Assembly: GCA_022606425.2 (NCBI GenBank)
Contig: JAHDVF020001467.1
Location: forward strand, 62,001 to 126,000
DNA: 64,000 bases
Source of the DNA: Lepidostoma basale
Taxonomy: Eukaryota > Arthropoda > Insecta > Trichoptera > Lepidostomatidae
Direction of reading: 5' to 3'
Positions 1 through 64,000 of the stretch are shown one piece after another. Position 1 is the stretch's first letter; every line of letters begins with the position of its first letter. A program made the translations under genes and the position numbers. The notes beneath the pieces were generated by a model. It saw only the letters and a list, made by a program, of their open reading frames with translations. It was not told where the DNA came from and ran no database searches.

Positions 1-125
1 ATTTTTAACAATCTCATCATCTCAGTGTCCCTTTCCTAATTTTATTTATGACTCATTCATCCGACTTACATTCCATGTATACTTCTTAGATCGGTATAAT
101 ATTTTACATCGTTCTTCCGCACAAT
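1..125 (-). mobile_element. RTE-A LINE fragment, degraded
   Basis: Reverse-strand remnant of the RTE-A LINE covering the region just upstream of the conserved RWFGHMERM segment. Its first 29 bases recur as an exact direct repeat at 552-580, inside a second fragment of the same LINE, so the two pieces are out of order relative to the element. It may continue beyond the window edge. Weakly conserved; frame lost. Confidence 0.45.
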
Positions 126-151
126 CTTTTAAGTCGTCAACTGTCACTGTC

Positions 152-346
152 GACCTTCGTGGCAGAGTGGTAAGAGCTCTGACTTCCATACCGAAGGGCC
201 CGGGTTCGATTCCCGGCAATGGCAGTGTGATTGTTAAACAATAAAATGGCGATAAATTGGCTACCTATCACATGTAATGAGAATCAATACAATAGCTCAA
301 ATAAACAGTAATTGTGTTCAAACGACCTGTTGTATACAAGGAACAA
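152..346 (+). mobile_element. SINE-1 copy (tRNA-derived)
   Basis: The head reads like a tRNA, with an A box TGGCAGAGTGG and a B box GGTTCGATTCC, the internal RNA polymerase III promoter. It is followed by the family body (AATGGCGATA...CTACCTATCACATGT) and the family end AAACGACCTGTTGTATACAAG. The same unit recurs at least seven more times in the window on both strands, so this is a SINE and not a tRNA gene. This copy lacks the CACACTGTCTTTGGTCTGG block found in others. Confidence 0.85.
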
Positions 347-390
347 AATTATCATTATTGTCATTGTGACATAATTGTACGAGCAAATTG

Positions 391-585
391 AATTTCATAA
401 CTCTCGCGCTTCTACATTCACACATCATGTCACGTACGCTCGTCGATTGTTCCGATTTCGAACATGAATTTATTAATTTGAACATGCCATGTCTTCCTTG
501 GCCTTCTTTGTCTTATTAATCCATTCACACTATTTGCGTATATGGATATATATTTTTAACAATCTCATCATCTCAGTGTCAAATT
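391..585 (-). mobile_element. RTE-A LINE fragment
   Basis: Reverse-strand match to the 3' part of RTE-A: the stretches for the conserved RACMTRCMN and the HDQIN segments can be recognised despite drift. It lacks the true 3' end and GTTA tail. It ends in the 29-base repeat that also starts the window. Confidence 0.5.
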
Positions 586-589
586 GAGC

Positions 590-1076
590 ATAATTGTCGT
601 ATAGCAAAAACAGATCGTTTTATGCTGGGCAATAAGCATAATTTTTAAATATATTGACATTTATTATTTCTGTGACATACATTGTTGTGCTAATTGAATC
701 TAACATAATCAAGAAGCCATATTTCCGTACAATAAACGGCAGCTGGTTTCCTGCCTAGCGGAGTGGCTCAAGTAATCCACTCAGGGCTGGAAAACGAGCC
801 TTCCACATATATTTTATCCGCGCATTGTTGCCCGTAACACGAGCGAGGCTACTGAATGTGCATGGCGCTGTTGATGATAACGAAGTTAGCCAATGAGCGC
901 CTCTAGTGCCATCTCCCGGCTGGATTGTAAAATTATAATTGGATCTGTAACAGAGTACTGGAACCGAACGGGTGGAATCCATGCCTTTAATTTAATTTTA
1001 ACGCGTAATTCCATTTAGAAACGTTAATTTTATGTGTGCCAATTTTTTTGATTTGGTTAAAAAAAAAAGGAAAAAA
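590..1076. other. No gene; GC-richer island within AT-rich spacer
   Basis: No open frame with a recognisable product. Positions 735-1000 are richer in GC than their surroundings and are not matched elsewhere in the window that I can see. The open frame on the reverse strand there has no family resemblance. Confidence 0.4.
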
Positions 1077-1672
1077 ACTAACTAACCATCACGCCATTTC
1101 CCCGTAGGGATAGGCAGAGAGAATGGATCGCCACAATTCTCTGTCCTTACATACCTCTCGGACTTTCTCTACATTCATACATCGTACCATACACGCACGT
1201 CGATTATTCCGACTTTGAATGTGACTGCCTTTTAGTAATTGATTAATTTGGTCATGTCATGTTTTCCTCGGTCGTCCTCGGCTTCTTTTTCCATTCTACT
1301 CTCATCCATTCGTTCCATATGTCCAAACCATCTCAGGGATCCTTTTTTAATTTTATCCATTTCATTATTATTATTATATTTCTTTATTATTTCATCGTTC
1401 GGTATTCTATCATACAACGTTTTCCCGCACATTCTTCTTAGTGATCTCATTTATACGGTGTTTATCCTGCTTTCATCCTTATTTTGCCAGCTCCAAGCTT
1501 CACTTCCATACATGAGGGTTGGCACTAGAACTCCATTGTGTACTGCCATCTTTGCTTCTGTGGATATAGGTATTTCTATTTGCAGTACTGACTTTGAGTG
1601 CGCCATTTGTTTTATTCCCAGCACCAACCCTTCTTTCGATGTCTTTCTCAATTTTTCCGTCTCTTGTAAAAA
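1077..1672 (-). mobile_element. RTE-A LINE, 5'-truncated copy
   Basis: Starts (reverse strand 3' end) with the ACTAACTAACC tail complement and the CATCACGCC stop-codon region. It then runs back through the segments for ACMTRCMN, HDQIN, LRWFGHMERM, MYGSEAW and the upstream VLVPT. Two stretches stay open over 66-72 codons but in different frames, so the copy has indels and is dead. Last-third RT tail only; no RT active site is present. Confidence 0.85.
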
Positions 1673-1852
1673 AAAGAATTCAATGTGAAAACCGTGAAGA
1701 GACTATTGTATTAAATATTTTTTATGTTCGTGCTTGAACAACGATGTGAAAATTTGTACTGAGTTTTAATAAACTCACTAAAATGATACAACATGTCACG
1801 CACATATGACGATTTTTACAACTACTGATAAGACCGGCACTTACAAATATAT

Positions 1853-2193
1853 TATACTAGCGGACCCCACAGACGTTGTCCTCCCCGAAGGTTGACTTGT
1901 CTGCTATTAGCTGGTTCAGCAAACGTTATTTCGATATTTCAATATTTGTCGATGAAAGCAAACGGTCGTTCACAGTGGAGTTCTGGTCCCAAACCTAATG
2001 TTTGGAAGCGAAGCATAGAATTGGCAGAAAAAGGATGAGAGCAGAAGGTCTTAAATATCAAGAACTAGAACTAAATCTTAAATATCAAGAACTCAAGCAT
2101 ACACAAAAAATTTCATCAAAATTGGTCTAGCAGTTTAAGAGCAGTTCAACTAAATACCCCCGTACAGAAGAATTTTATATATATAAAGATTTT
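1853..2193 (+). repeat. Dispersed repeat interrupted by an RTE-A fragment
   Basis: The left part (AGCGGACCCCACAGACGTTG) and right part (ATTTCATCAAAATTGGTCTA, ending TATATATATAAAGAT) look like the two ends of a common arthropod dispersed repeat. About 90 bases of RTE-A (1955-2047, + strand, coding for the VLVP..MFGSEA..W segment) lie between them. Family assignment is from memory of the motif, so it is tentative. Confidence 0.4.
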
Positions 2194-2391
2194 TGAAGGA
2201 AGTATTTGATTTGTGGTGTGGCTTTATTAATAATAATTTTACAATTTTGTAGTTGTTTTTTCACTAGCTAATTTTCATTTTATCAAACCAACCGGTTCCT
2301 TCCCCCGGAGCTTGGTCACGATTACAAAATAAACTGTTTGTCGGTCTTGTCTGACTTTGAATTTTGTCGTTTTCATTCGTATAACTATCAT

Positions 2392-2562
2392 ATTGATTCA
2401 CATGACATGCGATAGGTAGCTAATCTATCGCCATATTATTGTCTCGTGAATTCTATACCAGACCAAAGACAGTGTGACAATCACACTGCCATCGCCTTGA
2501 ATCGAACCCGGGACTTTCGGTCTAGCAGTCGTATCACTTGCCATTCGTCCACAAAGGTTATC
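2392..2562 (-). mobile_element. SINE-1 copy, reverse strand
   Basis: Reverse complement of the SINE-1 unit: body block (TATCGCCATATTATTGTC), the CAGTGTGACAATCACACTG hairpin block, then a degraded tRNA-like head. The A box is mutated. Just upstream, at 2283-2325, lies a decayed remnant of the PAL-B palindrome (CCAACCGGTT, CCGGAGCTTGGTCA). Confidence 0.8.
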
Positions 2563-2564
2563 AA

Positions 2565-4750
2565 AAGCAATTAGTTCCTATTGCTTTTGTCCGCCCTGCA
2601 ATATCTTTCCGGAGGATAGTATTAAAATGCTATATGTATGTTTATGAAGCTATTAGTTATTTATTGGTTACGGCATTTTATTAATGCGATATCGAAGAAC
2701 ATAAAGAACCCATTAGAGAAAATATTTGATCTGAGAGAACTTCGCGCTGATCGGCTAACGTATCACTTAGCAATAATTATTAGGGCAATCCATTATCACA
2801 GAACAGAAGGGAATAATTCATGCGAGGGGTCATACACCACAATAAGTCACGGTAACCCAATGCGGCCACCACGTAAGGGGAATGCTCGAAGGGACATGAT
2901 CAATGATTCTATTGAGATCGATGCTGCTACCGAAGCTTTTCAATTTAATTATAAAAGCTGAAATCTATTTTATATCATCATTTCACTTAGAAACATCTAC
3001 GTTTTTTAATTAATACGAATAACAACGTCTGTTAACGAGAAGTTTTATTATGTTTTATGGGACTGACTTGTTTAGCATTGCTAGTGCATTATTGTTTGAT
3101 TTTCTAGAAAAAAAATGTTTTCATTCGTATAAATTATTTAAAATGGAGGTTTAAAATGCTATTCAAGAAACTGACTCTGTCTTCTTTATGGAAAATAAAA
3201 CCTCATCATCCCCCATGACATTTACTTACAATCATTATGAAAAAATCAGATGCACCGATTTTTAATGTTTATCCGCTATTTAATGTTTAAACAAAAAGAT
3301 TTTCTAAATATTCTTTATATTTATAAACAAGTAATTATCGAGACATTTAAAGTCAATTCACCCTGACTATAACTTACGCGTTCATCTGCTCAGATTAACT
3401 CCGTCTCAAGCCCTGTCTAGAACTTACATTGTGGTTGTTTTCAAATCAAGTATTGATATAAAATGAAAAACCTTGTTACTTGAAAATTCCTTTTTATTCA
3501 TGCTTATCTAGGAGGTAATAGAATCGTAATCGAATTGTAAAATTCTAGTTCTTTTTCTATTCACTGCTGCCTTGCTTCACCTAATCTTCTACGAATATTT
3601 TTCCACCCGCCAGAGATATTTTAACGCGTACAAAGGGATGGTTTAACCTCGCATGAGAATTTAAGGTTTAAATATAATTATATTCCTAATCCACGAATTT
3701 TAGGTTTTTGTTTTTATTTAAGATAGATTTTTAGATTAATTTTGATGTGAGAAATCATATAATGTATTTTAATTCATAAAAAAATTCGGTAAATCTTCGA
3801 TTGAAATGTCAATCGTTCCAAAATAGAAAGTGCCCGAAAACCCAAAGTTAAGGGTCTGGCCCCACATTTTTCAATTATTAGACTCATAAGATTGAAAAAT
3901 TGGTATATACATGGAAACAAAAAATATTTTACAATAATATGAGTACATATTATATTATCTTACGTTGCTTTACATAAAGGAAAATCCATTTATATCCTAT
4001 CGAAGTTTGAACTGCTGATTTGTCGAAAGAACCTTGAAATGTACTCGTAATATATTATATATTAATACAAATAAAGCTGTACCAATTTCAAGACTAGGCG
4101 AAAAGGGGTGAAGTTGACCAAACGGATGTTTTACAACCCTTACTTGGCGAGGATCAAAACCTAAGGGATTGTTTACTAGAGGTTCGGTGGAAAACTGTTA
4201 TAACATTGCTCAATGAATAAACTCTGGGGTATTGTAAAGGCAAATACAGATAAACTTTCCGATAGTTCAATAATATCCGCTAGAATGGACAAGAGGCTTT
4301 TGTTTGTCGCTACTTCGGGTAACACGACCGGAAAATATACGAATACTATTTTGGCCTCCGAGTTTAAAGGAGGTTTTGTAAGGCATTCAAAGAATGTCGA
4401 TATTTATATTAGTAATCTTATGAAAGTTGTTAATCTTTGTACTTCGGTATTTTGGTATCTTAATTTAACTCTTAACTTCTAAGCAATACATAGCGTTTCT
4501 AAAATAATGGTGTTTTCGAAAGTGGTGATTGACTTTTATGGCTGTTGCCTTCGCAATAGACAGTATTTTTTCAGGTTTATTTTCAGAGTAACTTCTAATA
4601 ACATTTTCATCCACAAAACCAACTAGTTTAAAGTAAAAATTCTCCTTAAATAACAATAAATTTTAAATGAACTTCTGAAATTTATACGTTTTTTATTAAA
4701 ACGTGATGAAATATTCTCGTGATTTCTCTCATCTTCTAAAATATTCGGTT
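2565..4750. other. No gene; AT-rich spacer with PAL-E remnant
   Basis: No supported gene. A 107-codon open frame at 2638-2961 and an 89-codon one at 4213-4482 show no family resemblance and are not called. Positions 3035-3175 hold a degraded copy of palindromic repeat PAL-E (AGAAGTTTTATTATGTTTTATGG). The segment around 2740-2930 is less AT-rich and appears single-copy here. Confidence 0.5.
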
Positions 4751-4754
4751 TTTG

Positions 4755-4885
4755 AATGGCGCGATGATATCCGGAAGAGTGCGAGAAGTGCCTGGATGCG
4801 GATCGCTCAGAATAGAAGGGAGTGGAAAATTCGAGAGGAGGCCTACGTCCAGGAGTGGACAGCCACAATGGACTAAATAAGACGA
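4755..4885 (+). mobile_element. RTE-B LINE 3'-end fragment
   Basis: Translates as a C-terminal LINE tail with the pattern DDIRK...WMRIAQNR..W...EEAYVQEW and a stop, the usual end of RTE-type ORFs whose host copies finish with a short GAT-rich tail. Only the last 40 codons remain. It abuts a Jockey-like fragment. Confidence 0.65.
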
Positions 4886-5357
4886 TGATTGACGAGTCAT
4901 CTCTATCTTAGGGAGTATGAATATTACCCGTGGCTCATTGCGACTGATTTCTTGCTAGGGATGCTAGGCTACCAGTCACTCGAGAGGAGACGAGACATTC
5001 ACTTGGGTGTTCACTTTTTTCGACTGATAGGCGGTTGTATACACAACTCAGAAATCCTGAGTGATGTAGGTCTGTTCGTCCCTGATAATTATATTCGATA
5101 ATAGAGCTATAGATTGATTTATCTCCCACAATACAGAACCAACCTGCTAATGGTTATGCCGGTAGGTAGAGCAATATCTTTGCTAAATCGTGTCACCTCG
5201 GAGGTCGACGTATTTAGTGATTATTAGATGTTATTATTTCATTATGTGTTATTTAATGTTGTATCTCAAACTTTTTGTTAATATTATTATGCATTGTGTA
5301 TTGGAATGTAGTTTGTGATGCTTTTGATATGTTTAAATAAATAAATTAAATAAATAA
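4886..5357 (+). mobile_element. Jockey-like LINE 3' end
   Basis: Codes for the C-terminal tail seen in Jockey-type non-LTR retrotransposons: YLREYEYYPWL, LLGMLGYQSLERRRD, HFFRLI, VGLFVPDNY. The frame then breaks at a stop (5101). A 3' untranslated part follows, ending in AAATAAATAAATT repeats at about 5335-5357. No RT core is present, so this is a 5'-truncated dead copy. Confidence 0.8.
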
Positions 5358-5969
5358 GTGAAATATAACTCTACTAAAGATGGAGACTGCAACGATTTTC
5401 AAAACGTCTTTCGGAAATTACAAATTACACGGATTTACCCAAAATCTCAAAAAAAACATACGACTATTAATGTTTGTGTTTATTCTTGTATACCAATAAT
5501 ATAAAAAATATATTTTAATATATTCTCCAATGAAAATATGAAAGGATAATTTAAGAATTCCAGTATCTCTTGGTATAAAATATTTTTCATACACACGGAG
5601 ATTCTGTGTATTTCGTACTTTGAAGGACACAAAACAAAGTCTAAGGGACCTACTTACCTATTCAGGGGAAGAACAAAAGTTAAAACGATATACTAAATCA
5701 TATTACAAAGATCCTTTCTGTTTGAAATGTTTTGTATGAAAGAGTAAGAATGTGTTTAATTTATTTCCCCTTTGACCGAAGTATTTCTGGAACGAAGATT
5801 GTTTGCTGAGAAGACTATTGTGTTTTTTTATTATTTCTGTTTTTATTCAAGATACACACTCGTCCGGCTTTTGAGCAAAATATGTTACATTTGCATACTA
5901 AATGTTTAACAATCCGAATTTAACTTATTTATGGATTATGTATATATAGAGGTGAACCTTGAAACTCGT
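5358..5969. other. No gene; AT-rich spacer
   Basis: I see no coding signal, RNA gene or clear repeat boundary in this stretch. Confidence 0.4.
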
Positions 5970-6312
5970 AAAATAAAGATGAAAGTAGGATGAATGCTGT
6001 ATAAATGAAATCACTGAGAAGAATGTGCTGGAAAACGATGTATGATAGAATATGAAACGAATGGATGATAGAATAATGTTTTTAATGTTGTACACAAGCA
6101 GTAGGAGTTGAAAAAAAGTCGTGGACGACCGAGGAAAGCGTGGCATGACTTAATTAATAAATTAAAAATAGACAGCTATATTCTAAGTCCGAAAAATCAA
6201 CGAGCGTTACAATATATGAATACAAAGGAAGCTCGGGAGGTATGCCAGGACAGAGCAGTATGGCGGTCCATCCTCTGTGCCTACCCCTCCGGAGAAATGG
6301 CGTGATAGTTAA
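5970..6312 (+). mobile_element. RTE-A LINE, 5'-truncated copy
   Basis: Carries the RTE-A 3' end: KKSRGRPRKAWHDLINK, the EAREVCQDRAVWRSIL.AYPSGE segment and a TGA. An internal stretch including the WFGHMERM segment is deleted. The tail is degenerate (TAGTTAAATC) compared with the usual GTTA repeats. Confidence 0.8.
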
Positions 6313-7007
6313 ATCAATAAAAGTACGTGATTTTACTGAACTTAATAGTTACAGTATATTTGAAATATTCCTCGTTTAATCTTTTATTCATATAGCTCAA
6401 CATTTAATACGTCTGTTGAAATGAAAACGTCTGTTTTCTATTAATTTTATGTAGATAATGCCTACGGAAGGCGTCATGTCATTCCTACATTTGTTTTCAA
6501 TAATATATTATTTAATATAAGAAATAGCTCTCCACATTTTATACTTTTAAAGAGAAAAATATTCACTCCAAATTAAGTATTGATCAGATATTACTTATTT
6601 TTATCTTATAAACAAAATAATAAATAATAAAAAGTTCATCAAGCGAAAACTCATTAATTTAAAAAAATATCATATAAAAACAATTGAACGCTTTCAAATA
6701 AGTTTATTTTTAATTACAAGAAATCAGAAAAGAGATCAATTGTTAGATTCGATGATTAATTAGCGTTTCACGTTTCATGTTGTTTTATTGCTTAAGTTTT
6801 TTTTTAATTAACATGTTGTCTGAATAGATCCACGCTGTAATTATCAAGGGTGCCCTGTATAATGAAATACAAGGACAACATTTAAATATTTGTATTCCTC
6901 GATGTATGATTAAATTTATCACTATTATTAGGTGGAAAAATCCACTTGATAGTGGACGAACCCAGTCCACGAAAATGGTATTCATACTCGTCTACTAGTA
7001 CAACAAC
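6313..7007. other. No gene; AT-rich spacer
   Basis: Very AT-rich. There is no coding signal I can support and no recognised repeat. Confidence 0.4.
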
Positions 7008-7290
7008 AAAACATCACGCCGTTTTTCTTCAGGTGTAGGCAGAGAGAATGAACCACCACACTAATCTATCCTGACACACCTCTCAATATTCCTCCGACTT
7101 CTAACATGATCAACCTTTCAAATATGATTATGCCATGTTTTCCTCGGTCTACCTCGACTCCGTACGCCATTTACATCGTTAACGTATACTTTCTTGACTA
7201 TTCTATCTCCATCCATGGGCTTCATGTGTCCGAACCAAACTAGCGATCCTTTGATAATTTTGTTCATAATACCTTCTTCCGCTTTACATT
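7008..7290 (-). mobile_element. RTE-A LINE, 5'-truncated copy
   Basis: Reverse-strand RTE-A starting with CATCACGCCG (the stop region) and running back to the GSLVWFGHMKPM-coding segment. The ACMTRCM block is deleted. Frame lost. Confidence 0.75.
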
Positions 7291-7945
7291 CATTTCAGTA
7301 TGCTTAAAATTAACAGTATATTTGAAACAGTCTCTCTTATATCAGCATTTGAAATTCGTTCTACTACTTAAAACATTGTTACACCAATATAGTTAACAAT
7401 GGTGACAGACAATGTACGACAGTGGTGACAGACAATAAGTTATTTTGATGTAATATATTATGCATATTTTTTCATATACCTAATTAATAGAGGCTTCTAC
7501 TATTTAAAAAAACACCAAAAAAACTTCTGTGTGGCAGGGCGGAAGGCTCGCTTCTGGAAAATTGAATTTAAATTTAGAAATCGGTTTAAATTTTCAAACC
7601 GATCGTTCCCGCTCTACTAATTAATAATGGAGGTAAGCAAGTACCTGCACGACTAGGCAGTTCCGGTCCAAACTCGGCCAGACCAATGTCAAGTCAGCAA
7701 TGTGAAGTTGGCGCGGGAGTTGGCAGGAACTGGAAAAGCGCATGTATGGAAATATCATTTCTACTTGTTTCCAAAACATTGACTCAGGCATTTTATATAT
7801 CCACCACAAAGGTTTCCGTATTCCGCGTTTCCTGCAATTTACATATGAACATATACGAGTATAACATAAAGATATTACCATTCTTATCAATTTGTGATCA
7901 TTGTGTGATAATATATGAAGATGATTGCCATCATTTCGAAGGCAT
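7291..7945. other. No gene; spacer
   Basis: Mostly AT-rich. A less AT-rich patch at 7530-7760 shows no coding family. The overlapping opposite-strand open frames here are not supported as genes. Confidence 0.35.
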
Positions 7946-7947
7946 GA

Positions 7948-8490
7948 TCAAATCAAATCAAATCAAATCAGTTTATTACATCAATAGATATTACAAAATT
8001 AATTTTTCAGGCATCAATTGAGAACAGGTAAAACAATATATAGCGTATAGTATACTACCAGAAACGCATGAGAGATGGTTCGACATTAGGAAGACAGAAT
8101 ACTCTCCAGAATTAAGAGTATTTGCCTTCTGAACGTGCTTTCACTAATATGAAAGACGTCAATCACCGAGGAGACCGCGTTCAGCAGATTATTTGCTCTT
8201 CCCACCGGTGTCACCAGAGGCAAGTTGGTTCTGACGGCCGGTAGGTAAAACAATCTATGCTGTCGCTGTCGGAGATATCTATCAGGGACAAAAAGCCAAA
8301 CACCCTCCAGCACGGCCGAGTTCTCGAAATATCCCCTGAGTAATCTAAAGAAATGGGTTATGAGATGCCCATCTCTTCGAAGCTGCAGAGAGTTGGCCCC
8401 AAGCATTCCCAAAAGAAATACCGTGGGATAGAACCACGGATAGCTACCATACTTCCCCATGTAGAGATACCTCAAGGGAGTAATTCTTCA
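7948..8490 (-). mobile_element. Jockey-like LINE 3' end with open C-terminal frame
   Basis: Reverse-strand copy whose 3' tail is the TCAAA pentamer array at 7948-7968 (TTTGA on the sense strand). An uninterrupted 129-codon frame (8475 to 8086) gives the Jockey-type C-terminus: YLYMGKYGSYPWFYPTVF, LLGMLGANSLQLRRDGH, THFFRLLRG, VWLFVPDRYLR, LPAVRTNLPLVTPVGRA and LLN. The end matches copies at 11,570, 37,284 and 41,970. The intact tail suggests fairly recent insertion, but the polymerase part is missing. Confidence 0.85.
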
Positions 8491-8774
8491 ACGCTAAAGA
8501 AATATTTTCACAATTTATCAATACAATTTTAATGACAACACCCTTTATTTTTTTCACACCCACATTACTACGTTAACGTATTATTTTCACAAATAATTAC
8601 ATAATTTTAATTTGGATGAGGTGTATTATGCCATTAATCCCCGTTTATTAACTGATGGAGTGACACATTCGCGTTAGTTAGTCATTATTATTCCTCTAGC
8701 ACTGCGAAACATACAACTCCCATAAAATATATAGTACATTTTCGTAAGTTGTCTAATAACAAACAAATTTTCTT

Positions 8775-8935
8775 ATTCTGATATATCATGTTTAATGTGA
8801 ATGACATTTCATAATGCCTTGGACAGAAGAAACATGTCATTCACATAAAATATAATAAAACTTATATAAAACAGACGTTTTACTTTTTTAATTTTGAATA
8901 TGGAGTTTTAAATCATTGTTCAAGAAATAATAAAT
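8775..8935. repeat. PAL-E palindromic repeat copy
   Basis: The arms GTGAATGACAT and ATGTCATTCAC face each other around AATGCCTTGGACAGAAGAAAC. The right flank (ATAAAATATAATAAAACTTAT, then GTTTTAAATCATTGTTCAAG) is the standard PAL-E border seen at 21,462, 22,170, 34,755 and 51,610. The hammerhead-like core is degraded here. Confidence 0.6.
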
Positions 8936-9029
8936 GACTTTTAAGTATTTATTAAATGCTATTATTATGTATATATTATAGGACTGAAGAAAATAAACCT
9001 GGACGATTATATTTTACTTTGTTACTTTT

Positions 9030-9190
9030 TCTGTATGCCTTTGAAATGTGGATAAATTGTAGAATATTTCAAATATCATGGACAGAGAGAGTCACAAACG
9101 AGGAAGAACTGCAGCGAATGACGAAGAAAAATATATTGTCAAGACCATAAAGCGCGGGAAACTGGAATACTTCGGGCATATTATAAAAAA
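9030..9190 (+). mobile_element. RTE-like LINE fragment
   Basis: Codes for WTERVTNEEELQRM, then, after a frame shift, KRGKLEYFGHI. This is the segment between the RT and the C-terminus in the LINE type also seen at 43,305-44,228 (there WRDHITNEEVLQ). Confidence 0.6.
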
Positions 9191-10033
9191 AGATACATAC
9201 ACAGTGCTGCAACAGTCCAGAGTACAATTACGTAAATCGGTACTTATTTGACAAAAGGTCCCAGATACGTTTTTTTGGGAAATTGAGTTAAATATACCAT
9301 CAGTATTATTTTTGCACACTTTATGTTTTGACAAAACTGTAGAGCTGTACTTTTTTAATTACATTTTTTTATGTACAATTGCATTTAAGCCCTATTACAC
9401 TATTTACCTACTTTAATTATTATTAGTAAAAAGAGCTCAGCTTCATAATCGTTTGAAACATTTCTAATGCCTAATTGTTTCATATACAAATCTTTAAATT
9501 TTGTATCCTTTTTTATTACAAATTAGAAAAATACATAAAATTAATAAAGAAAAGTTTAAATATACAAGGGGGAGTTACCTCTTGGGAAAATTTCTCGAAA
9601 AATGTTTTTCAGAACATGTATTTTTTAAATCGGTTTTGTACGACGACGGTAAAATGTTTACTTTAGTACTTATAACCCCCCTCAAACAAAAAGTTAAGGC
9701 GTTGATGCATGATATTACAATAATATTTATTTAGGACTGATATATTTATTTGTCGACATTTATAAGCATCCCTTGGCCTATTTTAAAATCGCGAATGATA
9801 AAATGCCCTAAATAAATAACATGTACCTGTATACCATACTGGAACTCGCCGCACCTTCTGAATCGATCTTAACCTTGGGGTTAGTTATTTTTTACAGATG
9901 TTAATCTTTTTCATTTTCATAAGCCATCATGATTAAGGTGATGCTGAAACAACAAAAAACGATGTCATTTAAAAAATAATTTTATGCAACGTAAATAACG
10001 AAAATAAAAATAAAAATGCAATTTTTTTTTCTT
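9191..10033. other. No gene; AT-rich spacer
   Basis: No coding or RNA gene that I can support. The short open frames at 9475-9734 overlap each other and show no family resemblance. Confidence 0.4.
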
Positions 10034-10106
10034 AAATGTATATTTAGTTAAAATCCACTGATGTCGAAGACATAAACATCAGTGGATTTTAACTAAATAT
10101 ACATTT
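10034..10106. repeat. Perfect 30-bp inverted repeat with 13-base loop
   Basis: Arm 10034-10063 (starting AAATGTATATTTAG) is the exact reverse complement of 10077-10106, separated by 13 bases. It is flanked on the left by a T run and on the right by an A run, which extends the symmetry loosely. It sits directly at the 5' truncation point of an RTE-A copy. Confidence 0.9.
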
Positions 10107-10111
10107 CAAAA

Positions 10112-10353
10112 AAAAAATTAACGATGTAAATGGAACCAGAAATAGAAGAAGATCGAAGGAACCGTGGCACGATCAAATAAATCAAATATTGAATGTCAGC
10201 CACGTGAGGAGTCAGAGAAAACGACGCGCATGCATAACACGATTTATGAATGTTGAGGAAGGGAGAGAAATATGTCGGGAAAGAAAAGTTTGGCACTCCA
10301 TTCTTTCTACCTACCCCTTCGGGAGATGGCGTGATAGTTAGTTAGTTAGTTAG
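10112..10353 (+). mobile_element. RTE-A LINE, strongly 5'-truncated copy
   Basis: Starts at the NDVNGTRNR segment and continues with HDQINQILNV, the ACITRFMNVEE-like block and AYPFGRWR, then GTGATAGTTAGTTAGTTAGT. The tail (GTTA)4 follows the stop region at once. One frameshift is seen near the end. Confidence 0.85.
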
Positions 10354-11092
10354 TTTTTTTAATGCAACGTCTTATTCCTCGTACGCAGAATTGTTTATGG
10401 GCACACCTCCCAAGAATTTATAAAGATGGTAAATATTAACCAGCATGAACATTATTATGAAAAAAGATAGAAAAATAAAAGAAGGCTTCCATTCAGGAAA
10501 AAAAGAAGTCTCAGAATACAAGGCTATTAAAATATATATGAAGTCAGAAGTGAGCAGAACAAGAACAAATTTAAATAATAAAAAAAACAAATATGTTACA
10601 AAAATGTTACCTTATATTTTTGTAGATTATTATTTTAAATTGTTTAAACTATTTTATTAGAATATCTGTTTATGTACATATCGCACGCTTAAAAGAACAC
10701 TCAATCTGACATGAGTTGGTGTTTTAACAAAAGCACGTACGAATGGATAGCGTTAACATTGTGAAAAATAGATGGATAGAGTTAACACAAGCCTCTGTGA
10801 AATGTTAACTCAATTATGACCTAAACCATAATCGGTCAGTTAAGTACTATTTTAAGCAAATAAATAAATTATACTATAGTACAAATACACAATCGCATAG
10901 TTTTATTATTTGACGTTAATCTAAATTTACGCTTACAATTCACATTCCTTTAAATGGGAAATCTAGTACTCACAGTTACTGCGTGGAACATAATTCAGAA
11001 ATGCAGAAACCATGAGCCATGCCTCATAAAATTTAATCGTTGACAAATATTTTAAACTCATTTAAAAACGAAATTCAAACTAACAGACTATC
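10354..11092. other. No gene; AT-rich spacer
   Basis: Opposite-strand open frames around 10,372-10,660 are AT-rich and unsupported. Nothing else is recognised. Confidence 0.4.
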
Positions 11093-11560
11093 CGCCACGC
11101 CGATTCCCCGAAGGAGTAGGCAGAAAAGATGGAATGCCATACTGCCCTGTCCTGACATACCTCTCGTTCTTCCTTTATATTCATACATCGTAACATGCAC
11201 GTTTGTCGATTTTTCCGACTTGTGATGTATTTTAATTATCTATTTATTTGGTCACGCTTACCTAGGTCGTCCACGACTTCCCTTTCCACTCACACTGCAT
11301 GTATACAACTTTTTTTATACAATCTTCTCTCATCCATACGGCCTATACGTACAAACTATCTCAGGGATCCTTCTTTTATTTTACTTATGATGCAATCATC
11401 TGCGTATATTTCTTATTTCTTCGTTCGGTTTTCTATCATACGAGTACATCGTTTACCCGTCATCATATATCGTTTATCATATATCTAATTTCTACGGCAT
11501 TTATCCTACTTTTATTCATATTCTGCCAGCTCGAAGCTTATATATAGAAGCTATATATAT
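11093..11560 (-). mobile_element. RTE-A LINE, part 1, interrupted by a Jockey-like insertion
   Basis: Reverse-strand RTE-A from the stop region (CCACGCCGATTCCCC) back to the MYGSEAW segment, where it breaks at GAAGCTTATATATA. The missing continuation (GGCACTAGAACTCCATTA) resumes at about 11,930-11,968, after a Jockey-like fragment, so the LINE was split by a later insertion. Confidence 0.75.
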
Positions 11561-11569
11561 ATTATATAT

Positions 11570-11918
11570 CAAATCAAATCAGTTTATTTCATCAACAGAC
11601 ATTACAAAATAAATTTTTAAGGCATCTATTGAGAACAGGTAAAATAATATTTTGTGTATACTCGTAGTATAGGTACTACCAGAAACGCATGAGAGATGGT
11701 TCAACATTAGTCTCCATAATTAAGAGTATTTGCTTTCTGAACGTACTTTCATTAATATGAGAGACCGCGTTCAGCAGATTAAGTGCTCTTCCCAGCGGTG
11801 TCACCAGAGGCAGGTTGGTTCTGGCGGCCGGTAGGTAAAACAATCTATGCTGTCGCTGCCGGAGATATCTAACAGGGACAAAAAGCCGAACACCCTCCAG
11901 CACGGCCGAGTTCTCGGA
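11570..11918 (-). mobile_element. Jockey-like LINE 3' end nested in RTE-A
   Basis: Begins with ATCAAATCAAATCAG (TTTGA-type tail complement) and codes on the reverse strand for VRLFVPVRYLRQRQHRLFYL, ARTNLPLVTPLGRA and LLNAV. It closely matches the copy at 7948-8490 but is truncated earlier. RTE-A sequence on both sides shows it inserted into that element near a TATATA-rich target. Confidence 0.8.
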
Positions 11919-11924
11919 TATATA

Positions 11925-11970
11925 TAAGGATAGGCACTAGAACTCCATTATTTACTGCCATCTAACTTAT
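11925..11970 (-). mobile_element. RTE-A LINE, part 2
   Basis: Continuation of the RTE-A copy at 11,093-11,560 after the Jockey-like insertion: AGGATAGGCACTAGAACTCC and TTTACTGCCATC correspond to the segment coding AVHNGVLVPTL. Confidence 0.6.
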
Positions 11971-12284
11971 TGACTCGTTGTTACGCAAGTATCTCGTTTA
12001 AAAGTATTCACATTCTAAATACCCCAAAACATTAATCATCCCTGATAAATTGTCTATAATTTACAGACCCCTGCAGAAAGGGTCATTACGGTAAACCTCG
12101 GGATTACAAATGTCACATTTTGCCCTAAAATAACACATCGACTCGCGTCTCGCGTTCCAAGACATAGAAATTGTTTAAATTTATGGATTCCTGTATATTT
12201 CCCATGGAAATTCAACATTGTATTATACGTCAGCGTATTCGTATAACCTTTCCCTTTTTTCGCTAAAAAAATATTTATTTATTC
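11971..12284. other. No gene; spacer
   Basis: I see no coding signal or repeat boundary here. Confidence 0.35.
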
Positions 12285-12374
12285 TTTCTTGAACAATGAT
12301 GTTAAACTCCATATCAAATAATTATTAGGTGTAATATGAATGAATACACAAATTTTCTAGAAGTTTTATTATAC
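12285..12374 (-). repeat. PAL-E remnant cut by an RTE-A insertion
   Basis: TTGAACAATGATGTTAAACTC is the reverse complement of the PAL-E border, followed by TTCTAGAAGTTTTATTATA. The repeat stops abruptly where the twin-primed RTE-A copy begins. Confidence 0.55.
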
Positions 12375-12593
12375 TAGTTAGACTGCCACACTTTTCTTTC
12401 CTGACATATTTTTGACTCGATTCCTCAACATTCGTTCTTCGTGTCATGCACGCGCGTCAATTTCTCTTACTCCTCACGTAGCTGACATTCAATATTTGAT
12501 TAATTTGATCGTGTCACGTTTTCCTCCATTCAGTCCATTCTTTCTGCCTACCCTTTCGGGGAGACGGCGTGATGGTTAGTTAGTTAGTTAGAC
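12375..12593 (+). mobile_element. RTE-A insertion with inverted 5' half (twin-priming structure)
   Basis: Positions 12,382-12,526 carry RTE-A in reverse orientation. Positions 12,531-12,592 carry the adjoining 3' terminus in forward orientation (CAGTCCATTC...GGCGTGATGG and a GTTA tail). In element coordinates the two pieces are contiguous, joining at GTGTGGCAG/TCC. A 9-base direct repeat, TAGTTAGAC, flanks the unit (12,375-12,383 and 12,585-12,593), although its start overlaps the GTTA tail. This is the structure left by twin priming during target-primed reverse transcription. Confidence 0.75.
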
Positions 12594-12657
12594 CGGTTTA
12601 AGTTAATGTAATATTTATGTTTGAGTAAATTTTATTTAAAGAACATGATAATTTGTA
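12594..12657. repeat. Flank shared with the RTE-A copy at 45,940
   Basis: The reverse complement of this spacer matches 46,416-46,481, directly after the GTTA tail of another RTE-A copy: ATCATGTTCTTTAAATAAAA ... ATAAATATTACATTA ... CTTAAACCGGTC. Only a few differences are seen over about 65 bases. Confidence 0.8.
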
Positions 12658-13391
12658 ACTAACTAACTAACTAAATATCACGCCGTCTCCCTGAAGGGAT
12701 AGGCAGAAAGAATGGACTGACACACTTTTCTTTCCTGACATATTTCTCTCGCTTGCATGCACGCGCGTCGATTTCTCTGACTCCTCACATGGCCGACATT
12801 CAATATTTGATTTATTTGATCGTGCCAAGTTTTCCTCGGTCTTTCTCTATTTCCAGTTCCATTTACATCGTTAACATATACTTTTTTTACCATTCTTTCT
12901 TCATTTATTCTTTCCATGTGTCCAAACCATCTTAATGATCCTTTCATTTTTTTTTCATAACACCATCATTCGCACCGCATTCATTTCTTATAAGACTAGT
13001 TTCATTCGACACTCTATTATACACAGAGTATCTACCCATTCGTCTAAGAGATCTCATTTCTACTGCATTTATTATACTTTCATCCTTATTTTGCCAGTTC
13101 CATGCTTTGCTTCCATACATAAGGGACCTCATATCTACAGCATTAATTCTGCTCTCATCCTTCTTCAACCAGCTCCATGCTTCGCTTCCATACATAAGGG
13201 TTGGTACCAGAACTCCATTGAGAACGATCATTTTCGCTTTCCTCCTTCTATCGACGTCACTATCCGTTCGGCCATCCGCTACGAACATGCTACCTTAATA
13301 TACAAATTCACTCACCTGCTGCAAGTTCTCTTCGTCCACACTTATGTTACAAACTGTCATTTACTCTTCCCTTTCAAAAACTAACACCTTT
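12658..13391 (-). mobile_element. RTE-A LINE, 3' portion, split by SINE-2
   Basis: Long reverse-strand copy from the (GTTA)4 tail complement back to the EREEQMTVCNI-coding segment. It continues after a SINE-2 insertion at 13,585. An in-frame 75-bp duplication (13,053-13,127 and 13,128-13,202, diverged) repeats the MYGSxAWxW...DESxINAVxMRS segment. The RT catalytic part is not here. Stops and frameshifts make it inactive. Confidence 0.85.
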
Positions 13392-13584
13392 TTGTTTATT
13401 GTTTTTTTTTTAAAAGACTAATATCAAGGATATACATCAATGATATTAGAATTTATTTTGCAATCTTCAATATGAGCAGAAAATAGCTCATTATTATGAA
13501 GAAGGAATCTGGTCGTGTCCAGGCTTGAACCCATGTCCCCTGGATCAGGAGCCAAGCGTTCTATCCCCTAGACCACCACCCGGT
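13392..13584 (-). mobile_element. SINE-2 copy (second tRNA-derived family)
   Basis: Sense strand is the minus strand. The head has A box TGGTCTAGGGG and B box GGTTCAAGCCT (RNA polymerase III internal promoter), then a body ending AATATCATTGATGTATATCC and TAGTC, and an A-rich tail. It sits inside RTE-A and is flanked by the exact 7-bp target duplication CACCTTT (13,385-13,391 and 13,585-13,591). A nearly identical copy lies at 44,984-45,168. Confidence 0.85.
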
Positions 13585-13722
13585 CACCTTTGACTTTCCA
13601 ACATTCGTCATTAAATCGTTCGACTCGCATACCTTATACATTCTTGACACATAGACTTGTAATTCGTCCGCACTATCCGCAACAAGAATCGTCCGCGTAA
13701 AGCAGACAATTCACAGCCAAAC
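13585..13722 (-). mobile_element. RTE-A LINE, upstream portion after SINE-2
   Basis: Continuation of the copy at 12,658. The reverse strand codes for LCLLYADDSCCG-like sequence, that is the RT motif C region (LLYADD), followed by the SRM...CESNDLM segment. Truncated at about 13,722. Confidence 0.75.
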
Positions 13723-14274
13723 TTTCTTATAAGTTTATTTTTTTTAACTGTCATATCACTCCACGAAGGTCGTCATTTTTGTTATCGTACATTTTACTTA
13801 TGATACCAACAGTAAATTTAAATAAATACTTTCTTTGAAATATCTTTAATTTTCAACGAATAACTTTAAAATCCGTCTAGATACAAAACTGCGAAGCCCT
13901 CGCAGATTCGCTATATTCAGTCATTCTGTCGGGAAAACGTAGCAGACGGAACCATTTAAATAAATTAAGGTCTCAGAAGATAGAGAAGAATGGAAACTTT
14001 GTACCTTTTACAATAATTGTTTGGAGTACATTGTTAACTCTTCATAATAAGTTGCGGATTGTGCTCCGCGTCTGTTCTTCTTTACTTTTCTTTAAACATT
14101 TAATATTCTTTAAAATACGTTTCAACTCAGTTGCTTCGTGAATTATTAAAGTTATTTATATAACTTTAAACTTCAGTTTTTTTTCTATATTCAGCAAAGC
14201 TTTAACAGCGATCAACCAAATCTTTAACTGTTAAAATTTATAACACTGTGCCATGGAAAGAGCCATGTTATGAA
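13723..14274. other. No gene; spacer
   Basis: AT-rich spacer with no recognised gene or repeat. Confidence 0.4.
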
Positions 14275-14575
14275 TAAGCCTAAGAGACAGAGTCAGAAAC
14301 GATACGGTGAGAGAAAAAACAAAGGTCACTGACAGCAATGGGCCGGTAACGTAGCCAGAAGCTCAGACGAAAAATTGACAAAAAGACTGCTGACTTCAAG
14401 ACCGTGGACGGCAAAGAGAAGTGCAAGGCGACCGAAACTACGGTGGAAGGATGATTTGAACAGACATGTCGGAATAACCTGGATGCAGTCTGCACAAGAC
14501 AGAGTGACATGTAAGCGAATGGAGGAGGCTTTGGCTAGGAGTGGACGGGAATAGGCTGAGAAAGAAGAAGATATT
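14275..14575 (+). mobile_element. RTE-B LINE 3'-end fragment
   Basis: Codes for LRDRVRNDTVREKTKVTD, then after one frameshift QWAGNVARSSDEKLTKRLL and WKDDLNRHVGITWMQSAQDR, ending at a stop followed by GAAGAAGAAG. This is the C-terminal third of an RTE-type ORF. Reverse-strand open frames here are shadows. Confidence 0.75.
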
Positions 14576-14636
14576 ACCACAAAATAGTAAAAGATCAACC
14601 GTGTTACTACTATTTTTTTATTATTCACTTTTTTTA

Positions 14637-14700
14637 GTTTGTAACACCTGATGATGCCAACATCGGTTGGAAAAACAGCTATGACACTCAAAAATAGGGT
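14637..14700 (+). repeat. PAL-C remnant with decayed hammerhead-like core
   Basis: CACCTGATGATGCCAACATC with GGTTGG and ACAGCT keeps the PAL-C order: CTGATGA, helix CCAAC/GTTGG, then AAAAACAGCTAT. The GAAA strand is mutated (AAAA) and the terminal palindrome is broken. It is followed at 14,708 by the last 25 bases of a SINE-1 and an AAT-rich array. Confidence 0.55.
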
Positions 14701-14836
14701 AATAGGGTTCTAAAGACCTGTCGTATGCAAACAAATAATAAGAATAAAATAAAAAATAATAATAATAAATAATAATAATAATAAAAATAAAAATTGAATG
14801 ATAAAAATTGTGATAATATTTTTTTTTACCTTTTTT

Positions 14837-14947
14837 TATACAACAGGTCGTTTGAACCCAATTAATGTATACAATTTGTTTTCATCTTTTCTATTGATTC
14901 TCATAATATGTTATAGGTAGCTAATCTATCGCCATTTTATTGTCACG
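14837..14947 (-). mobile_element. SINE-1, 3' half only
   Basis: Reverse complement of the SINE-1 body and end (ACAACAGGTCGTTTGAACCC to TATCGCCATTTTATTGTCAC). The tRNA-like head is absent. In its place is the perfect hairpin at 14,948-14,992. Confidence 0.75.
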
Positions 14948-14992
14948 TGTTGTGGCAGTCTGATTAGACTTGGTGATGATCAGACTGCCACA
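14948..14992. repeat. Perfect 15-bp stem hairpin
   Basis: TTGTGGCAGTCTGAT is the exact reverse complement of ATCAGACTGCCACAA, with a 15-base loop. It lies where the head of the neighbouring SINE-1 should be. Confidence 0.85.
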
Positions 14993-15405
14993 ACAGTATT
15001 ATAAATTTTAACAGTTAATAAAATTTAAGAAGCATATTGTTTCGGTCAAAACAATGGACTATTTAACCAAAACTTTGCCAAATTCTGAAAATTGATTTAT
15101 TACGGAACACCAAATTGTTTTCAGATATTCATTTCAAATTTATATTCAAATATATATTAAAATCTGTGGTTCCGTTTGTTTATATTTATTCCAAAAGAAA
15201 ATAAATGTTTGATAATTTTATATGAACGTTGATATTGTAACTTTAACAAAGCTTCGGCGGGAATTAAAACGGTTGGTCTTAACAAATATAAATAGGTGTA
15301 AAAACTAGCAAAAGTGTTAAAATATTATTTTTAAACGTGTTTGAGTTACATTTATTTTATTGATAGTATTATGTATTAATTTTTCGCAATATACATAAGA
15401 ACGAC
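14993..15405. other. No gene; AT-rich spacer with PAL-B remnant
   Basis: Positions 15,246-15,292 (ACAAAGCTTCGGCGGGAATT, AAAACGGTTGG) are a decayed PAL-B half in plus orientation. The rest is featureless. Confidence 0.45.
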
Positions 15406-15640
15406 GACCTTCGTGGCAGAGTGGTTACGAGCTCTGACTTCCATGCCGAAGGTCCTGGGTTCGATTCCCGGCGATGGCAGTGTGATTGTCACACTGTCTT
15501 TGGTCTGGTGTAGAATTCACGTGACAATAAAATGGCGATAGATTGGCTACCTATCACATGTCACGAGAATTAATACAATAGCTAAAATATATAAAATTGT
15601 ATACTGTAATTGTGTCCAAACGACCTGTTGTGTACATAAA
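15406..15640 (+). mobile_element. SINE-1, best full-length copy
   Basis: Complete order: tRNA-like head with A box TGGCAGAGTGG (15,414-15,424) and B box GGTTCGATTCC (15,458-15,468); the hairpin GTGTGATTGTCACAC; CTTTGGTCTGGTGTAGAATT; the body AATGGCGATAGATTGG; and the end AAACGACCTGTTGTGTACA. An AAT/AAAT-rich tail follows to about 15,690. This copy can serve as the reference for the family. Confidence 0.9.
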
Positions 15641-15699
15641 AAATAAAAAAAAATAATAAATAAATAAAAATAATAAATAAAAAAAATTAAAAAAATATA

Positions 15700-16326
15700 C
15701 GTCGTTCTCGTACCCATTGTATGAAAAGATAAATAAAATGGGATCGACATCCCTTTCTGTTCTTTCAAACTTTTTAATACAATTCCTGCTCTTGTCTCTT
15801 GAATTTAGGCCTCTAGAGAGAGTAAGCAACGATGATTAATACCTCAATATTTCATTCTTAACATGTTATTTCTTTTCGCAAAACTATAAAACGGGGTGTA
15901 AAATTGTAATATAGTGGCGTTATAAGGGTGAAAAGGGGAAGATCTTTTGAATGTTAACGGAAAGGTTTCTAAGAAAAAAAAACTACAGTAAAAATCTTCA
16001 TTTTTTTGTATAATTTATCGTTTCAATTTTATGATTTTATACAATTGAATTACGCAAGGTGAACATTTATCATAAAACAAATTATGTTTTACGTGCAGAA
16101 ATGTACTTGTTTATGGAAATTTATGATAATGGGGTTGGCCTGCTTCTGTGGTGGGATTTAATCATTCAAATCATGGTGGGTTTTTTTACATTGTTTATTA
16201 CATGATCTATTAACACTAAATAAACGATAATTTTTGATAAAAAATAAAATAAATAAATATTAAAAAATTTGAGTTTTAAAATATATCTCAACATCACTTG
16301 ATTTATTTATGTATTTTAACACTTAT
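15700..16326. other. No gene; AT-rich spacer
   Basis: No coding signal I can support. Confidence 0.4.
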
Positions 16327-16500
16327 AAATTTGTATTTAAACCACTTTATTTTCTACAACATCCATCCGGTTTCGCTTTCGCCGGAGCTTCTTCAGGATT
16401 ACAAAGACACTGACTTCAGTGTCTTTTAACCTTTACAAAGCTCGGCGGGAGCGATGCCGGGTTGTTGGTGGAAAGAATAAAGTGGTTTAAATACAAATTT
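16327..16500. repeat. PAL-B palindromic repeat
   Basis: AAATTTGTATTTAAACCACT at the left is mirrored by AGTGGTTTAAATACAAATTT at the right, with matching inner arms and GACACTGACTTCAGTGTC at the centre. The left arm carries, on the minus strand, a hammerhead-like core (16,359-16,401). Confidence 0.85.
16359..16401 (-). ncRNA. Hammerhead-ribozyme-like motif, family PAL-B
   Basis: On the minus strand: CTGAAGA (16,390-16,396), one extra A, hairpin GCTCCGGCGAAAGC, GAAA, then ACCGGAT. This fits the core order CUGANGA / helix II / GAAA / short helix III / UH. The helix III box has one change from the palindrome ACCGGT, and helix I pairing is poor, so this copy is probably inactive. Confidence 0.45.
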
Positions 16501-17104
16501 TCAACTGTTAAATCATATTTTAAAATGTCACATTCCATTAAATGGTTCATACGAAATTGAATGATTTATTTTTCCTTACCCCAAGTAAAAACATGTTTTT
16601 ATAGCTTCTATAACAAAGTGCATAAAGAGAGAGGTATATCTGTTTTCTTTGGTTAACTCATTCCTAGTCCTGCAAAGGAAATATCGATTAAGGACGATCG
16701 CTTCCGACCACTTGTTAGAACTTAATGAAATAGTTAACTAAGAAAAGCACATCAGCAAATATCCCCCCGACTCACGAAGCAATCATTTACAAACTAACTT
16801 GTACCAAGATTTCCGCCGGATGGGGAGGGGTTGTTTGCTCTCCGTGGTATATTGTATCAATTACAGGCGATGCCGAAAACGCCTTTCAGAATATTCAAAT
16901 ATTGTCTCCCGCCATCGTACTTCATGCGTTTTGACAGTCCTCTCAATCCTCCCGAACCTCCCTAACCTCCAGATCCTTCCTTTCTTCAGTCACAGGGCTG
17001 GATTAAGAATATTTTAAATTATGTGTTCATTGTTAATAAATCAGCATTCAATATGAAGTTATTACTCTCAGATAGAAAAAATGGAAAAAAATGGTAAAAT
17101 ATAA
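16501..17104. other. No gene; GC-richer island at 16,780-17,000
   Basis: The 72-codon open frame at 16,799 shows no family. The segment is single-copy here and less AT-rich than its surroundings, so it may be regulatory. Confidence 0.35.
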
Positions 17105-17292
17105 ATATCTTACTAACCATCACCCTTTCTCCCGATGGTGGAGGGATAAAAAATGGGCCGCCACACATTATTATTTTCCCACGTACTTCCCTCTCTTCCT
17201 CAACATTCATACATCTTATCATGAACGCATGTCGATTTTTCGGACCTCTCGCATTACTGACGTTTAATATTTGATGGATTTGATCTTCCTTT
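17105..17292 (-). mobile_element. RTE-A LINE fragment
   Basis: Reverse-strand RTE-A 3' end: CTAACCATCACCC, then the blocks for ACMTRCMN and HDQIN. Truncated at the LINE segment coding for the tryptophan-rich KTWHDQ. Confidence 0.7.
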
Positions 17293-17332
17293 TACTAAAC
17301 ACCAGGATTTTAGTTCATGCTCGTTGTCTGCA

Positions 17333-17675
17333 TCACGCCATTTCCGCGAAATAGGCAGCAAGAATAAATCGCCATACTATTATTTACTAACATACTTCTC
17401 TCCATTCCTTGACATTCATACATCGTGTCATGACACGATGTATGAATTTCAAGCACACACGTCGATTTTTCCGAATCCTCGCGTGGCATACATTTAATAT
17501 AAATAATTATACTAAATCACGGTCACGCGAGGAGTCGGAGAAATCGACGTGCGTGCATGACAAGACGTATGAATGTAGAGGAAGCGAGAGAAGTGTATCA
17601 GGACAGAACAGTGTGGCGTTCTATTCTTTCTGCCTACCCCTCCAGGGAGACTACGTGATGGTTAGTTAGTTAGTT
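17333..17675. mobile_element. Head-to-head inverted pair of RTE-A 3' ends
   Basis: Positions 17,333-17,510 are RTE-A on the reverse strand with the 3' end outermost (GCATCACGCCATTTCC). Positions 17,515-17,675 are RTE-A on the forward strand with its own 3' end (GACTACGTGATGGTTAGTTA). Unlike twin priming, both halves keep a 3' terminus, so the unit is a fold-back of about 160-bp arms. Within it, 17,416-17,449 is a perfect 34-bp palindrome centred on GTGTCATGACAC. Confidence 0.75.
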
Positions 17676-17729
17676 ACTAAATATAATTGTTTATAAACTT
17701 ACAGCGTCAACATTGTGGACGAAATTTTT

Positions 17730-17905
17730 AAGAATTAAAACACTGTTCGTTCCACATTTGAGTTTATTTCTCTCGACATATAGGGCTTTACACCTCATAT
17801 CGTTCAGTTTATATCGTTCTTCCGATGTTGAAGGTGTAAAACCTGAGAAAAATGAACCCTAAAGTGGTAAAAAGAGTGTTTTGTTTATTTAAAAATTCGT
17901 AATGA
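17730..17905. repeat. PAL-D palindromic repeat, degraded
   Basis: AAAACACTGTTCGTTCCACA on the left mirrors the right side (AAAGTGGTAAAAAGAGTGTTTT). The centre holds TTCCGATGTTGAAGGTGTAA, related to the PAL-D core, but the GAAAC strand is gone (GAGAAAAA). Confidence 0.55.
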
Positions 17906-17909
17906 ATAT

Positions 17910-18426
17910 AATTTATCTAACTTTTATTAATAATCTGCCACAAAATTACATGTCTGATAACCCTATTAAAATATATTAAAACAATTATTATATAAGATTA
18001 GTAGGGTTTTAAACGTTCTGGATAAGCGATAATACACATTTTACTGTCATTCACACGCGGCCTGAAACACAATGTAATCTCCAAATCTGAACCTTTTACA
18101 TGTTAAATTCATTATGAAAAAAGGAAGTTAACAGTAGTCCTCGTTAGGCCCTTTGTAGGGCAGGGCCGTGGAGTGCACTCCCTTCCCCTGGGCAGGTCAG
18201 CGGGTTCGTGAGACCCTTCTCACGTCATGTCACGCCGGGGATCCCGCGCCACTGGCACGTCAACACACATCCCATCATCATAAGTCAATATTGGGAGACA
18301 AAAACGAAGCACTTCATGAAGAGCGGTTTGGTCAAATATTTCTGAATTTTTTTTAGCCATCCTCAGTGACACACGCTCGTAAACTCTACCCCCCTTATTT
18401 CGGGAAAATAATATCTCAAATAGTTC
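17910..18426. other. No gene; GC-rich patch at 18,140-18,280
   Basis: The patch (GGGCAGGGCCGTGGAGTGCA and onward) is unusual in base composition for the region and may be the edge of an unrecognised element. The 62-codon frame across it shows no family. Confidence 0.35.
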
Positions 18427-18714
18427 AATATTTTTTTATTATTATTTATATTTAAAATAAAATAGAAATAGAAACACTGCACTCTGTTTTTCACCACTAT
18501 GCGGATATTTTAATTGTCGACTAGTTTCGCTTGTACCCAAGCTTCCTCGGGGCTTCGTAATAACTGGTTCGTAAAATCCAGTTATAACGAAGCCCTGAGG
18601 AAGCTTGGGTACAAGCGAAACTAGTTGGCAATTAAAAAAACCGCAAGGTGGTGAAAAATAAAGTGCAATGTTTTTATTTCTATTTTATTTTAAATATAAA
18701 TAATAATAAAAAAT
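18427..18714. repeat. PAL-A palindromic repeat, 288 bp
   Basis: Near-perfect palindrome. The outer arms (TTATTATTATTTATATTTAA) are mirrored at 18,690-18,714, the inner arms (ACTAGTTTCGCTTG) at 18,608-18,625, and the centre is CCAGTTA-type. A hammerhead-like motif sits in the right arm (plus) and a mutated mirror of it in the left arm (minus). Confidence 0.9.
18589..18631 (+). ncRNA. Hammerhead-ribozyme-like motif, family PAL-A
   Basis: CTGAGGA (18,595-18,601) fits the CUGANGA strand. One extra A (18,602) follows, then helix II GCTTG/CAAGC with loop GGTA (18,603-18,616), GAAA (18,617-18,620), and the self-complementary ACTAGT (18,620-18,625) ending at U16.1 with T as position 17. Helix I pairs GCC (18,592-18,594) with GGC (18,627-18,629). 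All invariant core bases are present; the extra base before helix II is the departure. In such minimal forms helix III would form between two copies. Activity is inferred, not shown. Confidence 0.6.
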
Positions 18715-18829
18715 TTAATGTCTTACCACAAAGCGAATGCTTCATACGAAAATTTAGTTCAATGGAAATCACCACTGCAAATAGAAATATATCCTGATGT
18801 ATATATTATATGTTAACACGGTGGAATTT

Positions 18830-19000
18830 CATAATGTAATTTTTTTTATTAACTAATACATTATTTATTTTTTGCTATTAAATAAACTCTAAAGTTTACA
18901 TAATTTTCCCGATGAAGATAGGGTAAAGCCTTCGAAACATGTCGAAAATATTTAATTCAAAAGTGAAAAAACAGTGTTTTAATTCATGAAAAAAAATCAT
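18830..19000 (+). repeat. PAL-D repeat with hammerhead-like motif
   Basis: The unit runs from GGTGGAATTTCATAATG to AAAAACAGTGTTTTAATTCAT. Its 3' end is shared with copies at 21,960 and 44,355. Confidence 0.65.
18903..18949 (+). ncRNA. Hammerhead-ribozyme-like motif, family PAL-D
   Basis: Helix I is a perfect 6-bp pairing, ATTTTC (18,903-18,908) with GAAAAT (18,944-18,949). First core strand CCGATGA (18,909-18,915) has C where U is expected. Helix II is GATAGG/CCTTC with one bulge. GAAA is at 18,934-18,937, palindrome ACATGT at 18,937-18,942, and C17 at 18,943. The U-to-C change is shared by all PAL-D copies seen. Confidence 0.5.
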
Positions 19001-19034
19001 TTGAAATATATCCACTGAAGTAAAGACGTAAACA

Positions 19035-19160
19035 AAACTAGAAACAGAAAAAAAACCGAGGGAAACGTGACACTATCAAATCAATCAAATATTAGATGTT
19101 GGTCACTAGAGGAGTTGGAGAAATCGACGTGCGTGCATGACACGCTATATAAATGTAAAA
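19035..19160 (+). mobile_element. RTE-A LINE internal fragment
   Basis: Covers RGKRDTIKSIKY-like to RRACMTRYINV-like coding segments and lacks the 3' end. Frame lost. Confidence 0.6.
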
Positions 19161-19559
19161 AAGAAGATTTTTCCTAAGATTTCCTGAGCTGTAAGACAAA
19201 TGTCGGAACATCATTTAATACGACTAGACTGGTTAGCTTAATAATAGTAAATTATAATAAATAAACCGGTAGAATTAATCAGTCTATTAACAGGAAATTG
19301 CATTAAACATTATAATAATGAACGAATGTATTTTTTTTTTCATTAAAATAATTTTAGAATTTTTATTTTAAAACCAAAAATATCAACAAAATAAAATAAT
19401 TAATGAAAGAAAGACATACGAGTACGTTTAATAATTAAAATTATTTTTTAATTAAATGCATCACAATTATTTATACATATACAAACATTATAGATGATAA
19501 AGGTGTAAGGTTTTTCCACAGGGATGAAACTACGAGTACACCCATAAAGATTTTATTAT
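19161..19559. other. No gene; very AT-rich spacer
   Basis: I see nothing beyond AT-rich sequence. Confidence 0.4.
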
Positions 19560-19690
19560 AACTAACTAACTAACAACCGTTACGCCGTATCTTCAAAGGG
19601 ATAGGCAGAAATAACTTTTTTTCCTGACATACTTCTCTCGATTTCTCAACATTCAAATATCGTGGCATGTACATGCATCGATTTTATTAT
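19560..19690 (-). mobile_element. RTE-A LINE 3'-end fragment
   Basis: AACTAACTAACTAAC tail complement, stop region GTTACGCCG, then the ACMTRCMN-coding block; truncated after about 130 bases. Confidence 0.7.
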
Positions 19691-20015
19691 CCATGAAGAA
19701 ATAGAAAAGTCAATCAAGCATCTAGCGATGATCATATTAATCGAATATCATAAATCACAAAAAAACTATTTCTCAGATTTTTTAAAACATTTTCAGTGTT
19801 ATAAATACAATATATTTAATCATAAAATGTATATCCGGTTATATATTTTAACGTGGTAAAATAAAGTAAATTATATATGAGTAAATGTATTATTTTAAGT
19901 TATTATTACACTAAAAACGTTCACTCGAAATGTGTGCCATGGTTTATGGTTGGATCATAATGTATAAGCGATGGAATAATAATGGCCTTTCGATTTTTAA
20001 ATAAGCAACAACAAC

Positions 20016-20085
20016 GTTAACTAACCATCATGCCGTTCATCAGCTTCCTTCACATTTATACAGCGAGTCAAGAACGCAAGTCTTC
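20016..20085 (-). mobile_element. RTE-A LINE 3'-end remnant
   Basis: TAACTAACCATCATGCCG followed by a shortened match to the MTRCM block. The Ser-Ala-Tyr-Pro segment is deleted. Confidence 0.55.
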
Positions 20086-20264
20086 TTTAAATAGGCATGT
20101 ATAAGATATATGTAAATATATACGAGAACATATAGACATATCAATACTGAAATCAAAACCAACATCATTAATCTCCATATAACTGACTTGATATTTAGTT
20201 CAACTATGTTGCTCAGGCTACTATTAAAGTACCTACATTTAAAAAAATTAACAATATGAATGAA

Positions 20265-20490
20265 AACATTAGGACCTAACGTGGGTAGAATCCTTAGAGA
20301 TAGGAAACCTAACGAAAAAATTCGCAGATCTTGCAAAATTGGTGACATAGTGGGATGTAGTAAGCAGAGAAGACAATTTTTTAGGGACCACATGGAAAGA
20401 AGGAAAGCTGGACGTCTTCATCACAGTAAGAAATTTGATAACCTGTATAAATAGATCGCAATATTACAATAAAGGGAAGAAGAAGAAAGA
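20265..20490 (+). mobile_element. RTE-C LINE fragment
   Basis: Codes for GRILRDRKPNEKIRRSC, IGDIVGCSKQRRQFFRDHMER and ends in a GAAGAAGAAGAAAG tail. This matches the pattern of the LINEs at 29,596 and 52,470 (RIRN..IR..C.VEDIV.W.RRRRR.W..HV.RM). Confidence 0.6.
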
Positions 20491-21461
20491 TATTTGAAAA
20501 CATACGTCTTTGTATTTCATGAAAAGTTAACAATTGTAATGGAATTCGCTTGAACACTCATAAATATTTCAGTAGTGTATTAGAAAACCCAGGTTCCTTA
20601 ATTAAATAAAACAATATAACACAGAAAACACATTTGGTTACAATGTCGCCGGATTCACGTTTCCTATCCCATAGCGCATATAAAAAGTTTTCTAAACAAC
20701 TTCAGCAACAAAAAAGAAGTTAAATTCACGGGAAAATGTTAAAGATAGACGGATGAGGAGTGATGGCTCTCCCTATAGAACTCTACTGTGGAACTGTGAA
20801 ATGATACAGTAGCAACTATGTATGAGTATAAAAGGACAAGACAGATGTCACAAAATAAAGATAAAAATACAAGTAAAACAGTACAACGCATAAAAAATAC
20901 GAATAACACAATTTAACATGTTTATTCTTGCTTCTACATTTTTATGCGGTGCCTTAGACTTTTATGAAAATTGTTTCGGTAGGGAATAAGCCTTAGGGTA
21001 TATCATTCTGCTACACAAAGGGTAAGTCTAGGTGTGGAAAACTTTTGACGCGCGTTTCGTTTCTGTTTAAAGTTTTTGTTCCTCTTAGAGAAATTATGAG
21101 ATAAACGCACTTCGTAAGTTTCTGTGATTTTCGAGAATGATAGATATTAACGCAATATATAATACGCATTTACATATTATAAATAATAATAGCTAAATTA
21201 AATATGGGTATCTCTCATTTGATAGAATTCATTTCAAACGATGAATATTGAACATCAGTATTATTACCATCTACCCAATTATGACATTGGTTTCATCGAT
21301 ACTATTTTAAAAAGTATAGTGTACTACTCGTATTTAAATATATTCTAAAGATAATGCAGGGTAGGAATAAAATACTCGTATCTAAAACAATTCAGATGAA
21401 TTGATTAATGGATGTAGTGCTTTGGTTAATCTAATTGAAAAATATAACTACATCATTTATA
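20491..21461. other. No gene; spacer
   Basis: No gene or recognised repeat. Short fragments near 20,760-20,830 resemble LINE 3' ends but are too decayed to call. Confidence 0.35.
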
Positions 21462-21621
21462 CGAATGAAAACGTCAGTTTTCTAGAAGTTTTATTATATT
21501 TTATGGGAATTACATGTTTCGCCCTTCTAAAGCATTATCAAATGTCTGACATTTTAAGGGCAAAACATGTCATTCCCATAAAATATAATAAAACTTCTAG
21601 ACAACTGGCGTGTTCATTCGT
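21462..21621. repeat. PAL-E palindromic repeat, most complete copy
   Basis: Arms of about 63 bases (ACGAATGAAAACGTCAG ... CATGTTTCGCCCTT on the left; mirrored AAGGGCAAAACATG ... TGTTCATTCGT on the right) at roughly 90% identity. The border TTTGGAGTTTTACATCATTG follows, as in other copies. The related minus-strand core elsewhere reads TTGATGATGCCCTAG with AAGGC and GAAACATGTC, a decayed hammerhead-like order. Confidence 0.8.
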
Positions 21622-21709
21622 ATTATTTTTTTAATTTGGAGTTTTACATCATTGTTCAAAAAACTATAACTAAGTCCATTATTTTGGCCGAAACACTATG
21701 ATACCTTAA

Positions 21710-21898
21710 CATTTTAAACTGTTACTGAAAAAAACTTTGTTTTTTGTATCACACATCAACCAATGTTGAAATCATCAGGTGTTACAATATATTATTGTTA
21801 CACCTGATGATGTCAACATTGGTTGATGAAACAGCTGTCGCGTAAAATAAAATACAATTGTGATACAAAAAACAAAGTTTATTTATTAACAGTTTAAA
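21710..21898. repeat. PAL-C palindromic repeat
   Basis: Left arm (AAACTGTTACTGAAAAAAAC, CATCAACCAATGTTGA, CATCAGGTGTTACAATA) mirrors the right arm about 21,790. The left arm lacks about 30 bases that the right arm keeps. A hammerhead-like motif occupies the right arm. Confidence 0.85.
21798..21845 (+). ncRNA. Hammerhead-ribozyme-like motif, family PAL-C
   Basis: CTGATGA (21,804-21,810) is a perfect first strand. One extra T follows, then helix II GTCAAC/GTTGAT with loop ATTG (21,812-21,827), GAAA (21,828-21,831), palindrome ACAGCTGT (21,831-21,838) and C17 (21,839). Helix I pairs TTACAC (21,798-21,803) with GCGTAA (21,840-21,845) at five of six positions. All core bases are intact apart from the extra base. 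Confidence 0.6.
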
Positions 21899-21959
21899 TT
21901 TATTTTCTTATCAGATAAACATTGGTTGTAACACTGTTGAATTTTACTGTGAAGACTTT

Positions 21960-22085
21960 TTTTATTAATTAATTAATTAGATTATATCGTTTTCCCGATT
22001 ATGAAGGTTTAAACCTTCGAAACGTGTTGAGAAAAATAAACTTAAAAGTGGAAAAAAACAGTGTTTTAATTCATAAAAAAAATCC
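21960..22085 (+). repeat. PAL-D repeat with hammerhead-like motif
   Basis: Core at 21,989-22,035: GTTTTC, CCGATTA, extra T, helix II GAAGG/CCTTC with loop TTTAAA, GAAA (22,019-22,022), ACGTGT, T, GAGAAAA. Helix I pairs TTTTC with GAGAA using one G-U. Two core changes are present. The 3' part (AACAGTGTTTTAATTCATAA) matches the other PAL-D copies. Confidence 0.55.
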
Positions 22086-22169
22086 TTCTTACTTTTCTAA
22101 TGGAAAGTAAGCAATATTATTTGCCTTTTCATAATATGTTATTATAGATATATATCAAGTAATTAATAC

Positions 22170-22315
22170 GAATGAAAATGTCTGTTTTATAGAAAAAATA
22201 TTATATTTTGAATCATATCATTGCCATAAAATATAATTAAACTTATAGGAAACTAACGTTTTCATTTATATTTAATATTTAATATAGTTTTACATCATTG
22301 TTCAAGAATAATAAT
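22170..22315. repeat. PAL-E copy, decayed
   Basis: AATACGAATGAAAATGTCTG on the left and AACGTTTTCATTTATATTTA on the right, with GTTTTACATCATTGTTCAAG as the border. The central core is deleted. Confidence 0.6.
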
Positions 22316-22997
22316 TAAATGTTAAAAAGAGTTGTGAAACAAAATCGTTATCGAACCCAAAATAAATTGTGGAAATAATTAGAATGGATGTGTATTTTAA
22401 ACGTTTATTTAAATACAATTTTAACCTGATTTTTATATTGTTAAAACTATTTACTATGAAATTATATCATTTTCGGAAAACAATATAGGGATAATTATAA
22501 TTCTCCATATGCTAAACACTTCATTCATTCAAAATTCAAGAAATTTAATACACTATATGTCTAGAGTTAACATTGAACTGAATACAATGGATGGAGAAAT
22601 GTAAGTTAATACGTATCTTAATATAATAGACCATTTGAAGTTTTCTAATAATGCAAATTAATCTACAAAACTTGATAGTATGGCTGGAGGGCGAGTCAAC
22701 AAGATATCGGAAATGTTCGGACAATCAGAGCGAGCCACTATTACTGACAGCCTTTCAACCCTATTTGTTGGCCCCAGGTTGTGCGGAGAGTCATTCAGGT
22801 CCGATAAGAGGGAATGACAGCGACGCGGCACTGCTGCAATCGAATTAGTAATTCGAAACACTCTAAATAGTAATCGATGTCAACGGTACGGTATCGCAAT
22901 CTAGCAGTTAACAGCTGGACTCATTCATAATTCATTAATTAAAATATTATAATTCAATATTTCATTATACGATAAATTGTAATAAATTGTTTATTTC
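22316..22997. other. No gene; single-copy island at 22,630-22,920
   Basis: The island is GC-richer and not repeated in the window. Open frames on both strands across it (65-67 codons) show no family. A conserved regulatory element is possible but only inferred. Confidence 0.4.
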
Positions 22998-23425
22998 TGC
23001 CTAACAGGATGTCAATATTTTGCGTACTTTTAGTACTGATATATAGAGCAGAAACGCTAACCCTCACCATGTCGACCATAAGGAGACTCCATGTAGCACA
23101 GAGGAAACATGAAAGAGCCATGTTACATGTAAGACTCTCAGACGAAGTAACAGATGTCGTCGAAAGGGTAGCTAAGCTTAAATGGTCATTTGCGGGACAT
23201 GTTGCCAGATTGGTAGACGATATATAAACCAGAAAGGTGGTAGAGTGAAGACCACGCGAAGATAATAGAAACAGAGGGAGACCCCCCACACGATGGTCCG
23301 ATGACATTCAAAGAATTGCTGGCGATTGGATGCGAAAGGCCGCAAGACAGGAATACGTGGAGACTTTATGGGGGAGGCCTATGTCCAACTGTGTACGACA
23401 ACGGCTGTTTAAGTAAGTAAGTAAA
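22998..23425 (+). mobile_element. RTE-like LINE 3' end, AAGT-tailed
   Basis: Codes for IYRAETLTLTMSTIRRLHVA, then LKWSFAGHVARLVDD, a stop, and, with frame changes, a GRPPTRWSDDIQR-like segment ending in AAGTAAGTAAGTAAA. This is the region after the RT in RTE-type ORFs. At least two disruptions. Confidence 0.75.
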
Positions 23426-24035
23426 AATAGTGATTTAAGGATATTTAAAAACTAAACATTACGATAAGTCTTATAAGTCAAATAATTAATACCTCTAGTA
23501 TTTTTACGCTATCTCTCTTACAATTAAATATAGGTTCCTAAACATTGTTTGACCACCACCCTTTCAAAAATATATTAACTGTTACGCCTTATTTAACTGA
23601 TAGATGAGTAATGTTTTTTTTTTTATTAGATCTACCGACGTTGTACAAATAAGCATATCGACTACCACCTTCCCGGATCGTTCATTTTAGAAAATACAAA
23701 TTATTTGTGATTTTAATATTACTTAATAATGTCATTGAGAACCAGCAAGATGATTTGATGACATAAAAAAGTGGCAGGAGGTCAATGGCACACAGTGGCG
23801 AGGGATAGAAAGTTGTGAAAGTCGGGAAGTGTGGTACCTATGGCCAACTATGGACGACTGCAGAACTATGGACGACGATGGAACTATGAAATGATGAAGA
23901 TAATGATGAATTTCAAAAAACTTTTATTATAAATAAAACTTCTATAATTGGTTGCATGAATTTAGTTGTTTTAAGCCTAATTAATCAACACCCACAAAAC
24001 ACATCCTAAAAAATTAATATTGCGATAAAACTATT
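23426..24035. other. No gene; spacer with a decayed LINE tail
   Basis: Positions 23,740-23,905 (ATTTGATGACATAAAAAAG, GATGAAGATAATGATGAA) look like a very decayed RTE 3' end. Nothing else is recognised. Confidence 0.35.
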
Positions 24036-24503
24036 GACGGACCGGGAAAAATGTGGCATGATCAAATAAATTTGTCGACCTTTGTGGCAAAGTAATAAGA
24101 GCTCTGACTTCCATACCGAAGGTTCCAGGTTTGATTCCCGGCGATGGCATTGTGATTATGACATTGTCTTTGGTCTGGTGTAGAATTCACGTGACGATAA
24201 AATGGCGATAGACACTACCTATCACATGTCATAAAAATCAATATAATCGCTAAAAATAAATTGTATATAATAATTAGGTTCAAACGACCTGTTATATACA
24301 AGAAAGAAAAAAAAAACATATTGAGTTTCGGCCACGAGAAGAGTTGGAGAAATCGACGTGCGTGCATGACACGATGTATAAATGTTGAGGAATCGAGAGA
24401 AATATTTCAGGAAAGAACAGTGTGGCGGTCCATTATTTCTGCCTACCTCTTCGACGAGACCGCGTAATGGTTGGTTCGTTAGTTAGTTTAGTTAGTTAAC
24501 TAT
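24036..24503 (+). mobile_element. RTE-A LINE interrupted by SINE-1
   Basis: RTE-A pieces at 24,036-24,076 (GGACCGGGAAAAATGTGGCA) and 24,306-24,503 (CGGCCACGAGAAGAGTTGGA to a GTTAGTTAGTTTAGTTAGTT tail) flank a complete SINE-1. The two pieces join in register at the HDQIN-coding site, so the SINE came later. Confidence 0.8.
24077..24305 (+). mobile_element. SINE-1 copy nested in RTE-A
   Basis: tRNA-like head with A box TGGCAAAGTAA (mutated) and B box GGTTTGATTCC, then GTCTTTGGTCTGGTGTAGAA, the body and the end AAACGACCTGTTATATACAAG. The body has a short deletion. Confidence 0.85.
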
Positions 24504-26089
24504 TCACAATTCAGAATTGTTTTCAATACTGTAATGTACGTATGAAATATTAGTTTAATAATAAGAATTTTATTCCATTATTTAAAAGTTTTTACATTAT
24601 ATTCAAAATCATAAAGATTCGCCATCTCTGCGCCACCGTGCAGCCTCCCTTCCTCTCCCTTAGAAGACTCCTCCGGCTTTCATAACGTATTCATAACCTC
24701 GCATTGTTTGCACCTGTACGGATAATCGCAGGTATTCGCTACGGGAGATCTTCCACTTACATTTGAAGACAGATAGGAAATGAAGCAGAATGCATAAACG
24801 TTTTATTACATTCTTAAAACCATTGTTTCGCTCCGGGAGAGTGTGAATTTCGCCCGTCAAAAAAGTAACACTGCTGTCTGATGTCTTCCCTCGCTTTTGC
24901 TACAGACGTGACTCAAAAATCTTAATTATGTATGCTGCTTCAACTTAGGTGTTACAAAGCTTAGTGCTTCGAGATTGTACTCAGACCATTCCGAAAGATT
25001 TATTACATTTTTACCCTAGTCACTCTTTTGTTAGCAAATATCATTTAGATTCAAAAACAGATATTAACATTATCACAACTTGAAACAAGTATCTATAAGT
25101 AATATTGAAATATCATACCTTGAATGTTTCTGGTAACAGAGAAGTTATTCTGTATCAAAATTCTTCAACTCATGTAAAACACGTGTCACTGCCTTCCGAG
25201 TTAAATCACAAACTCTTTCGTGTCGAACATCGTATTGCACAACACGTCAATAGAAAACCTAAAAAAAAACGGAACATCATAAGAATCTACGAAAATGCCA
25301 CAATATTAATAAATAATGTTTTGCAACTATACCTTATTATAATTTGTTTTTCTTTAATAAACAATAAAGCACATGTCGCCTCTTGAATTATCGTAATGTG
25401 GGTAATTTCAGTAATCCGTCTCGTCTTATAGTTAAACAACCATTCCAACAGATGTCACTATGCGTTCAGTAATTTTGAACGGTTTTTAAATTTAACTTAC
25501 TTATGAGATTATATCTAGTTCACATTGTTTCTAATAACTTTAATATCTCTTTGAATATTACATATGGCTTCAACTATTTTTTGTGTATTAATTTCATGTT
25601 AATTAACAATACGAATAATAGGTATATAGGTATGAACTCATCTATAAATTTTCCATATTCAATTGTTTATTCATATATTAAAATGTATTGATTACTTATT
25701 ATTATCAACATGAAATATTATGTGTGCTCTTTAAAATTTTATTAATTTCTGTTATAATTCTCTTGCGTACGAATACTCGACTTTTTCCGATTTTAAATGT
25801 CCTATTTAAAATTGTGTTGTGATTGCACAACATCGTAGGGTATGTTTTTTTTAGAACTGTGAGGGAAAGGTCAAAGATGTAAGTCACTGGCGAGAGTACT
25901 TTTCGTTACTCGATTTATCCTAAAAAGTAATTATTTATTATACGAGTACTCGTAAAATAATGACGTAGAATTCCGTAGAATTATACTTAGAAAATTGAAA
26001 AACATATTAAAAAACACGACATGTTGTTATTGTATCGAATTTTAAATGCGTTTTTATTAGTCTTTCTGTTTAGTTTTTATTATATTTTT
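24504..26089. other. No gene; island at 24,600-24,950, rest AT-rich
   Basis: The island is single-copy here and less AT-rich (GCGCCACCGTGCAGCCTCCC). The 93-codon frame at 25,105 shows no family. From 25,400 to 26,090 the sequence is AT-rich and featureless. Confidence 0.4.
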
Positions 26090-26145
26090 ACACCGATGAG
26101 GATTTTAAGATGGAGGTATCCTCCGAAACATATCACGTTTTTTCA
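26090..26145 (+). ncRNA. Hammerhead-like motif, PAL-D-related, decayed
   Basis: CACCGATGAGG with hairpin GGAGGTATCCTCC, then GAAACATATC. The order CCGATGA / helix / GAAAC / near-palindrome is kept, but the spacing is longer and helix I is not evident. Confidence 0.35.
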
Positions 26146-26249
26146 TATTTTTTTATTAAATAGTGGATTAAACAAAGTTTTTCAATTTCCTAAGTATAAG
26201 ACGTTGAATTTATGTAGTTAAAAAATAAAAATTTTGAAATTTTTATCTA

Positions 26250-26432
26250 ACAAACCATTACGCCGTCTCCCGAAGGGGTGGGAAAGAACTGTCTTTCCTG
26301 ACATCATTTTCTCGGTTCCTCAACATTCATAAATCGTGTCATGAACGTACGTTGATTTCTTCAACATTTAAAATTTGATTTATTTGATCGTGTCCTGTTT
26401 TTCTCGGTTTTCTCTATCTCTAGTTCCTCGAT
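26250..26432 (-). mobile_element. RTE-A LINE fragment
   Basis: AACAAACCATTACGCCGTCT tail and stop region complement, then the MTRFMNVEE and HDQIN blocks. It ends at the NRDREN-like segment. Confidence 0.75.
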
Positions 26433-26505
26433 ATTTTTTTGTGTTTTTCATAAGCTTGTTCTTATACGAAATATGTAAAAGTAATCACTAAACTTTTTTT
26501 ATATA

Positions 26506-26703
26506 TAATACAACAAGTTTGTTTTTAGCTGATATATTGATTCTCGTGACACGTGATAAGTAGCTAAACTATCGCCATTTTATTGTAACGTTAATTCTAC
26601 ACTAAACCAAAGATAGTGTGACAATCACACTGCCATCCCCAGGAATCAAACCTGGGACCTTGGGTATGGAAGTCGGAGCCCTTTTCACTATGCCACGAAG
26701 GTC
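26506..26703 (-). mobile_element. SINE-1 copy, reverse strand
   Basis: Full-length order in reverse: end block, body (TATCGCCATTTTATTG), CAGTGTGACAATCACACTG-like block here with AGATAGTGTGACAATC, then tRNA-like head ending GCCACGAAGGTC. The B box is slightly changed (GGAATCAAACC on this strand). Confidence 0.85.
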
Positions 26704-28107
26704 GACAAAATTTGATTTTATTTCTTTAAATCAAATGGATTAAAAATTCGTTAAGACTTAATTATGTAATTAGTTATTAAGTAGCATTAAATAAAACCCT
26801 GAACGACATTTCCCCTGACGGATTTTTCTATAATTTCAAAGTTTGATGAGTTAAAAGTTCCGACATGTAATCATTTAATTTTGGTAATTATGAAAACTTT
26901 TCTAATTGAAAATTTATATCTTAATTTTGAACTTGGTGTCAAGTAGATGAACAGATGATGGGTGGCCTTGCCTCACTCTCGGGGACTTAATTTTCTTTCA
27001 GTAGACGATCAATGAAACCCAACTTATAACATTTCTCACTTTTAATAGGTGCCATTATTGTAAAACGTTATACATAAATCTGACTAATAAATAAAATATA
27101 TTTTATTAGTGTTCGAGTTTTTAATTATATTGACCTTTCTTTATCGAAATGAAAGATGGCACAAAGAAGATGCCTCCACGTGTGATGTTACTACAACTAT
27201 AACACACGGCACCCCTGGAAACATAACAAATTTACCAAACCTTCCACCACAAAGAAAAAGAGCGATATGGTATTTTTAGGATCATCTCTACAAAACTAGC
27301 TTACCATTGACACGATGAAGAAGAAGATGACTCTTGCGATAGAAGAATAAAAATACAACATGTGAGAGAGAATGCAAATGTCTCTCGATGCATGTTCGCA
27401 AAAAATCATTTAAAATACATGGAAAGAATGAATGAAGAAAGTATCAATGAAATAATCTCGTAACATCAAAAGAAATTAAAATAAAAGTTATTATATATTT
27501 GTCTTTGATCGAAAGTTTAGCTAATTATTTTTGAACTATGACGTAAAACTCTAATTTCAATAATTAAAACGAATTGAAATGACTATTTTATATAAGTTTC
27601 TTTTAGATATTTTATGGGAAAGACATGTTTCGACTTGCTAAGGCATGATCAAATCGCACATCCTCTGAAAAACTGTGACAACACAAAAAAAGCAGATCTG
27701 AGAAAAACACATTTTAATATTTGTTTTACCTTACATAAACTACTATGTTGTAATGATAATGAATACTAAGCGTATATTGTTATTATTGTATGTGAAATTC
27801 ATCAATCTATTCGTGGATTATAAAACATATAAGATGACAGTACATTTTTATTGAAAACAAAAAATTTCTGTGTTACAACAGTTTTTCAGAGGTTGTGCGA
27901 AATGTTTTTGAAAAATGTGAACGCCTTAGCAAGGCGAAACATATTTTATCATTCATTAGATACAATATGTATAACAAAACTTCTAGTAATCAAACTTTTT
28001 CATTTGTATGAATCAAATGTTTTAACTTTAAGAGCAAAAGCGATATTACGTAAGTCGAACCGCCTATAGATATAAATATAATATTATGAATATGCTCGAA
28101 AAGAATG
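26704..28107. other. No gene; spacer with PAL-E pieces
   Basis: PAL-E fragments lie at 27,540-27,665 (TTTTATGGGAAAGACATG, TTTCGACTTGCTAAGGCATG) and 27,900-27,985 (CGCCTTAGCAAGGCGAAACA), separated by unrelated sequence. A region at 27,110-27,350 ending GAAGAAGAAGATG may be a decayed LINE tail. No gene. Confidence 0.45.
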
Positions 28108-28618
28108 TTCAATGAATGGCAGTGCACAATGGTGTTCTTCTACCGAACCTTGTGTATGGAAGCGAAGCATGGAACTGGCAAAAGAAGGATGAAAGTAGAA
28201 TAAATGCAGTAGAAATGAGATCACGAATGTTTGGATACTCTGTGTGTGATAGAGTGTCGAATGAAAATATAAGAAGTGAATGCGGTGCGAATGATGGTGT
28301 TGTGAACAAAATAATGAAAGGATCATTAAGATGGTTTGGACATATGGAAAGAATGAATGAAGAAAAATGGTAAAAAAAATTATATGTTAACGATGTAAAT
28401 GGAACCAGAAATAGAGGAAGACCGAGGAAAACGTGGCACGATCAAATAAATCAAATATTGAATGTCGGCCATGTGAGGAGTCAGAGAAATCGACGCGCGT
28501 GCATGACACGATGTATGAATGTTGAGGAAGTGAGAGACATATGTCAGGAGAGAAAAGTGTGGCAGTCCATTCTTTCTCCCTACCTTTTCGGAGAGACGGC
28601 GTGATGGTTAGTTAGTTA
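28108..28618 (+). mobile_element. RTE-A LINE, well-preserved 3' portion
   Basis: Codes for MAVHNGVLLPNLVYGSEAWN, DESRINAVEMRSRMFG, IMKGSLRWFGHMERMNEEKW, a stop, then NGTRNRGRPRKTWHDQIN, RRACMTRCMNVEEV, KVWQSIL and FGETA with a (GTTA)3 tail. One stop and a missing RT core make it dead. Confidence 0.9.
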
Positions 28619-29094
28619 GAATGTTCAATTATGTGGATTGTCTGTAGCGTATTACAGTCAAATCATTAGTTTTAAATATGCATTTGTTGATTGAAAACAT
28701 GGCCCCAACTCGAATAGCTTTTGCCAAAGCGTTAATATTTTAAACTGTTTTATTTCAAAAACGTTTCGGAGCCAGCCACGCGAGAAGGAAAATCAATATG
28801 GAGTAATAAAGTTGATGAATTTGTTTTCACTGCTCGGCCGGGCGGAAACGCAAAGTGCGCCCAATAACAATGTAGGTTCATATTCAGGTGACACGTCGCT
28901 CGTATTGACAATTACCTATTAACTTCCCGCGCTGGAAATGGCTGCTCTGCCGAGTTTATTCCACGGCTTATAAAATATGTGCATTATGCCCACCTCCATA
29001 CCTTCCTATCCATCAGCTGGCAGTGGCGCCCCGCGGGGCCTCCACTTCGTAATGAAAATTCATTCATTATAATACAAGATCAGCTACTTTTAAC
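28619..29094. other. No gene; single-copy GC-richer island
   Basis: Positions 28,760-29,060 are single-copy in the window and contain GC-rich stretches (GCTCGGCCGGGCGGAAACGC; GTGGCGCCCCGCGGGGCC). No coding family; a regulatory element is possible. Confidence 0.4.
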
Positions 29095-29595
29095 ACTTTT
29101 TACATATAACTATCAATCGCGATGTTTCCTCTAAGGGGTAGTCAGAAAGACTACCCCTTCTATAACTAACTACCCCCATAAAGGCACACAAGACTCTGAA
29201 GCACAGCGCAGAAACGACGCCGCTGAAACGAGGAGGAGGAGGAAGGAGAGACCACTGGGAAACGGTGACGGCTCCATTACAGGCGCCTTCCCCTGCCCCC
29301 GATGCCCCAGAAAATGTGGGTCCAGGATCGGGCTCTTCAGTCACATGCGGACCCATAACCGTGAAGGACAGTCTTCCTCGGACACGAGGGACAGCCGATG
29401 ATGATGAGTCAGAAAGAATGTATCGCCACACTGTTCTTTTCTGACATAGTCTCATAAATCGTGTCATACACGCACGTCAATTTGTACGACTCCTAATGTG
29501 GACGACATTTAATATTTTATTGATTTAATCGTGCCACGTTTTTCATAGTGATCCTCTATTTCTTATTCCGTTTGTATAATTTACATTTCTTTGCT
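29095..29595 (-). mobile_element. RTE-A LINE split by another LINE
   Basis: RTE-A reverse-strand pieces at 29,095-29,150 and 29,407-29,595 flank a foreign 256-bp insert. The 11-bp AGTCAGAAAGA is duplicated at 29,140-29,150 and 29,407-29,417 as the target-site duplication. Confidence 0.8.
29151..29406 (+). mobile_element. LINE 3' end encoding a C2H2 zinc finger
   Basis: An open frame ending at 29,401 reads TRRRRKERPL, GAFPCPRCPRKCGSRIGLF, SHMRTHNREG and stops. It has the C-x2-C...L-x2-H-x3-H spacing of a C2H2 finger, here CPRC ... GLFSHMRTH. The stop TGA runs straight into TGATG, so the 3' untranslated part is only a GAT-type repeat, as in RTE elements. It is flanked by an 11-bp target duplication. 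LINEs whose ORF ends in an SRIGL.SH.RTH finger are known in invertebrates. Confidence 0.75.
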
Positions 29596-30320
29596 ATGCT
29601 GACGACGCTGAAATACTGGCAGAGAATAACCTACCAATCTCTACCAATTCCACCTTACATTTAAAAAAATAACATGACGATTTCTACTAGTAAAAAGAAG
29701 TGCTTAACGATATCAAAAGAGCCGATCAGATGTAAACTAAACATCGATAACACATCCATTGAGCAAGTCATGCGATTAACTTACCTAGGTGTAGAGTTCT
29801 GTAGCTACAGTGACCTATATGACGAAGTGCGAGTACAAACCATCAAAACGACATCCGTGGTTGGCTGCTTGCGCGACACCATATGGAGGAACAAATACAT
29901 GATAACCGAAAGTAAAGTCAAGATATACAAGGCATGCGTCCGCCCCATCATGACCTATGGAATAGAGGTCAAAGCTGAATCCAATAGAACTAAGAACCTT
30001 CATAGATTATCTAAATGCGAATCCTACGCTCCATCGCAGGCAAAACCCTCATAGATCGAATCAGAAATGAAACGATAAGGTCTGTCTGTGGTGTTGAGGA
30101 CATAGTAAAATGGGGAAGAAGTACAAGGCGCTTTTGGAGAGACCACGTGGATCGCATGGAGAATACAAGAATTACAACAATTGTTAAAGATGAAAACCCA
30201 AGCAGCAAGAGACTACCAGTAAGGCCGCCAAAAAGATAGAGGTTTGGCTGGACATCATCATTCCAGGACAACTCACTATCACAAACAGGTCATACGACCT
30301 AAACTAAGAGGAAGAAGATG
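29596..30320 (+). mobile_element. RTE-C LINE, post-RT region
   Basis: Two frames joined by a frameshift near 30,018. The first, 126 codons, includes SIEQVMRLTYLGVEFCSYSD, VVGCLRDTIWRNKYM and KIYKACVRPIMTYGIEVKAE. The second, 74 codons, has RILRSIAGKTLIDRIRNET, VEDIVKWGRSTRRFWRDHV and LPVRPPKR, followed by stops and a GAGGAAGAAGATG tail. No active-site YADD is included. Confidence 0.8.
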
Positions 30321-30369
30321 AATAACATTAGTTTCTTCACCATTATTGATTTTTTCCAAAAATGTTCTC

Positions 30370-30589
30370 TACAACAGTGTGTACGGAAAGAGAAGCTGTG
30401 AAAGACCAAGGAAAGCATGGCATGACCAAGTTAATCAAATACTAAAAAGCGGCCTCATTCGAAGTCGGAAATATCGACGAGCGTGCATGTTACGATGTAT
30501 GATTGTGGTGAGATCTCAAGAGGTATGTCAGGACAGAGCATTGTACCTGCCCATTATCTCTGCCTACCCCTAAGTAACGGTTAGTTAAT
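30370..30589 (+). mobile_element. RTE-A LINE 3'-end fragment
   Basis: Codes for CERPRKAWHDQVNQILKS, RRACMLRCM, EVCQDRALYLPI..AYP, then TAAGTAACGGTTAGTT. It is directly followed by an inverted RTE-A piece at 30,590-30,665 (GTGTCCAAACCATCTTAATG), from further upstream in the element. Confidence 0.75.
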
Positions 30590-30665
30590 GTGTCCAAACC
30601 ATCTTAATGACCCTTTCATCATTTTCATTTGCCTTACATTCGCTTCCTCGATTATACGAGTATAT
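30590..30665 (-). mobile_element. RTE-A LINE, inverted internal piece
   Basis: Reverse complement of the LRWFGHM-coding segment, butted against the 3' end of the forward copy. The order is opposite to a simple twin-priming product. Confidence 0.55.
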
Positions 30666-31579
30666 TTTATAGCGTATAAGAACCATTAGTTATGATTCAT
30701 CGGTCTGTTACAGTAGTTTTGCCGAAACGCAGAGATTAAGTGTTTTAAAAATAAATTTCTAAAAAAAAAATTATGCGGTTTTTCTTCAATATTGTTAAAT
30801 ATTAACATTTAAATGAAGAGAGACACGAGAAGGGGAGTTCATAGTATTTCCTATAGTATTTTTATTATAATTTATGGGAATGAGATATTTCATCTTATTA
30901 AGGCATTATCAAATGTTATTTGATAATGCCTTAGGAGTTTTTTTTTTTTTTTTATTTAATTTATTTTTTTTTAAAACCCAATTGGGTTATATGGTGAACG
31001 AAACATTTAATTCAGATAAACTATAATTAAACTTATAGATAACAGGCGTTTTCATTCGTATTAATAATTTAAAGGTTATCCAAGTTTTCGAAGTTCGAAT
31101 TTTTCATACTTGTTCCAAAATAGAAATATAAAACTTTAGTCGAAAGTTTCGCCCTTGTTCCGCGCACCGCGAACAAAATGCAACGCAGTGAATGCGCGCG
31201 TGTTCACGTCAGTACTTAGTTTATCATTATTTGAACGCGAGAACACGCGGGCACTGTGTCCTGCCAACAATATGATGTATTTCCAAAGCAAAATGTTGAA
31301 TTATTTTCAGAATTGAAAACGCCGCGGGCTGTGAACTGCAAATGATCAATATTTGCCAATTAAGATCCATAAAGCCAGCTGTTCGAAAATACCCGCCTAT
31401 TTTTCATTATAATGCAAGCTAAAATATTTCCAGATTTTCGTCATTTCTATTATAATATTTATTTTGAAAACATTTCTGTTTTTTTTTAGTAACGTGTTTC
31501 CAGCCACTTTGCCATCTTTGATTTGACTCGAAAATAACAATCATGAAATTGTAATTTTATATTTTAATATAACAGTGAT
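30666..31579. other. No gene; PAL-E copy and a single-copy island
   Basis: PAL-E spans about 30,855-31,065 with the short palindrome AGGCATTATCAAATGTTATT and its mirror (30,901-30,932). The island 31,130-31,420 has GC-rich parts (CCGCGCACCGCGAACAAAAT; AACGCGAGAACACGCGGGC) and is not repeated here. Confidence 0.45.
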
Positions 31580-32178
31580 ATTGAAAGAAGAAAGAGAAAG
31601 AAGAATGGAGCTTTAAAAGTAGTTATTGGAAACAAGAATTTATCAATGAAAGCGAAAATGGCCGTTCACAATGGAGTTCTGGTTCCAACCTTAATGTATG
31701 GAAGCGAAGCGTGGAACTGGCAGAAGAAAGATGAGAGCAGAATAAATGCGGTAGAGATGAGGTCCCTAAGACGTATGTGTGGTAGAACGATGTACGACAG
31801 AATCTCAAATGCTGATGTTAGGAAAAAATGTAGAGCGAAAGAAGGTATTATGAACAAAATTATAAAAGGTTCGCTGCGTTGGTTCGGACATATGGAGCGC
31901 CTGGGTGAAGAAATAATGGTTGAAAAAGTATAAGTTAACGATGTAAATGGAGTAAGGATTCGAGGTAGACCGAGGAAAACATGGCATGACCAAATTAATC
32001 AAATATTAAAAGTTGGTCATGTCAGAAGCCGGAAGAATCGACGTGCGTGTATGACTCGATGTATGAATGTGGAGGAAGCTAGAGAGGTGTGCCAGGATAG
32101 AGTAGTGTGGCGGTCCATTCTCTCTGCCTACCCCTGCGGGGAAACGGCGTGATGGTTTTGTTTGTTGTTTGTTGTTTG
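31580..32178 (+). mobile_element. RTE-A LINE, subfamily 2, nearly open
   Basis: From GALKVVIGNKNLSMKAKMAV through MYGSEAWNWQKKDESRINAV, RTMYDRISNADVRKKCRAKE, SLRWFGHMERLGEE, one stop at 31,931, then VNDVNGVRIRGRPRKTWHDQ, VGHVRSRKNRRACMTRCM, VCQDRVVWRSILSAYPCGET and TGA. The tail is (GTTT/GTTTG) repeats, not GTTA. Only one stop interrupts it, so this is a young copy. Confidence 0.9.
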
Positions 32179-33063
32179 TATATTTTAATATTGATTTTTT
32201 GTGCCAAATCGAAATTTCTTTGACAGAATAATCACAAAAGCAATGATTTTATGATATGTTATTTTATCGATTATTTACCAAATACATGGTTGAAATTACA
32301 TCAGTAATCGCTAAACCATTTTTCTGACATTTAATGGTAACTATTATATATTATAAAAAAGTAATAATTATGGGGTAAAATTAAATAAAAGTATTAATAT
32401 AAAAACTTATATGTATGAGAGAACATTGTTAAGGTATTGATCCATGAGTGTTGAAGATTTAATTTAGTTTGAAGGATTTTTCAGATAATAAAGACTTTGA
32501 CCATCAAAAACTGATTAATTGAATCAAACGAATAGAAATTCATATTTATTGATATTTTTAACAATGATATTTTACGTAACACTAACTTTAATAATATTGT
32601 AAACTTCCGATTTTAGAAGTTTTATTATATTTTGTGGGAGAACACATAAAAATTATCATAATAAAACGAGTAATATGTAAATAAGCTTCTAAAAAATTAA
32701 CGTTTCCATCCATATTAAAAATTTATTCATATTTTAAAATGTGTTGTTTAACCATGCACCACACTATAACAGTTAACTGTAAAAACACATAACATTTCCA
32801 TTTATTGCTTCACTTTGACTCATCATCGCTATGATATCAGTATTTATTGTTTTAAATTTAATAATTATTTTAATGTAAAAACATTCATTAACATTCTTAT
32901 CATAAGAACGATGCCTTATTTCAACCTTAAAAAAAAATTATTACGATTTCTCACAATGCCATAGATTTATCTAGCCCAAAGTACGTTAACCAAGAATGTG
33001 GTATACTCAATGTCATATAATTATAGTTTTATTATATGTTTAATATAAAATAAATAAGTTTTC
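32179..33063. other. No gene; AT-rich with PAL-E remnant
   Basis: PAL-E remnant at about 32,600-32,760 (TTTAGAAGTTTTATTATATT, TAAAAAATTAACGTTTCCAT). The remainder is featureless. Confidence 0.45.
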
Positions 33064-33209
33064 TTTGTATTAAACCACGGTATGGTTATTATAATTGATG
33101 CCAACTAGTTTCGCTTGGACCCAAGTTTCATCAGGGCATTATGTTGGGTCCAAGTGAAACTAGATGGCATCAATTATCATAACCATAACGTGGTTAAATT
33201 CAAAGTTCA
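33064..33209. repeat. PAL-A palindromic repeat, short form
   Basis: Left arm TTTGTATTAAACCACGGTAT ... GATGCCAACTAG is mirrored by CTAGATGGCATC ... ACGTGGTTAAATTCAAAG. The left arm carries a well-formed hammerhead-like motif on the minus strand. Confidence 0.9.
33097..33140 (-). ncRNA. Hammerhead-ribozyme-like motif, family PAL-A (best copy)
   Basis: Minus strand: helix I strand ATGCC (33,135-33,139), perfect core CTGATGA (33,128-33,134), one extra A, helix II built on CTTG/CAAG with loop GGTC, GAAA (33,109-33,112), self-complementary ACTAGT (33,104-33,109), T at position 17 (33,103), and helix I partner GGCAT (33,098-33,102). Helix I is five perfect pairs. Every invariant base of the hammerhead core is present; the single extra base before helix II is the only departure. 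Cleavage would fall after position 17. Confidence 0.65.
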
Positions 33210-33397
33210 TTTTTTTATTCTTATTTTTTTTTTAATTTAGAGTTTTAGTTCAGTCAATTTGAAAGAGAAAACAATGTAGTATTATATATTATAATTTTAA
33301 AGTTAAAGTAAAATAAAGTGTAAATGTCAGAAATATATTAAAAGACTTTTAAGTCTTTTAATATATTTTTTAATATATTATATTTTTTTAATATATA

Positions 33398-33825
33398 TTG
33401 ATATACCTTATGTATGGAAGCGAAGCATGGAACCGGCAGAAGAAAGATGAGAGCAGAATAAATGCGATAGAGATGAGGACCCTAAGACGTATGTGTGGTA
33501 GAACGATATACGACAGAATCTCAAATGCTGATATTAGGAAGGAATGTAGAGCGAAAGAAGGTATTATGAACAAAATTATGAAAGGTTCGCTGCGTTGGTT
33601 CGGACATATGGAGCGCATGGGTGAAGAAATAATGGTTAAAAAAGTATACGCTAACGATGTAAATGGAGTAAGGGATCGAGGTAGACCGAAGAAAACATGG
33701 CATGACCAAATTAATCAAATATTAAAGGTTGGTCATGTCGGAAGCCGGAAGAATCGACATGCGTGTATGACTAGATGTATGAATGTGGAGGAAGCTAGAT
33801 AGAGTTGTTTGGCGGTCCATTCGAC
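33398..33825 (+). mobile_element. RTE-A LINE, subfamily 2, 3' end deleted
   Basis: One frame from LMYGSEAWNRQKKDESRINA through SLRWFGHMERMGEEIMVKKV, GRPKKTWHDQINQILKV, CMTRCMNVEEAR, then a stop made by an internal deletion that removes the EVCQDRVVW start. It ends at WRSI. The GTT tail is missing. The short duplication AAAAGACTTTTAAGTCTTTT lies just upstream. Confidence 0.85.
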
Positions 33826-34984
33826 TTTTAAAAGTAATATATTAAATAATATTTTTCTACTGCAACAATGACAGTTTCAAAGATTCTTCATCGAATAATC
33901 ATTTAATGAAAGTGACATATATAGCTTAACAAACTGAAACATATCATTGCCATTAGATTAAATATGGAGTTTTTCAGCATTGTTGAATCTAACCCAAAAA
34001 ATCTAAACGTAACCTATTATAATTCTAACTAGGCTTAATATTAACAAAATTAACTATAAATTAAATGTATCTGCAAGCAATCTGGGTCAATACACACATG
34101 TTTGTTTTAATTTATCCCTCTGTGCAAATATTACATCAATCGGCAAAATAGTTCACATGATTCCGAATACATTAGCCAATAAATTCAATAAAGGAAACAG
34201 TTATACAATTTACCTATCGCAATCATTTGGGGTAATTCACCTGCAGAGTAGGGAGTGGGGGAGAAGGGTGAAGGGAAAAGGGAGGAGGGAGTAGAACAGA
34301 AGGGGATGGTCCGGTAATTGAGATGTCAGCGGCAGTTGCCGGGAAACTGGCTCATCACAAATACCAAAATTCACTACAAAGAGACTTGTTTTAAAATCCG
34401 CAACATGTTTGACAGCCGCTCACGGACCTGAGATTCGAAATATCAATGCAGTCAACAAATCTTGAACAATGCGAAGCGCGAAAACAAATTATTTCTGCTC
34501 CCTATGAGCTACAAACCATCGATTTTATGTCATCCATTTTTCAACACCAAAATAACTCTATGCGCTGTTATCGTTGAAACAAGCAATTGAAATATTTGTA
34601 TATGTTCCCTATGTTGTGAATTCACATTTGAAATAATTTTCGAAAACTTTTTTTACGAAACTATATTTCATTATTTAGCACCTACGTGTTTTATTCTTTG
34701 ATATAAAATCTAAACATTTACTATTTAGGAAAGGAATGGAAACACTGCTTAATTGGAGTTTTATTATACCTTATGAGAGTGACGTGTTCCGCCTTGCTAG
34801 GGCATCATCAAATGTTTAACTCGTTTTTTAATTAAAAATTATACAGTACTCTAGCATGGCGAAAAGTGTTACTCTATACTCAACTCTCAAATATCAAATA
34901 TTAAATTTATAGTGATACGTTTTAGTTCAAGAAACAAAAAAATGGTCCATTGTTTTGGCCAAAACACTATGATACTTTAACATT
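33826..34984. other. No gene; two PAL-E copies, purine-rich tract and island
   Basis: PAL-E remnant at 33,890-33,990. A purine-rich tract (GAG/GGGA) spans 34,240-34,310. A single-copy island lies at 34,200-34,600. A better PAL-E copy at 34,755-34,950 has on the minus strand TTGATGATGCCCTAGCAAGG then CGGAACACGTC, the hammerhead-like order with mutated bases. Confidence 0.5.
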
Positions 34985-35292
34985 ATAAACTTTTAAATTA
35001 AAAAACTTTGTTTTATGCATCACAATTGTATTTTTACTTTTCGCGAGCGCTGTTTCGTCAACCTAACACGTATGTTGATATCATCAGGTGTTACAATAAT
35101 ATATCAAATGTCAAATTTTCGTGATTTTTTTAACCTTTACACACATAAAGGTTCGAAAAATCACGAAAATTGGACATTTGATATATTATTTTAACACCTG
35201 ATGATGTCAACATAGGTTGACGAAATAGCTGTGGCGAAAAATAAAAATACAATTGTGACACATAAAACAAAGTTTTTTAATTTAAAAGTTTA
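34985..35292. repeat. PAL-C palindromic repeat, 308 bp
   Basis: ATAAACTTTTAAATTAAAAA at the left end is mirrored by the right end. Inner arms (ATCAGGTGTTACAATAATAT; ATATTATTTTAACACCTGAT) and the centre (TCGTGATTTTTTTAACCTTT; AAAGGTTCGAAAAATCACGA) are also mirrored. The right-arm motif at 35,192-35,240 reads CTGATGA, T, GTCAAC/GTTGAC with loop ATAG, GAAA, TAGCTGT then G. The G at position 17 would block cleavage. The left arm carries the same order on the minus strand. Confidence 0.9.
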
Positions 35293-35690
35293 TAAAAAAA
35301 TAAATATTTTATTTTTGCATTATCATAAACAATATAAGATGTTTACACCGCGGAAGGATGAGAATTATCTGAAACATGTTTATGCTCAACAATTAAATAA
35401 AGTATTCTGAAAAAACATGGTTACTTATTATTATTTTTTTAAGTAAAGGTACTGGATACTTTTGAGAGGAGGGTTTAGCGTAGAAACCTGGTACCTGTAA
35501 ATAACGGTGAAAGCTTTAGAAAACGTCTGTCGTCTGTTAACTGTTAACTATTACTTTATATTTGTGATAGGATGTAATTGGCCTTACTTTTATTTAAGTG
35601 TTATTTTTTTCAAATATGTTTTTTTCTGTTATAGCTGTTATAACTTTAAATAAATAAATAAATACCGTACAACTTTAACAAAGCTCCTAG
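35293..35690. other. No gene; PAL-D-like remnant
   Basis: Positions 35,330-35,420 (CACCGCGGAAGGATGAGAAT, TATCTGAAACATGTT) keep a decayed PAL-D order. The rest is unrecognised. Confidence 0.4.
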
Positions 35691-35694
35691 TCCT

Positions 35695-35950
35695 GCAAAC
35701 ATGTGAGACTAAATAGGCTAAGATGGACTGGTCACGTACAGAGGATTCTATCATCGCGAACCCCAAAAACGAAGCTGGAGGGGCACCCAGGTATCAGAAG
35801 ACCCACCAAGGCTACGATGGGAGGATACAGTTGGGAGAGATGGGGCAAAATTTCTGTAAGTGTCAAGTTGGAGGGTCGCAGCAGAAGACAGGAGGAGTTG
35901 GAGAAGAGGACTAATGAAAACCAAAGCTCTATATGGCCTGTAAGAAGATG
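35695..35950 (+). mobile_element. RTE-like LINE C-terminal fragment
   Basis: Begins RLNRLRWTGHVQRI, passes through a frame change (EDSIIANPKNEAGG) to a DGRIQLGEMGQN-like segment and ends near LYMACKK. The RLRW.GHV.R segment is standard in RTE-type ORFs. Confidence 0.65.
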
Positions 35951-36630
35951 GAGTATAAAACCGAAAGAAATTCTAAAAGCTCACATTATGTGGTAAAATC
36001 AAAATATCTTTAATTAAATCCAGCTTTAATGTTGTTTACAAGCATAAAAGTGCACGGCGGTGCATTTCGATGGGGTTGTAAATGTATTAAGAATATAATC
36101 GGACATTTAACGCCAGCTTCCCAAACAAACAATAAAGCTGTACCCTCGGAACAGTGCATGCAGCCTTCGGTGATAATGCAAATCCGCTTTATGGAAATAG
36201 CATCGTAATGTGGGTTTTATAATTCAACTCGGAATATTTTAATATCGCTGCTATGCGGTGACATCAAAACCGAATGTAAACCTCACTCAAGCGCCTCCAG
36301 CGGAGAGGTTATTACGGTCTGAAATAATTGTTCATGGCGATTGAGAAGCCGAGTGAGTTTCCAAAAAGTCATCTTATTATTATAAACAAACTATCGTTTT
36401 AACAACTATTTTTTATATTGAGCACTATTATGGCAACGGTGGTACAAATAAAGTGGACCAGATGATTATTTTGGACATAATACCAATTTAACAGATCACT
36501 AAATTGAATATTCAATTGAAATTTGAAACATACCACTACTTTCCACTTTACTAAAGTAGAAAATATACAGTATTGTGTTACAAATTCCATTTTACAGTGG
36601 AATTCCACTGTGTTAACGCCTTAACGTGAC
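35951..36630. other. No gene; single-copy island 36,020-36,350
   Basis: GC-richer, non-repeated sequence (CACTCAAGCGCCTCCAGCGG). No coding family recognised. Confidence 0.4.
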
Positions 36631-36735
36631 GACCTTTGTGGCCGAGTGGTAAGTGCATTGACTGCCACCCCGAAGGTTCCGGATTCGATTCCCGGCGAGG
36701 GCAGTGTGATTGTCACACTGTCTTTAATCAGGAGT
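36631..36735 (+). mobile_element. SINE-1 subfamily b, head only
   Basis: tRNA-like head with A box TGGCCGAGTGG and B box GATTCGATTCC, then GTGTGATTGTCACACTG. This subfamily differs by AAGTGCATTGACTGCCACCC in place of GAGCTCTGACTTCCATACC. It stops where an RTE-B fragment begins. Confidence 0.8.
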
Positions 36736-36737
36736 AT

Positions 36738-37025
36738 CGCGCTTGGAATAACCTTGAGGAACAGATTTAGAAACGAATTTGTTCGTCAACAAACCAAGGT
36801 GACTGAGGGGGCTCTGGGGATGGGTGGGCTGAAATGGCGATGGGCTGGCCATATCCGTCGGATTCCGTAGAGTTTGACGTCCCTCTGCCCGCTGGGCCGA
36901 CGATCTGAAGAGGATTGCTGGACATGGATGGATGGGAGCTGCAATGGATAGGAGGCGGTGGCGTGCTTTGGGAGAGGCCTACATCCAGCAGTGGATGACA
37001 GACGGCTGATGATGAATGATGAAAT
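36738..37025 (+). mobile_element. RTE-B LINE 3' end
   Basis: Codes for LGITLRNRFRNEFVRQQTKV, GGLKWRWAGHIRRIP, and in another frame DDLKRIAGHGWMGA, RRRWRALGEAYIQQWMTDG and a stop, followed by TGATGATGAATGATGA. One or two frameshifts. Confidence 0.8.
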
Positions 37026-37283
37026 ATGCTGTATGTAAATGCGGAAAGCAACGGGAAACTACCACATTAATGCCCAAGTGGCATCATATAAACCAGCAAA
37101 AGTGTTACATTTTGCTGCAAACCTACCCCTTGGATTGAAACTAGCGATGCGAAGATATTTTACAACACTCATTTTGTAATTTATATTCAGATTTATATAT
37201 TTTTTTATATACATTATAATAGTTTATGTATCAAAGTGCAAAAATATTTAGTTGTTTCCAATATTGGTTGATCTTTTTAATCA

Positions 37284-38140
37284 AATCAAATCAAACAATC
37301 AAATCAGTTTATTTTCTCAAAAGATATTACAAACAATTATAGTTTAAGGCATCTATTGAAAACAGGTAAAACATAAAGAATATATAAAACCAGTAACGCA
37401 TGAGAGATGGTTCGACGTTAGGAATACAAGATATTCTCCAAAGTCAAGAGTATTTGTCTTCTGAACGTACTTTCACGAATATGAAAGACGTCGATCTCCG
37501 AAGCGATCATGTTCAGGAATTTGATTGCTCTCCCCACCGGCATCACCAAAGGCAGTTTGGTTCTGCATGCTAAGAGATAAAACCGCATGTGCTGATGCTG
37601 TCGACGATAAAAGAAGAATCTGGAACATAAAGATACATAGCCTCCAAGATAGCGGAATTCTCAAAGAATCCCCCTGATAAGTCTGAAGAAATGTGTAAGT
37701 GTACACCCATCTCTTCTTATCTGCAAACTATTAGTCCCCAGCGTGCCCAAGAATAATGCAATGAGATAAAGCCACGGATAGTTACCAAACTCTCTCATGT
37801 AGGGATATCTCAGAAATCTTTTCTGAACCCTCTCTAACATGACCGAGTATTCAAATATAACCAGTAACGTAGATTGCTTCGGCGTCGTTATGAGAAAAGT
37901 ACAAAATGCTCCCTCCCTCAAGCACGAGTCCTCCGATGGCTTTACTGACAAACCGTTATACGGAGTAATAATGTTTAATGCTTGTCGGAAGGACATCTGA
38001 CTGCTTTTTGTCAAGGACCGCTGTATCCAGTGCCCGGCTGCGGATGTCAACCAAAGGTCCACAGCAAGTAATCTTAAAATAATTAAGTTTTCAGGAGAGT
38101 TCAACTCAAGAGGAAAGCAAAAAACTTTGCTTTGCAAAAT
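37284..38140 (-). mobile_element. Jockey-like LINE, longest copy here
   Basis: 3' tail of AATCAAATCAAATCAAAC type at 37,284. On the reverse strand a 158-codon frame (38,137 to 37,661) covers SPENLIILRLLAVDLWLTSA, VMLERVQKRFLRYPYMREFG, LGTLGTNSLQIRRDG and HFFRLI. A frameshift then leads to the NQTAFGDAGGESNQIPEH-like end. This is the post-RT part of a Jockey-type ORF2. Confidence 0.85.
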
Positions 38141-38389
38141 TTAAAATATGCTAATTTATGTAAAAAGTATGTTAACTTGGGAAGGGTAGAATTCTACCTA
38201 AGGAAATATACAATAGAAATTTACTGTTTTTGGCGAAACCTTTTCTAATTCATCATTTTATATTTGTTTCGCCCTCAATCAATTCATACACCCCAAAAAA
38301 CTTCGATAAATCCTATAATTATCATTTTTTAATTCATTCAATATTTTTGAGGTTTTAAGAAATATATAAAATATCCAAAAAAAGCCTGA

Positions 38390-38882
38390 ATGGCAGTGCA
38401 CAATGGTGTTCTTCTACCGACCCTTATGTATGTTATTGTAAAGTAGAATAAATGCAGTAGAAATGAGATCTCTTAGACGAATGTGTGCATACTCTGTGTA
38501 TGATATAGTGTCGAATGAAAATATAAAAAGTGAATGCGGTGCCAATGATGGTGTTATGAACAAAATAATGAAAGGATCATCAAGATGGTTTGGACAAATG
38601 GAAATAATGAATGAAGAAAGAATGGTAAAATAATTATATGTTAACGATGTAAATGGAACCAGAAATAGAGGTAGACCGAGGAAAACGTGGCACGATCAAA
38701 TAAATCAAATATTGAATGTCGGCCATGTGAGGAATCAGGGAAATCGACGCGCGTGAATGACACGATATATGAATGTTGAGGATGCGAGAGAAATATGTCA
38801 GGAAAGAAAAGCGTGGCAGTCCATTATTTCTGCCTGCCCCATCGGCGAGACCGCGTGATGGTTAGTTAGTTAGTTATTTAGT
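38390..38882 (+). mobile_element. RTE-A LINE, 3' portion
   Basis: Follows the usual order: AVHNGVLLPTLMYV, INAVEMRSLRRMCAYS, IMKGSSRWFGQMEIMNEERM, a stop, NGTRNRGRPRKTWHDQINQ, ARVNDTIYECRG-like frame break, SAYPFGET-like end and (GTTA)n. Several stops. A deletion removes the EAWNWQKK segment. Confidence 0.85.
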
Positions 38883-39057
38883 TAAGAGATATATATTTTT
38901 TATAACAAAAATCACTGCAATATTTAATAGTTTGCAACTACAAGTGGAAGCTTATAATTTCAAACATATATAAGATGATTAGTATTTGTAGGTTTAATCT
39001 ATGATCGGTTGGACGGTCAAAGTCTGAGCGGGAGATGCCTATTGGTTGCGATGAGGT

Positions 39058-39182
39058 TCGCAACCCATCACACGGCGTCTCCCGCGGGGGCGAAAACAGA
39101 AGGATAGAATGCCGCATCGGTTAAAGTGTGGCAGTCCATTTTTTCTGCCTACTACTTCGGGGAGACGACGTGATGATTGGTT
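39058..39182. mobile_element. Inverted pair of short RTE-A 3' ends
   Basis: 39,058-39,110 is the stop region in reverse orientation (CACACGGCGTCTCCCGCGGG). 39,117-39,182 is the same region forward (AAAGTGTGGCAGTCCATTTT to GACGACGTGATGATTGG). Confidence 0.65.
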
Positions 39183-39225
39183 GCTTGAATAGTATGAATA
39201 ATTGAGTATTTACTGAGTACTTCAT

Positions 39226-39480
39226 GACGATTGGTAAGTGCATTGATTTCCACCCCGAAGGTTCCGGTTTCGATTCCCGGCGAAGGCAGTGTGATTGTCA
39301 CACTGTCTTTGATCTGGTGTGGAATTTACGTGGCAATAAAGTGGCGATAGATTACCTACATATCACATGTCACGAGAATCACTATGATAGCTATAATAAT
39401 ACCCTTTACATCGATTTGGCTCAAGCTGTCATGATATAAAGAGCGATTGAACAAAATTATAATAATAATAATAATAATTT
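39226..39480 (+). mobile_element. SINE-1 subfamily b, AAT-tailed
   Basis: Head (AAGTGCATTGATTTCCACCC, B box GTTTCGATTCC), GTGTGATTGTCACACTGTC, body, then an end unlike subfamily a: TTTACATCGATTTGGCTCA, ATGATATAAAGAGCGATTGA and an (AAT)n tail. Confidence 0.85.
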
Positions 39481-39987
39481 AAACACCGACCTCAGACACA
39501 CACATAATCTTTCAAACTTTATTTTATTCGTGTATAGTATGAATTGTTTATGTGAATGTGTGCGTAAACTAATACTTTACGTGTACTATAAAATAACTTG
39601 TATAATATTTTATAAATAAATTTCCTTTAAAAATGATATTACTCGTATTTACACTTGATACTATCTGGCTGTTGTGATGTTCCGTAGATCGAACTGGTAC
39701 TACGAAACACCGGTGACGTTATGCAGGAGCTCTGTGTTATCTGGCCATTAATGTCTCATGAATGATTCATCAACATGCTGCTTTATCATTCTAGGAGCCA
39801 TCCATAATCTGCCACGCGAGGGACGAATACATTCCGAGAAATGCATTTTAATAGAGACGTAATCAAAGAACTAATATTCTTCTCATAATGGAGGTGACGC
39901 TGTGTGGCTTATAATTCTTTAAGACATTTCCTAACTTTCCTTTAATATTTGTTTATAGCTGTGTTATGTACGCACCTCGAATATTTC
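39481..39987. other. No gene; single-copy island 39,640-39,900
   Basis: GC-richer and non-repeated; includes GCCACGCGAGGGACGAATAC. No coding family. Confidence 0.4.
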
Positions 39988-40470
39988 TAATACAGTACAC
40001 CCCGCTAATCCGGCACGATCGGTACTTCGACGACGTCGGATAACCGGAAGTGCCGGATTACCGAGCGCCATTTAAAAACTGGTGGGAACATAGCACGAGA
40101 GACGGATAGAACCATCAGGGCAGCTGACTGATGATTACATTTTTAATCGTATAATATCTATCTGCATTAAAATCGATAAGAAAAATACACAACATTTTTC
40201 GCTAAGAAACCAAAGAAACTTTAAACAAAGCATAAGACTAAGATTTTATACAATTGGTTTTTTAAATGTATACAAATACTTGTAGACAAATACTGGATTT
40301 TTACCATCATTTTTAAGGACTAATTGTATCTCAATAGAAACGAAGATGTAAATTTTTTTGGAAACAGAATACGGTAGTCGAGGCGTTAACAGGACTTATG
40401 ACATGTCATTGGTTGGGTTAAGCGATCACTTTATGTTAACAACATTCCCCATTCCACCCTTCTTACGACA
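39988..40470. mobile_element. Possible pogo/Tigger-like DNA transposon relic
   Basis: TACAGTACACCCCGCTAATC resembles the terminal sequence of pogo-type elements (CAGT...CGCTTATCCGG) at a TA target. A subterminal inverted copy (GTGCCGGATTACCGAGCG) lies at 40,050-40,067. The stretch GTCGAGGCGTTAACAGGACT to GTTAAGCGATCACTTTATG (40,378-40,438) recurs inverted at 52,211-52,272. No transposase frame is seen. Confidence 0.4.
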
Positions 40471-40619
40471 CCACGTCTGACAAATTTTTGAAACTTGTAT
40501 ATTATATGCTACTATTTTTTTAATAACTTCACTGTTTGCAGGTCAATCTACATGATATATTTAATTTACTTTAAAAACTAATACATAATGGTTTTTTTAT
40601 TTAATCATTAACAACAGAT

Positions 40620-40815
40620 GACCTTCGTGGTAAGTGCATTGACTGCCACCCCGAAGGTTCCGGGTTCGATTCCCGGCGAGGGCAGTGTGATTGTCACATT
40701 ATCTTTGGCGATAGATTAGCTACCTATTACATGTCACGAGAATCACTATGATAGCTATAATACCCTTTACATCGATTTGGCTCATGCTGTCATGATGTAA
40801 AGAGCGATTCAACAA

Positions 40816-40852
<37 letters not shown>

Positions 40853-40855
40853 GCC
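40620..40855 (+). mobile_element. SINE-1 subfamily b, AAT-tailed
   Basis: Lacks the A-box part (GACCTTCGTGGTAAGTGCAT) but has B box GGTTCGATTCC, GTGTGATTGTCACATTATC, the body, the end CATGATGTAAAGAGCGATTC, and an (AAT)n array of about 30 bases. Confidence 0.85.
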
Positions 40856-41679
40856 AGGCGATGCTAAATTATTGAAAGTGCCGAACTGTTCCATCCCGAT
40901 TCCCAGACAATTTAATTAATTAAATAAAATATACGTTATTCCGGCTAATTTTCCTAAAAACAAACAAAATTCAATGAGACATGACAATATAATTATTATA
41001 TAACAATTTCATTATTCTTTTACTTTTTGAATCCAGTTTTCATTAATTACATAATTCATAAATAGCAGATTCCAAAAATATGTAAGTACCTACAGGTCTA
41101 GAAAATAATATAAACCTACCTACAATTCAAGAAAATAATAAAACTACGATATAACATTCTCGATATATATTAAACTTAAAGATTTCGACTACTTTTGTAC
41201 TTAAACCTATCGAAGTACCTACTTCAATATCTTCTCGTTTATTGCTCCTAGAATATAGATTTGATTCAATTTAGTAATCGAAATGTACCGAACATTTTCG
41301 ACATTTAAACTATAACTTCCACCAAATTATGTATATTTCTGAGAAGGTTACCAATATTGTAGTTCGTAATGGAGCGGGTGCTGGCAGCATTACTCTCTAA
41401 TTGAATCTGTGGGCTAAACATTATCAAGTCCGGACCTGGGAGTCCCGAGCTATCAGGAACATCGGCGCATTGTCAAGGCACGTAACGTCATTAGGGCGTC
41501 GGTCGAGGGCGTCCAATTAATTTGGGTATAAAACCATAAAGATTGCATCAGTGGCGCCCCCCACACTTCCACCATAACATAAGGAATACGAAATCAATAT
41601 CTAACTAAAAATAAAACCTTATCACAATATTTTCCATATGAGACCCCCGCTTTGTGTTTAGATATATTAAATTAGTAAA
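40856..41679. other. No gene; AT-rich spacer and single-copy island 41,340-41,580
   Basis: The island (GCGGGTGCTGGCAGCATTAC; GGGCGTCGGTCGAGGGCGTC) is non-repeated and GC-rich for the region. No coding family; possibly regulatory. Confidence 0.4.
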
Positions 41680-41840
41680 TATATAAAATGAAACTAAATC
41701 TTTGTATTTCTTCTATATTCGCCTTCACTTTGTGTTGTGGTTTCATATTTGAATAAATATACTTATACTTTGTATTACAACACTTTTTATTTTCACTGAA
41801 CACAGACATGTTTCGGTTACAAGTAACCTTTATCATTGTA
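41680..41840 (-). repeat. PAL-F repeat with hammerhead-like motif
   Basis: CTTTGTGTTGTGGTTTCATA and TTTGTATTACAACACTTTTT are shared with a copy in MOCOS intron 1 (55,318-55,450). The end (41,802-41,839) carries a hammerhead-like order on the minus strand. Confidence 0.65.
41802..41839 (-). ncRNA. Hammerhead-ribozyme-like motif, family PAL-F
   Basis: Minus strand: helix I ACA (41,837-41,839) with TGT (41,802-41,804); first strand ATGATAA (41,830-41,836; two changes from CTGATGA); extra A; helix II GGTTAC/GTAACC, six perfect pairs; GAAA (41,811-41,814); palindrome ACATGT (41,806-41,811); C17 (41,805). The core is probably inactivated, but the structure is well kept. Confidence 0.5.
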
Positions 41841-41969
41841 AACAATTTTAACAATCAAATAAAACAGAGCGGTCAGTCGTATACTAAATAGAGATCGAGT
41901 TTTGTATAAATGAGAGTTTAATTAGGATTGATGAGAATATGAGAAAAATTAAAAAAACAAATATTTCTA

Positions 41970-42205
41970 ATGAAGCTGAATACTCTCCAATATTTGGAGT
42001 ATTTTCTTTTCGAACATTGTATCATCCATAATGAAATATGTCAATCTCCGTAGCGATCATGTCCGGGAATTTGGTTGGCTCTCTCCGTCGACATCACTAC
42101 AAGCAAGTTTGTTCTTCTTGTTTGAAGATAAAAGTTTATAGAATGTGCTGATGCTGTCGAAAATAAAATGATCGATCCTCTCCAAGATGGCAAAGTTCTA
42201 AAGGA
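41970..42205 (-). mobile_element. Jockey-like LINE 3'-end fragment
   Basis: Reverse strand resembles the end region of the 37,284 copy (CTCCGTAGCGATCATGTCCG; ATGTGCTGATGCTGTCGA). Lacks the pentamer tail. Frames broken. Confidence 0.7.
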
Positions 42206-42279
42206 AACTAACATTAACAAGTTTAAAAAATCAAATAATAATACACTGTTATTTGTATTAACAATCATTTATTTGGTAA

Positions 42280-42319
42280 CACCAACCGGTTTCGCTCCCG
42301 CCGGAGCTTAGTCAGGGTG
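42280..42319 (-). ncRNA. Hammerhead-ribozyme-like motif, family PAL-B (left arm)
   Basis: Minus strand: helix I CACC (42,316-42,319) with GGTG (42,280-42,283), four perfect pairs; first strand CTGACTA (42,309-42,315; T in place of the invariant G8); extra A; helix II GCTCC/GGAGC with loop GGCG; GAAA (42,290-42,293); palindrome ACCGGT (42,285-42,290); T17 (42,284). Confidence 0.55.
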
Positions 42320-42518
42320 AGAGAGTTGTAAAGTTTTGCTTTCGTGGCCGTACTCGCCATCTCTAAACTTTCGTATGGAGCACTTAATTTGTGGTGTGAC
42401 ATTATTAAATAAAATAATAATATACTTTTAGTAATTTTAATTAACACCACTTTATTCGATAGATGGCCAATTTAAAGATGGCAAATACGGCCACGAAAGC
42501 AAAACTCTACAACTCTCT

Positions 42519-42558
42519 CACGCTGACGAAGCTCCGGCGGAAGCAAAACCGATTGGTG
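42519..42558 (+). ncRNA. Hammerhead-ribozyme-like motif, family PAL-B (right arm)
   Basis: Perfect first strand CTGACGA (42,523-42,529), extra A, helix II GCTCC/GAAGC with one mismatch, then AAAA (for GAAA), CCGATT and GGTG. It complements the left-arm copy: each arm keeps the core base the other has lost. Confidence 0.45.
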
Positions 42559-42568
42559 TTACCAAAGG

Positions 42569-43304
42569 TACAAAGGATCGCGTAACTGTGTATAAAGGTA
42601 CAAAGGAAAAATCATACTTTTAGCTTCAGGTTTTAAGTTATTCGCAAAGATTATTTCAAAAGTTATTTATCTTTAAACTTACATATTTAAATAAGGTTTT
42701 TTTTTTAAACAGTTTTATTTTGATATAATATAACAAAGGAACCTGTAACGCATTTCTTTGCCTACTACAGAAAACGCTCATTAATCACTGTTTGATATAA
42801 TAAAGACATATTTTAACGTGATTACCTTTTAATGTACATAAATAAGGGTGAATATTATATTTATTACAACCAACATTCGCAATTGTGGTATTTTGATTAT
42901 AATGAGAATCTTATGAGATACTTGACGACACCGCTATTTCATAATAATATATCATTTCAATATTTCTGTTATACAACAGACCATAGCGAAATTCACATTG
43001 TATTATATATTAATATGAATGATGATAACTTCGGTTGTAAATTAAGGGAGTTGCTTAATAGCCTTTCGTCCAATTGGTACCTACAATTCTAGTGGTAGGT
43101 ACGTATATTTCAGTTTATAAGTAAAGGTACTGGCTGAGGTGAGTTATACCATTATCAGAAGAAATATTATAAACACAAGTTTTGTGTCAATGACCATTTG
43201 TTTTATCTTAAATATTATATGAACTGTCCCTTTACTAAATAGAGCTTTAGAGCAATAAAATACCCTCAACCCAAAACTTTAATTAAAAAATCTCTTCTCT
43301 GGTT
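42569..43304. other. No gene; AT-rich spacer
   Basis: The 86-codon frame at 42,832 has no recognised family and AT-driven composition; not called. Confidence 0.4.
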
Positions 43305-44228
43305 TCAATCCTGGGATTGGTTTGCAGCAATTTCCTCCATTATTCTCTTCCATTTTTCTCTGTCTTGTGCGGCTCTTTTGAGATCTGCATATGATGAGCA
43401 GCGTACGTCCACCAACAGGTCCTCCAGGTACTCTCGGCGTGGGCGTCCCCTAGAGTTTGTCCCCTCGATCATACCCTCCATTATGGCATGCAAGAGACCT
43501 TCTTGACGTATTACATGGCCGATCCATCTTGCACGCCTTTCGGACAAGGTCCTGAGCAGGTGCCTTCCTCCTTCGATTCCTTGAAGAACTTCCTCATTCG
43601 TGATGTGGTCTCTCCAGGAAATTCCAAAGAGTCTTCTATAGGACCACATCTCAAAAGCCTCTAGTCTCCGCTTATCCCTTTCGGATAGGCACCATGTCTC
43701 GCAGCCGTACATCAAGACACTCCATACATAGGTCTTGATGAGGAGTATTCTCAGTTTTAGGTCTATATTATTTGACTCTATTATTTTCGACCTTTTATTA
43801 AATGCAAGCCTAGCCTGATGTATACGGCTGTCGACCTCGCTCTTAGACCGACCGTCCCATGTTATTTTGCTCCCGAGGTAGACAAACTCCTTGGTGTTCT
43901 TTAGTGGAACTCCTGACATCACTACTCTCATCTGATGTTGCGTTCGGCCTACAGTCAGCAGCTTTGTTTTGCCCTTATTTATCTTCATGTTGTAGCTATC
44001 TTGAAGAATGTCTTGCAAAGTTTCTAAGGCCTCCTGCAGTTCCTCCTCACTTTCAGCAACCATAGCAATATCGTCAGCAAACCTTATCATGTCTATCTTT
44101 TGCCCGTGTATCCTTACACCTTCTCTGTGACTCATTCTCTCTCTCAAGTCGTCAATCGCATTCTGTATGTAAACGTTAAAAAGAGCAGGTGACAGCGAGC
44201 ATCCCTGTCTTACCCCTTGTCTTATACA
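43305..44228 (-). mobile_element. RTE-like LINE, open reverse-transcriptase fragment
   Basis: An uninterrupted reverse-strand frame of about 307 codons, 5'-truncated and open at 44,228. It starts RQGVRQGCSLSPALFNVYIQ (RT motif B), then has FADDIAMVAESEEELQ (motif C, catalytic FADD), MKINKGKTKLL, EFVYLGSKITWDG, SVLMYGCETWCLSE, FGISWRDHITNEEVLQ and RRARWIGHVIRQEG, and ends AQDREKWKRIMEE..ANQSQD, TGA at 43,305. Motif A, the endonuclease and the 5' end are missing, so it cannot work alone, but lack of stops suggests recent insertion. A decayed copy of its last codons lies at 44,490-44,530. Confidence 0.9.
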
Positions 44229-44354
44229 ATATTAAAAAATATCCATTCAAAATTTAACGCATTGATCTTTGTATTGCTATGTTCCTGGTACTCTGCCTAA
44301 GTTAACTAACATACGTTACATATGTTTCTGTGTTCTTACACTCATTTTGTAATA

Positions 44355-44462
44355 ATTGTGGTTAGTTTATATCGTTCTCCCGATGATGAAAGTGTAAGCC
44401 TTCGAAACATGTCTAGAAAAAAAACTCAGAAGTGGAAAAAACATTGTTTTAATTCATATAAA
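44355..44462 (+). repeat. PAL-D repeat with hammerhead-like motif
   Basis: 44,373-44,420: CCGATGA (44,380-44,386), extra T, helix GAAAG/CCTTC-like, GAAA (44,404-44,407), ACATGT, C, then TAGAAAA. The U4-to-C change is as in other PAL-D copies. It ends with ACATTGTTTTAATTCAT. Confidence 0.55.
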
Positions 44463-44530
44463 ATTCGTCGTTAATTCTTATTCTTCCTTCTAAAGTTTCA
44501 ATCCTGGAATTGGTTTTCAGCAAAGTTTAT

Positions 44531-44983
44531 TAATATCGTTGCTGGTTCTTGGGATTCCACTTGGGCCTTTTTGATGTGATAGTTTCCCGTTACTTTCCAC
44601 ATATTTCTTTTTAATGAAATATATTTAAAATCGCATTGGAATTCTATTAGGTAAGCGTGAAATAAACATTTAAGGTCAGACGCGGTTTTTGTGTTCGCAC
44701 ATTTGTGTTATGCTCTTCGTTCCACCTGCGATGAGGAAGTTGTTTCCTAAGCTGCTGCCGGTCCCAAGATCGGATAAAATGATCAGATAAAAGTAAGGTC
44801 CATCGCAGGGCTTATCAATCTGCATGGTAAAATGACACATGATTACGAACACCACCAGAATCACCTTGGATCCCTATGAATAGGACATAGAGGACATAGA
44901 GAATTCCCACCGCTTACCCAAAGCTATTAGAGGCGAACGGCGCCTTTCGTCAGCTTCGCTCATTCAATCAATCGAAAAAAAAT
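44531..44983. other. No gene; less AT-rich spacer
   Basis: A 62-codon reverse-strand frame (44,864-44,676) begins with a hydrophobic stretch but has no family; not called. Otherwise single-copy sequence. Confidence 0.35.
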
Positions 44984-45168
44984 GTTTTTTTTTTTTAAAG
45001 ACTAATATCAAGGATTTACATCAATGATATTAGAATTTATTTTACAATCTTCAATGTGAGCAGAAAATAGCTCATTATTATGAAGAAGGAATCTGGTCGT
45101 GTCCAGGCTTGAACCCTTGTCCCCTGGATCAGAAGCCAAGCGTTCTATCCCCTAGACCACCACCCGGT
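44984..45168 (-). mobile_element. SINE-2 copy
   Basis: Nearly identical to the copy at 13,392-13,584 over about 180 bases (a handful of differences), with the same A box, B box (GGTTCAAGCCT) and A-rich tail, here read as a T run at 44,984. No clear target duplication. The high identity points to recent spread of this family. Confidence 0.85.
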
Positions 45169-45939
45169 ATAAAAGAAATCAAGAGGGACCAGGCCACATT
45201 TAATCTACTGCTATTTTCCTCTATGTCCCGCCTAACATGCAGGTAACACTCAAAACACTTTTTTTCCTTTTGTATATTTCTAAACAAAATATACAAAAGG
45301 AAAAAAAATGACACGGGATTAAATGTGAAGCGGACTCATGGACAATTGACAGCGGGAAATGAAAGGAGGAACAGAGGAGACGAATGCAGAATGGCGTGAG
45401 TACGCACAACGTAACGCACAATATAGCGGACACGAGACAGGTCAAGGGAACAGAACATTACAAAAATCTCAAAATATATATACATACCTATATTAAGAAA
45501 TCGCCGCGATGGGGAGGGCGAGGCCCAGCTTTGCAGGCAGCCCCCACCCTTAACGAGGCAATCAGTACACCCTCAGAGGGGTCAGAGATCCCAATGATTT
45601 TTCTGATCACAATGAATAATAACCTAGATAAAAACATAAAGCCCAACGATAGGAGGAAACTGAAAATATCTGGAGAACGGAAAAGGATGCCCAAGGACAG
45701 GAGCCGCCGAAGGACTGTTGGATTGTTGTGTAGATAGTCCAAAATCCCACACCGGGATATACCGCCGAGAAAAAGAAGATTTAAATATTTAATATTTATA
45801 TCTATCCTAATTAGGCTTTAAAAAATATTCTAGAATAGGTAGAATAGATTTAAATATTTATTAATGTTTTAATTTTCATTATTAACATTGAACTTCTACA
45901 AAAAATAATAACAACATTAATAGTTTTATTTTGTTTTTA
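45169..45939. other. No gene; hairpin and unassigned GC-rich repeat-like segment
   Basis: 45,259-45,308 is a hairpin (CCTTTTGTATATTT mirrored by AAATATACAAAAGG, with T and A runs). 45,490-45,775 (AGGCCCAGCTTTGCAGGCAG; CTCAGAGGGGTCAGAGATCC) resembles the 3' region of a LINE, but I cannot name the family. No gene. Confidence 0.4.
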
Positions 45940-46415
45940 TTACAAATTAGCGAAGCATGGAACTGGCAAAAGAAGGCTGAAAGTAGAATGAATGCAGTAG
46001 AAATGAGATCTCTTAGACTAATGTGTGGATAGTCTGTGTATGACAGGGGGTCGAATTAAAATATAAGAAGTGAATGCGGTGCGAATGATGGTGAAATGAA
46101 CAAATTAATAAAAGGATCATTATGATGGTTTAGACACATGAAATGAATGAATGAAGAAAAAATGGTAAAAAAAACTAATGTTAACGTTGTAATTGTAACT
46201 GGAAATGGAGGAAGACCGAGGAAAACGTGGCATGATCAAATAAATCAAATATTGAATGTCGGCCACATGAGTAGTCAGAGAAATCGACGCGCGTGCATGA
46301 CACGATGTATGAATGTTGAGGAAACGAGAGAAATATGTCAGGAAAGAAAAGTGTGGCAGTCCATTCTTTCTGCCTACCCTTTCGGGGAGACGGCGTGATG
46401 GTTAGTTAGTTAGTT
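45940..46415 (+). mobile_element. RTE-A LINE, 5'-truncated copy
   Basis: Starts within the EAWNWQK segment, several stops, then NEEKMVKKTNVN, GRPRKTWHDQINQILNV, RRACMTRCMNVEETREICQE, KVWQSILSAYPFGET and TGA with a (GTTA)3 tail. Its 3' flank (46,416-46,481) is shared, inverted, with 12,594-12,657. Confidence 0.85.
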
Positions 46416-46481
46416 CTAAATGATCATGTTCTTTAAATAAAATTTACTAAAACATAAATATTACATTACCTTAAACCGGTC

Positions 46482-46984
46482 AGTTTCATATTATGTCCTT
46501 TTGAATAATACGTAGATGCTTTTTAATAAATGGTGGTAAAGACAAGTCCGTCAAATTTACCATTATTATTTTTTATGGTCGAGAGTGTATTACAATGATG
46601 TTATTTATTGAGGATCATAAAAGAAATCGAGGAAACTACAAAATCACGTCAATTTTACGTTTCTATATTTCAGATGAATACATTTTATGTAATAAATATT
46701 TAGTTGTTGCCATAATACAAAGGATGACGATGTTAAAAATATATAAGGGATGAAAGCGAGACCCCAAATATAACGACAAAGAGATCAAATTGGCCGATCC
46801 AAAGGGGATGGGAGGCGGATATGGAAACTACAACAAAATAATGGATTTGGCACAGAATAAGAAAATTCGAGTTGATGTACAAGTCTAATGGGCGTAGGAT
46901 TATCTCGGGAGAAACACAGATGTAATTCCTGCTGGTTTACGATTATTGGAAGGGGCGAAGATAAAACTATATTCCTTATAATAT
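46482..46984. other. No gene; spacer
   Basis: No recognised gene or element. Confidence 0.35.
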
Positions 46985-47125
46985 ATTTGAACGGAGAAAT
47001 TGACATGTGTGCATGACACGATAAATGAATATTGAGGAATCGAAAGAAGTATGTCAGGAAATAACAGTGTGACGATCCCTTTTTACCTGCCTACCCCTTC
47101 TGGTTGTTGGCGAGTTATTTAGTTT
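46985..47125 (+). mobile_element. RTE-A LINE 3'-end remnant
   Basis: GGAGAAATTGACATGTGTGC to CCTACCCCTTCTGGTTGTTG, covering the ACMTR and AYPF segments; drifted, with the tail GTTATTTAGTT. Confidence 0.65.
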
Positions 47126-47344
47126 TAATAGCGTTTGATATCAATGGTTGTTTTTGAATTCCAATCGAAATTGATAAATGAATAATGTTTTAATATGTTC
47201 TAGAAACTACCCGTCATTAAAAAGTTTTTGTAAATGAAAAATAATTAAACAAAAACATTATATAAATAATATGAATAAAAACATGTACAATATTGTACAT
47301 TTTCCTTATTTAATTTTCGCTTTTTTGATCTCAAGAAGCTTTTT
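47126..47344. other. No gene; AT-rich spacer
   Basis: Short AT-rich stretch before the long RTE-A copy. Confidence 0.35.
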
Positions 47345-48570
47345 ATATTTTTCAAAATATTGCACTTCGAACGCTTGCGGAGAAGTTTATGGCCAAAAAC
47401 CGTAAGCTTTTCTGTGCGTTTGTCGATTTGCAAAAAGCCTATGATCGAGTGAACAGAGATAAACTGTGGTCAATCTTGTCCGAATACGGAGTGAGCACAA
47501 AACTGATACGGGCGGTTGCTTCTCTCTACGAAGGGAGCACTGCCAGTGTTAGGGTAAATGGAGACATCACACCTTGGTTTGATATCACGAAGGGTGTTAA
47601 GCAGGGCTGCGTGATGTCTCCATGGTTGTTCAATCTGTATATGGACAAGTGTATGAAAGAACTTAAAGGTATAAATGCTGGTGCTAAGATGAGTGATCTG
47701 TCTGTAAACTGTCTGCTTTACGCGGACGATGCTGTTCTCGTTGCGGATAGTGCGGACGAATTACAAGTCTTGGTGTCGAGAATGAATGAGGTATGCAAGT
47801 CAAATGATTTAATGATGAATGTCGGAAAGTCAAAGGTGATGGTTTTCGAAAGGGAAGAGCAAATGACAGTTTGTAATATAAGTGTGAACGAAGAGAACTT
47901 GGAACAGGTGAAAGAATTTGTGTATTTAGGTAGTATGTTCACAACAGATGCCCGAACGGATAGTGACGTCGAAAGAAGGGTTGGTGCGGGTAACAAAGTG
48001 AATGGAGCTTTAAAAATAGTTATTGGAAACAAGAATTTATCAATGAAAGCGAAAACGGCCGTTCACAATGGAGTTCTGGTCCCAACCTTAATGTATGGAA
48101 GCGAAGAATGGAACTGGCAAAAGAAGGATGAGAGTAGAATAAATGCGGTAGAGATGAGGTCCCTAAGACGTATGTGTGGTAGAACGATATACGACAGAAT
48201 CTCAAATGCTGATATAAGAAAAGAATGTAGAGCGGAAGAAGGTATAATGAACAAAATTATGAAAGGATCGCTGCGTTGGTTCGGACATATGGAACGCATG
48301 GATGGAGAAAGAATGGTTAAGAAAGTATACGCTAATGATGTAAATGGGGTACGAAGTCGAGGCAGACCGAGGAAAACATGGCATGACCAAATTAATCAAA
48401 TTTTAAAGGTTGGTCATGTTAGAAGTCGGAGGAATCGACGTGCGTGTATGACTCGTTGTATGAATGCGGAGGAAGCTAGAGAGGTTTGCCAGGATAGAGT
48501 AGTGTGGCGGTCCATTCTCTCTGCCTACCCCTGCGGGGAAACGGCGTGATGGTTTGTTGTTGTTGTTGTC
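47345..48570 (+). mobile_element. RTE-A LINE, longest copy with open RT frame
   Basis: Open frame of about 395 codons ending at 48,549, readable from about 47,360 (ALRTLAEKFMAKN). It has RT motif A (FVDLQKAYDRVNR), motif B (VKQGCVMSPWLFNLY), catalytic motif C (LLYADDAVLVA), the KSKVMVFEREEQ and EFVYLGSMFTTDAR segments, MYGSEEWNWQKKDESR, SLRWFGHMERMDGERM, GRPRKTWHDQINQ, ACMTRCMNAEEAREV and SILSAYPCGETA. TGA is followed at once by GTTTG(TTG)n. The endonuclease and N-terminal RT are missing by 5' truncation. The open frame makes it the youngest RTE-A copy here and the reference for subfamily 2. Confidence 0.92.
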
Positions 48571-48743
48571 AAAATATTAGTTAAACGGTTTAAAATAAAT
48601 TTTAATTGAATTTTGGTTTCTTGATATTGATGAAAATATTTTGTTTTCTAGAAGTATTTTAGTCTAAATATTATATCAGTAACATATTTCGCATTGTTAA
48701 GGCACTATTAAATATCACGTATAATAACAAAGTTTTCAGTCGT
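48571..48743. repeat. PAL-E remnant
   Basis: TCTAGAAGTATTTTAGTCTA and AACATATTTCGCATTGTTAA resemble the left PAL-E arm, decayed. Confidence 0.4.
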
Positions 48744-48985
48744 AACTAACTAGCCAACTAACCATCACGCCGTCTCCCCGGAGGGATAGGCCGAAAGAAT
48801 GAACCGCCACACTGTTCTATCCTGACATCCTTCTCTCGATTCCTATAATTCATACATCTTGTCATGCACGCACGTCGATTTCTCCGACTCCTCACGTGAC
48901 CGAAATCAATATTTGATTAATTTGATCGTGCCACGTTTACCTCGGCCTTCCTCTATTTCTAGCTCCGTTCACGTCGTTTGTATAT
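48744..48985 (-). mobile_element. RTE-A LINE 3'-end copy
   Basis: AACTAACTAGCCAACTAACC tail complement, CATCACGCCGTCTCCCCGGA, then the MTRCM, HDQIN and RGRPR blocks back to NDVN. Truncated at 48,985. Confidence 0.85.
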
Positions 48986-49114
48986 ATTTTTCAGTAGTAT
49001 ATTTGTTCTATTATGTTCGTTAAAAAATCATTTTCGACGAAGACGTCACATACTTTTTCTTTTCCATCTATTCATCGATTAATAAGAATAATATACCACA
49101 CTGCAATGTACTAG

Positions 49115-49270
49115 GTAGCATTCTTCTTCTTCTTCTTCGTCAGCCTTCATCGGTCCACTGCTGGACATAGGCCTCTTCCCTTCCCCCACGACAGAAATGT
49201 TTTTTGCGGCCTGCCGACGCTTCTCCTATTTTCCCATGGTCTCCACCTTATTATTTTGTCATACTGGGTA
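49115..49270 (-). mobile_element. RTE-B-like LINE 3'-end fragment
   Basis: TTCTTCTTCTTCTTCGTCAG (GAAGAA tail complement), then CACTGCTGGACATAGGCCTC, the reverse complement of the EAYVQQW end, and an upstream RWRPWEN-like segment. Confidence 0.7.
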
Positions 49271-52120
49271 GCATTATAATAATTATATATTTTTTTTTAA
49301 TTATACATGTAGACAAAATAACAAAACAATCTTATAGGGGGAAAATGCAAAATCTAAGCAGTAATGTGAACTTAAGCGTTTACTAGCTTTTTCAGTGAAA
49401 TTAAAAAAAATTAAATTAACTTTTATTCTCATATTATGTGTCTAATTCTTATTGTCCTACTAGAATATCTGTCTCTAGTTAACTACATACTTATTTCCAT
49501 AATATATTCACATATAGAGAGACACTACGGGTAGATATGAATAAAAATATTGAAATACTGTGAAAACATTTATATGAAAATATTATTCTGCTTCATTGAA
49601 ATCAATGAAAGCATTCAATACTAAAAATGGTGTATTTTTAGTGCTCGATTTCATGCATTTTTCATAATTGAATCGTTGTGAACGAATCCATTTTCAAATG
49701 AATTAATGTTTTGTTTCATCTTCTCGGTATTATGAAAAACAAATAATACATTTGTATATCGTGAATACAACGATACATTTTATAAATATTGTATTGTATA
49801 AAAATAATAATGCTATAACGGAGTTGTTTCAAAATGGCGCCCACGGGCGGCTGTCATTTGAAGCTTCTCACAAAAAAAAAATTATTTCTGCATTTTGGCA
49901 ATCCTTTAAGATTAAAAATAGCTCCATATACAAGCATATGCATCAATCATGTGTGTGGTGTATTGTTTTTTTATTGGTGCACACTCTCATACTCAAATTG
50001 TACATCGCTCTGCACGCCTTCCCATCAGCCAGCCAATTAAAATGACAACCTCTGCCTGAATAAGCTTTAACTCCGGTGCCGCCGCCACAGTTCCTGACCA
50101 TCGTAATGGCTCACTCTCCATTTTGCCGTTGCTGTCACCTCCTGCACTGCAGCCTCTCCCTGTCCTGCCGCCTCCTCCTGCCCCGCCGCCGTCATCGCTG
50201 CCAACCCGCTGTTTACTCCAACGCTTCATGCCTAAACCTTTCCTTTCCACCATCCTTATCCCATCCTGTATCTCAATCTCATTCCCCACCCAAGGCCACT
50301 GGCCCACGCCCAAGGCCACTCTTATCCCACTTGGTTCCATACCCAGGAACAATTTCTCAGACGTATATCATTTAAAACTACAGAAATATTAAAATACTGT
50401 TAATATTTCCCATGTAGTATAAAAACACAAAGCGAAAAGCGTTATTTAAAAACCGTACATTTGTGAATAAAATCGCAGTAGGTACTTATGTAGGCGAGAG
50501 TATAAAAATAAGGTTTTATGTGATATATAGTATATTGAAGCTTATGAAAATCCATAGTGTTAGTGCTTTTTGATTATCAAAAATGAATAATTGCTAAAAC
50601 AGTTCGGGTGAATTGAAATAATTAATAAATAATTGTGGAAATGTACTCATAAACGATTTGAATTGTTTGAGGGAGATAGAGGAAAATATGTGCTATCATC
50701 TCTTCTCCCGGTGTCAGGTCAGGTCCCCCGACGCTGACTATCACTTGAGAGTAGACGTCTCTATCCCTGGCAGCTCGAAACAGCTCCGAGAAAAATGGAG
50801 CTAACTAGAATAATCCTTGTTTGAATGTGGGTTCATGACACGCAGAACAAACGAGACTATTGACGTTCGTCAAGATAATAGAGGTCCTCTTACATCTTAG
50901 TCCAAGACCCGTTCTCCCGGAAATACCGCGTACTTGGCAGCGATAGAAGTGATGGAGCGTCACAAGTTCATCTTTTCCCTGTCGCCTCGCTGTTGATTTA
51001 TCCTTGCTTGAATAATGTATCTTCCTGCGTCGCGATGCCCGACTTGGTAAAAGCCCCTAAAAGCTTTCTCTAAAAGCAATTAATTGTATTTTGCTAACTT
51101 CATTTCACAACACTTTGCGCTCAGACGGGAGCGAAGGTTGACAGGTGGGAAGTAGGAAGCGAGCAGCGGAGTCGCTTAAAACGGCGTTTATATTTTTATT
51201 TGCGCTTTGGCGGTTTTTTGTAATTACTTTCGAAAGGTGGCTATGAGATTTATTTATTATTTAATAGAGGGTGAATTATTTAAAATGTTCTCTTCGGACA
51301 AAATATTTTAGAATACCTAACTCTTTAGTTTTATTCATTTTGTACTAACATGCATAATATGTACAATCAAGTGCACTTGAGTGTCTAATTTTGAGAAAAA
51401 CTTAACGTTTTCTAAAAAGTTTATTGTGTATTTCAATTATATACTTTATGTCTTATTAAATATTAATTTCATAATATTTGTGATTCATTTCATTTTTCAA
51501 CCATCAAAAATCCAATGTTTTGAAATTCGTATTAAAAATTATAATAAATTTAATTACGAATAATATTGACAATTCTCATTTTAATTAATCATAATTTTAG
51601 TTTTTGAGTCATGATGCGAAACTCCATTTTAGGTATTTAATATTGATGAAACAATAAGTTTAATTACGTATGAGAATGATTTCTAAAAGTTTTATTAAGT
51701 ATGTATTCCATATAATAAAATTATTATATGGAATACATAAGTATGTATCCCCTACAATAAAAACGGGCGTTTCATCAAAATTAAATACTAAATCACCCTT
51801 ATTTGACTAAGCCATAATGCAAATAGTAAAAAAAAGTAGCTATCCATTGGAAGGCAGCAGTCCGATATTTGTGTTTTTCATTATTTTTTCAATTCAGGAT
51901 AATAAACAGCTTATGCTATATACATACGAGTATTCAAATATACAAGAAACTAATTAATAGTGACTAATTATATGATAAATACAAACAATTAAATACAAAG
52001 CGCATATATAATATATCGCCACTCTCTGATAATCTCGTAGCTGATGTGATAAGCGGAAAATGGAATACTTGGCTCGCGGTGTATTTTGTATTGTACAAAA
52101 TAATGGAGTGTTACCAATAT
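49271..52120. other. No gene; pyrimidine-rich patch, long island, PAL-E copy
   Basis: 50,080-50,230 is C/T-rich (CCTCCTCCTGCCCCGCCGCC) and gives long low-complexity frames on both strands that are not genes. 50,640-51,200 is a single-copy, GC-richer island. A PAL-E copy at 51,610-51,800 contains a perfect 19-bp inverted repeat (51,700-51,718 with 51,721-51,739). The remainder is AT-rich. Confidence 0.45.
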
Positions 52121-52330
52121 TTGTAGACAAATACTGGATTTTACCCATTGCGGGTATCATTTTTACCCATTGCGGGTCTTAATTTTTTCGTTTTTTTTTT
52201 AATTTGCTAACATAAAGCGATCGCTTAACCCAACCAATGACAGGTCATAAGTCCTGTAAACGCCTCGACCACAAAACAATTTACATCTTCGTCTCTATTG
52301 AGATACAATCAATCCTTAAAATAATGGAGT
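52121..52330. repeat. Repeat shared with the 40 kb pogo-like relic
   Basis: TTGTAGACAAATACTGGATT matches 40,277-40,297 directly. CATAAAGCGATCGCTTAACC to TCCTGTAAACGCCTCGAC matches 40,378-40,438 in reverse. TTTACCCATTGCGGGT is duplicated in tandem within it. Confidence 0.55.
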
Positions 52331-52469
52331 ATTTTGAATGTGTTTTCTTAGAAGTTCAGGGATGTCTCTCCAGAAGTACCTATATATATAATTTTAATTC
52401 TTTGGTATTTCCAGTTTTTAAAACTCTGTTTTAAAAGAAAACGTTAATATTTCTTCTTATTATTATTCT

Positions 52470-53025
52470 TAGTGTAGGCCTAGTGGCCTGTTTCTTAAGA
52501 GGAATTGACCTCCTACGAAGTCGACTCCCAGCTGTCGATCCATCTCTTTGGTGGTCTGCCCGGGGGTCGTCTACTTTGGGGCTGGCCGTGTAACACAATG
52601 AAGGGAAGTCTGGATAGATCCATTCTCCTCACGTGTGCACACCAGTATCTTCTCCTTTGCCTACCCCACCTAACGACATCCTCGACCTCGCATATCTCCC
52701 TTACCCGTGTATTCCTTATCCTCTCTTGCAGTGTCTTGCCAGATTGTCTTGTCTTCATTTCTGACACTCAGAGCGCGTTTTTTTGTGATTGTGGCCTCCA
52801 TCCTGCACTCGATGTCACACAAGTCTTATAAATTCTTACTTTGCTGCTGATCTTCATGTCAGGATTTTTCCAAATTGAATTTTTCAAGCATCCTGAATGA
52901 CCGCAGCCTTGTTTACTTGCCCCATCACTTCACACGGTAGATCCGTTTTCCCACACAAGTCCACAACCAGATATCTCCATTTTTCCACCTGTTCCACTAA
53001 CACGTTAATACTTGCGATACAAAAT
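52470..53025 (-). mobile_element. RTE-C LINE, post-RT region
   Basis: Reverse strand: VEKWRYLVVDLCGKTDLPCE, VNKAAVIQDA, a frame change, then EMKTRQSGKTLQERIRNTR, EVEDVVRWGRQRRRYWCAHV, RRPPGRPPKRWIDSW and stops, ending in GAATAATAATAAGAAGAA on the sense strand. Matches the order of the 29,596 copy. Confidence 0.8.
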
Positions 53026-53683
53026 CGTTTAATATTTACATATTGGTGTAATATAATCAATCATTTGTTATTTCTTACATTCCATCAAGACACCGTGTAT
53101 ATAAGCAACCACTAAAAAGTAATGACCCGCGTTCTGTGCATTCCCCCTAACCGTTTTTAATTGTAAGTTAGCACCCCGAGATTTCTCAATTAGGTACCCG
53201 GGCACTGTCGCAAGCTTTGCATAGTAGTCATGCCTCAAAGGGGGTTATTATGTGCTCCTCTGTATGTTGTTCCTTGCACAGCGTGCGCCACCCATCCTGT
53301 ATTGTGCGCTTTCTAAGGGCAGACTGGGGGAGTATGCACTATTGTGTGTGTGTGCCCACCTCCCTTCTTACATTATACCCTAAGTAGGTAGGTACTTACT
53401 TAATTAGGAATGTGCAAATGCACTCATGCATCTCTTCGCTCATCAATATACCTCTAATCATATTAGAAACTATTTAGCCACCTGTTAGAAACCAATTTAC
53501 ATAATATAGGTATCTTATCGATACATAATGTAGGTGCAACAAGATCCTAACAAGCAAATATTTGTTCTTCATTTAAATATAAATAAAGGGCATATGACAA
53601 TAATTTTAATTCCCATCTGAAGCAATATATAGATCGTATACATACTATAAGAGTTTACTTCTAGAGAAATGATTTTATATATC
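53026..53683. other. No gene; spacer
   Basis: No coding signal or recognised repeat. Confidence 0.35.
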
Positions 53684-53939
53684 ATATCGCACCTTCGGTA
53701 AGACAAGGGCACAATTAAACGTTTTGCAATTTTTAGCAATTTCTTATTAAATAAATAATATTAATCGTATTATTCTGGCTATATTGATCATACACTATCG
53801 CCCTCTGACTAAATGAAACTGAACTTAATGAGCGACTTTGTTCCTCCAGATAAAGGGATGTTTTTAAAATACATAGCATACTTAACTCATTTTGAGAATT
53901 TTTAACAATTATGCCCTTGTCTTACCGAATGTGCGATAT
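53684..53939. mobile_element. MITE with 33-bp terminal inverted repeats
   Basis: ATATCGCACCTTCGGTAAGA...GGGCACAATT at the left is the reverse complement of the right end (AATTATGCCCTTGTCTTACC...GTGCGATAT) with two mismatches over 33 bases. The ends are compatible with a TA target duplication (TA/TCGCAC...GTGCGA/TA), as in Tc1/mariner-type elements. No transposase frame in 256 bp, so it is non-autonomous. It lies 1.2 kb upstream of MOCOS. Confidence 0.8.
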
Positions 53940-55158
53940 ACGAATCACCAACAAACAACACAACTCTCAAATAAAAACATTTATACACAACTAGGTTTTT
54001 TAAATTAAGGTTTTAATGCCCCTTTAAAAAGTATGTTAAAATAAAATTACATAAACTACGACTAACAAAGTTCTAAACAAATGTAATCAAATTCCATGAA
54101 TGTGGCTCATTTAGTTTCATATTTTAAATGATACGCATATTTTCGAATGATGCATCCCTAAAATGGATAACATACTCTGTTTATATAATTTCTTACGTGT
54201 GTTTTTCAAATTCAATGAGGTTACCATCAAAATCAGTTCAGCGCACACAAGTAGCAAATACTTTGAGGGAATATGCGATTGATAGGTATTATACATACAT
54301 ATTTATGTACCTACTCTGATTTCTGGACGAAATTTATTATTTAAAATGATTCTTCAAATAACCATACCTTATTATTAATACAATCTTGCAAGTACAATTA
54401 TTCCATTTTTACCATTTAACAGATATTTATATAAAAGCTTTTCTCTTAACTTTGTTACTTAAATAAAATTTAAAAATAATTATCCGATTAGAATACGAAG
54501 AACGTCTTCCATCTTTGGAAATATTCAATTACTCACAAACGCTGTTATTTTAAAATTGTTTTATGTGTTATTCATAGATGTCAGTAGTACATTTATTTAT
54601 CAATTGCAAAACGAAAGTTTTGAAACTGTCATAATCATATGATAGTACGATACATTCATGTATCAGTTTTAGTTTTATTGTTCTTATAAGTTTTATTGTT
54701 TTATTTATCTTATATCATTTCTTTGTTTCATCACAACTAATTAAAATCTGTTTATTATTTGATTGATAAATATTTGTATATGTTTAATGACGTATTGGCG
54801 TGATAAACATCTAATTATGTCGGCCAAATAAAAACAATAGAAAGCAAATTGTAAATTAGTTTTTTTTTCGCTTTATTTTAGTATGCGGTTAAACAGCGTG
54901 TAATAAAGTGTTACTTGCAAATAATTTTTTTTTAATAAATTAATAATTGATTTAATAAATAATTTATTACATCCACCTTATGATGTATTTGAGCAACTTG
55001 GAACATTCCTATAGAAATTGCGTGATTGTATGCCTTTATTCAATGCCTAATCATAAGTATTAGCTTATCAGAAAATAACGTAGATAAGTGAACAGTTGAC
55101 AATAAAGTTCCCAGTTCGTCAGTTCCCACAGCAGCAAGCATTAATAGTCATCTTCATA
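53940..55158. other. Upstream region of MOCOS; no other gene
   Basis: AT-rich and not obviously repeated. The MOCOS promoter should lie near the 3' end of this stretch, but I see no diagnostic core element. The 66-codon frame starting at 55,096 is the MOCOS frame extended upstream. Confidence 0.4.
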
Positions 55159-58100
55159 ATGTCTTCAAATTTAGATCATGTATTACTTGAATACCAAATG
55201 AATGATTTGAGTAGTGAATTTTCCCGTCTTAAAGGTAAATCTCACACTATTCTTTTTTTTTCACATAATTATTTAAGCAGAGCACAGAATATATAATAAA
55301 TATTTTTGTAAATAATAAATATTTTTCTTCTATATTTCCCATCACTTTGTGTTGTGGATTCACATTTGAATAACTTTTTGCTAACATTGTATTATCACAA
55401 CACTTTTTTGTACTTTTCACAAACTTCCCTTCTTCAGTGTATGAATTTTTTCATAAAATTTCAAAAATAATACAATGTGTCCAAAAAGTCCTTCAAACAA
55501 ATATTTCCCCCAACATAATAAACATATTGTAAAGTTTGTGTTATTTTAATTTATTATTATATTATATATTATATTTATTATTCATTTTACAGGTAAAACC
55601 TATCTCGATCATGCAGGAGCAACTTTGTACGCGGAAAGTCAAATCCAAAATGTTGCGAAAGATTTGATGTGCAACATATATTCCAATCCACATACCAGCA
55701 AACACACTTTGGATTGCATTGATCAAATCCGTTTTCAAGTTTTAAATCATTTTAATACGGATAGCAATGAATACAGTGTAATATTCTGTTCTGGGGCCAC
55801 CGCGGCATTAAAGCTTGTTGCGGAATCTTTTGTATTTGATTCAAATGAAAATGGCCATCAAGATTTAAATAATAAGTACAAGAATCCGACTAAAGGGTGC
55901 TTTTCCTACCTTCAAGATAATCATACATCTGTTCTCGGTATGCGAGAAATTTTCACATCAAAATTATCTGAAGTTATTTGTGTACCGCACGCTGATTTAA
56001 TTAAAACCATGTCTGAAACTGAAAAAGATAACCGTAATGGGAATTCTAGCATCGACACCGTAGAATTTTTGGAGAGAGGATTATTTGTATACCCGGCCCA
56101 ATGCAACTTTAGTGGATACAAGTACCCATTAAAATGGATTCAAAAAATCAATAACGGTGCCTTAAATGTATTCACTCAAGAGCATTGTGGAAAGACTTTT
56201 TCTGAGTGGGCAACATTATTAGATGCTGCAGCGTTTGTCTCTACAAATTCTTTAGATCTGACCGTCTTCAAACCAGACTTTGTTTGTATATCTTTTTATA
56301 AAATATTTGGGTATCCAACTGGATTGGGAGCCCTACTTGTGAAGAACAGCAGTGCACACATGTTGAATGGGAAAACATATTACGGAGGTGGAACCGTGCA
56401 AATTTCATTAAGTGGAGAAAACTTTCATGTCAAACGTAAAATGCTCCAAGATAGGTATTGTCATTATGAATATATTTTCTTTAAATTCTCCTTAAATATT
56501 TCCCCATATAAATACATGTATTTCATTTCTTAAATGTGTTTTTTTTTTTCAGATTTGAAGATGGAACTATCCCATTTTTATCAATAATGGCTCTTAAACA
56601 TGGGTTTGACACACTTAAAACATTAATTCCTGTTAATATTAATGAAAAAGTCATGGACAAAATTTCTTTGCACACTTTTAATCTGGCAAAATATTTTCGT
56701 GAAAGATTGAATTCCATACGACATTACAATGGTACCCCAATTGCCTTTATATATTCTGATACTGAGTATAGGGATATTCACAGGCAAGGTGGAATAGTTA
56801 ATTTTAATCTTCTCAGATCTAATGGAGATTATATAGGATATGCAGAGGTTTGTGGTTTTCTAAATACAAAGCTATTTATGACAAATTTTACTTTTTGAAT
56901 AATTATTAACTATTTAAACTTTATCCCAGGTTACCCATATGGCAGAGCTATTTGATATTTTCATTCGCTCTGGCTGCTTCTGCAACCCTGGAGCCTGCCA
57001 GCGTTTTTTGAAATTATCAAATCAAGATCTACTTTCTCATTTTAAATCTGGTCACGTTTGTGGAGATAACAATGACCTTATTAATGGAGTACCAACCGGT
57101 TCACTAAGAGTATCCTTTGGTTACATGTCTACGAGGAACGATGTGGAATCTGTGATTAACATGATAACCAAATGCTTTTTAGATAATGATTCTTTAAAAA
57201 ATTTATCAAATGAAATTACCAAATTTAAATTAGATCCTGAAACCAAAACCAAAGAAAATGTGTTCAAAGCCAAAGGTATATTAAAAGAAATTCATATTTA
57301 TCCTGTAAAGTCTTGTGCAGCTTTCAAGGTATTGAAAAACTGGGAAATTGGACTTAAAGGGCTTAAGTATGACCGAGAGTGGATGATCGTGTCGGAGAAT
57401 GGAGTTGCCCTTACACAAAAACATGATACAAGAATGTGTATGATTCAACCAAGGATCAATTTAGATAAACGTGTTTTAGAGTTATCATTTCCAGGTAAGA
57501 TAATTATTCTCTCATTTTTAATTTGCTGAATAGTTCATTTTATACATTTGTGTTTAGTTATAATTTATAAATAATGCAAATAATTTATTGTCTTGTATTC
57601 AACATTAAACTGTGAAAATCTATATATGTGTCCATTTCATTACTTACAGGAATCGAAGATTTAGCAATTCCATTCTTAGAAAAGCGTTTGACTAAAACCC
57701 TTTCTTTTTGCCGATCTAAAGTGTGCGGTGATAAAATTGAAGGTTATGATTGTGGTGATGAAGCATCGCAATGGTTGTTGAATGTCTTAGGTATTCCTGG
57801 ATTACGCCTAATAAAGCAGAGTGATTCTGAAACGAGAGTTTTTAAAGACAAATCGGAAAAGAGTATTCAGATAACACCTATATCTCTCTCAAATCAAGCC
57901 CAATATCTCGCTATCAATTTAGCGAGTGTTAGATGGTTGGCCTCCAAAGTTGAGACTCGAGAATTTGACGACAGAATAGACAATTTAACAGCTCGATTTA
58001 GAGGAAATCTTATCATAGATACCAATGAAGCATTTGAAGAATTTAATTGGAAAAATGTTCATATTGGAAATACTAATTTTAAGGTAATTAAATATTTTCA

Positions 58101-58509
58101 ATTACTAAATTATTTCATGCAATTGTATAAATTGACTCAATTACTACGCTTTTTATGTTAGCATTATGAATATATTATGCTTCATGAGTATGCAGGAATT
58201 TGCATTCACTAGCATAATGTAATTTGCACAATCAAGTGGTCTAACTACAATAAACATTTTTTTATGTTCGTTATATATTGATTTTAATTCATATAAACTA
58301 TTTATATTTTTCAGATGGTAGGCGCCTGCACTCGGTGTCAAATGGTCTGTATTGACCAAGAAAATGGAGAAAAAACTGTGGAACCCCTGAGAACAATTTC
58401 CAAGCAATTCGAAGGCAAAATCAACTTCGGAAGTTATTTCTTACATGAAATATCAGATATTTCAGAACAGAAGATTATTGGTTGTGGCGACATTGTTTAT
58501 GCTAAATAA
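55159..58509 (+). CDS. mal: Molybdenum cofactor sulfurase (MOCOS / maroon-like), 6 exons, 808 aa
   Basis: Moves sulfur from L-cysteine to the molybdenum cofactor to activate xanthine dehydrogenase and aldehyde oxidase (cytosol; purine breakdown and eye pigment in insects). Exons: 55159-55234, 55593-56454, 56553-56847, 56930-57494, 57650-58083, 58315-58509, all with GT-AG introns and in frame. N-terminal NifS-like domain: TYLDHAGATLYAE near residue 27; PLP lysine about 262 in SFYKIFGYPTGLGALL; cysteine-rich GCFCNPGACQ at 426-435. A MOSC N-terminal barrel starts near 527 (ILKEIHIYPVKSC), then a C-terminal MOSC domain (VGACTRCQMVCID; INFGSYFL). The start is MSSNLDHVL; an in-frame ATG at 55,096 is less likely. 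Length is typical of the family. It converges with the Rdx gene, with an RTE-A copy between. A PAL-F copy sits in intron 1. Symbol follows the Drosophila orthologue. Confidence 0.95.
55318..55450 (-). repeat. PAL-F repeat in MOCOS intron 1
   Basis: TCACTTTGTGTTGTGGATTC and TGTATTATCACAACACTTTT match 41,690-41,795. The hammerhead-like end seen in that copy is missing here (CACAAACTTCCCTTCTTCAG in its place). Confidence 0.6.
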
Positions 58510-59802
58510 TTAACATGCACATTTTGCTATATGAGTATTTATATTAATTAAGTATTGATCTACATATATCATGAATATGCTCTGTACATTATTTTATTTA
58601 TAAATTTATAAAAACAGGTTCCTATTTTTTTATACAACTGAGTGCACATAATTTATTATGAAAAAAAATTATTTCCGGTTATTCATAATGGTTTTAGGGT
58701 GCACTTTAATTTTTTTACATGTTTTTTAATTATTTTATTGTTTTATCTATTTCATTATTATAAATTTAATATCTAAAATATTGCATAGAACAATATAACA
58801 TAACTGAATACTGAAAAATTACTTTTTGAATAGAATACTCTACATTTAGTCTTTACGACTGCTGGGTATTTATTTTTGTAATAATTCACAGGTTATTTGG
58901 ATCCAATTAGTTATCAGGTGGGGCCTGGCATAGCATCTGAGATGTCCAATATAGATAACATCTTAGTATTTAAAACTCATAATGGGCACAAAATTTATGT
59001 TTACACTTTGGTATAAAGCATGTTATGGCAATTTATGGTGTGAATTTCTATATATTGAATTGTGAATTTTTTTCTAATAAATGAAACAAATATATTTCGT
59101 TTTTTATTAACATCAAACTTATTTCATTTCCACCAGAATTTTTCGAGGATAATAAATCAATTTTTTGATAGTTCAAAAAAAATCTAAATAGTGGTGTGAA
59201 GACATAATGTATACAGTAGTCTCTCTTTATAACGATATCCAAGGGACTGGGCATTGTCATTGTTGTAGAAAGAAATCATAATATAGAGGGACAATAATAT
59301 TTGATGAAATAAATACATAAAAGAAACATGTAAATATATACATATGTATTTATTACTTTAAATATTGTTACTATATTTATTACGTTAATGTAAATATTTA
59401 GAAGGCATGGGGAAACCACTGCACTATTTCTCCCTTGAAATCCATCAAATGAGGATGGACATGACCCTTAATCTAAGGAGGAATACGACTAAGAAGAAGA
59501 ATAAGAGTAAATATTTACTTGCAATAATATTACTTACTTTCAATTTGAAAAAAAGCAGTTTTTTATAATATGTAGTACATGGAAATATTCATTTATTTAT
59601 AGACAATAATATAATAGGGAGGGGGGTTGCTAGACGTTTGAGTGTGGAAAACGAACATGCCGGGTAATACATACCCTACCCACTCAGGTAGTCCCGACGT
59701 CCGGCCCGCTTTAAAGTCAGGACAGAAGGGGCATTTGAACAGCTGAAATACCATTGTTATGAAGAGAGAGCAATATCAGTATAGAGAAAGAACAAATAGA
59801 AT
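58510..59802. other. MOCOS 3' flank; no gene
   Basis: AATAAA occurs at 59,076-59,081; the true polyadenylation site is not clear. 59,213-59,295 (TACAGTAGTCTCTCTTTATA; ATATAGAGGGACAATA) looks like a pogo-type terminal relic. 59,400-59,510 ends in AAGAAGAAGAATAAG and may be a decayed LINE end. 59,630-59,760 is GC-richer and unassigned. Confidence 0.4.
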
Positions 59803-60305
59803 AACTAACTAACTAACTAACCATCACGCCGTCTCCCCGAAAAGGTAGGGAGAAAGAATGGACTGCCACACTTTTCTCTCCTGACATATGTCTCTCACTT
59901 CCTCAACATTCATACATCGTGTCATGCACGCGCGTCGATTTCTCTGACTCCTCACATGGCCGACATTCAATATTTGATTTATTTGATCGTGCCACGTTTT
60001 CCTCGGTCTTCCTCTATTTCTGGTTCCATTTACATCATTAACATATAATTTTTTTACCATTCTTTCTTCATTCATTCTTTCCATATGTCTAAACCATCTT
60101 AATGATCCTTTCATTATTTTGTTCATGACACCATCATTCGCACCGCATTCACTTCTTATATTTTCATTCGACACTCTATCATACAGAGTATCCACACATT
60201 CGTCTAAGAGATCTCATTTCTACTGCATTTATTCTACTTTCATCCTTCTTTTGCCAGTTCCATGCTTCGCTTCGATACATAAGGGTCAGTAGAAGAACAC
60301 CAAAT
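59803..60305 (-). mobile_element. RTE-A LINE, well-preserved 3' portion
   Basis: AACTAACTAACTAACCATCA tail complement. The reverse-strand frame is open for 123 codons (60,195 to 59,824): LYDRVSNENIRSECGANDGV, GSLRWFRHMERMNEERMVKK, NGTRNRGRPRKTWHDQINQ, RRACMTRCMNVEEVRDICQE and SPYLFGETA. It is truncated near the VLLLTLMY segment. Subfamily 1. It lies between the 3' ends of MOCOS and the Rdx gene. Confidence 0.9.
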
Positions 60306-60508
60306 AGAATAAATACTTCCAAATCTTTTTTGAAACAAAAACTTTTTTATAATGATTTATTATATGTTATATATGTAATACAATTTTCATACCTAATGAT
60401 AAATTTTCTACTTAACTACTTTTTTATTATAGATTTATTATTTACATTCTATTCCAACTTTTAATGCATTTTCGATTAATTAGTGATAGGATAATTCACT
60501 ATCATACA

Positions 60509-61022
60509 TTATGATATAACACAATTAATAGGCTGTTGACTCAATACTGGGGCAATAACACCACCTTCAGAAGCAATTTTTACTGCGGATACTACTTCCT
60601 CAAAATCGGGTAAGGCCATGGTCTGAAGTTTGGAATATACTTGCACTTCATTTATAAAAATCTCAAATGATCCTGGAACAAAAATAATTCTAAATAAAAC
60701 CGATGTTTAAGAAAATTAACTGGTTTCCGACATATTCAACTACCTTGTCTGCCCCGAGTGCAAGTGACAACTGCATTGTGGTTCTGCTGTTTCAATTTTT
60801 TAGCTAAAGAAAGACAATGGCCCCCATAATCGCAGACACCACTGAAAAAAACAGTACTAATAAAAATAAATCAACTTAAATATTTACTCTTAAAACCTAA
60901 TAAATACATTTAAAAAAAAAACATGTGGTGACCATTTGATTCACAACTACCCCTCCCACGAATTTCACATACCAATATTCTACTTTCACTTCAACTTGCT
61001 TATTATTAACTTTCTCATTCAT
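60509..61022 (-). CDS. Rdx-family thioredoxin-fold protein (SELENOW/MIEN1-like, Cys form), 3 exons, 103 aa
   Basis: Small cytosolic redox protein of the SelW/SelT/SelH (Rdx) family. Exons, reverse strand: 61022-60973, 60841-60744, 60672-60509, with GT-AG introns and frame kept. Protein: VEVKVEYCGVCDYGG, in which C17-x-x-C20 (CGVC) is the Rdx redox motif next to the first strand, then a helix (LAKKLKQQ), TCTRGRQGSFEIFINEVQVY (the conserved GxFEI strand pair) and DFEEVVSAVKIA. Cysteine at both positions means no selenocysteine is needed. Length is usual for the family (about 90-115). AATAAA on this strand lies at 60,434-60,439, about 70 bases past the stop. It is divergent from the IRAK4-like gene. 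The exact orthologue (SELENOW or MIEN1) cannot be settled by eye. Confidence 0.88.
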
Positions 61023-61342
61023 ATTTCACATTCTAGTGAAATCAAATAAAAACATAACCAATAATAATTGGCAAACGTCAAAATTTTTAAATATTTATTT
61101 AATAACATTTCTACGTACAGTGTAATAAAGAAGCGCAGTATTTTTACTATGAATAAGCAGGCACCAAGGATTATTTCGTGCGAAGTATGCAAACAAAGTA
61201 ACTTTATCTATGGTTTTAAATGTCAATGATGTCAATGGATGTCAGCTTGATGTCACTAGTCAATTTATTCGTAGGAAGGCGTTTGTTATGTTTTTCTTAT
61301 AGCTAGTTCAGGGATTTATTACATTAACATTTAATTAACGTT
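61023..61342. promoter_or_regulatory. Shared intergenic promoter region between divergent genes
   Basis: Only 320 bases separate the start codons of the Rdx gene (minus) and the IRAK4-like gene (plus), so both promoters and 5' untranslated regions must lie here. No TATA box or other core element is obvious. ATGAATAAGCAGG at 61,149 opens a short frame and is not taken as a gene start. Confidence 0.65.
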
Positions 61343-63701
61343 ATGGAGCCTACCATAGAAATACGTAAAATTCCTGTTGGATCAATTTATGGTCTTATTC
61401 ACGTTTTGGAAATATCGGATTCCTGGAAAAAACTTATGTCGCATATTCCGAAAGAAATGGAAAACAAAATATTTATTCCAAAATACGGAACCGACCATAT
61501 GCAGTAATTATTTCAATATGTGTTATTTATTAATATTTTTATAACTATTTATTATTTTGTTGCACTGTAAAAGTTTTTTTTTTTTTGTATCTTTTAGACT
61601 CATCGAAAGTGCAAGCGTTAAACAAAAGCGTCCGTGTACAGAAATTTTATTTGAAGAATGGGGAACGTCGGGGAGAATTCGTCCAACAATCGGAACTTTG
61701 CTCCAAATATTAGTAGAAGCCGAACTCTTCAGGGCGGCAGACATTGTGGCAGTCGATTTATTAAAAAGTAAGCTTTCATATAATATTTTTTTTGCTGTCT
61801 TGGTTATTCCCTATTGTCAACCATGAATTGTTTTTTGCAAATGCTGTATTTTTTCTTATCCATTTTTTTTTTAGATTCTCCGCCTAAAAGACCATTGACT
61901 GGACCTGCTGCCAGGGTGGATGTTTCTCTCCCGCACATTCTTGCCGAAAAAGAATTAAATAAAGTCAACGTAGAAAGTTTATTAAACAATTTATCATATC
62001 CTAATTTGACATCTAGCAACCTGGATACATTCAATCAAAATATGGAACATAAAAACAGTCCAGATAAACCTGAAATTGATAAAAATTTCTTGGCGATTCC
62101 TAGCACTAGTAATAATAACAGCGGGTCTTCTTTAAATACTAATCCATCCGCTTCCACGAACATTACACATGTGTCTTCTGAGGTCACTGATATGATTCAA
62201 TTTTCCGCTCAAAATCAGTCGGAGAATTTTTATCTTGGTGAGAGCACTCTCAATGCTGATATTCCAGCAATCAGCATGCTGCTGAACGAAAGTCACACTA
62301 TTTCCGGGCAGCAAACTGAACCCCTTGATGAATTCACTGAAATTAAATCTGATAAGTGTGAAAATCCCATTAGCACATCTCACAGCTCTACAAGTATAGA
62401 GGCCATAAATATTAATGTTACAAATGGTTCTTCAGTCACTGGCTCCGAGTACAACATTCCTGACTTTAGTGGCATACTAAAATCGGCACAAAACATTCCT
62501 AACATTAGCATTTTACAAGGAGAATCAAGAAGTATAACAGAGTCCTCCGTATCAGACTTCAACATGCCAGATCTAAATGCCTTACAATTTAGCATTTCAG
62601 AGGATCAAAATTCCACTGTACCAATTTTAAGCGCTTTTACAAATAGCATTTTACAGCATTTTTCATACAAAGAATTGCAAAATGCGACTAACAATTTCAG
62701 CGATAATTTTATAAGTGAAAATAATGAAATTTCTTCTAAAATGATCGGAGCAGGTGGTTTCGGAACAGTATACTTAACATCCGCATTACTAAACTATCCC
62801 GTTGCTGTAAAAAAATTAAAACTTCTTGGTCCCGCTGGACAATTCAGTGAACCAATAATATCTAAACAATTTAAGACCGAAGTTGAAATTCTTTCAAAAT
62901 ATAACCATGATAATATCCTTGCATTGTTGGGGTACTCTTGTGACGGACCCAACTATTGTATGATTTACGAATACATCGATGGTGGCTCCTTACGGGAGAG
63001 TATTGCGAATGACAAAAGCCTCACCCCCCGTGTACGAGAGAGCATAGCACTCCAATCGGCTCAAGGAATTGAATATTTACACAACGGCTTCCCCATTCCG
63101 TTTATCCACAGAGATATTAAATCAGCGAATATTCTACTAACAAAATCACACACTCCAAAGGTAAGAACTTTCAACTTTATTCAAATATCTTCTCGGACAG
63201 TTTCTTGATTTACTTAATGACGAACTAGTAGAATAAAACTGTTAATTTGTTTTTCATTGGTTGCGCTTGTGAATTGTTTGAGTGTTAATATGGTTTTTGT
63301 TTTTTTTTCAGATATGTGATTTTGGCATTGTTAAATTACTACCAAATCAATCTGTCACATCTAATATTATGGGCACCATAGCTTACATGGCTCCAGAAGC
63401 ATTTCGTGGTGACGTCTCTGTCAAAATGGACGTCTTCAGCTTTGGAGTTGTCATCTTGGAGCTGCTCACCGGCCTCCCACCCATGGATGACACCCGACCT
63501 GGCAAAGACATCTACACCCACGTATATGAAATGTGTTCTAAAAATGGCATCAACCCTCTCTTGGACAAATCTATTGACAAATGGGAAAATGCGGAAAATT
63601 TGTTTTCTCTTGCTCTATATTGTCTTAAAAAAAAGAACAATCGACCGCTTATATCAGAAGTTGTTGAAAAATTAAAAAACTTTAATGAATGTGGAATTTA
63701 A
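61343..63701 (+). CDS. IRAK4 / Tube-like kinase, 4 exons, 668 aa
   Basis: Death-domain Ser/Thr kinase of the Toll/IL-1 receptor pathway; binds the MyD88 death domain and passes the signal to Pelle. Exons: 61343-61503, 61598-61767, 61875-63160, 63312-63701, with GT-AG introns and frame kept. Death domain about residues 5-110 (SWKKLMSHIPKEMENK; CTEILFEEWGTSGRIRPTIG; LLQILVEAELFRAADIV). A long Ser/Asn-rich linker of about 260 residues follows. Kinase about 375-665: FSYKELQNATNNFSDN, GAGGFGTVY loop near 402, VAVKK lysine near 421, IHRDIKSANILL near 521, DFG 542-544, GTIAYMAPEAF. HRD and IHRDIKSANILL match the IRAK4 pattern; IRAK1 and Pelle usually have HGD there. Drosophila Tube has lost the kinase; most other insects keep it, as here. 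Confidence 0.93.
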
Positions 63702-64000
63702 CTCACTCTAATGTAATATTATGTATTTTTATTTTTGTTAATAAGAAATGTGTTCATAAATACATTTTTATTTTATTACTGTTGTAAATATTCATTTATT
63801 GCTACATATACGAGTACATGTAACCCGCTTCAATGGTACAAATATTGTATTTGTAATATAATATAAATAGGCAAAAACTAGGATGTCGTCAAGAAAGAGT
63901 TCGAGAATATTTTGAATACAATAGACTTCGTAATACTTCGATTCTCTCCAAAAGTAATTTGAAATGCACATGCGCTTACACAAGAACGTTTTTAACGTGT
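63702..64000. other. 3' flank of the IRAK4-like gene; no gene
   Basis: AT-rich 3' untranslated and intergenic sequence up to the window end. No canonical AATAAA directly after the stop; ATAAATACATTTTTATTT near 63,757 may serve. Confidence 0.4.

Follow-up and report, generated by a model that had tools for sequence, protein, structure and literature searches.

Hammerhead-like motifs with an extra base before helix II in palindromic repeats of Lepidostoma basale, probable ends of Penelope-like elements

Several families of palindromic repeats lie scattered over a stretch of the genome of Lepidostoma basale, and the question they raise is whether the hairpin, core and self-complementary box that they carry are those of a hammerhead ribozyme and, if so, to what kind of element they belong. 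The window analysed here is a stretch of 64,000 nucleotides. With a probability of about 0.85, we read the repeats as solo or head-to-head inverted pLTR ends of Penelope-like elements (PLEs) that bear minimal hammerheads, with putative cleavage as dimers, and that were multiplied by proteins encoded elsewhere. Motifs of this kind are already known from Penelope-type elements.

Hammerhead-like motifs in the window

A total of thirteen motif matches were found in the window at E<=0.0011, from 16358 to 44419, with a covariance model (R1) run without filters and trained on a fourteen-row alignment, five rows of which were taken from the window itself (Table 1). A descriptor scan of both strands gave nine rows. 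In eight of them, at seven places, helix II is preceded by a single extra base, where a Markov model predicts 0.15-0.21 rows per strand per spacing; the remaining row (4748, spacing 0) is probably a chance match. These results and the parses of the motifs confirm the original prediction that palindromic repeats with a hammerhead layout occur here.

All six helix II pairs named in that prediction are present in the sequence, as are its helix I pairs, although one of the latter (TTACAC/GCGTAA) contains an A-C mismatch. The claim that helix II always pairs proved too strong, as pairing is partly broken at 33097-, 44374+, 18903+ and 16358- and is thus a property of the family and not of every copy. 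The shared layout likewise holds at the level of families, with AAA replacing GAA at 42517+ and a non-palindromic box at 16358-, 21989+, 35192+ and 42517+; the residue following the box is a G in the damaged copy at 35192+. The CYGANGA core is intact in nine of the thirteen matches. Family F (GCCTT/AAGGC) is more degenerate, and the single motif at 41799- has no second copy in the 331 kb of DNA examined.

The Rfam hammerhead covariance models gave no match in the window, and none of the 28 sub-threshold matches at E<=10 is a hammerhead. RF00163 (Hammerhead_1) stayed below the family cut-off in the window and gave one match genome-wide, among the 73 of 94,533 candidates that were scored. Sub-threshold Rfam miRNA matches in the window, several of them on inverted arms, were not taken as miRNAs.

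Table 1. Palindromic elements and hammerhead-like motifs in the window.
Feature	Position	Strand	Description
PAL-A element	16315..16512	.	70-nt inverted arms, 80%
PAL-A left-arm motif, outward-facing	16358..16402	-	CTGAAGA-A-GCT..AGC, box ACCGGA (damaged palindrome); R1 20.5 bits, E 0.0011
PAL-B element	18432..18713	.	136-nt inverted arms, 91%, 10-nt centre
PAL-B left motif	18513..18556	-	CCGAGGA-A-GCTTG/CAAGC-GAA-ACTAGT-C; R1 42.9 bits, training row
PAL-B right motif	18589..18632	+	CTGAGGA-A-GCTTG/CAAGC-GAA-ACTAGT-T; R1 45.1 bits, training row
PAL-E motif	18903..18949	+	CCGATGA-A-..-GAA-ACATGT-C, helix I ATTTTC/GAAAAT, helix II poor; R1 36.5 bits
PAL-F motif	21510..21547	-	Core TTGATAA (U3-A8), -T-GCTTT/AGGGC-GAA-ACATGT; not listed by R1 at E<=5
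PAL-F inverted arms around 21510-	21446-21526/21556-21636	.	86%
PAL-D element, copy 2	21713..21898	.	Inverted arms
PAL-D motif	21798..21845	+	CTGATGA-T-GTCAAC/GTTGAT-GAA-ACAGCTGT-C; R1 34.2 bits, training row
PAL-E motif	21989..22034	+	CCGATTA-T-GAAGGT/ACCTTC-GAA-ACGTGT, box not palindromic; R1 34.1 bits
PAL-F motif	27622..27653	-	Core TTGATCA; pattern with 1 mismatch, R1 E 2.9
PAL-B2 element	33042..33227	.	Inverted arms, 84-86%
PAL-B2 motif	33097..33140	-	CTGATGA-A-ACTTG/CAAGC-GAA-ACTAGT-T, first helix II pair A-C, helix I ATGCC/GGCAT; R1 34.8 bits
PAL-F motif	34781..34812	-	Core TTGATGA; pattern with 3 mismatches, not listed by R1 at E<=5
PAL-D element, copy 1	34983..35295	.	Inverted arms, 92%
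PAL-D motif	35192..35239	+	CTGATGA-T-GTCAAC/GTTGAC-GAA-, box damaged; R1 23.0 bits
Single motif	35342..35386	+	CCGCGGA-A-GGATGA/TTATCT-GAA-ACATGT-T, core changed at A6; R1 28.1 bits
Single motif	41799..41842	-	Core ATGATAA-A, GGTTA/TAACC, ACATGT-C; R1 31.4 bits
PAL-C element	42272..42566	.	96-nt inverted arms, 91%, 103 nt between
PAL-C left motif	42278..42321	-	CTGACTA-A-GCTCC/GGAGC-GAA-ACCGGT-T, helix I CACC/GGTG; R1 41.0 bits, training row
PAL-C right motif	42517..42560	+	CTGACGA-A-GCT..AGC, AAA for GAA, box damaged; R1 23.7 bits
PAL-E motif	44374..44419	+	CCGATGA-T-..-GAA-ACATGT-C, tail GTGGAAAAAACATTGTTTTAATTC; R1 40.8 bits, training row

An extra base before helix II

The motifs resemble the RF00163 model in core letters, in GAAAC and in a short helix III stretch whose printed consensus is itself a palindrome, whereas the model places helix II straight after A9 and the spacing here is one base longer. 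The original prediction had the core, helices and box right but overlooked this extra A or U. Among 100 listed copies, drawn from two contigs by a pattern that fixes most core letters, helix II fits best at spacing +1 in 90, at 0 in six and at 2 in four, and the mean number of pairs out of five at spacings 0, 1 and 2 is 2.13, 4.02 and 2.39 respectively. Even when the rows were reduced to 85 distinct strings and ties assigned to spacing 0, spacing +1 remained the best in 69. The extra base in the 90 copies is A (63) or T (27) and never G or C; exceptions were observed among 42 distinct copies (G in two, C in one) and in one further locus (G in L019). As Rfam's type I model places nothing at this position, such motifs may escape detection in other genomes.

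A comparable base is described in PMC3705267, citing De la Pena and Flores (2001), for the (+) hammerhead of CChMVd, where an extra A10 lies between A9 and G10.1 and A or U is tolerated while C or G is harmful. The A/U preference is similar in both, although that motif is borne by a viroid and the present one by a retroelement.

A scan blind to the core gave 37 places in which the most common letters are C (24), T (27), G (29), A (27), N, G (21) and A (32), followed by W, with position 7 divided among T (10), G (9), C (9) and A (9). A full CYGANGAW match is found in 15 of the 37 places, in DNA that was partly fetched by the motif, and in five of the 14 in DNA that was not. The core CUGANGA...GAAA with a free N7 is therefore conserved at the level of families. 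The self-complementary box occupies the position expected of helix III and is palindromic in 89 of the 100 listed rows (ACATGT 65, ACCGGT 18, ACTAGT 6), the ACnnGT frame being fixed by the pattern itself. Residue 17 is T in 22, C in 17 and A in three of 42 distinct copies, and G in none.

Altered cores were observed in several families, the autonomous one included, in which A6 is changed to U in all 23 rows found. Family E carries C4 in 25 of 28 copies, and most of 30 distinct family F copies have U3-A8, with the core TTGATAAT in 17 of the 30; both counts come from 331 kb of DNA, part of it fetched by motif. The double change in family F preserves the 3-8 pair, as in the natural U3-A8 hammerheads described in PMC3088659, but family F adds a weak helix I (about two base pairs in the window) and an extra U10, and its activity is putative. 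The same source reports slow cleavage for a phage hammerhead with A6C.

Abundance and covariation

The pattern CYGAnGA-n(10-18)-GAAACnnGT occurs 40,239 times genome-wide and its reversal 120 times. Both helix I and helix II covary in the family alignment. In the fourteen-row alignment 86.9% of the helix cells are paired, compared with 57.9% after shuffling, and the covariation score is 0.737 against 0.197 (none of 500 shuffles as high), falling to 0.06-0.16 when the helices are slid. Helix I forms 3.12 of four pairs in 42 distinct copies, against 1.89 when its sides are re-dealt (maximum 2.43 of 1000) and 1.17-2.10 for slides. These controls, together with the genome-wide counts and the Markov expectation for the descriptor scan, refute the idea that an AT-rich window full of repeats yielded such short motifs by chance, an explanation of negligible probability for which only the degeneracy of single copies and the silence of Rfam speak.

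Folds of single strands show no significant stability (z -1.58 to +0.83). Homodimer folding of five motifs predicts a gain of -3.2 to -11.5 kcal/mol, with box-to-box pairing in three of them (B, D and E) and helix II retained in D only, so that a double hammerhead is not shown in general. A downstream tail common to the copies was noted by eye, and in 17 of 42 copies AATAAA lies no more than 40 nt away.

Arrangement of the repeats and link to Penelope-like elements

The elements have inverted arms of 36-136 nt separated by 3-147 nt. Among the 100 listed places, same-family neighbours less than 2 kb apart form twelve pairs, every one of them head-to-head (-/+), with families judged by eye; for many of the listed copies there is no partner closer than 2 kb. 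Eleven palindromic elements showed no consistent target-site duplication, the shared edge words being 4-8 nt long, mostly AT-rich and out of register.

In keeping with the original statement that no Penelope-type RT or GIY-YIG frame was found, 121 Penelope proteins detect no Penelope coding in the window at E<=1e-4. Elsewhere in the genome, full PLEs with RT and GIY-YIG (P0001 combines RVT_1 and GIY-YIG) have inverted terminal arms with outward-facing motifs of the same layout. The motif of one such family was found in 13 of the 28 loci examined (L001-L028), on both arms in ten of the 13. Remnants of Penelope coding sequence are likewise followed, 140-310 nt to the 3' side, by motifs with an intact core; the strand is the same in L065 (on both arms), in L015 and, with a weaker link, in L064 (E 4.2e-5); family C is linked weakly through L035 (E 1.3e-5). 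For families B, D, E and F the DNA examined shows no link to PLE coding, and architecture is what ties them to Penelope. Of the three strongest GIY-YIG matches, the first (C102) and the third (C729) proved to be bacterial UvrC and were set aside, and the locus of the second (C223, L003) has no PLE match. Sub-threshold tRNA-like heads, which would suit a reading as SINE ends, were seen in the window, and an incidental look noticed none joined to the motif.

The covariation, the inverted ends of the RT and GIY-YIG elements and the motifs 3' of coding remnants support the inference that the repeats are non-autonomous retroelement ends with Penelope-type minimal hammerheads. The families had been called unrelated; they have one architecture in common, and a single Penelope pLTR module in several versions is the better reading.

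Published minimal type I hammerheads (Cervera and De la Pena 2014; Lunse, Weinberg and Breaker 2017, as described in PMC7761336 and PMC6155905) likewise have the core and helices I and II with no ordinary helix III, are suited to dimers and lie in PLE pLTRs in many dispersed copies. The Pen2a and Pen3a elements of Adineta vaga (PMC3846280) also combine an RT and GIY-YIG frame with head-to-head inverted pLTRs, a palindromic inverted junction and solo pLTRs. The window copies differ in being short non-coding head-to-head pairs or single ends, with tens of thousands genome-wide, and several of the rotifer Penelope copies in that source have 8-10 bp target-site duplications, which were not seen in the eleven elements here.

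Proposed mechanism and alternatives

We propose that PLE RT and GIY-YIG proteins encoded elsewhere in the genome insert and multiply the repeats. In this reading each arm carries an outward-facing minimal type I hammerhead some tens of bases before the element end, composed of helix I, CYGANGA with nearly always an extra A/U, helix II, GAA and a six- or eight-base self-complementary box replacing helix III, with residue 17 rarely or never G. The layout and outward orientation, the extra A/U, the abundance, the covariation and the presence in full PLEs are observed. Pairing through the box, whether between two transcripts or between two direct pLTRs of a single one, may form helix III of a double hammerhead that cuts after residue 17, probably weakly and assisted by the PLE protein; in the Anolis PLE, too, the hammerhead is protein-assisted, and it sits at the pLTR-ORF junction (PMC11167929). 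Such a cut would trim the PLE RNA near that junction. In the Anolis PLE the ORF starts at stem II and the cut falls 26 nt past the start codon (PMC11167929), a geometry that would fit a motif with an extra base; the span from A9 to residue 17 is 26 nt in 43 of the 100 listed rows. The palindromic form may arise by self-priming or template switching during PLE insertion, and cleavage is probably unnecessary for multiplication.

The main competitor, an appreciable possibility at somewhat below even odds, is that the fold is a relic at which a PLE protein binds or initiates, self-cleavage having been lost or never important in this genome. The A6 change throughout the autonomous family and the core changes in the abundant families E and F favour it, as do the Anolis findings that insertion is unaffected by ribozyme mutants, that the hammerhead does not cut without protein and that none of the RNA reads has an end at the presumed site of cleavage (PMC11167929). 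A protein-binding hairpin, however, is not required to obey catalytic rules, and yet position 7 is free as in hammerheads with every other core position having a commonest letter in the core-blind scan, residue 17 avoids G, the extra base is mostly one of the two letters tolerated according to PMC3705267, and family F retains its 3-8 pair. Fold-back DNA transposons or MITEs in which a hairpin lies by chance within the terminal inverted repeats would account for the inverted arms and their short AT-rich ends but are quite improbable, as partners are missing within 2 kb for many copies, the RT and GIY-YIG elements bear inverted arms with a motif of the same layout and the covariation is at the RNA level; the lack of a consistent target-site duplication in the eleven elements led us to reject them. 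Very improbable is an origin as metazoan retrozymes, which are small repeats in tandem that bear type I hammerheads and multiply by way of circular RNA. The repeats are non-coding, AT-rich, short, high-copy and hammerhead-bearing as retrozymes are, and PLEs and retrozymes co-occur according to PMC7229834; against this stand the single Hammerhead_1 match among the few candidates scored and the orientation, on which this origin was rejected, as the same-family neighbours are divergent in all twelve cases and not direct tandem repeats of about 150-400 bp with hammerheads.

Within the preferred reading as PLE ends, it is rather doubtful, though conceivable, that the motifs form a distinct subclass of PLE hammerhead with an obligatory extra A/U and a palindromic box, active only as a dimer and selected across families while the helix sequences turn over, with some lineages compensated by U3-A8 and the autonomous one changed at A6. 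With its tens of thousands of copies in many families, this genome offers a natural experiment on the ribozyme features that persist; among the copies are variants whose cores are compensated or altered, and an autonomous family has long open frames. The extra A/U ahead of helix II lends itself to testing.

Hammerhead-like motif in the window

The window consists of 64 kb (C577:62001-126000) of AT-rich, repeat-laden eukaryotic DNA. A descriptor scan of both strands (C[CT]GAN[GT]A, helix II of at least 4 bp, GAAA) returned nine rows, namely seven places in the region of the palindromic repeat families PAL-A to PAL-F (one found twice) and a chance-like row at 4748; the Markov expectation is 0.15-0.21 per strand and spacing. 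In eight of the nine rows the core is separated from helix II by exactly one extra base. A covariance model of the motif (R1), trained on 14 aligned motifs, five from the window and nine from the rest of the genome, gave 13 unfiltered matches in the window at E<=0.0011, all within 16358-44419. The core is intact in nine of these matches, and helix II or the palindromic box is damaged in several. The hammerhead-type layout put forward in the original prediction is thus real. The scan with Rfam hammerhead models that it proposed failed to recover this layout, as Rfam gave no match in the window at gathering cut-offs, and the 28 matches obtained at E<=10 include no hammerhead. In the alignment of the Rfam type I hammerhead model helix II follows straight after the core, whereas the window repeats differ.

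Distribution and covariation of the motif

In the genome (769 Mb, 1572 contigs), the pattern CYGANGA-N(10-18)-GAAACNNGT has 40,239 matches and its reversed version 120. Sequence-level counts were taken on the first 100 of the 40,239 places (contigs C1 and C2), 89 of which have a palindromic box. The best-fitting helix II is preceded by one extra base in 90 places, by none in six and by two in four; the extra base in the 90 is A (63) or T (27), never G or C. One extra base is also best in 69 of 85 distinct strings, with ties given to spacing 0. The predicted covariation was found for both helices, with figures that overstate the evidence somewhat because neither head-to-head arms nor members of one family are independent of each other: in distinct strings helix II has 3.93 of 5 pairs versus 2.73 with arms re-dealt (maximum 3.05 of 500), the 14-row alignment has 86.9% paired cells (57.9% shuffled) and a covariation score of 0.737 (0.197 shuffled; reached by none of 500 shuffles; 0.06-0.16 in slid versions), and helix I in 42 distinct flanked copies has 3.12 of 4 pairs versus 1.89 re-dealt (maximum 2.43 of 1000; 1.17-2.10 in slid versions). 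In these 42 copies residue 17 is T (22), C (17) or A (3) and never G, while the core is followed by A (21), T (18), G (2) or C (1).

A free position 7 is a prediction of the hammerhead core, not of a plain hairpin. A core-blind scan anchored solely on helix II, GAA and the palindromic box found 37 places, one site counted twice, in DNA of which part had been selected by the motif itself. Ahead of helix II, the letters seen most often are C-T-G-A-N-G-A-W, where N is T10, G9, C9 and A9 and every other core position has its commonest letter in 21 to 32 places; the full core is matched in 15. The 204 kb not selected by the motif (window and loci L002-L028) hold 14 distinct places. Twelve of these look like the motif, each having A or T before helix II; of the 14, just five match the full core.

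The extra base before helix II

The plus hammerhead of chrysanthemum chlorotic mottle viroid is described as having an extra A between A9 and G10.1, with a moderate rate decrease, a 3-4 fold higher rate with U at this position and a very harmful effect of C or G there (PMC3705267, citing De la Pena & Flores 2001). The A/U preference observed here is what the viroid experiment would predict. For the Penelope-like element (PLE) of Anolis, the ORF is reported to start at stem II and the cut to fall 26 nt past the start codon (PMC11167929). Taking A9-U10-G10.1 as the start codon, a 5-bp helix II, a 4-base loop and a 6-base box also give 26, and a 26-nt span from A9 to residue 17 is seen at 43 of the 100 listed places. 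Because the Anolis geometry fits the motif with the extra base, published PLE hammerheads may share this base. The sole Rfam Hammerhead_1 match among the candidates scored genome-wide (L001, 38.7 bits) lacks an extra base ahead of helix II and has a long loop II insertion and an 8-base palindromic box.

Precedents exist for each feature taken singly, namely the minimal PLE hammerhead, its dimers, the extra A/U, the U3-A8 pair and inverted pseudo-LTRs (pLTRs); in the parts of the literature surveyed, neither these families nor a presence of the extra base in PLEs generally is described.

Penelope-like elements and the nature of the repeats

At least 62 Pfam GIY-YIG matches occur in the genome (150 of 542 candidates scored). 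Bacterial UvrC accounts for two of the three strongest, on contigs of 1.64 Mb (also with a FecR-domain ORF) and 251 kb, and the assembly appears to include bacterial, perhaps symbiont, contigs. Among the 15 GIY-YIG loci L002-L016, six match the Penelope protein P0001 at 89-98% identity, six match other PLE proteins, and L002, L003 and L004 have no match to PLE proteins. P0001 contains RVT_1 and GIY-YIG domains and has 1852 relatives at E<=0.001 among 7995 scored; the named relatives among the matches listed are mostly insects, Phthorimaea operculella being first. The elements of its family have inverted arms at their boundaries (456 nt at 99% in L018; 1136 + 330 nt in L019). This family looks recently active, to judge from RT plus GIY-YIG coding, long open frames in some copies and near-identical inverted arms. 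An outward-facing CTGTCGA-T-GCCAG..CTGGC-GAA-ACCGGT-C with a 4-bp helix I was found at 13 of the 28 loci L001-L028, in 23 rows, with both arms carrying it at ten loci. Other families are represented by intact-core motifs situated on the same strand as PLE coding remnants and 140-310 nt 3' of them. Within the window, no PLE coding was detected at E<=1e-4, in line with the earlier finding of no Penelope-type RT or GIY-YIG frame.

Twenty neighbouring listed places are less than 2 kb apart. Helix II, compared by eye, places 12 of them within one family, each of these 12 being head-to-head, whereas the eight mixed pairs occur in every orientation. The pairs are oriented like PLE pLTRs, such as those described in bdelloid rotifers, where head-to-head inverted pLTRs with junction palindromes are ascribed to self-priming and solo pLTRs also occur (PMC3846280). 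A tail GTG(G)..ACA(G/A)TGTTTTA downstream of the motif is common to many families (by eye), and the autonomous PLE has a similar tail. Because PLE arms carry the motif, the pairs have this orientation and the tail is common, the six families are best understood as variants of a single module. This would be the part of a PLE pLTR that bears the motif, often present as short head-to-head pairs. Of the several unrelated families originally proposed, the shared layout therefore stands and the unrelatedness probably does not. Their description as non-autonomous Penelope-type ends agrees with the motif on the PLE arms; families B, D, E and F are tied to PLEs by shared architecture only.

Locations of the annotated features
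Feature	Location	Strand	Remark
Rfam Hammerhead_1 match	L001 1501-1617 (G000:C844:789780-789896)	-	
P0001 PLE family	L007, L008, L009, L013, L014, L017-L023, L025		
GGGAC/GTCCC motif	L065		both inverted arms, 3' of PLE coding remnant
GGAGG/CCTCC motif	L015		3' of PLE coding remnant
Motif	L064		3' of PLE coding remnant, weak coding match (E 4.2e-5)
Family C type motif	L035		3' of PLE coding remnant, weak coding match (E 1.3e-5)
Family F copy	L035 2824	+	
Family F copy	L059 539	+	
Family F copy	L075 402	-	
Family F copy	window 21541	-	
Family F copy	window 30916	-	
Bacterial UvrC, FecR-domain ORF	L027 (G000:C102:18001-27000)		
Bacterial UvrC	L028 (G000:C729:131001-140000)		
tRNA-like stretch	window 153-224	+	
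tRNA-like stretch	window 15407-15479	+	
tRNA-like stretch	window 36632-36703	+	
tRNA-like stretch	window 40621-40684	+	
LINE-type RT-like fragment	window 31660-32150		
LINE-type RT-like fragment	window 33400-33810		
LINE-type RT-like fragment	window 38380-38860		
LINE-type RT-like fragment	window 43300-44230		
Palindrome	window 45256-45310		

Core changes and possible cleavage

Several core changes count against a working ribozyme. A6 is replaced by U in all 23 motif rows of the autonomous PLE family, that of P0001, and A6C in a phage hammerhead is reported to cleave slowly (PMC3088659). Copies of seven window motifs were compared in 331 kb of DNA, part of it selected by the motif, in which family F is the most numerous (30 distinct copies; E 28, D 14). 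Family E has C4 in 25 of its 28 copies. Family F has the core TTGATAAT in 17 of 30, the box ACATGT in most copies and a helix I of about two base pairs in the window. U3-A8 is described as a natural compensation of C3-G8 that is active in vitro (PMC3088659). Because its U3-A8 pair is of this known kind, family F may be compensated rather than dead. Counting against this reading, C->T and G->A are also the changes most to be expected under neutrality.

A single motif lacks helix III and would form just helices I and II. Both are present in the minimum-energy folds of B, C and D and not clearly in those of E or the autonomous copy, and none of the single-strand folds reaches significant stability (z -1.58 to +0.83). 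Through the palindromic box, two RNAs could make helix III between them, as reported for newt and viroid hammerheads (PMC6155905). Homodimer energies of five motifs are favourable (-3.2 to -11.5 kcal/mol), with box-to-box pairing in B, D and E and helix II kept in D only. The Anolis PLE motif is reported to cut only with PLE protein present, insertion being unchanged by ribozyme mutants, and no RNA ends were found at its cut site, which also counts against a working ribozyme (PMC11167929). Since the Anolis element needs protein and its mutants still insert, cleavage near the pLTR-ORF junction would be expected to be weak, to depend on dimers or on protein and to be dispensable for insertion.

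Other features of the window

Four tRNA-like stretches just under the Rfam tRNA cut-off are probably SINE heads. By eye, four fragments resemble the C-terminal part of a LINE-type reverse transcriptase, and GTTA-type repeats follow some of them. A short near-perfect palindrome with several sub-threshold miRNA-family matches is of a type other than the motif.
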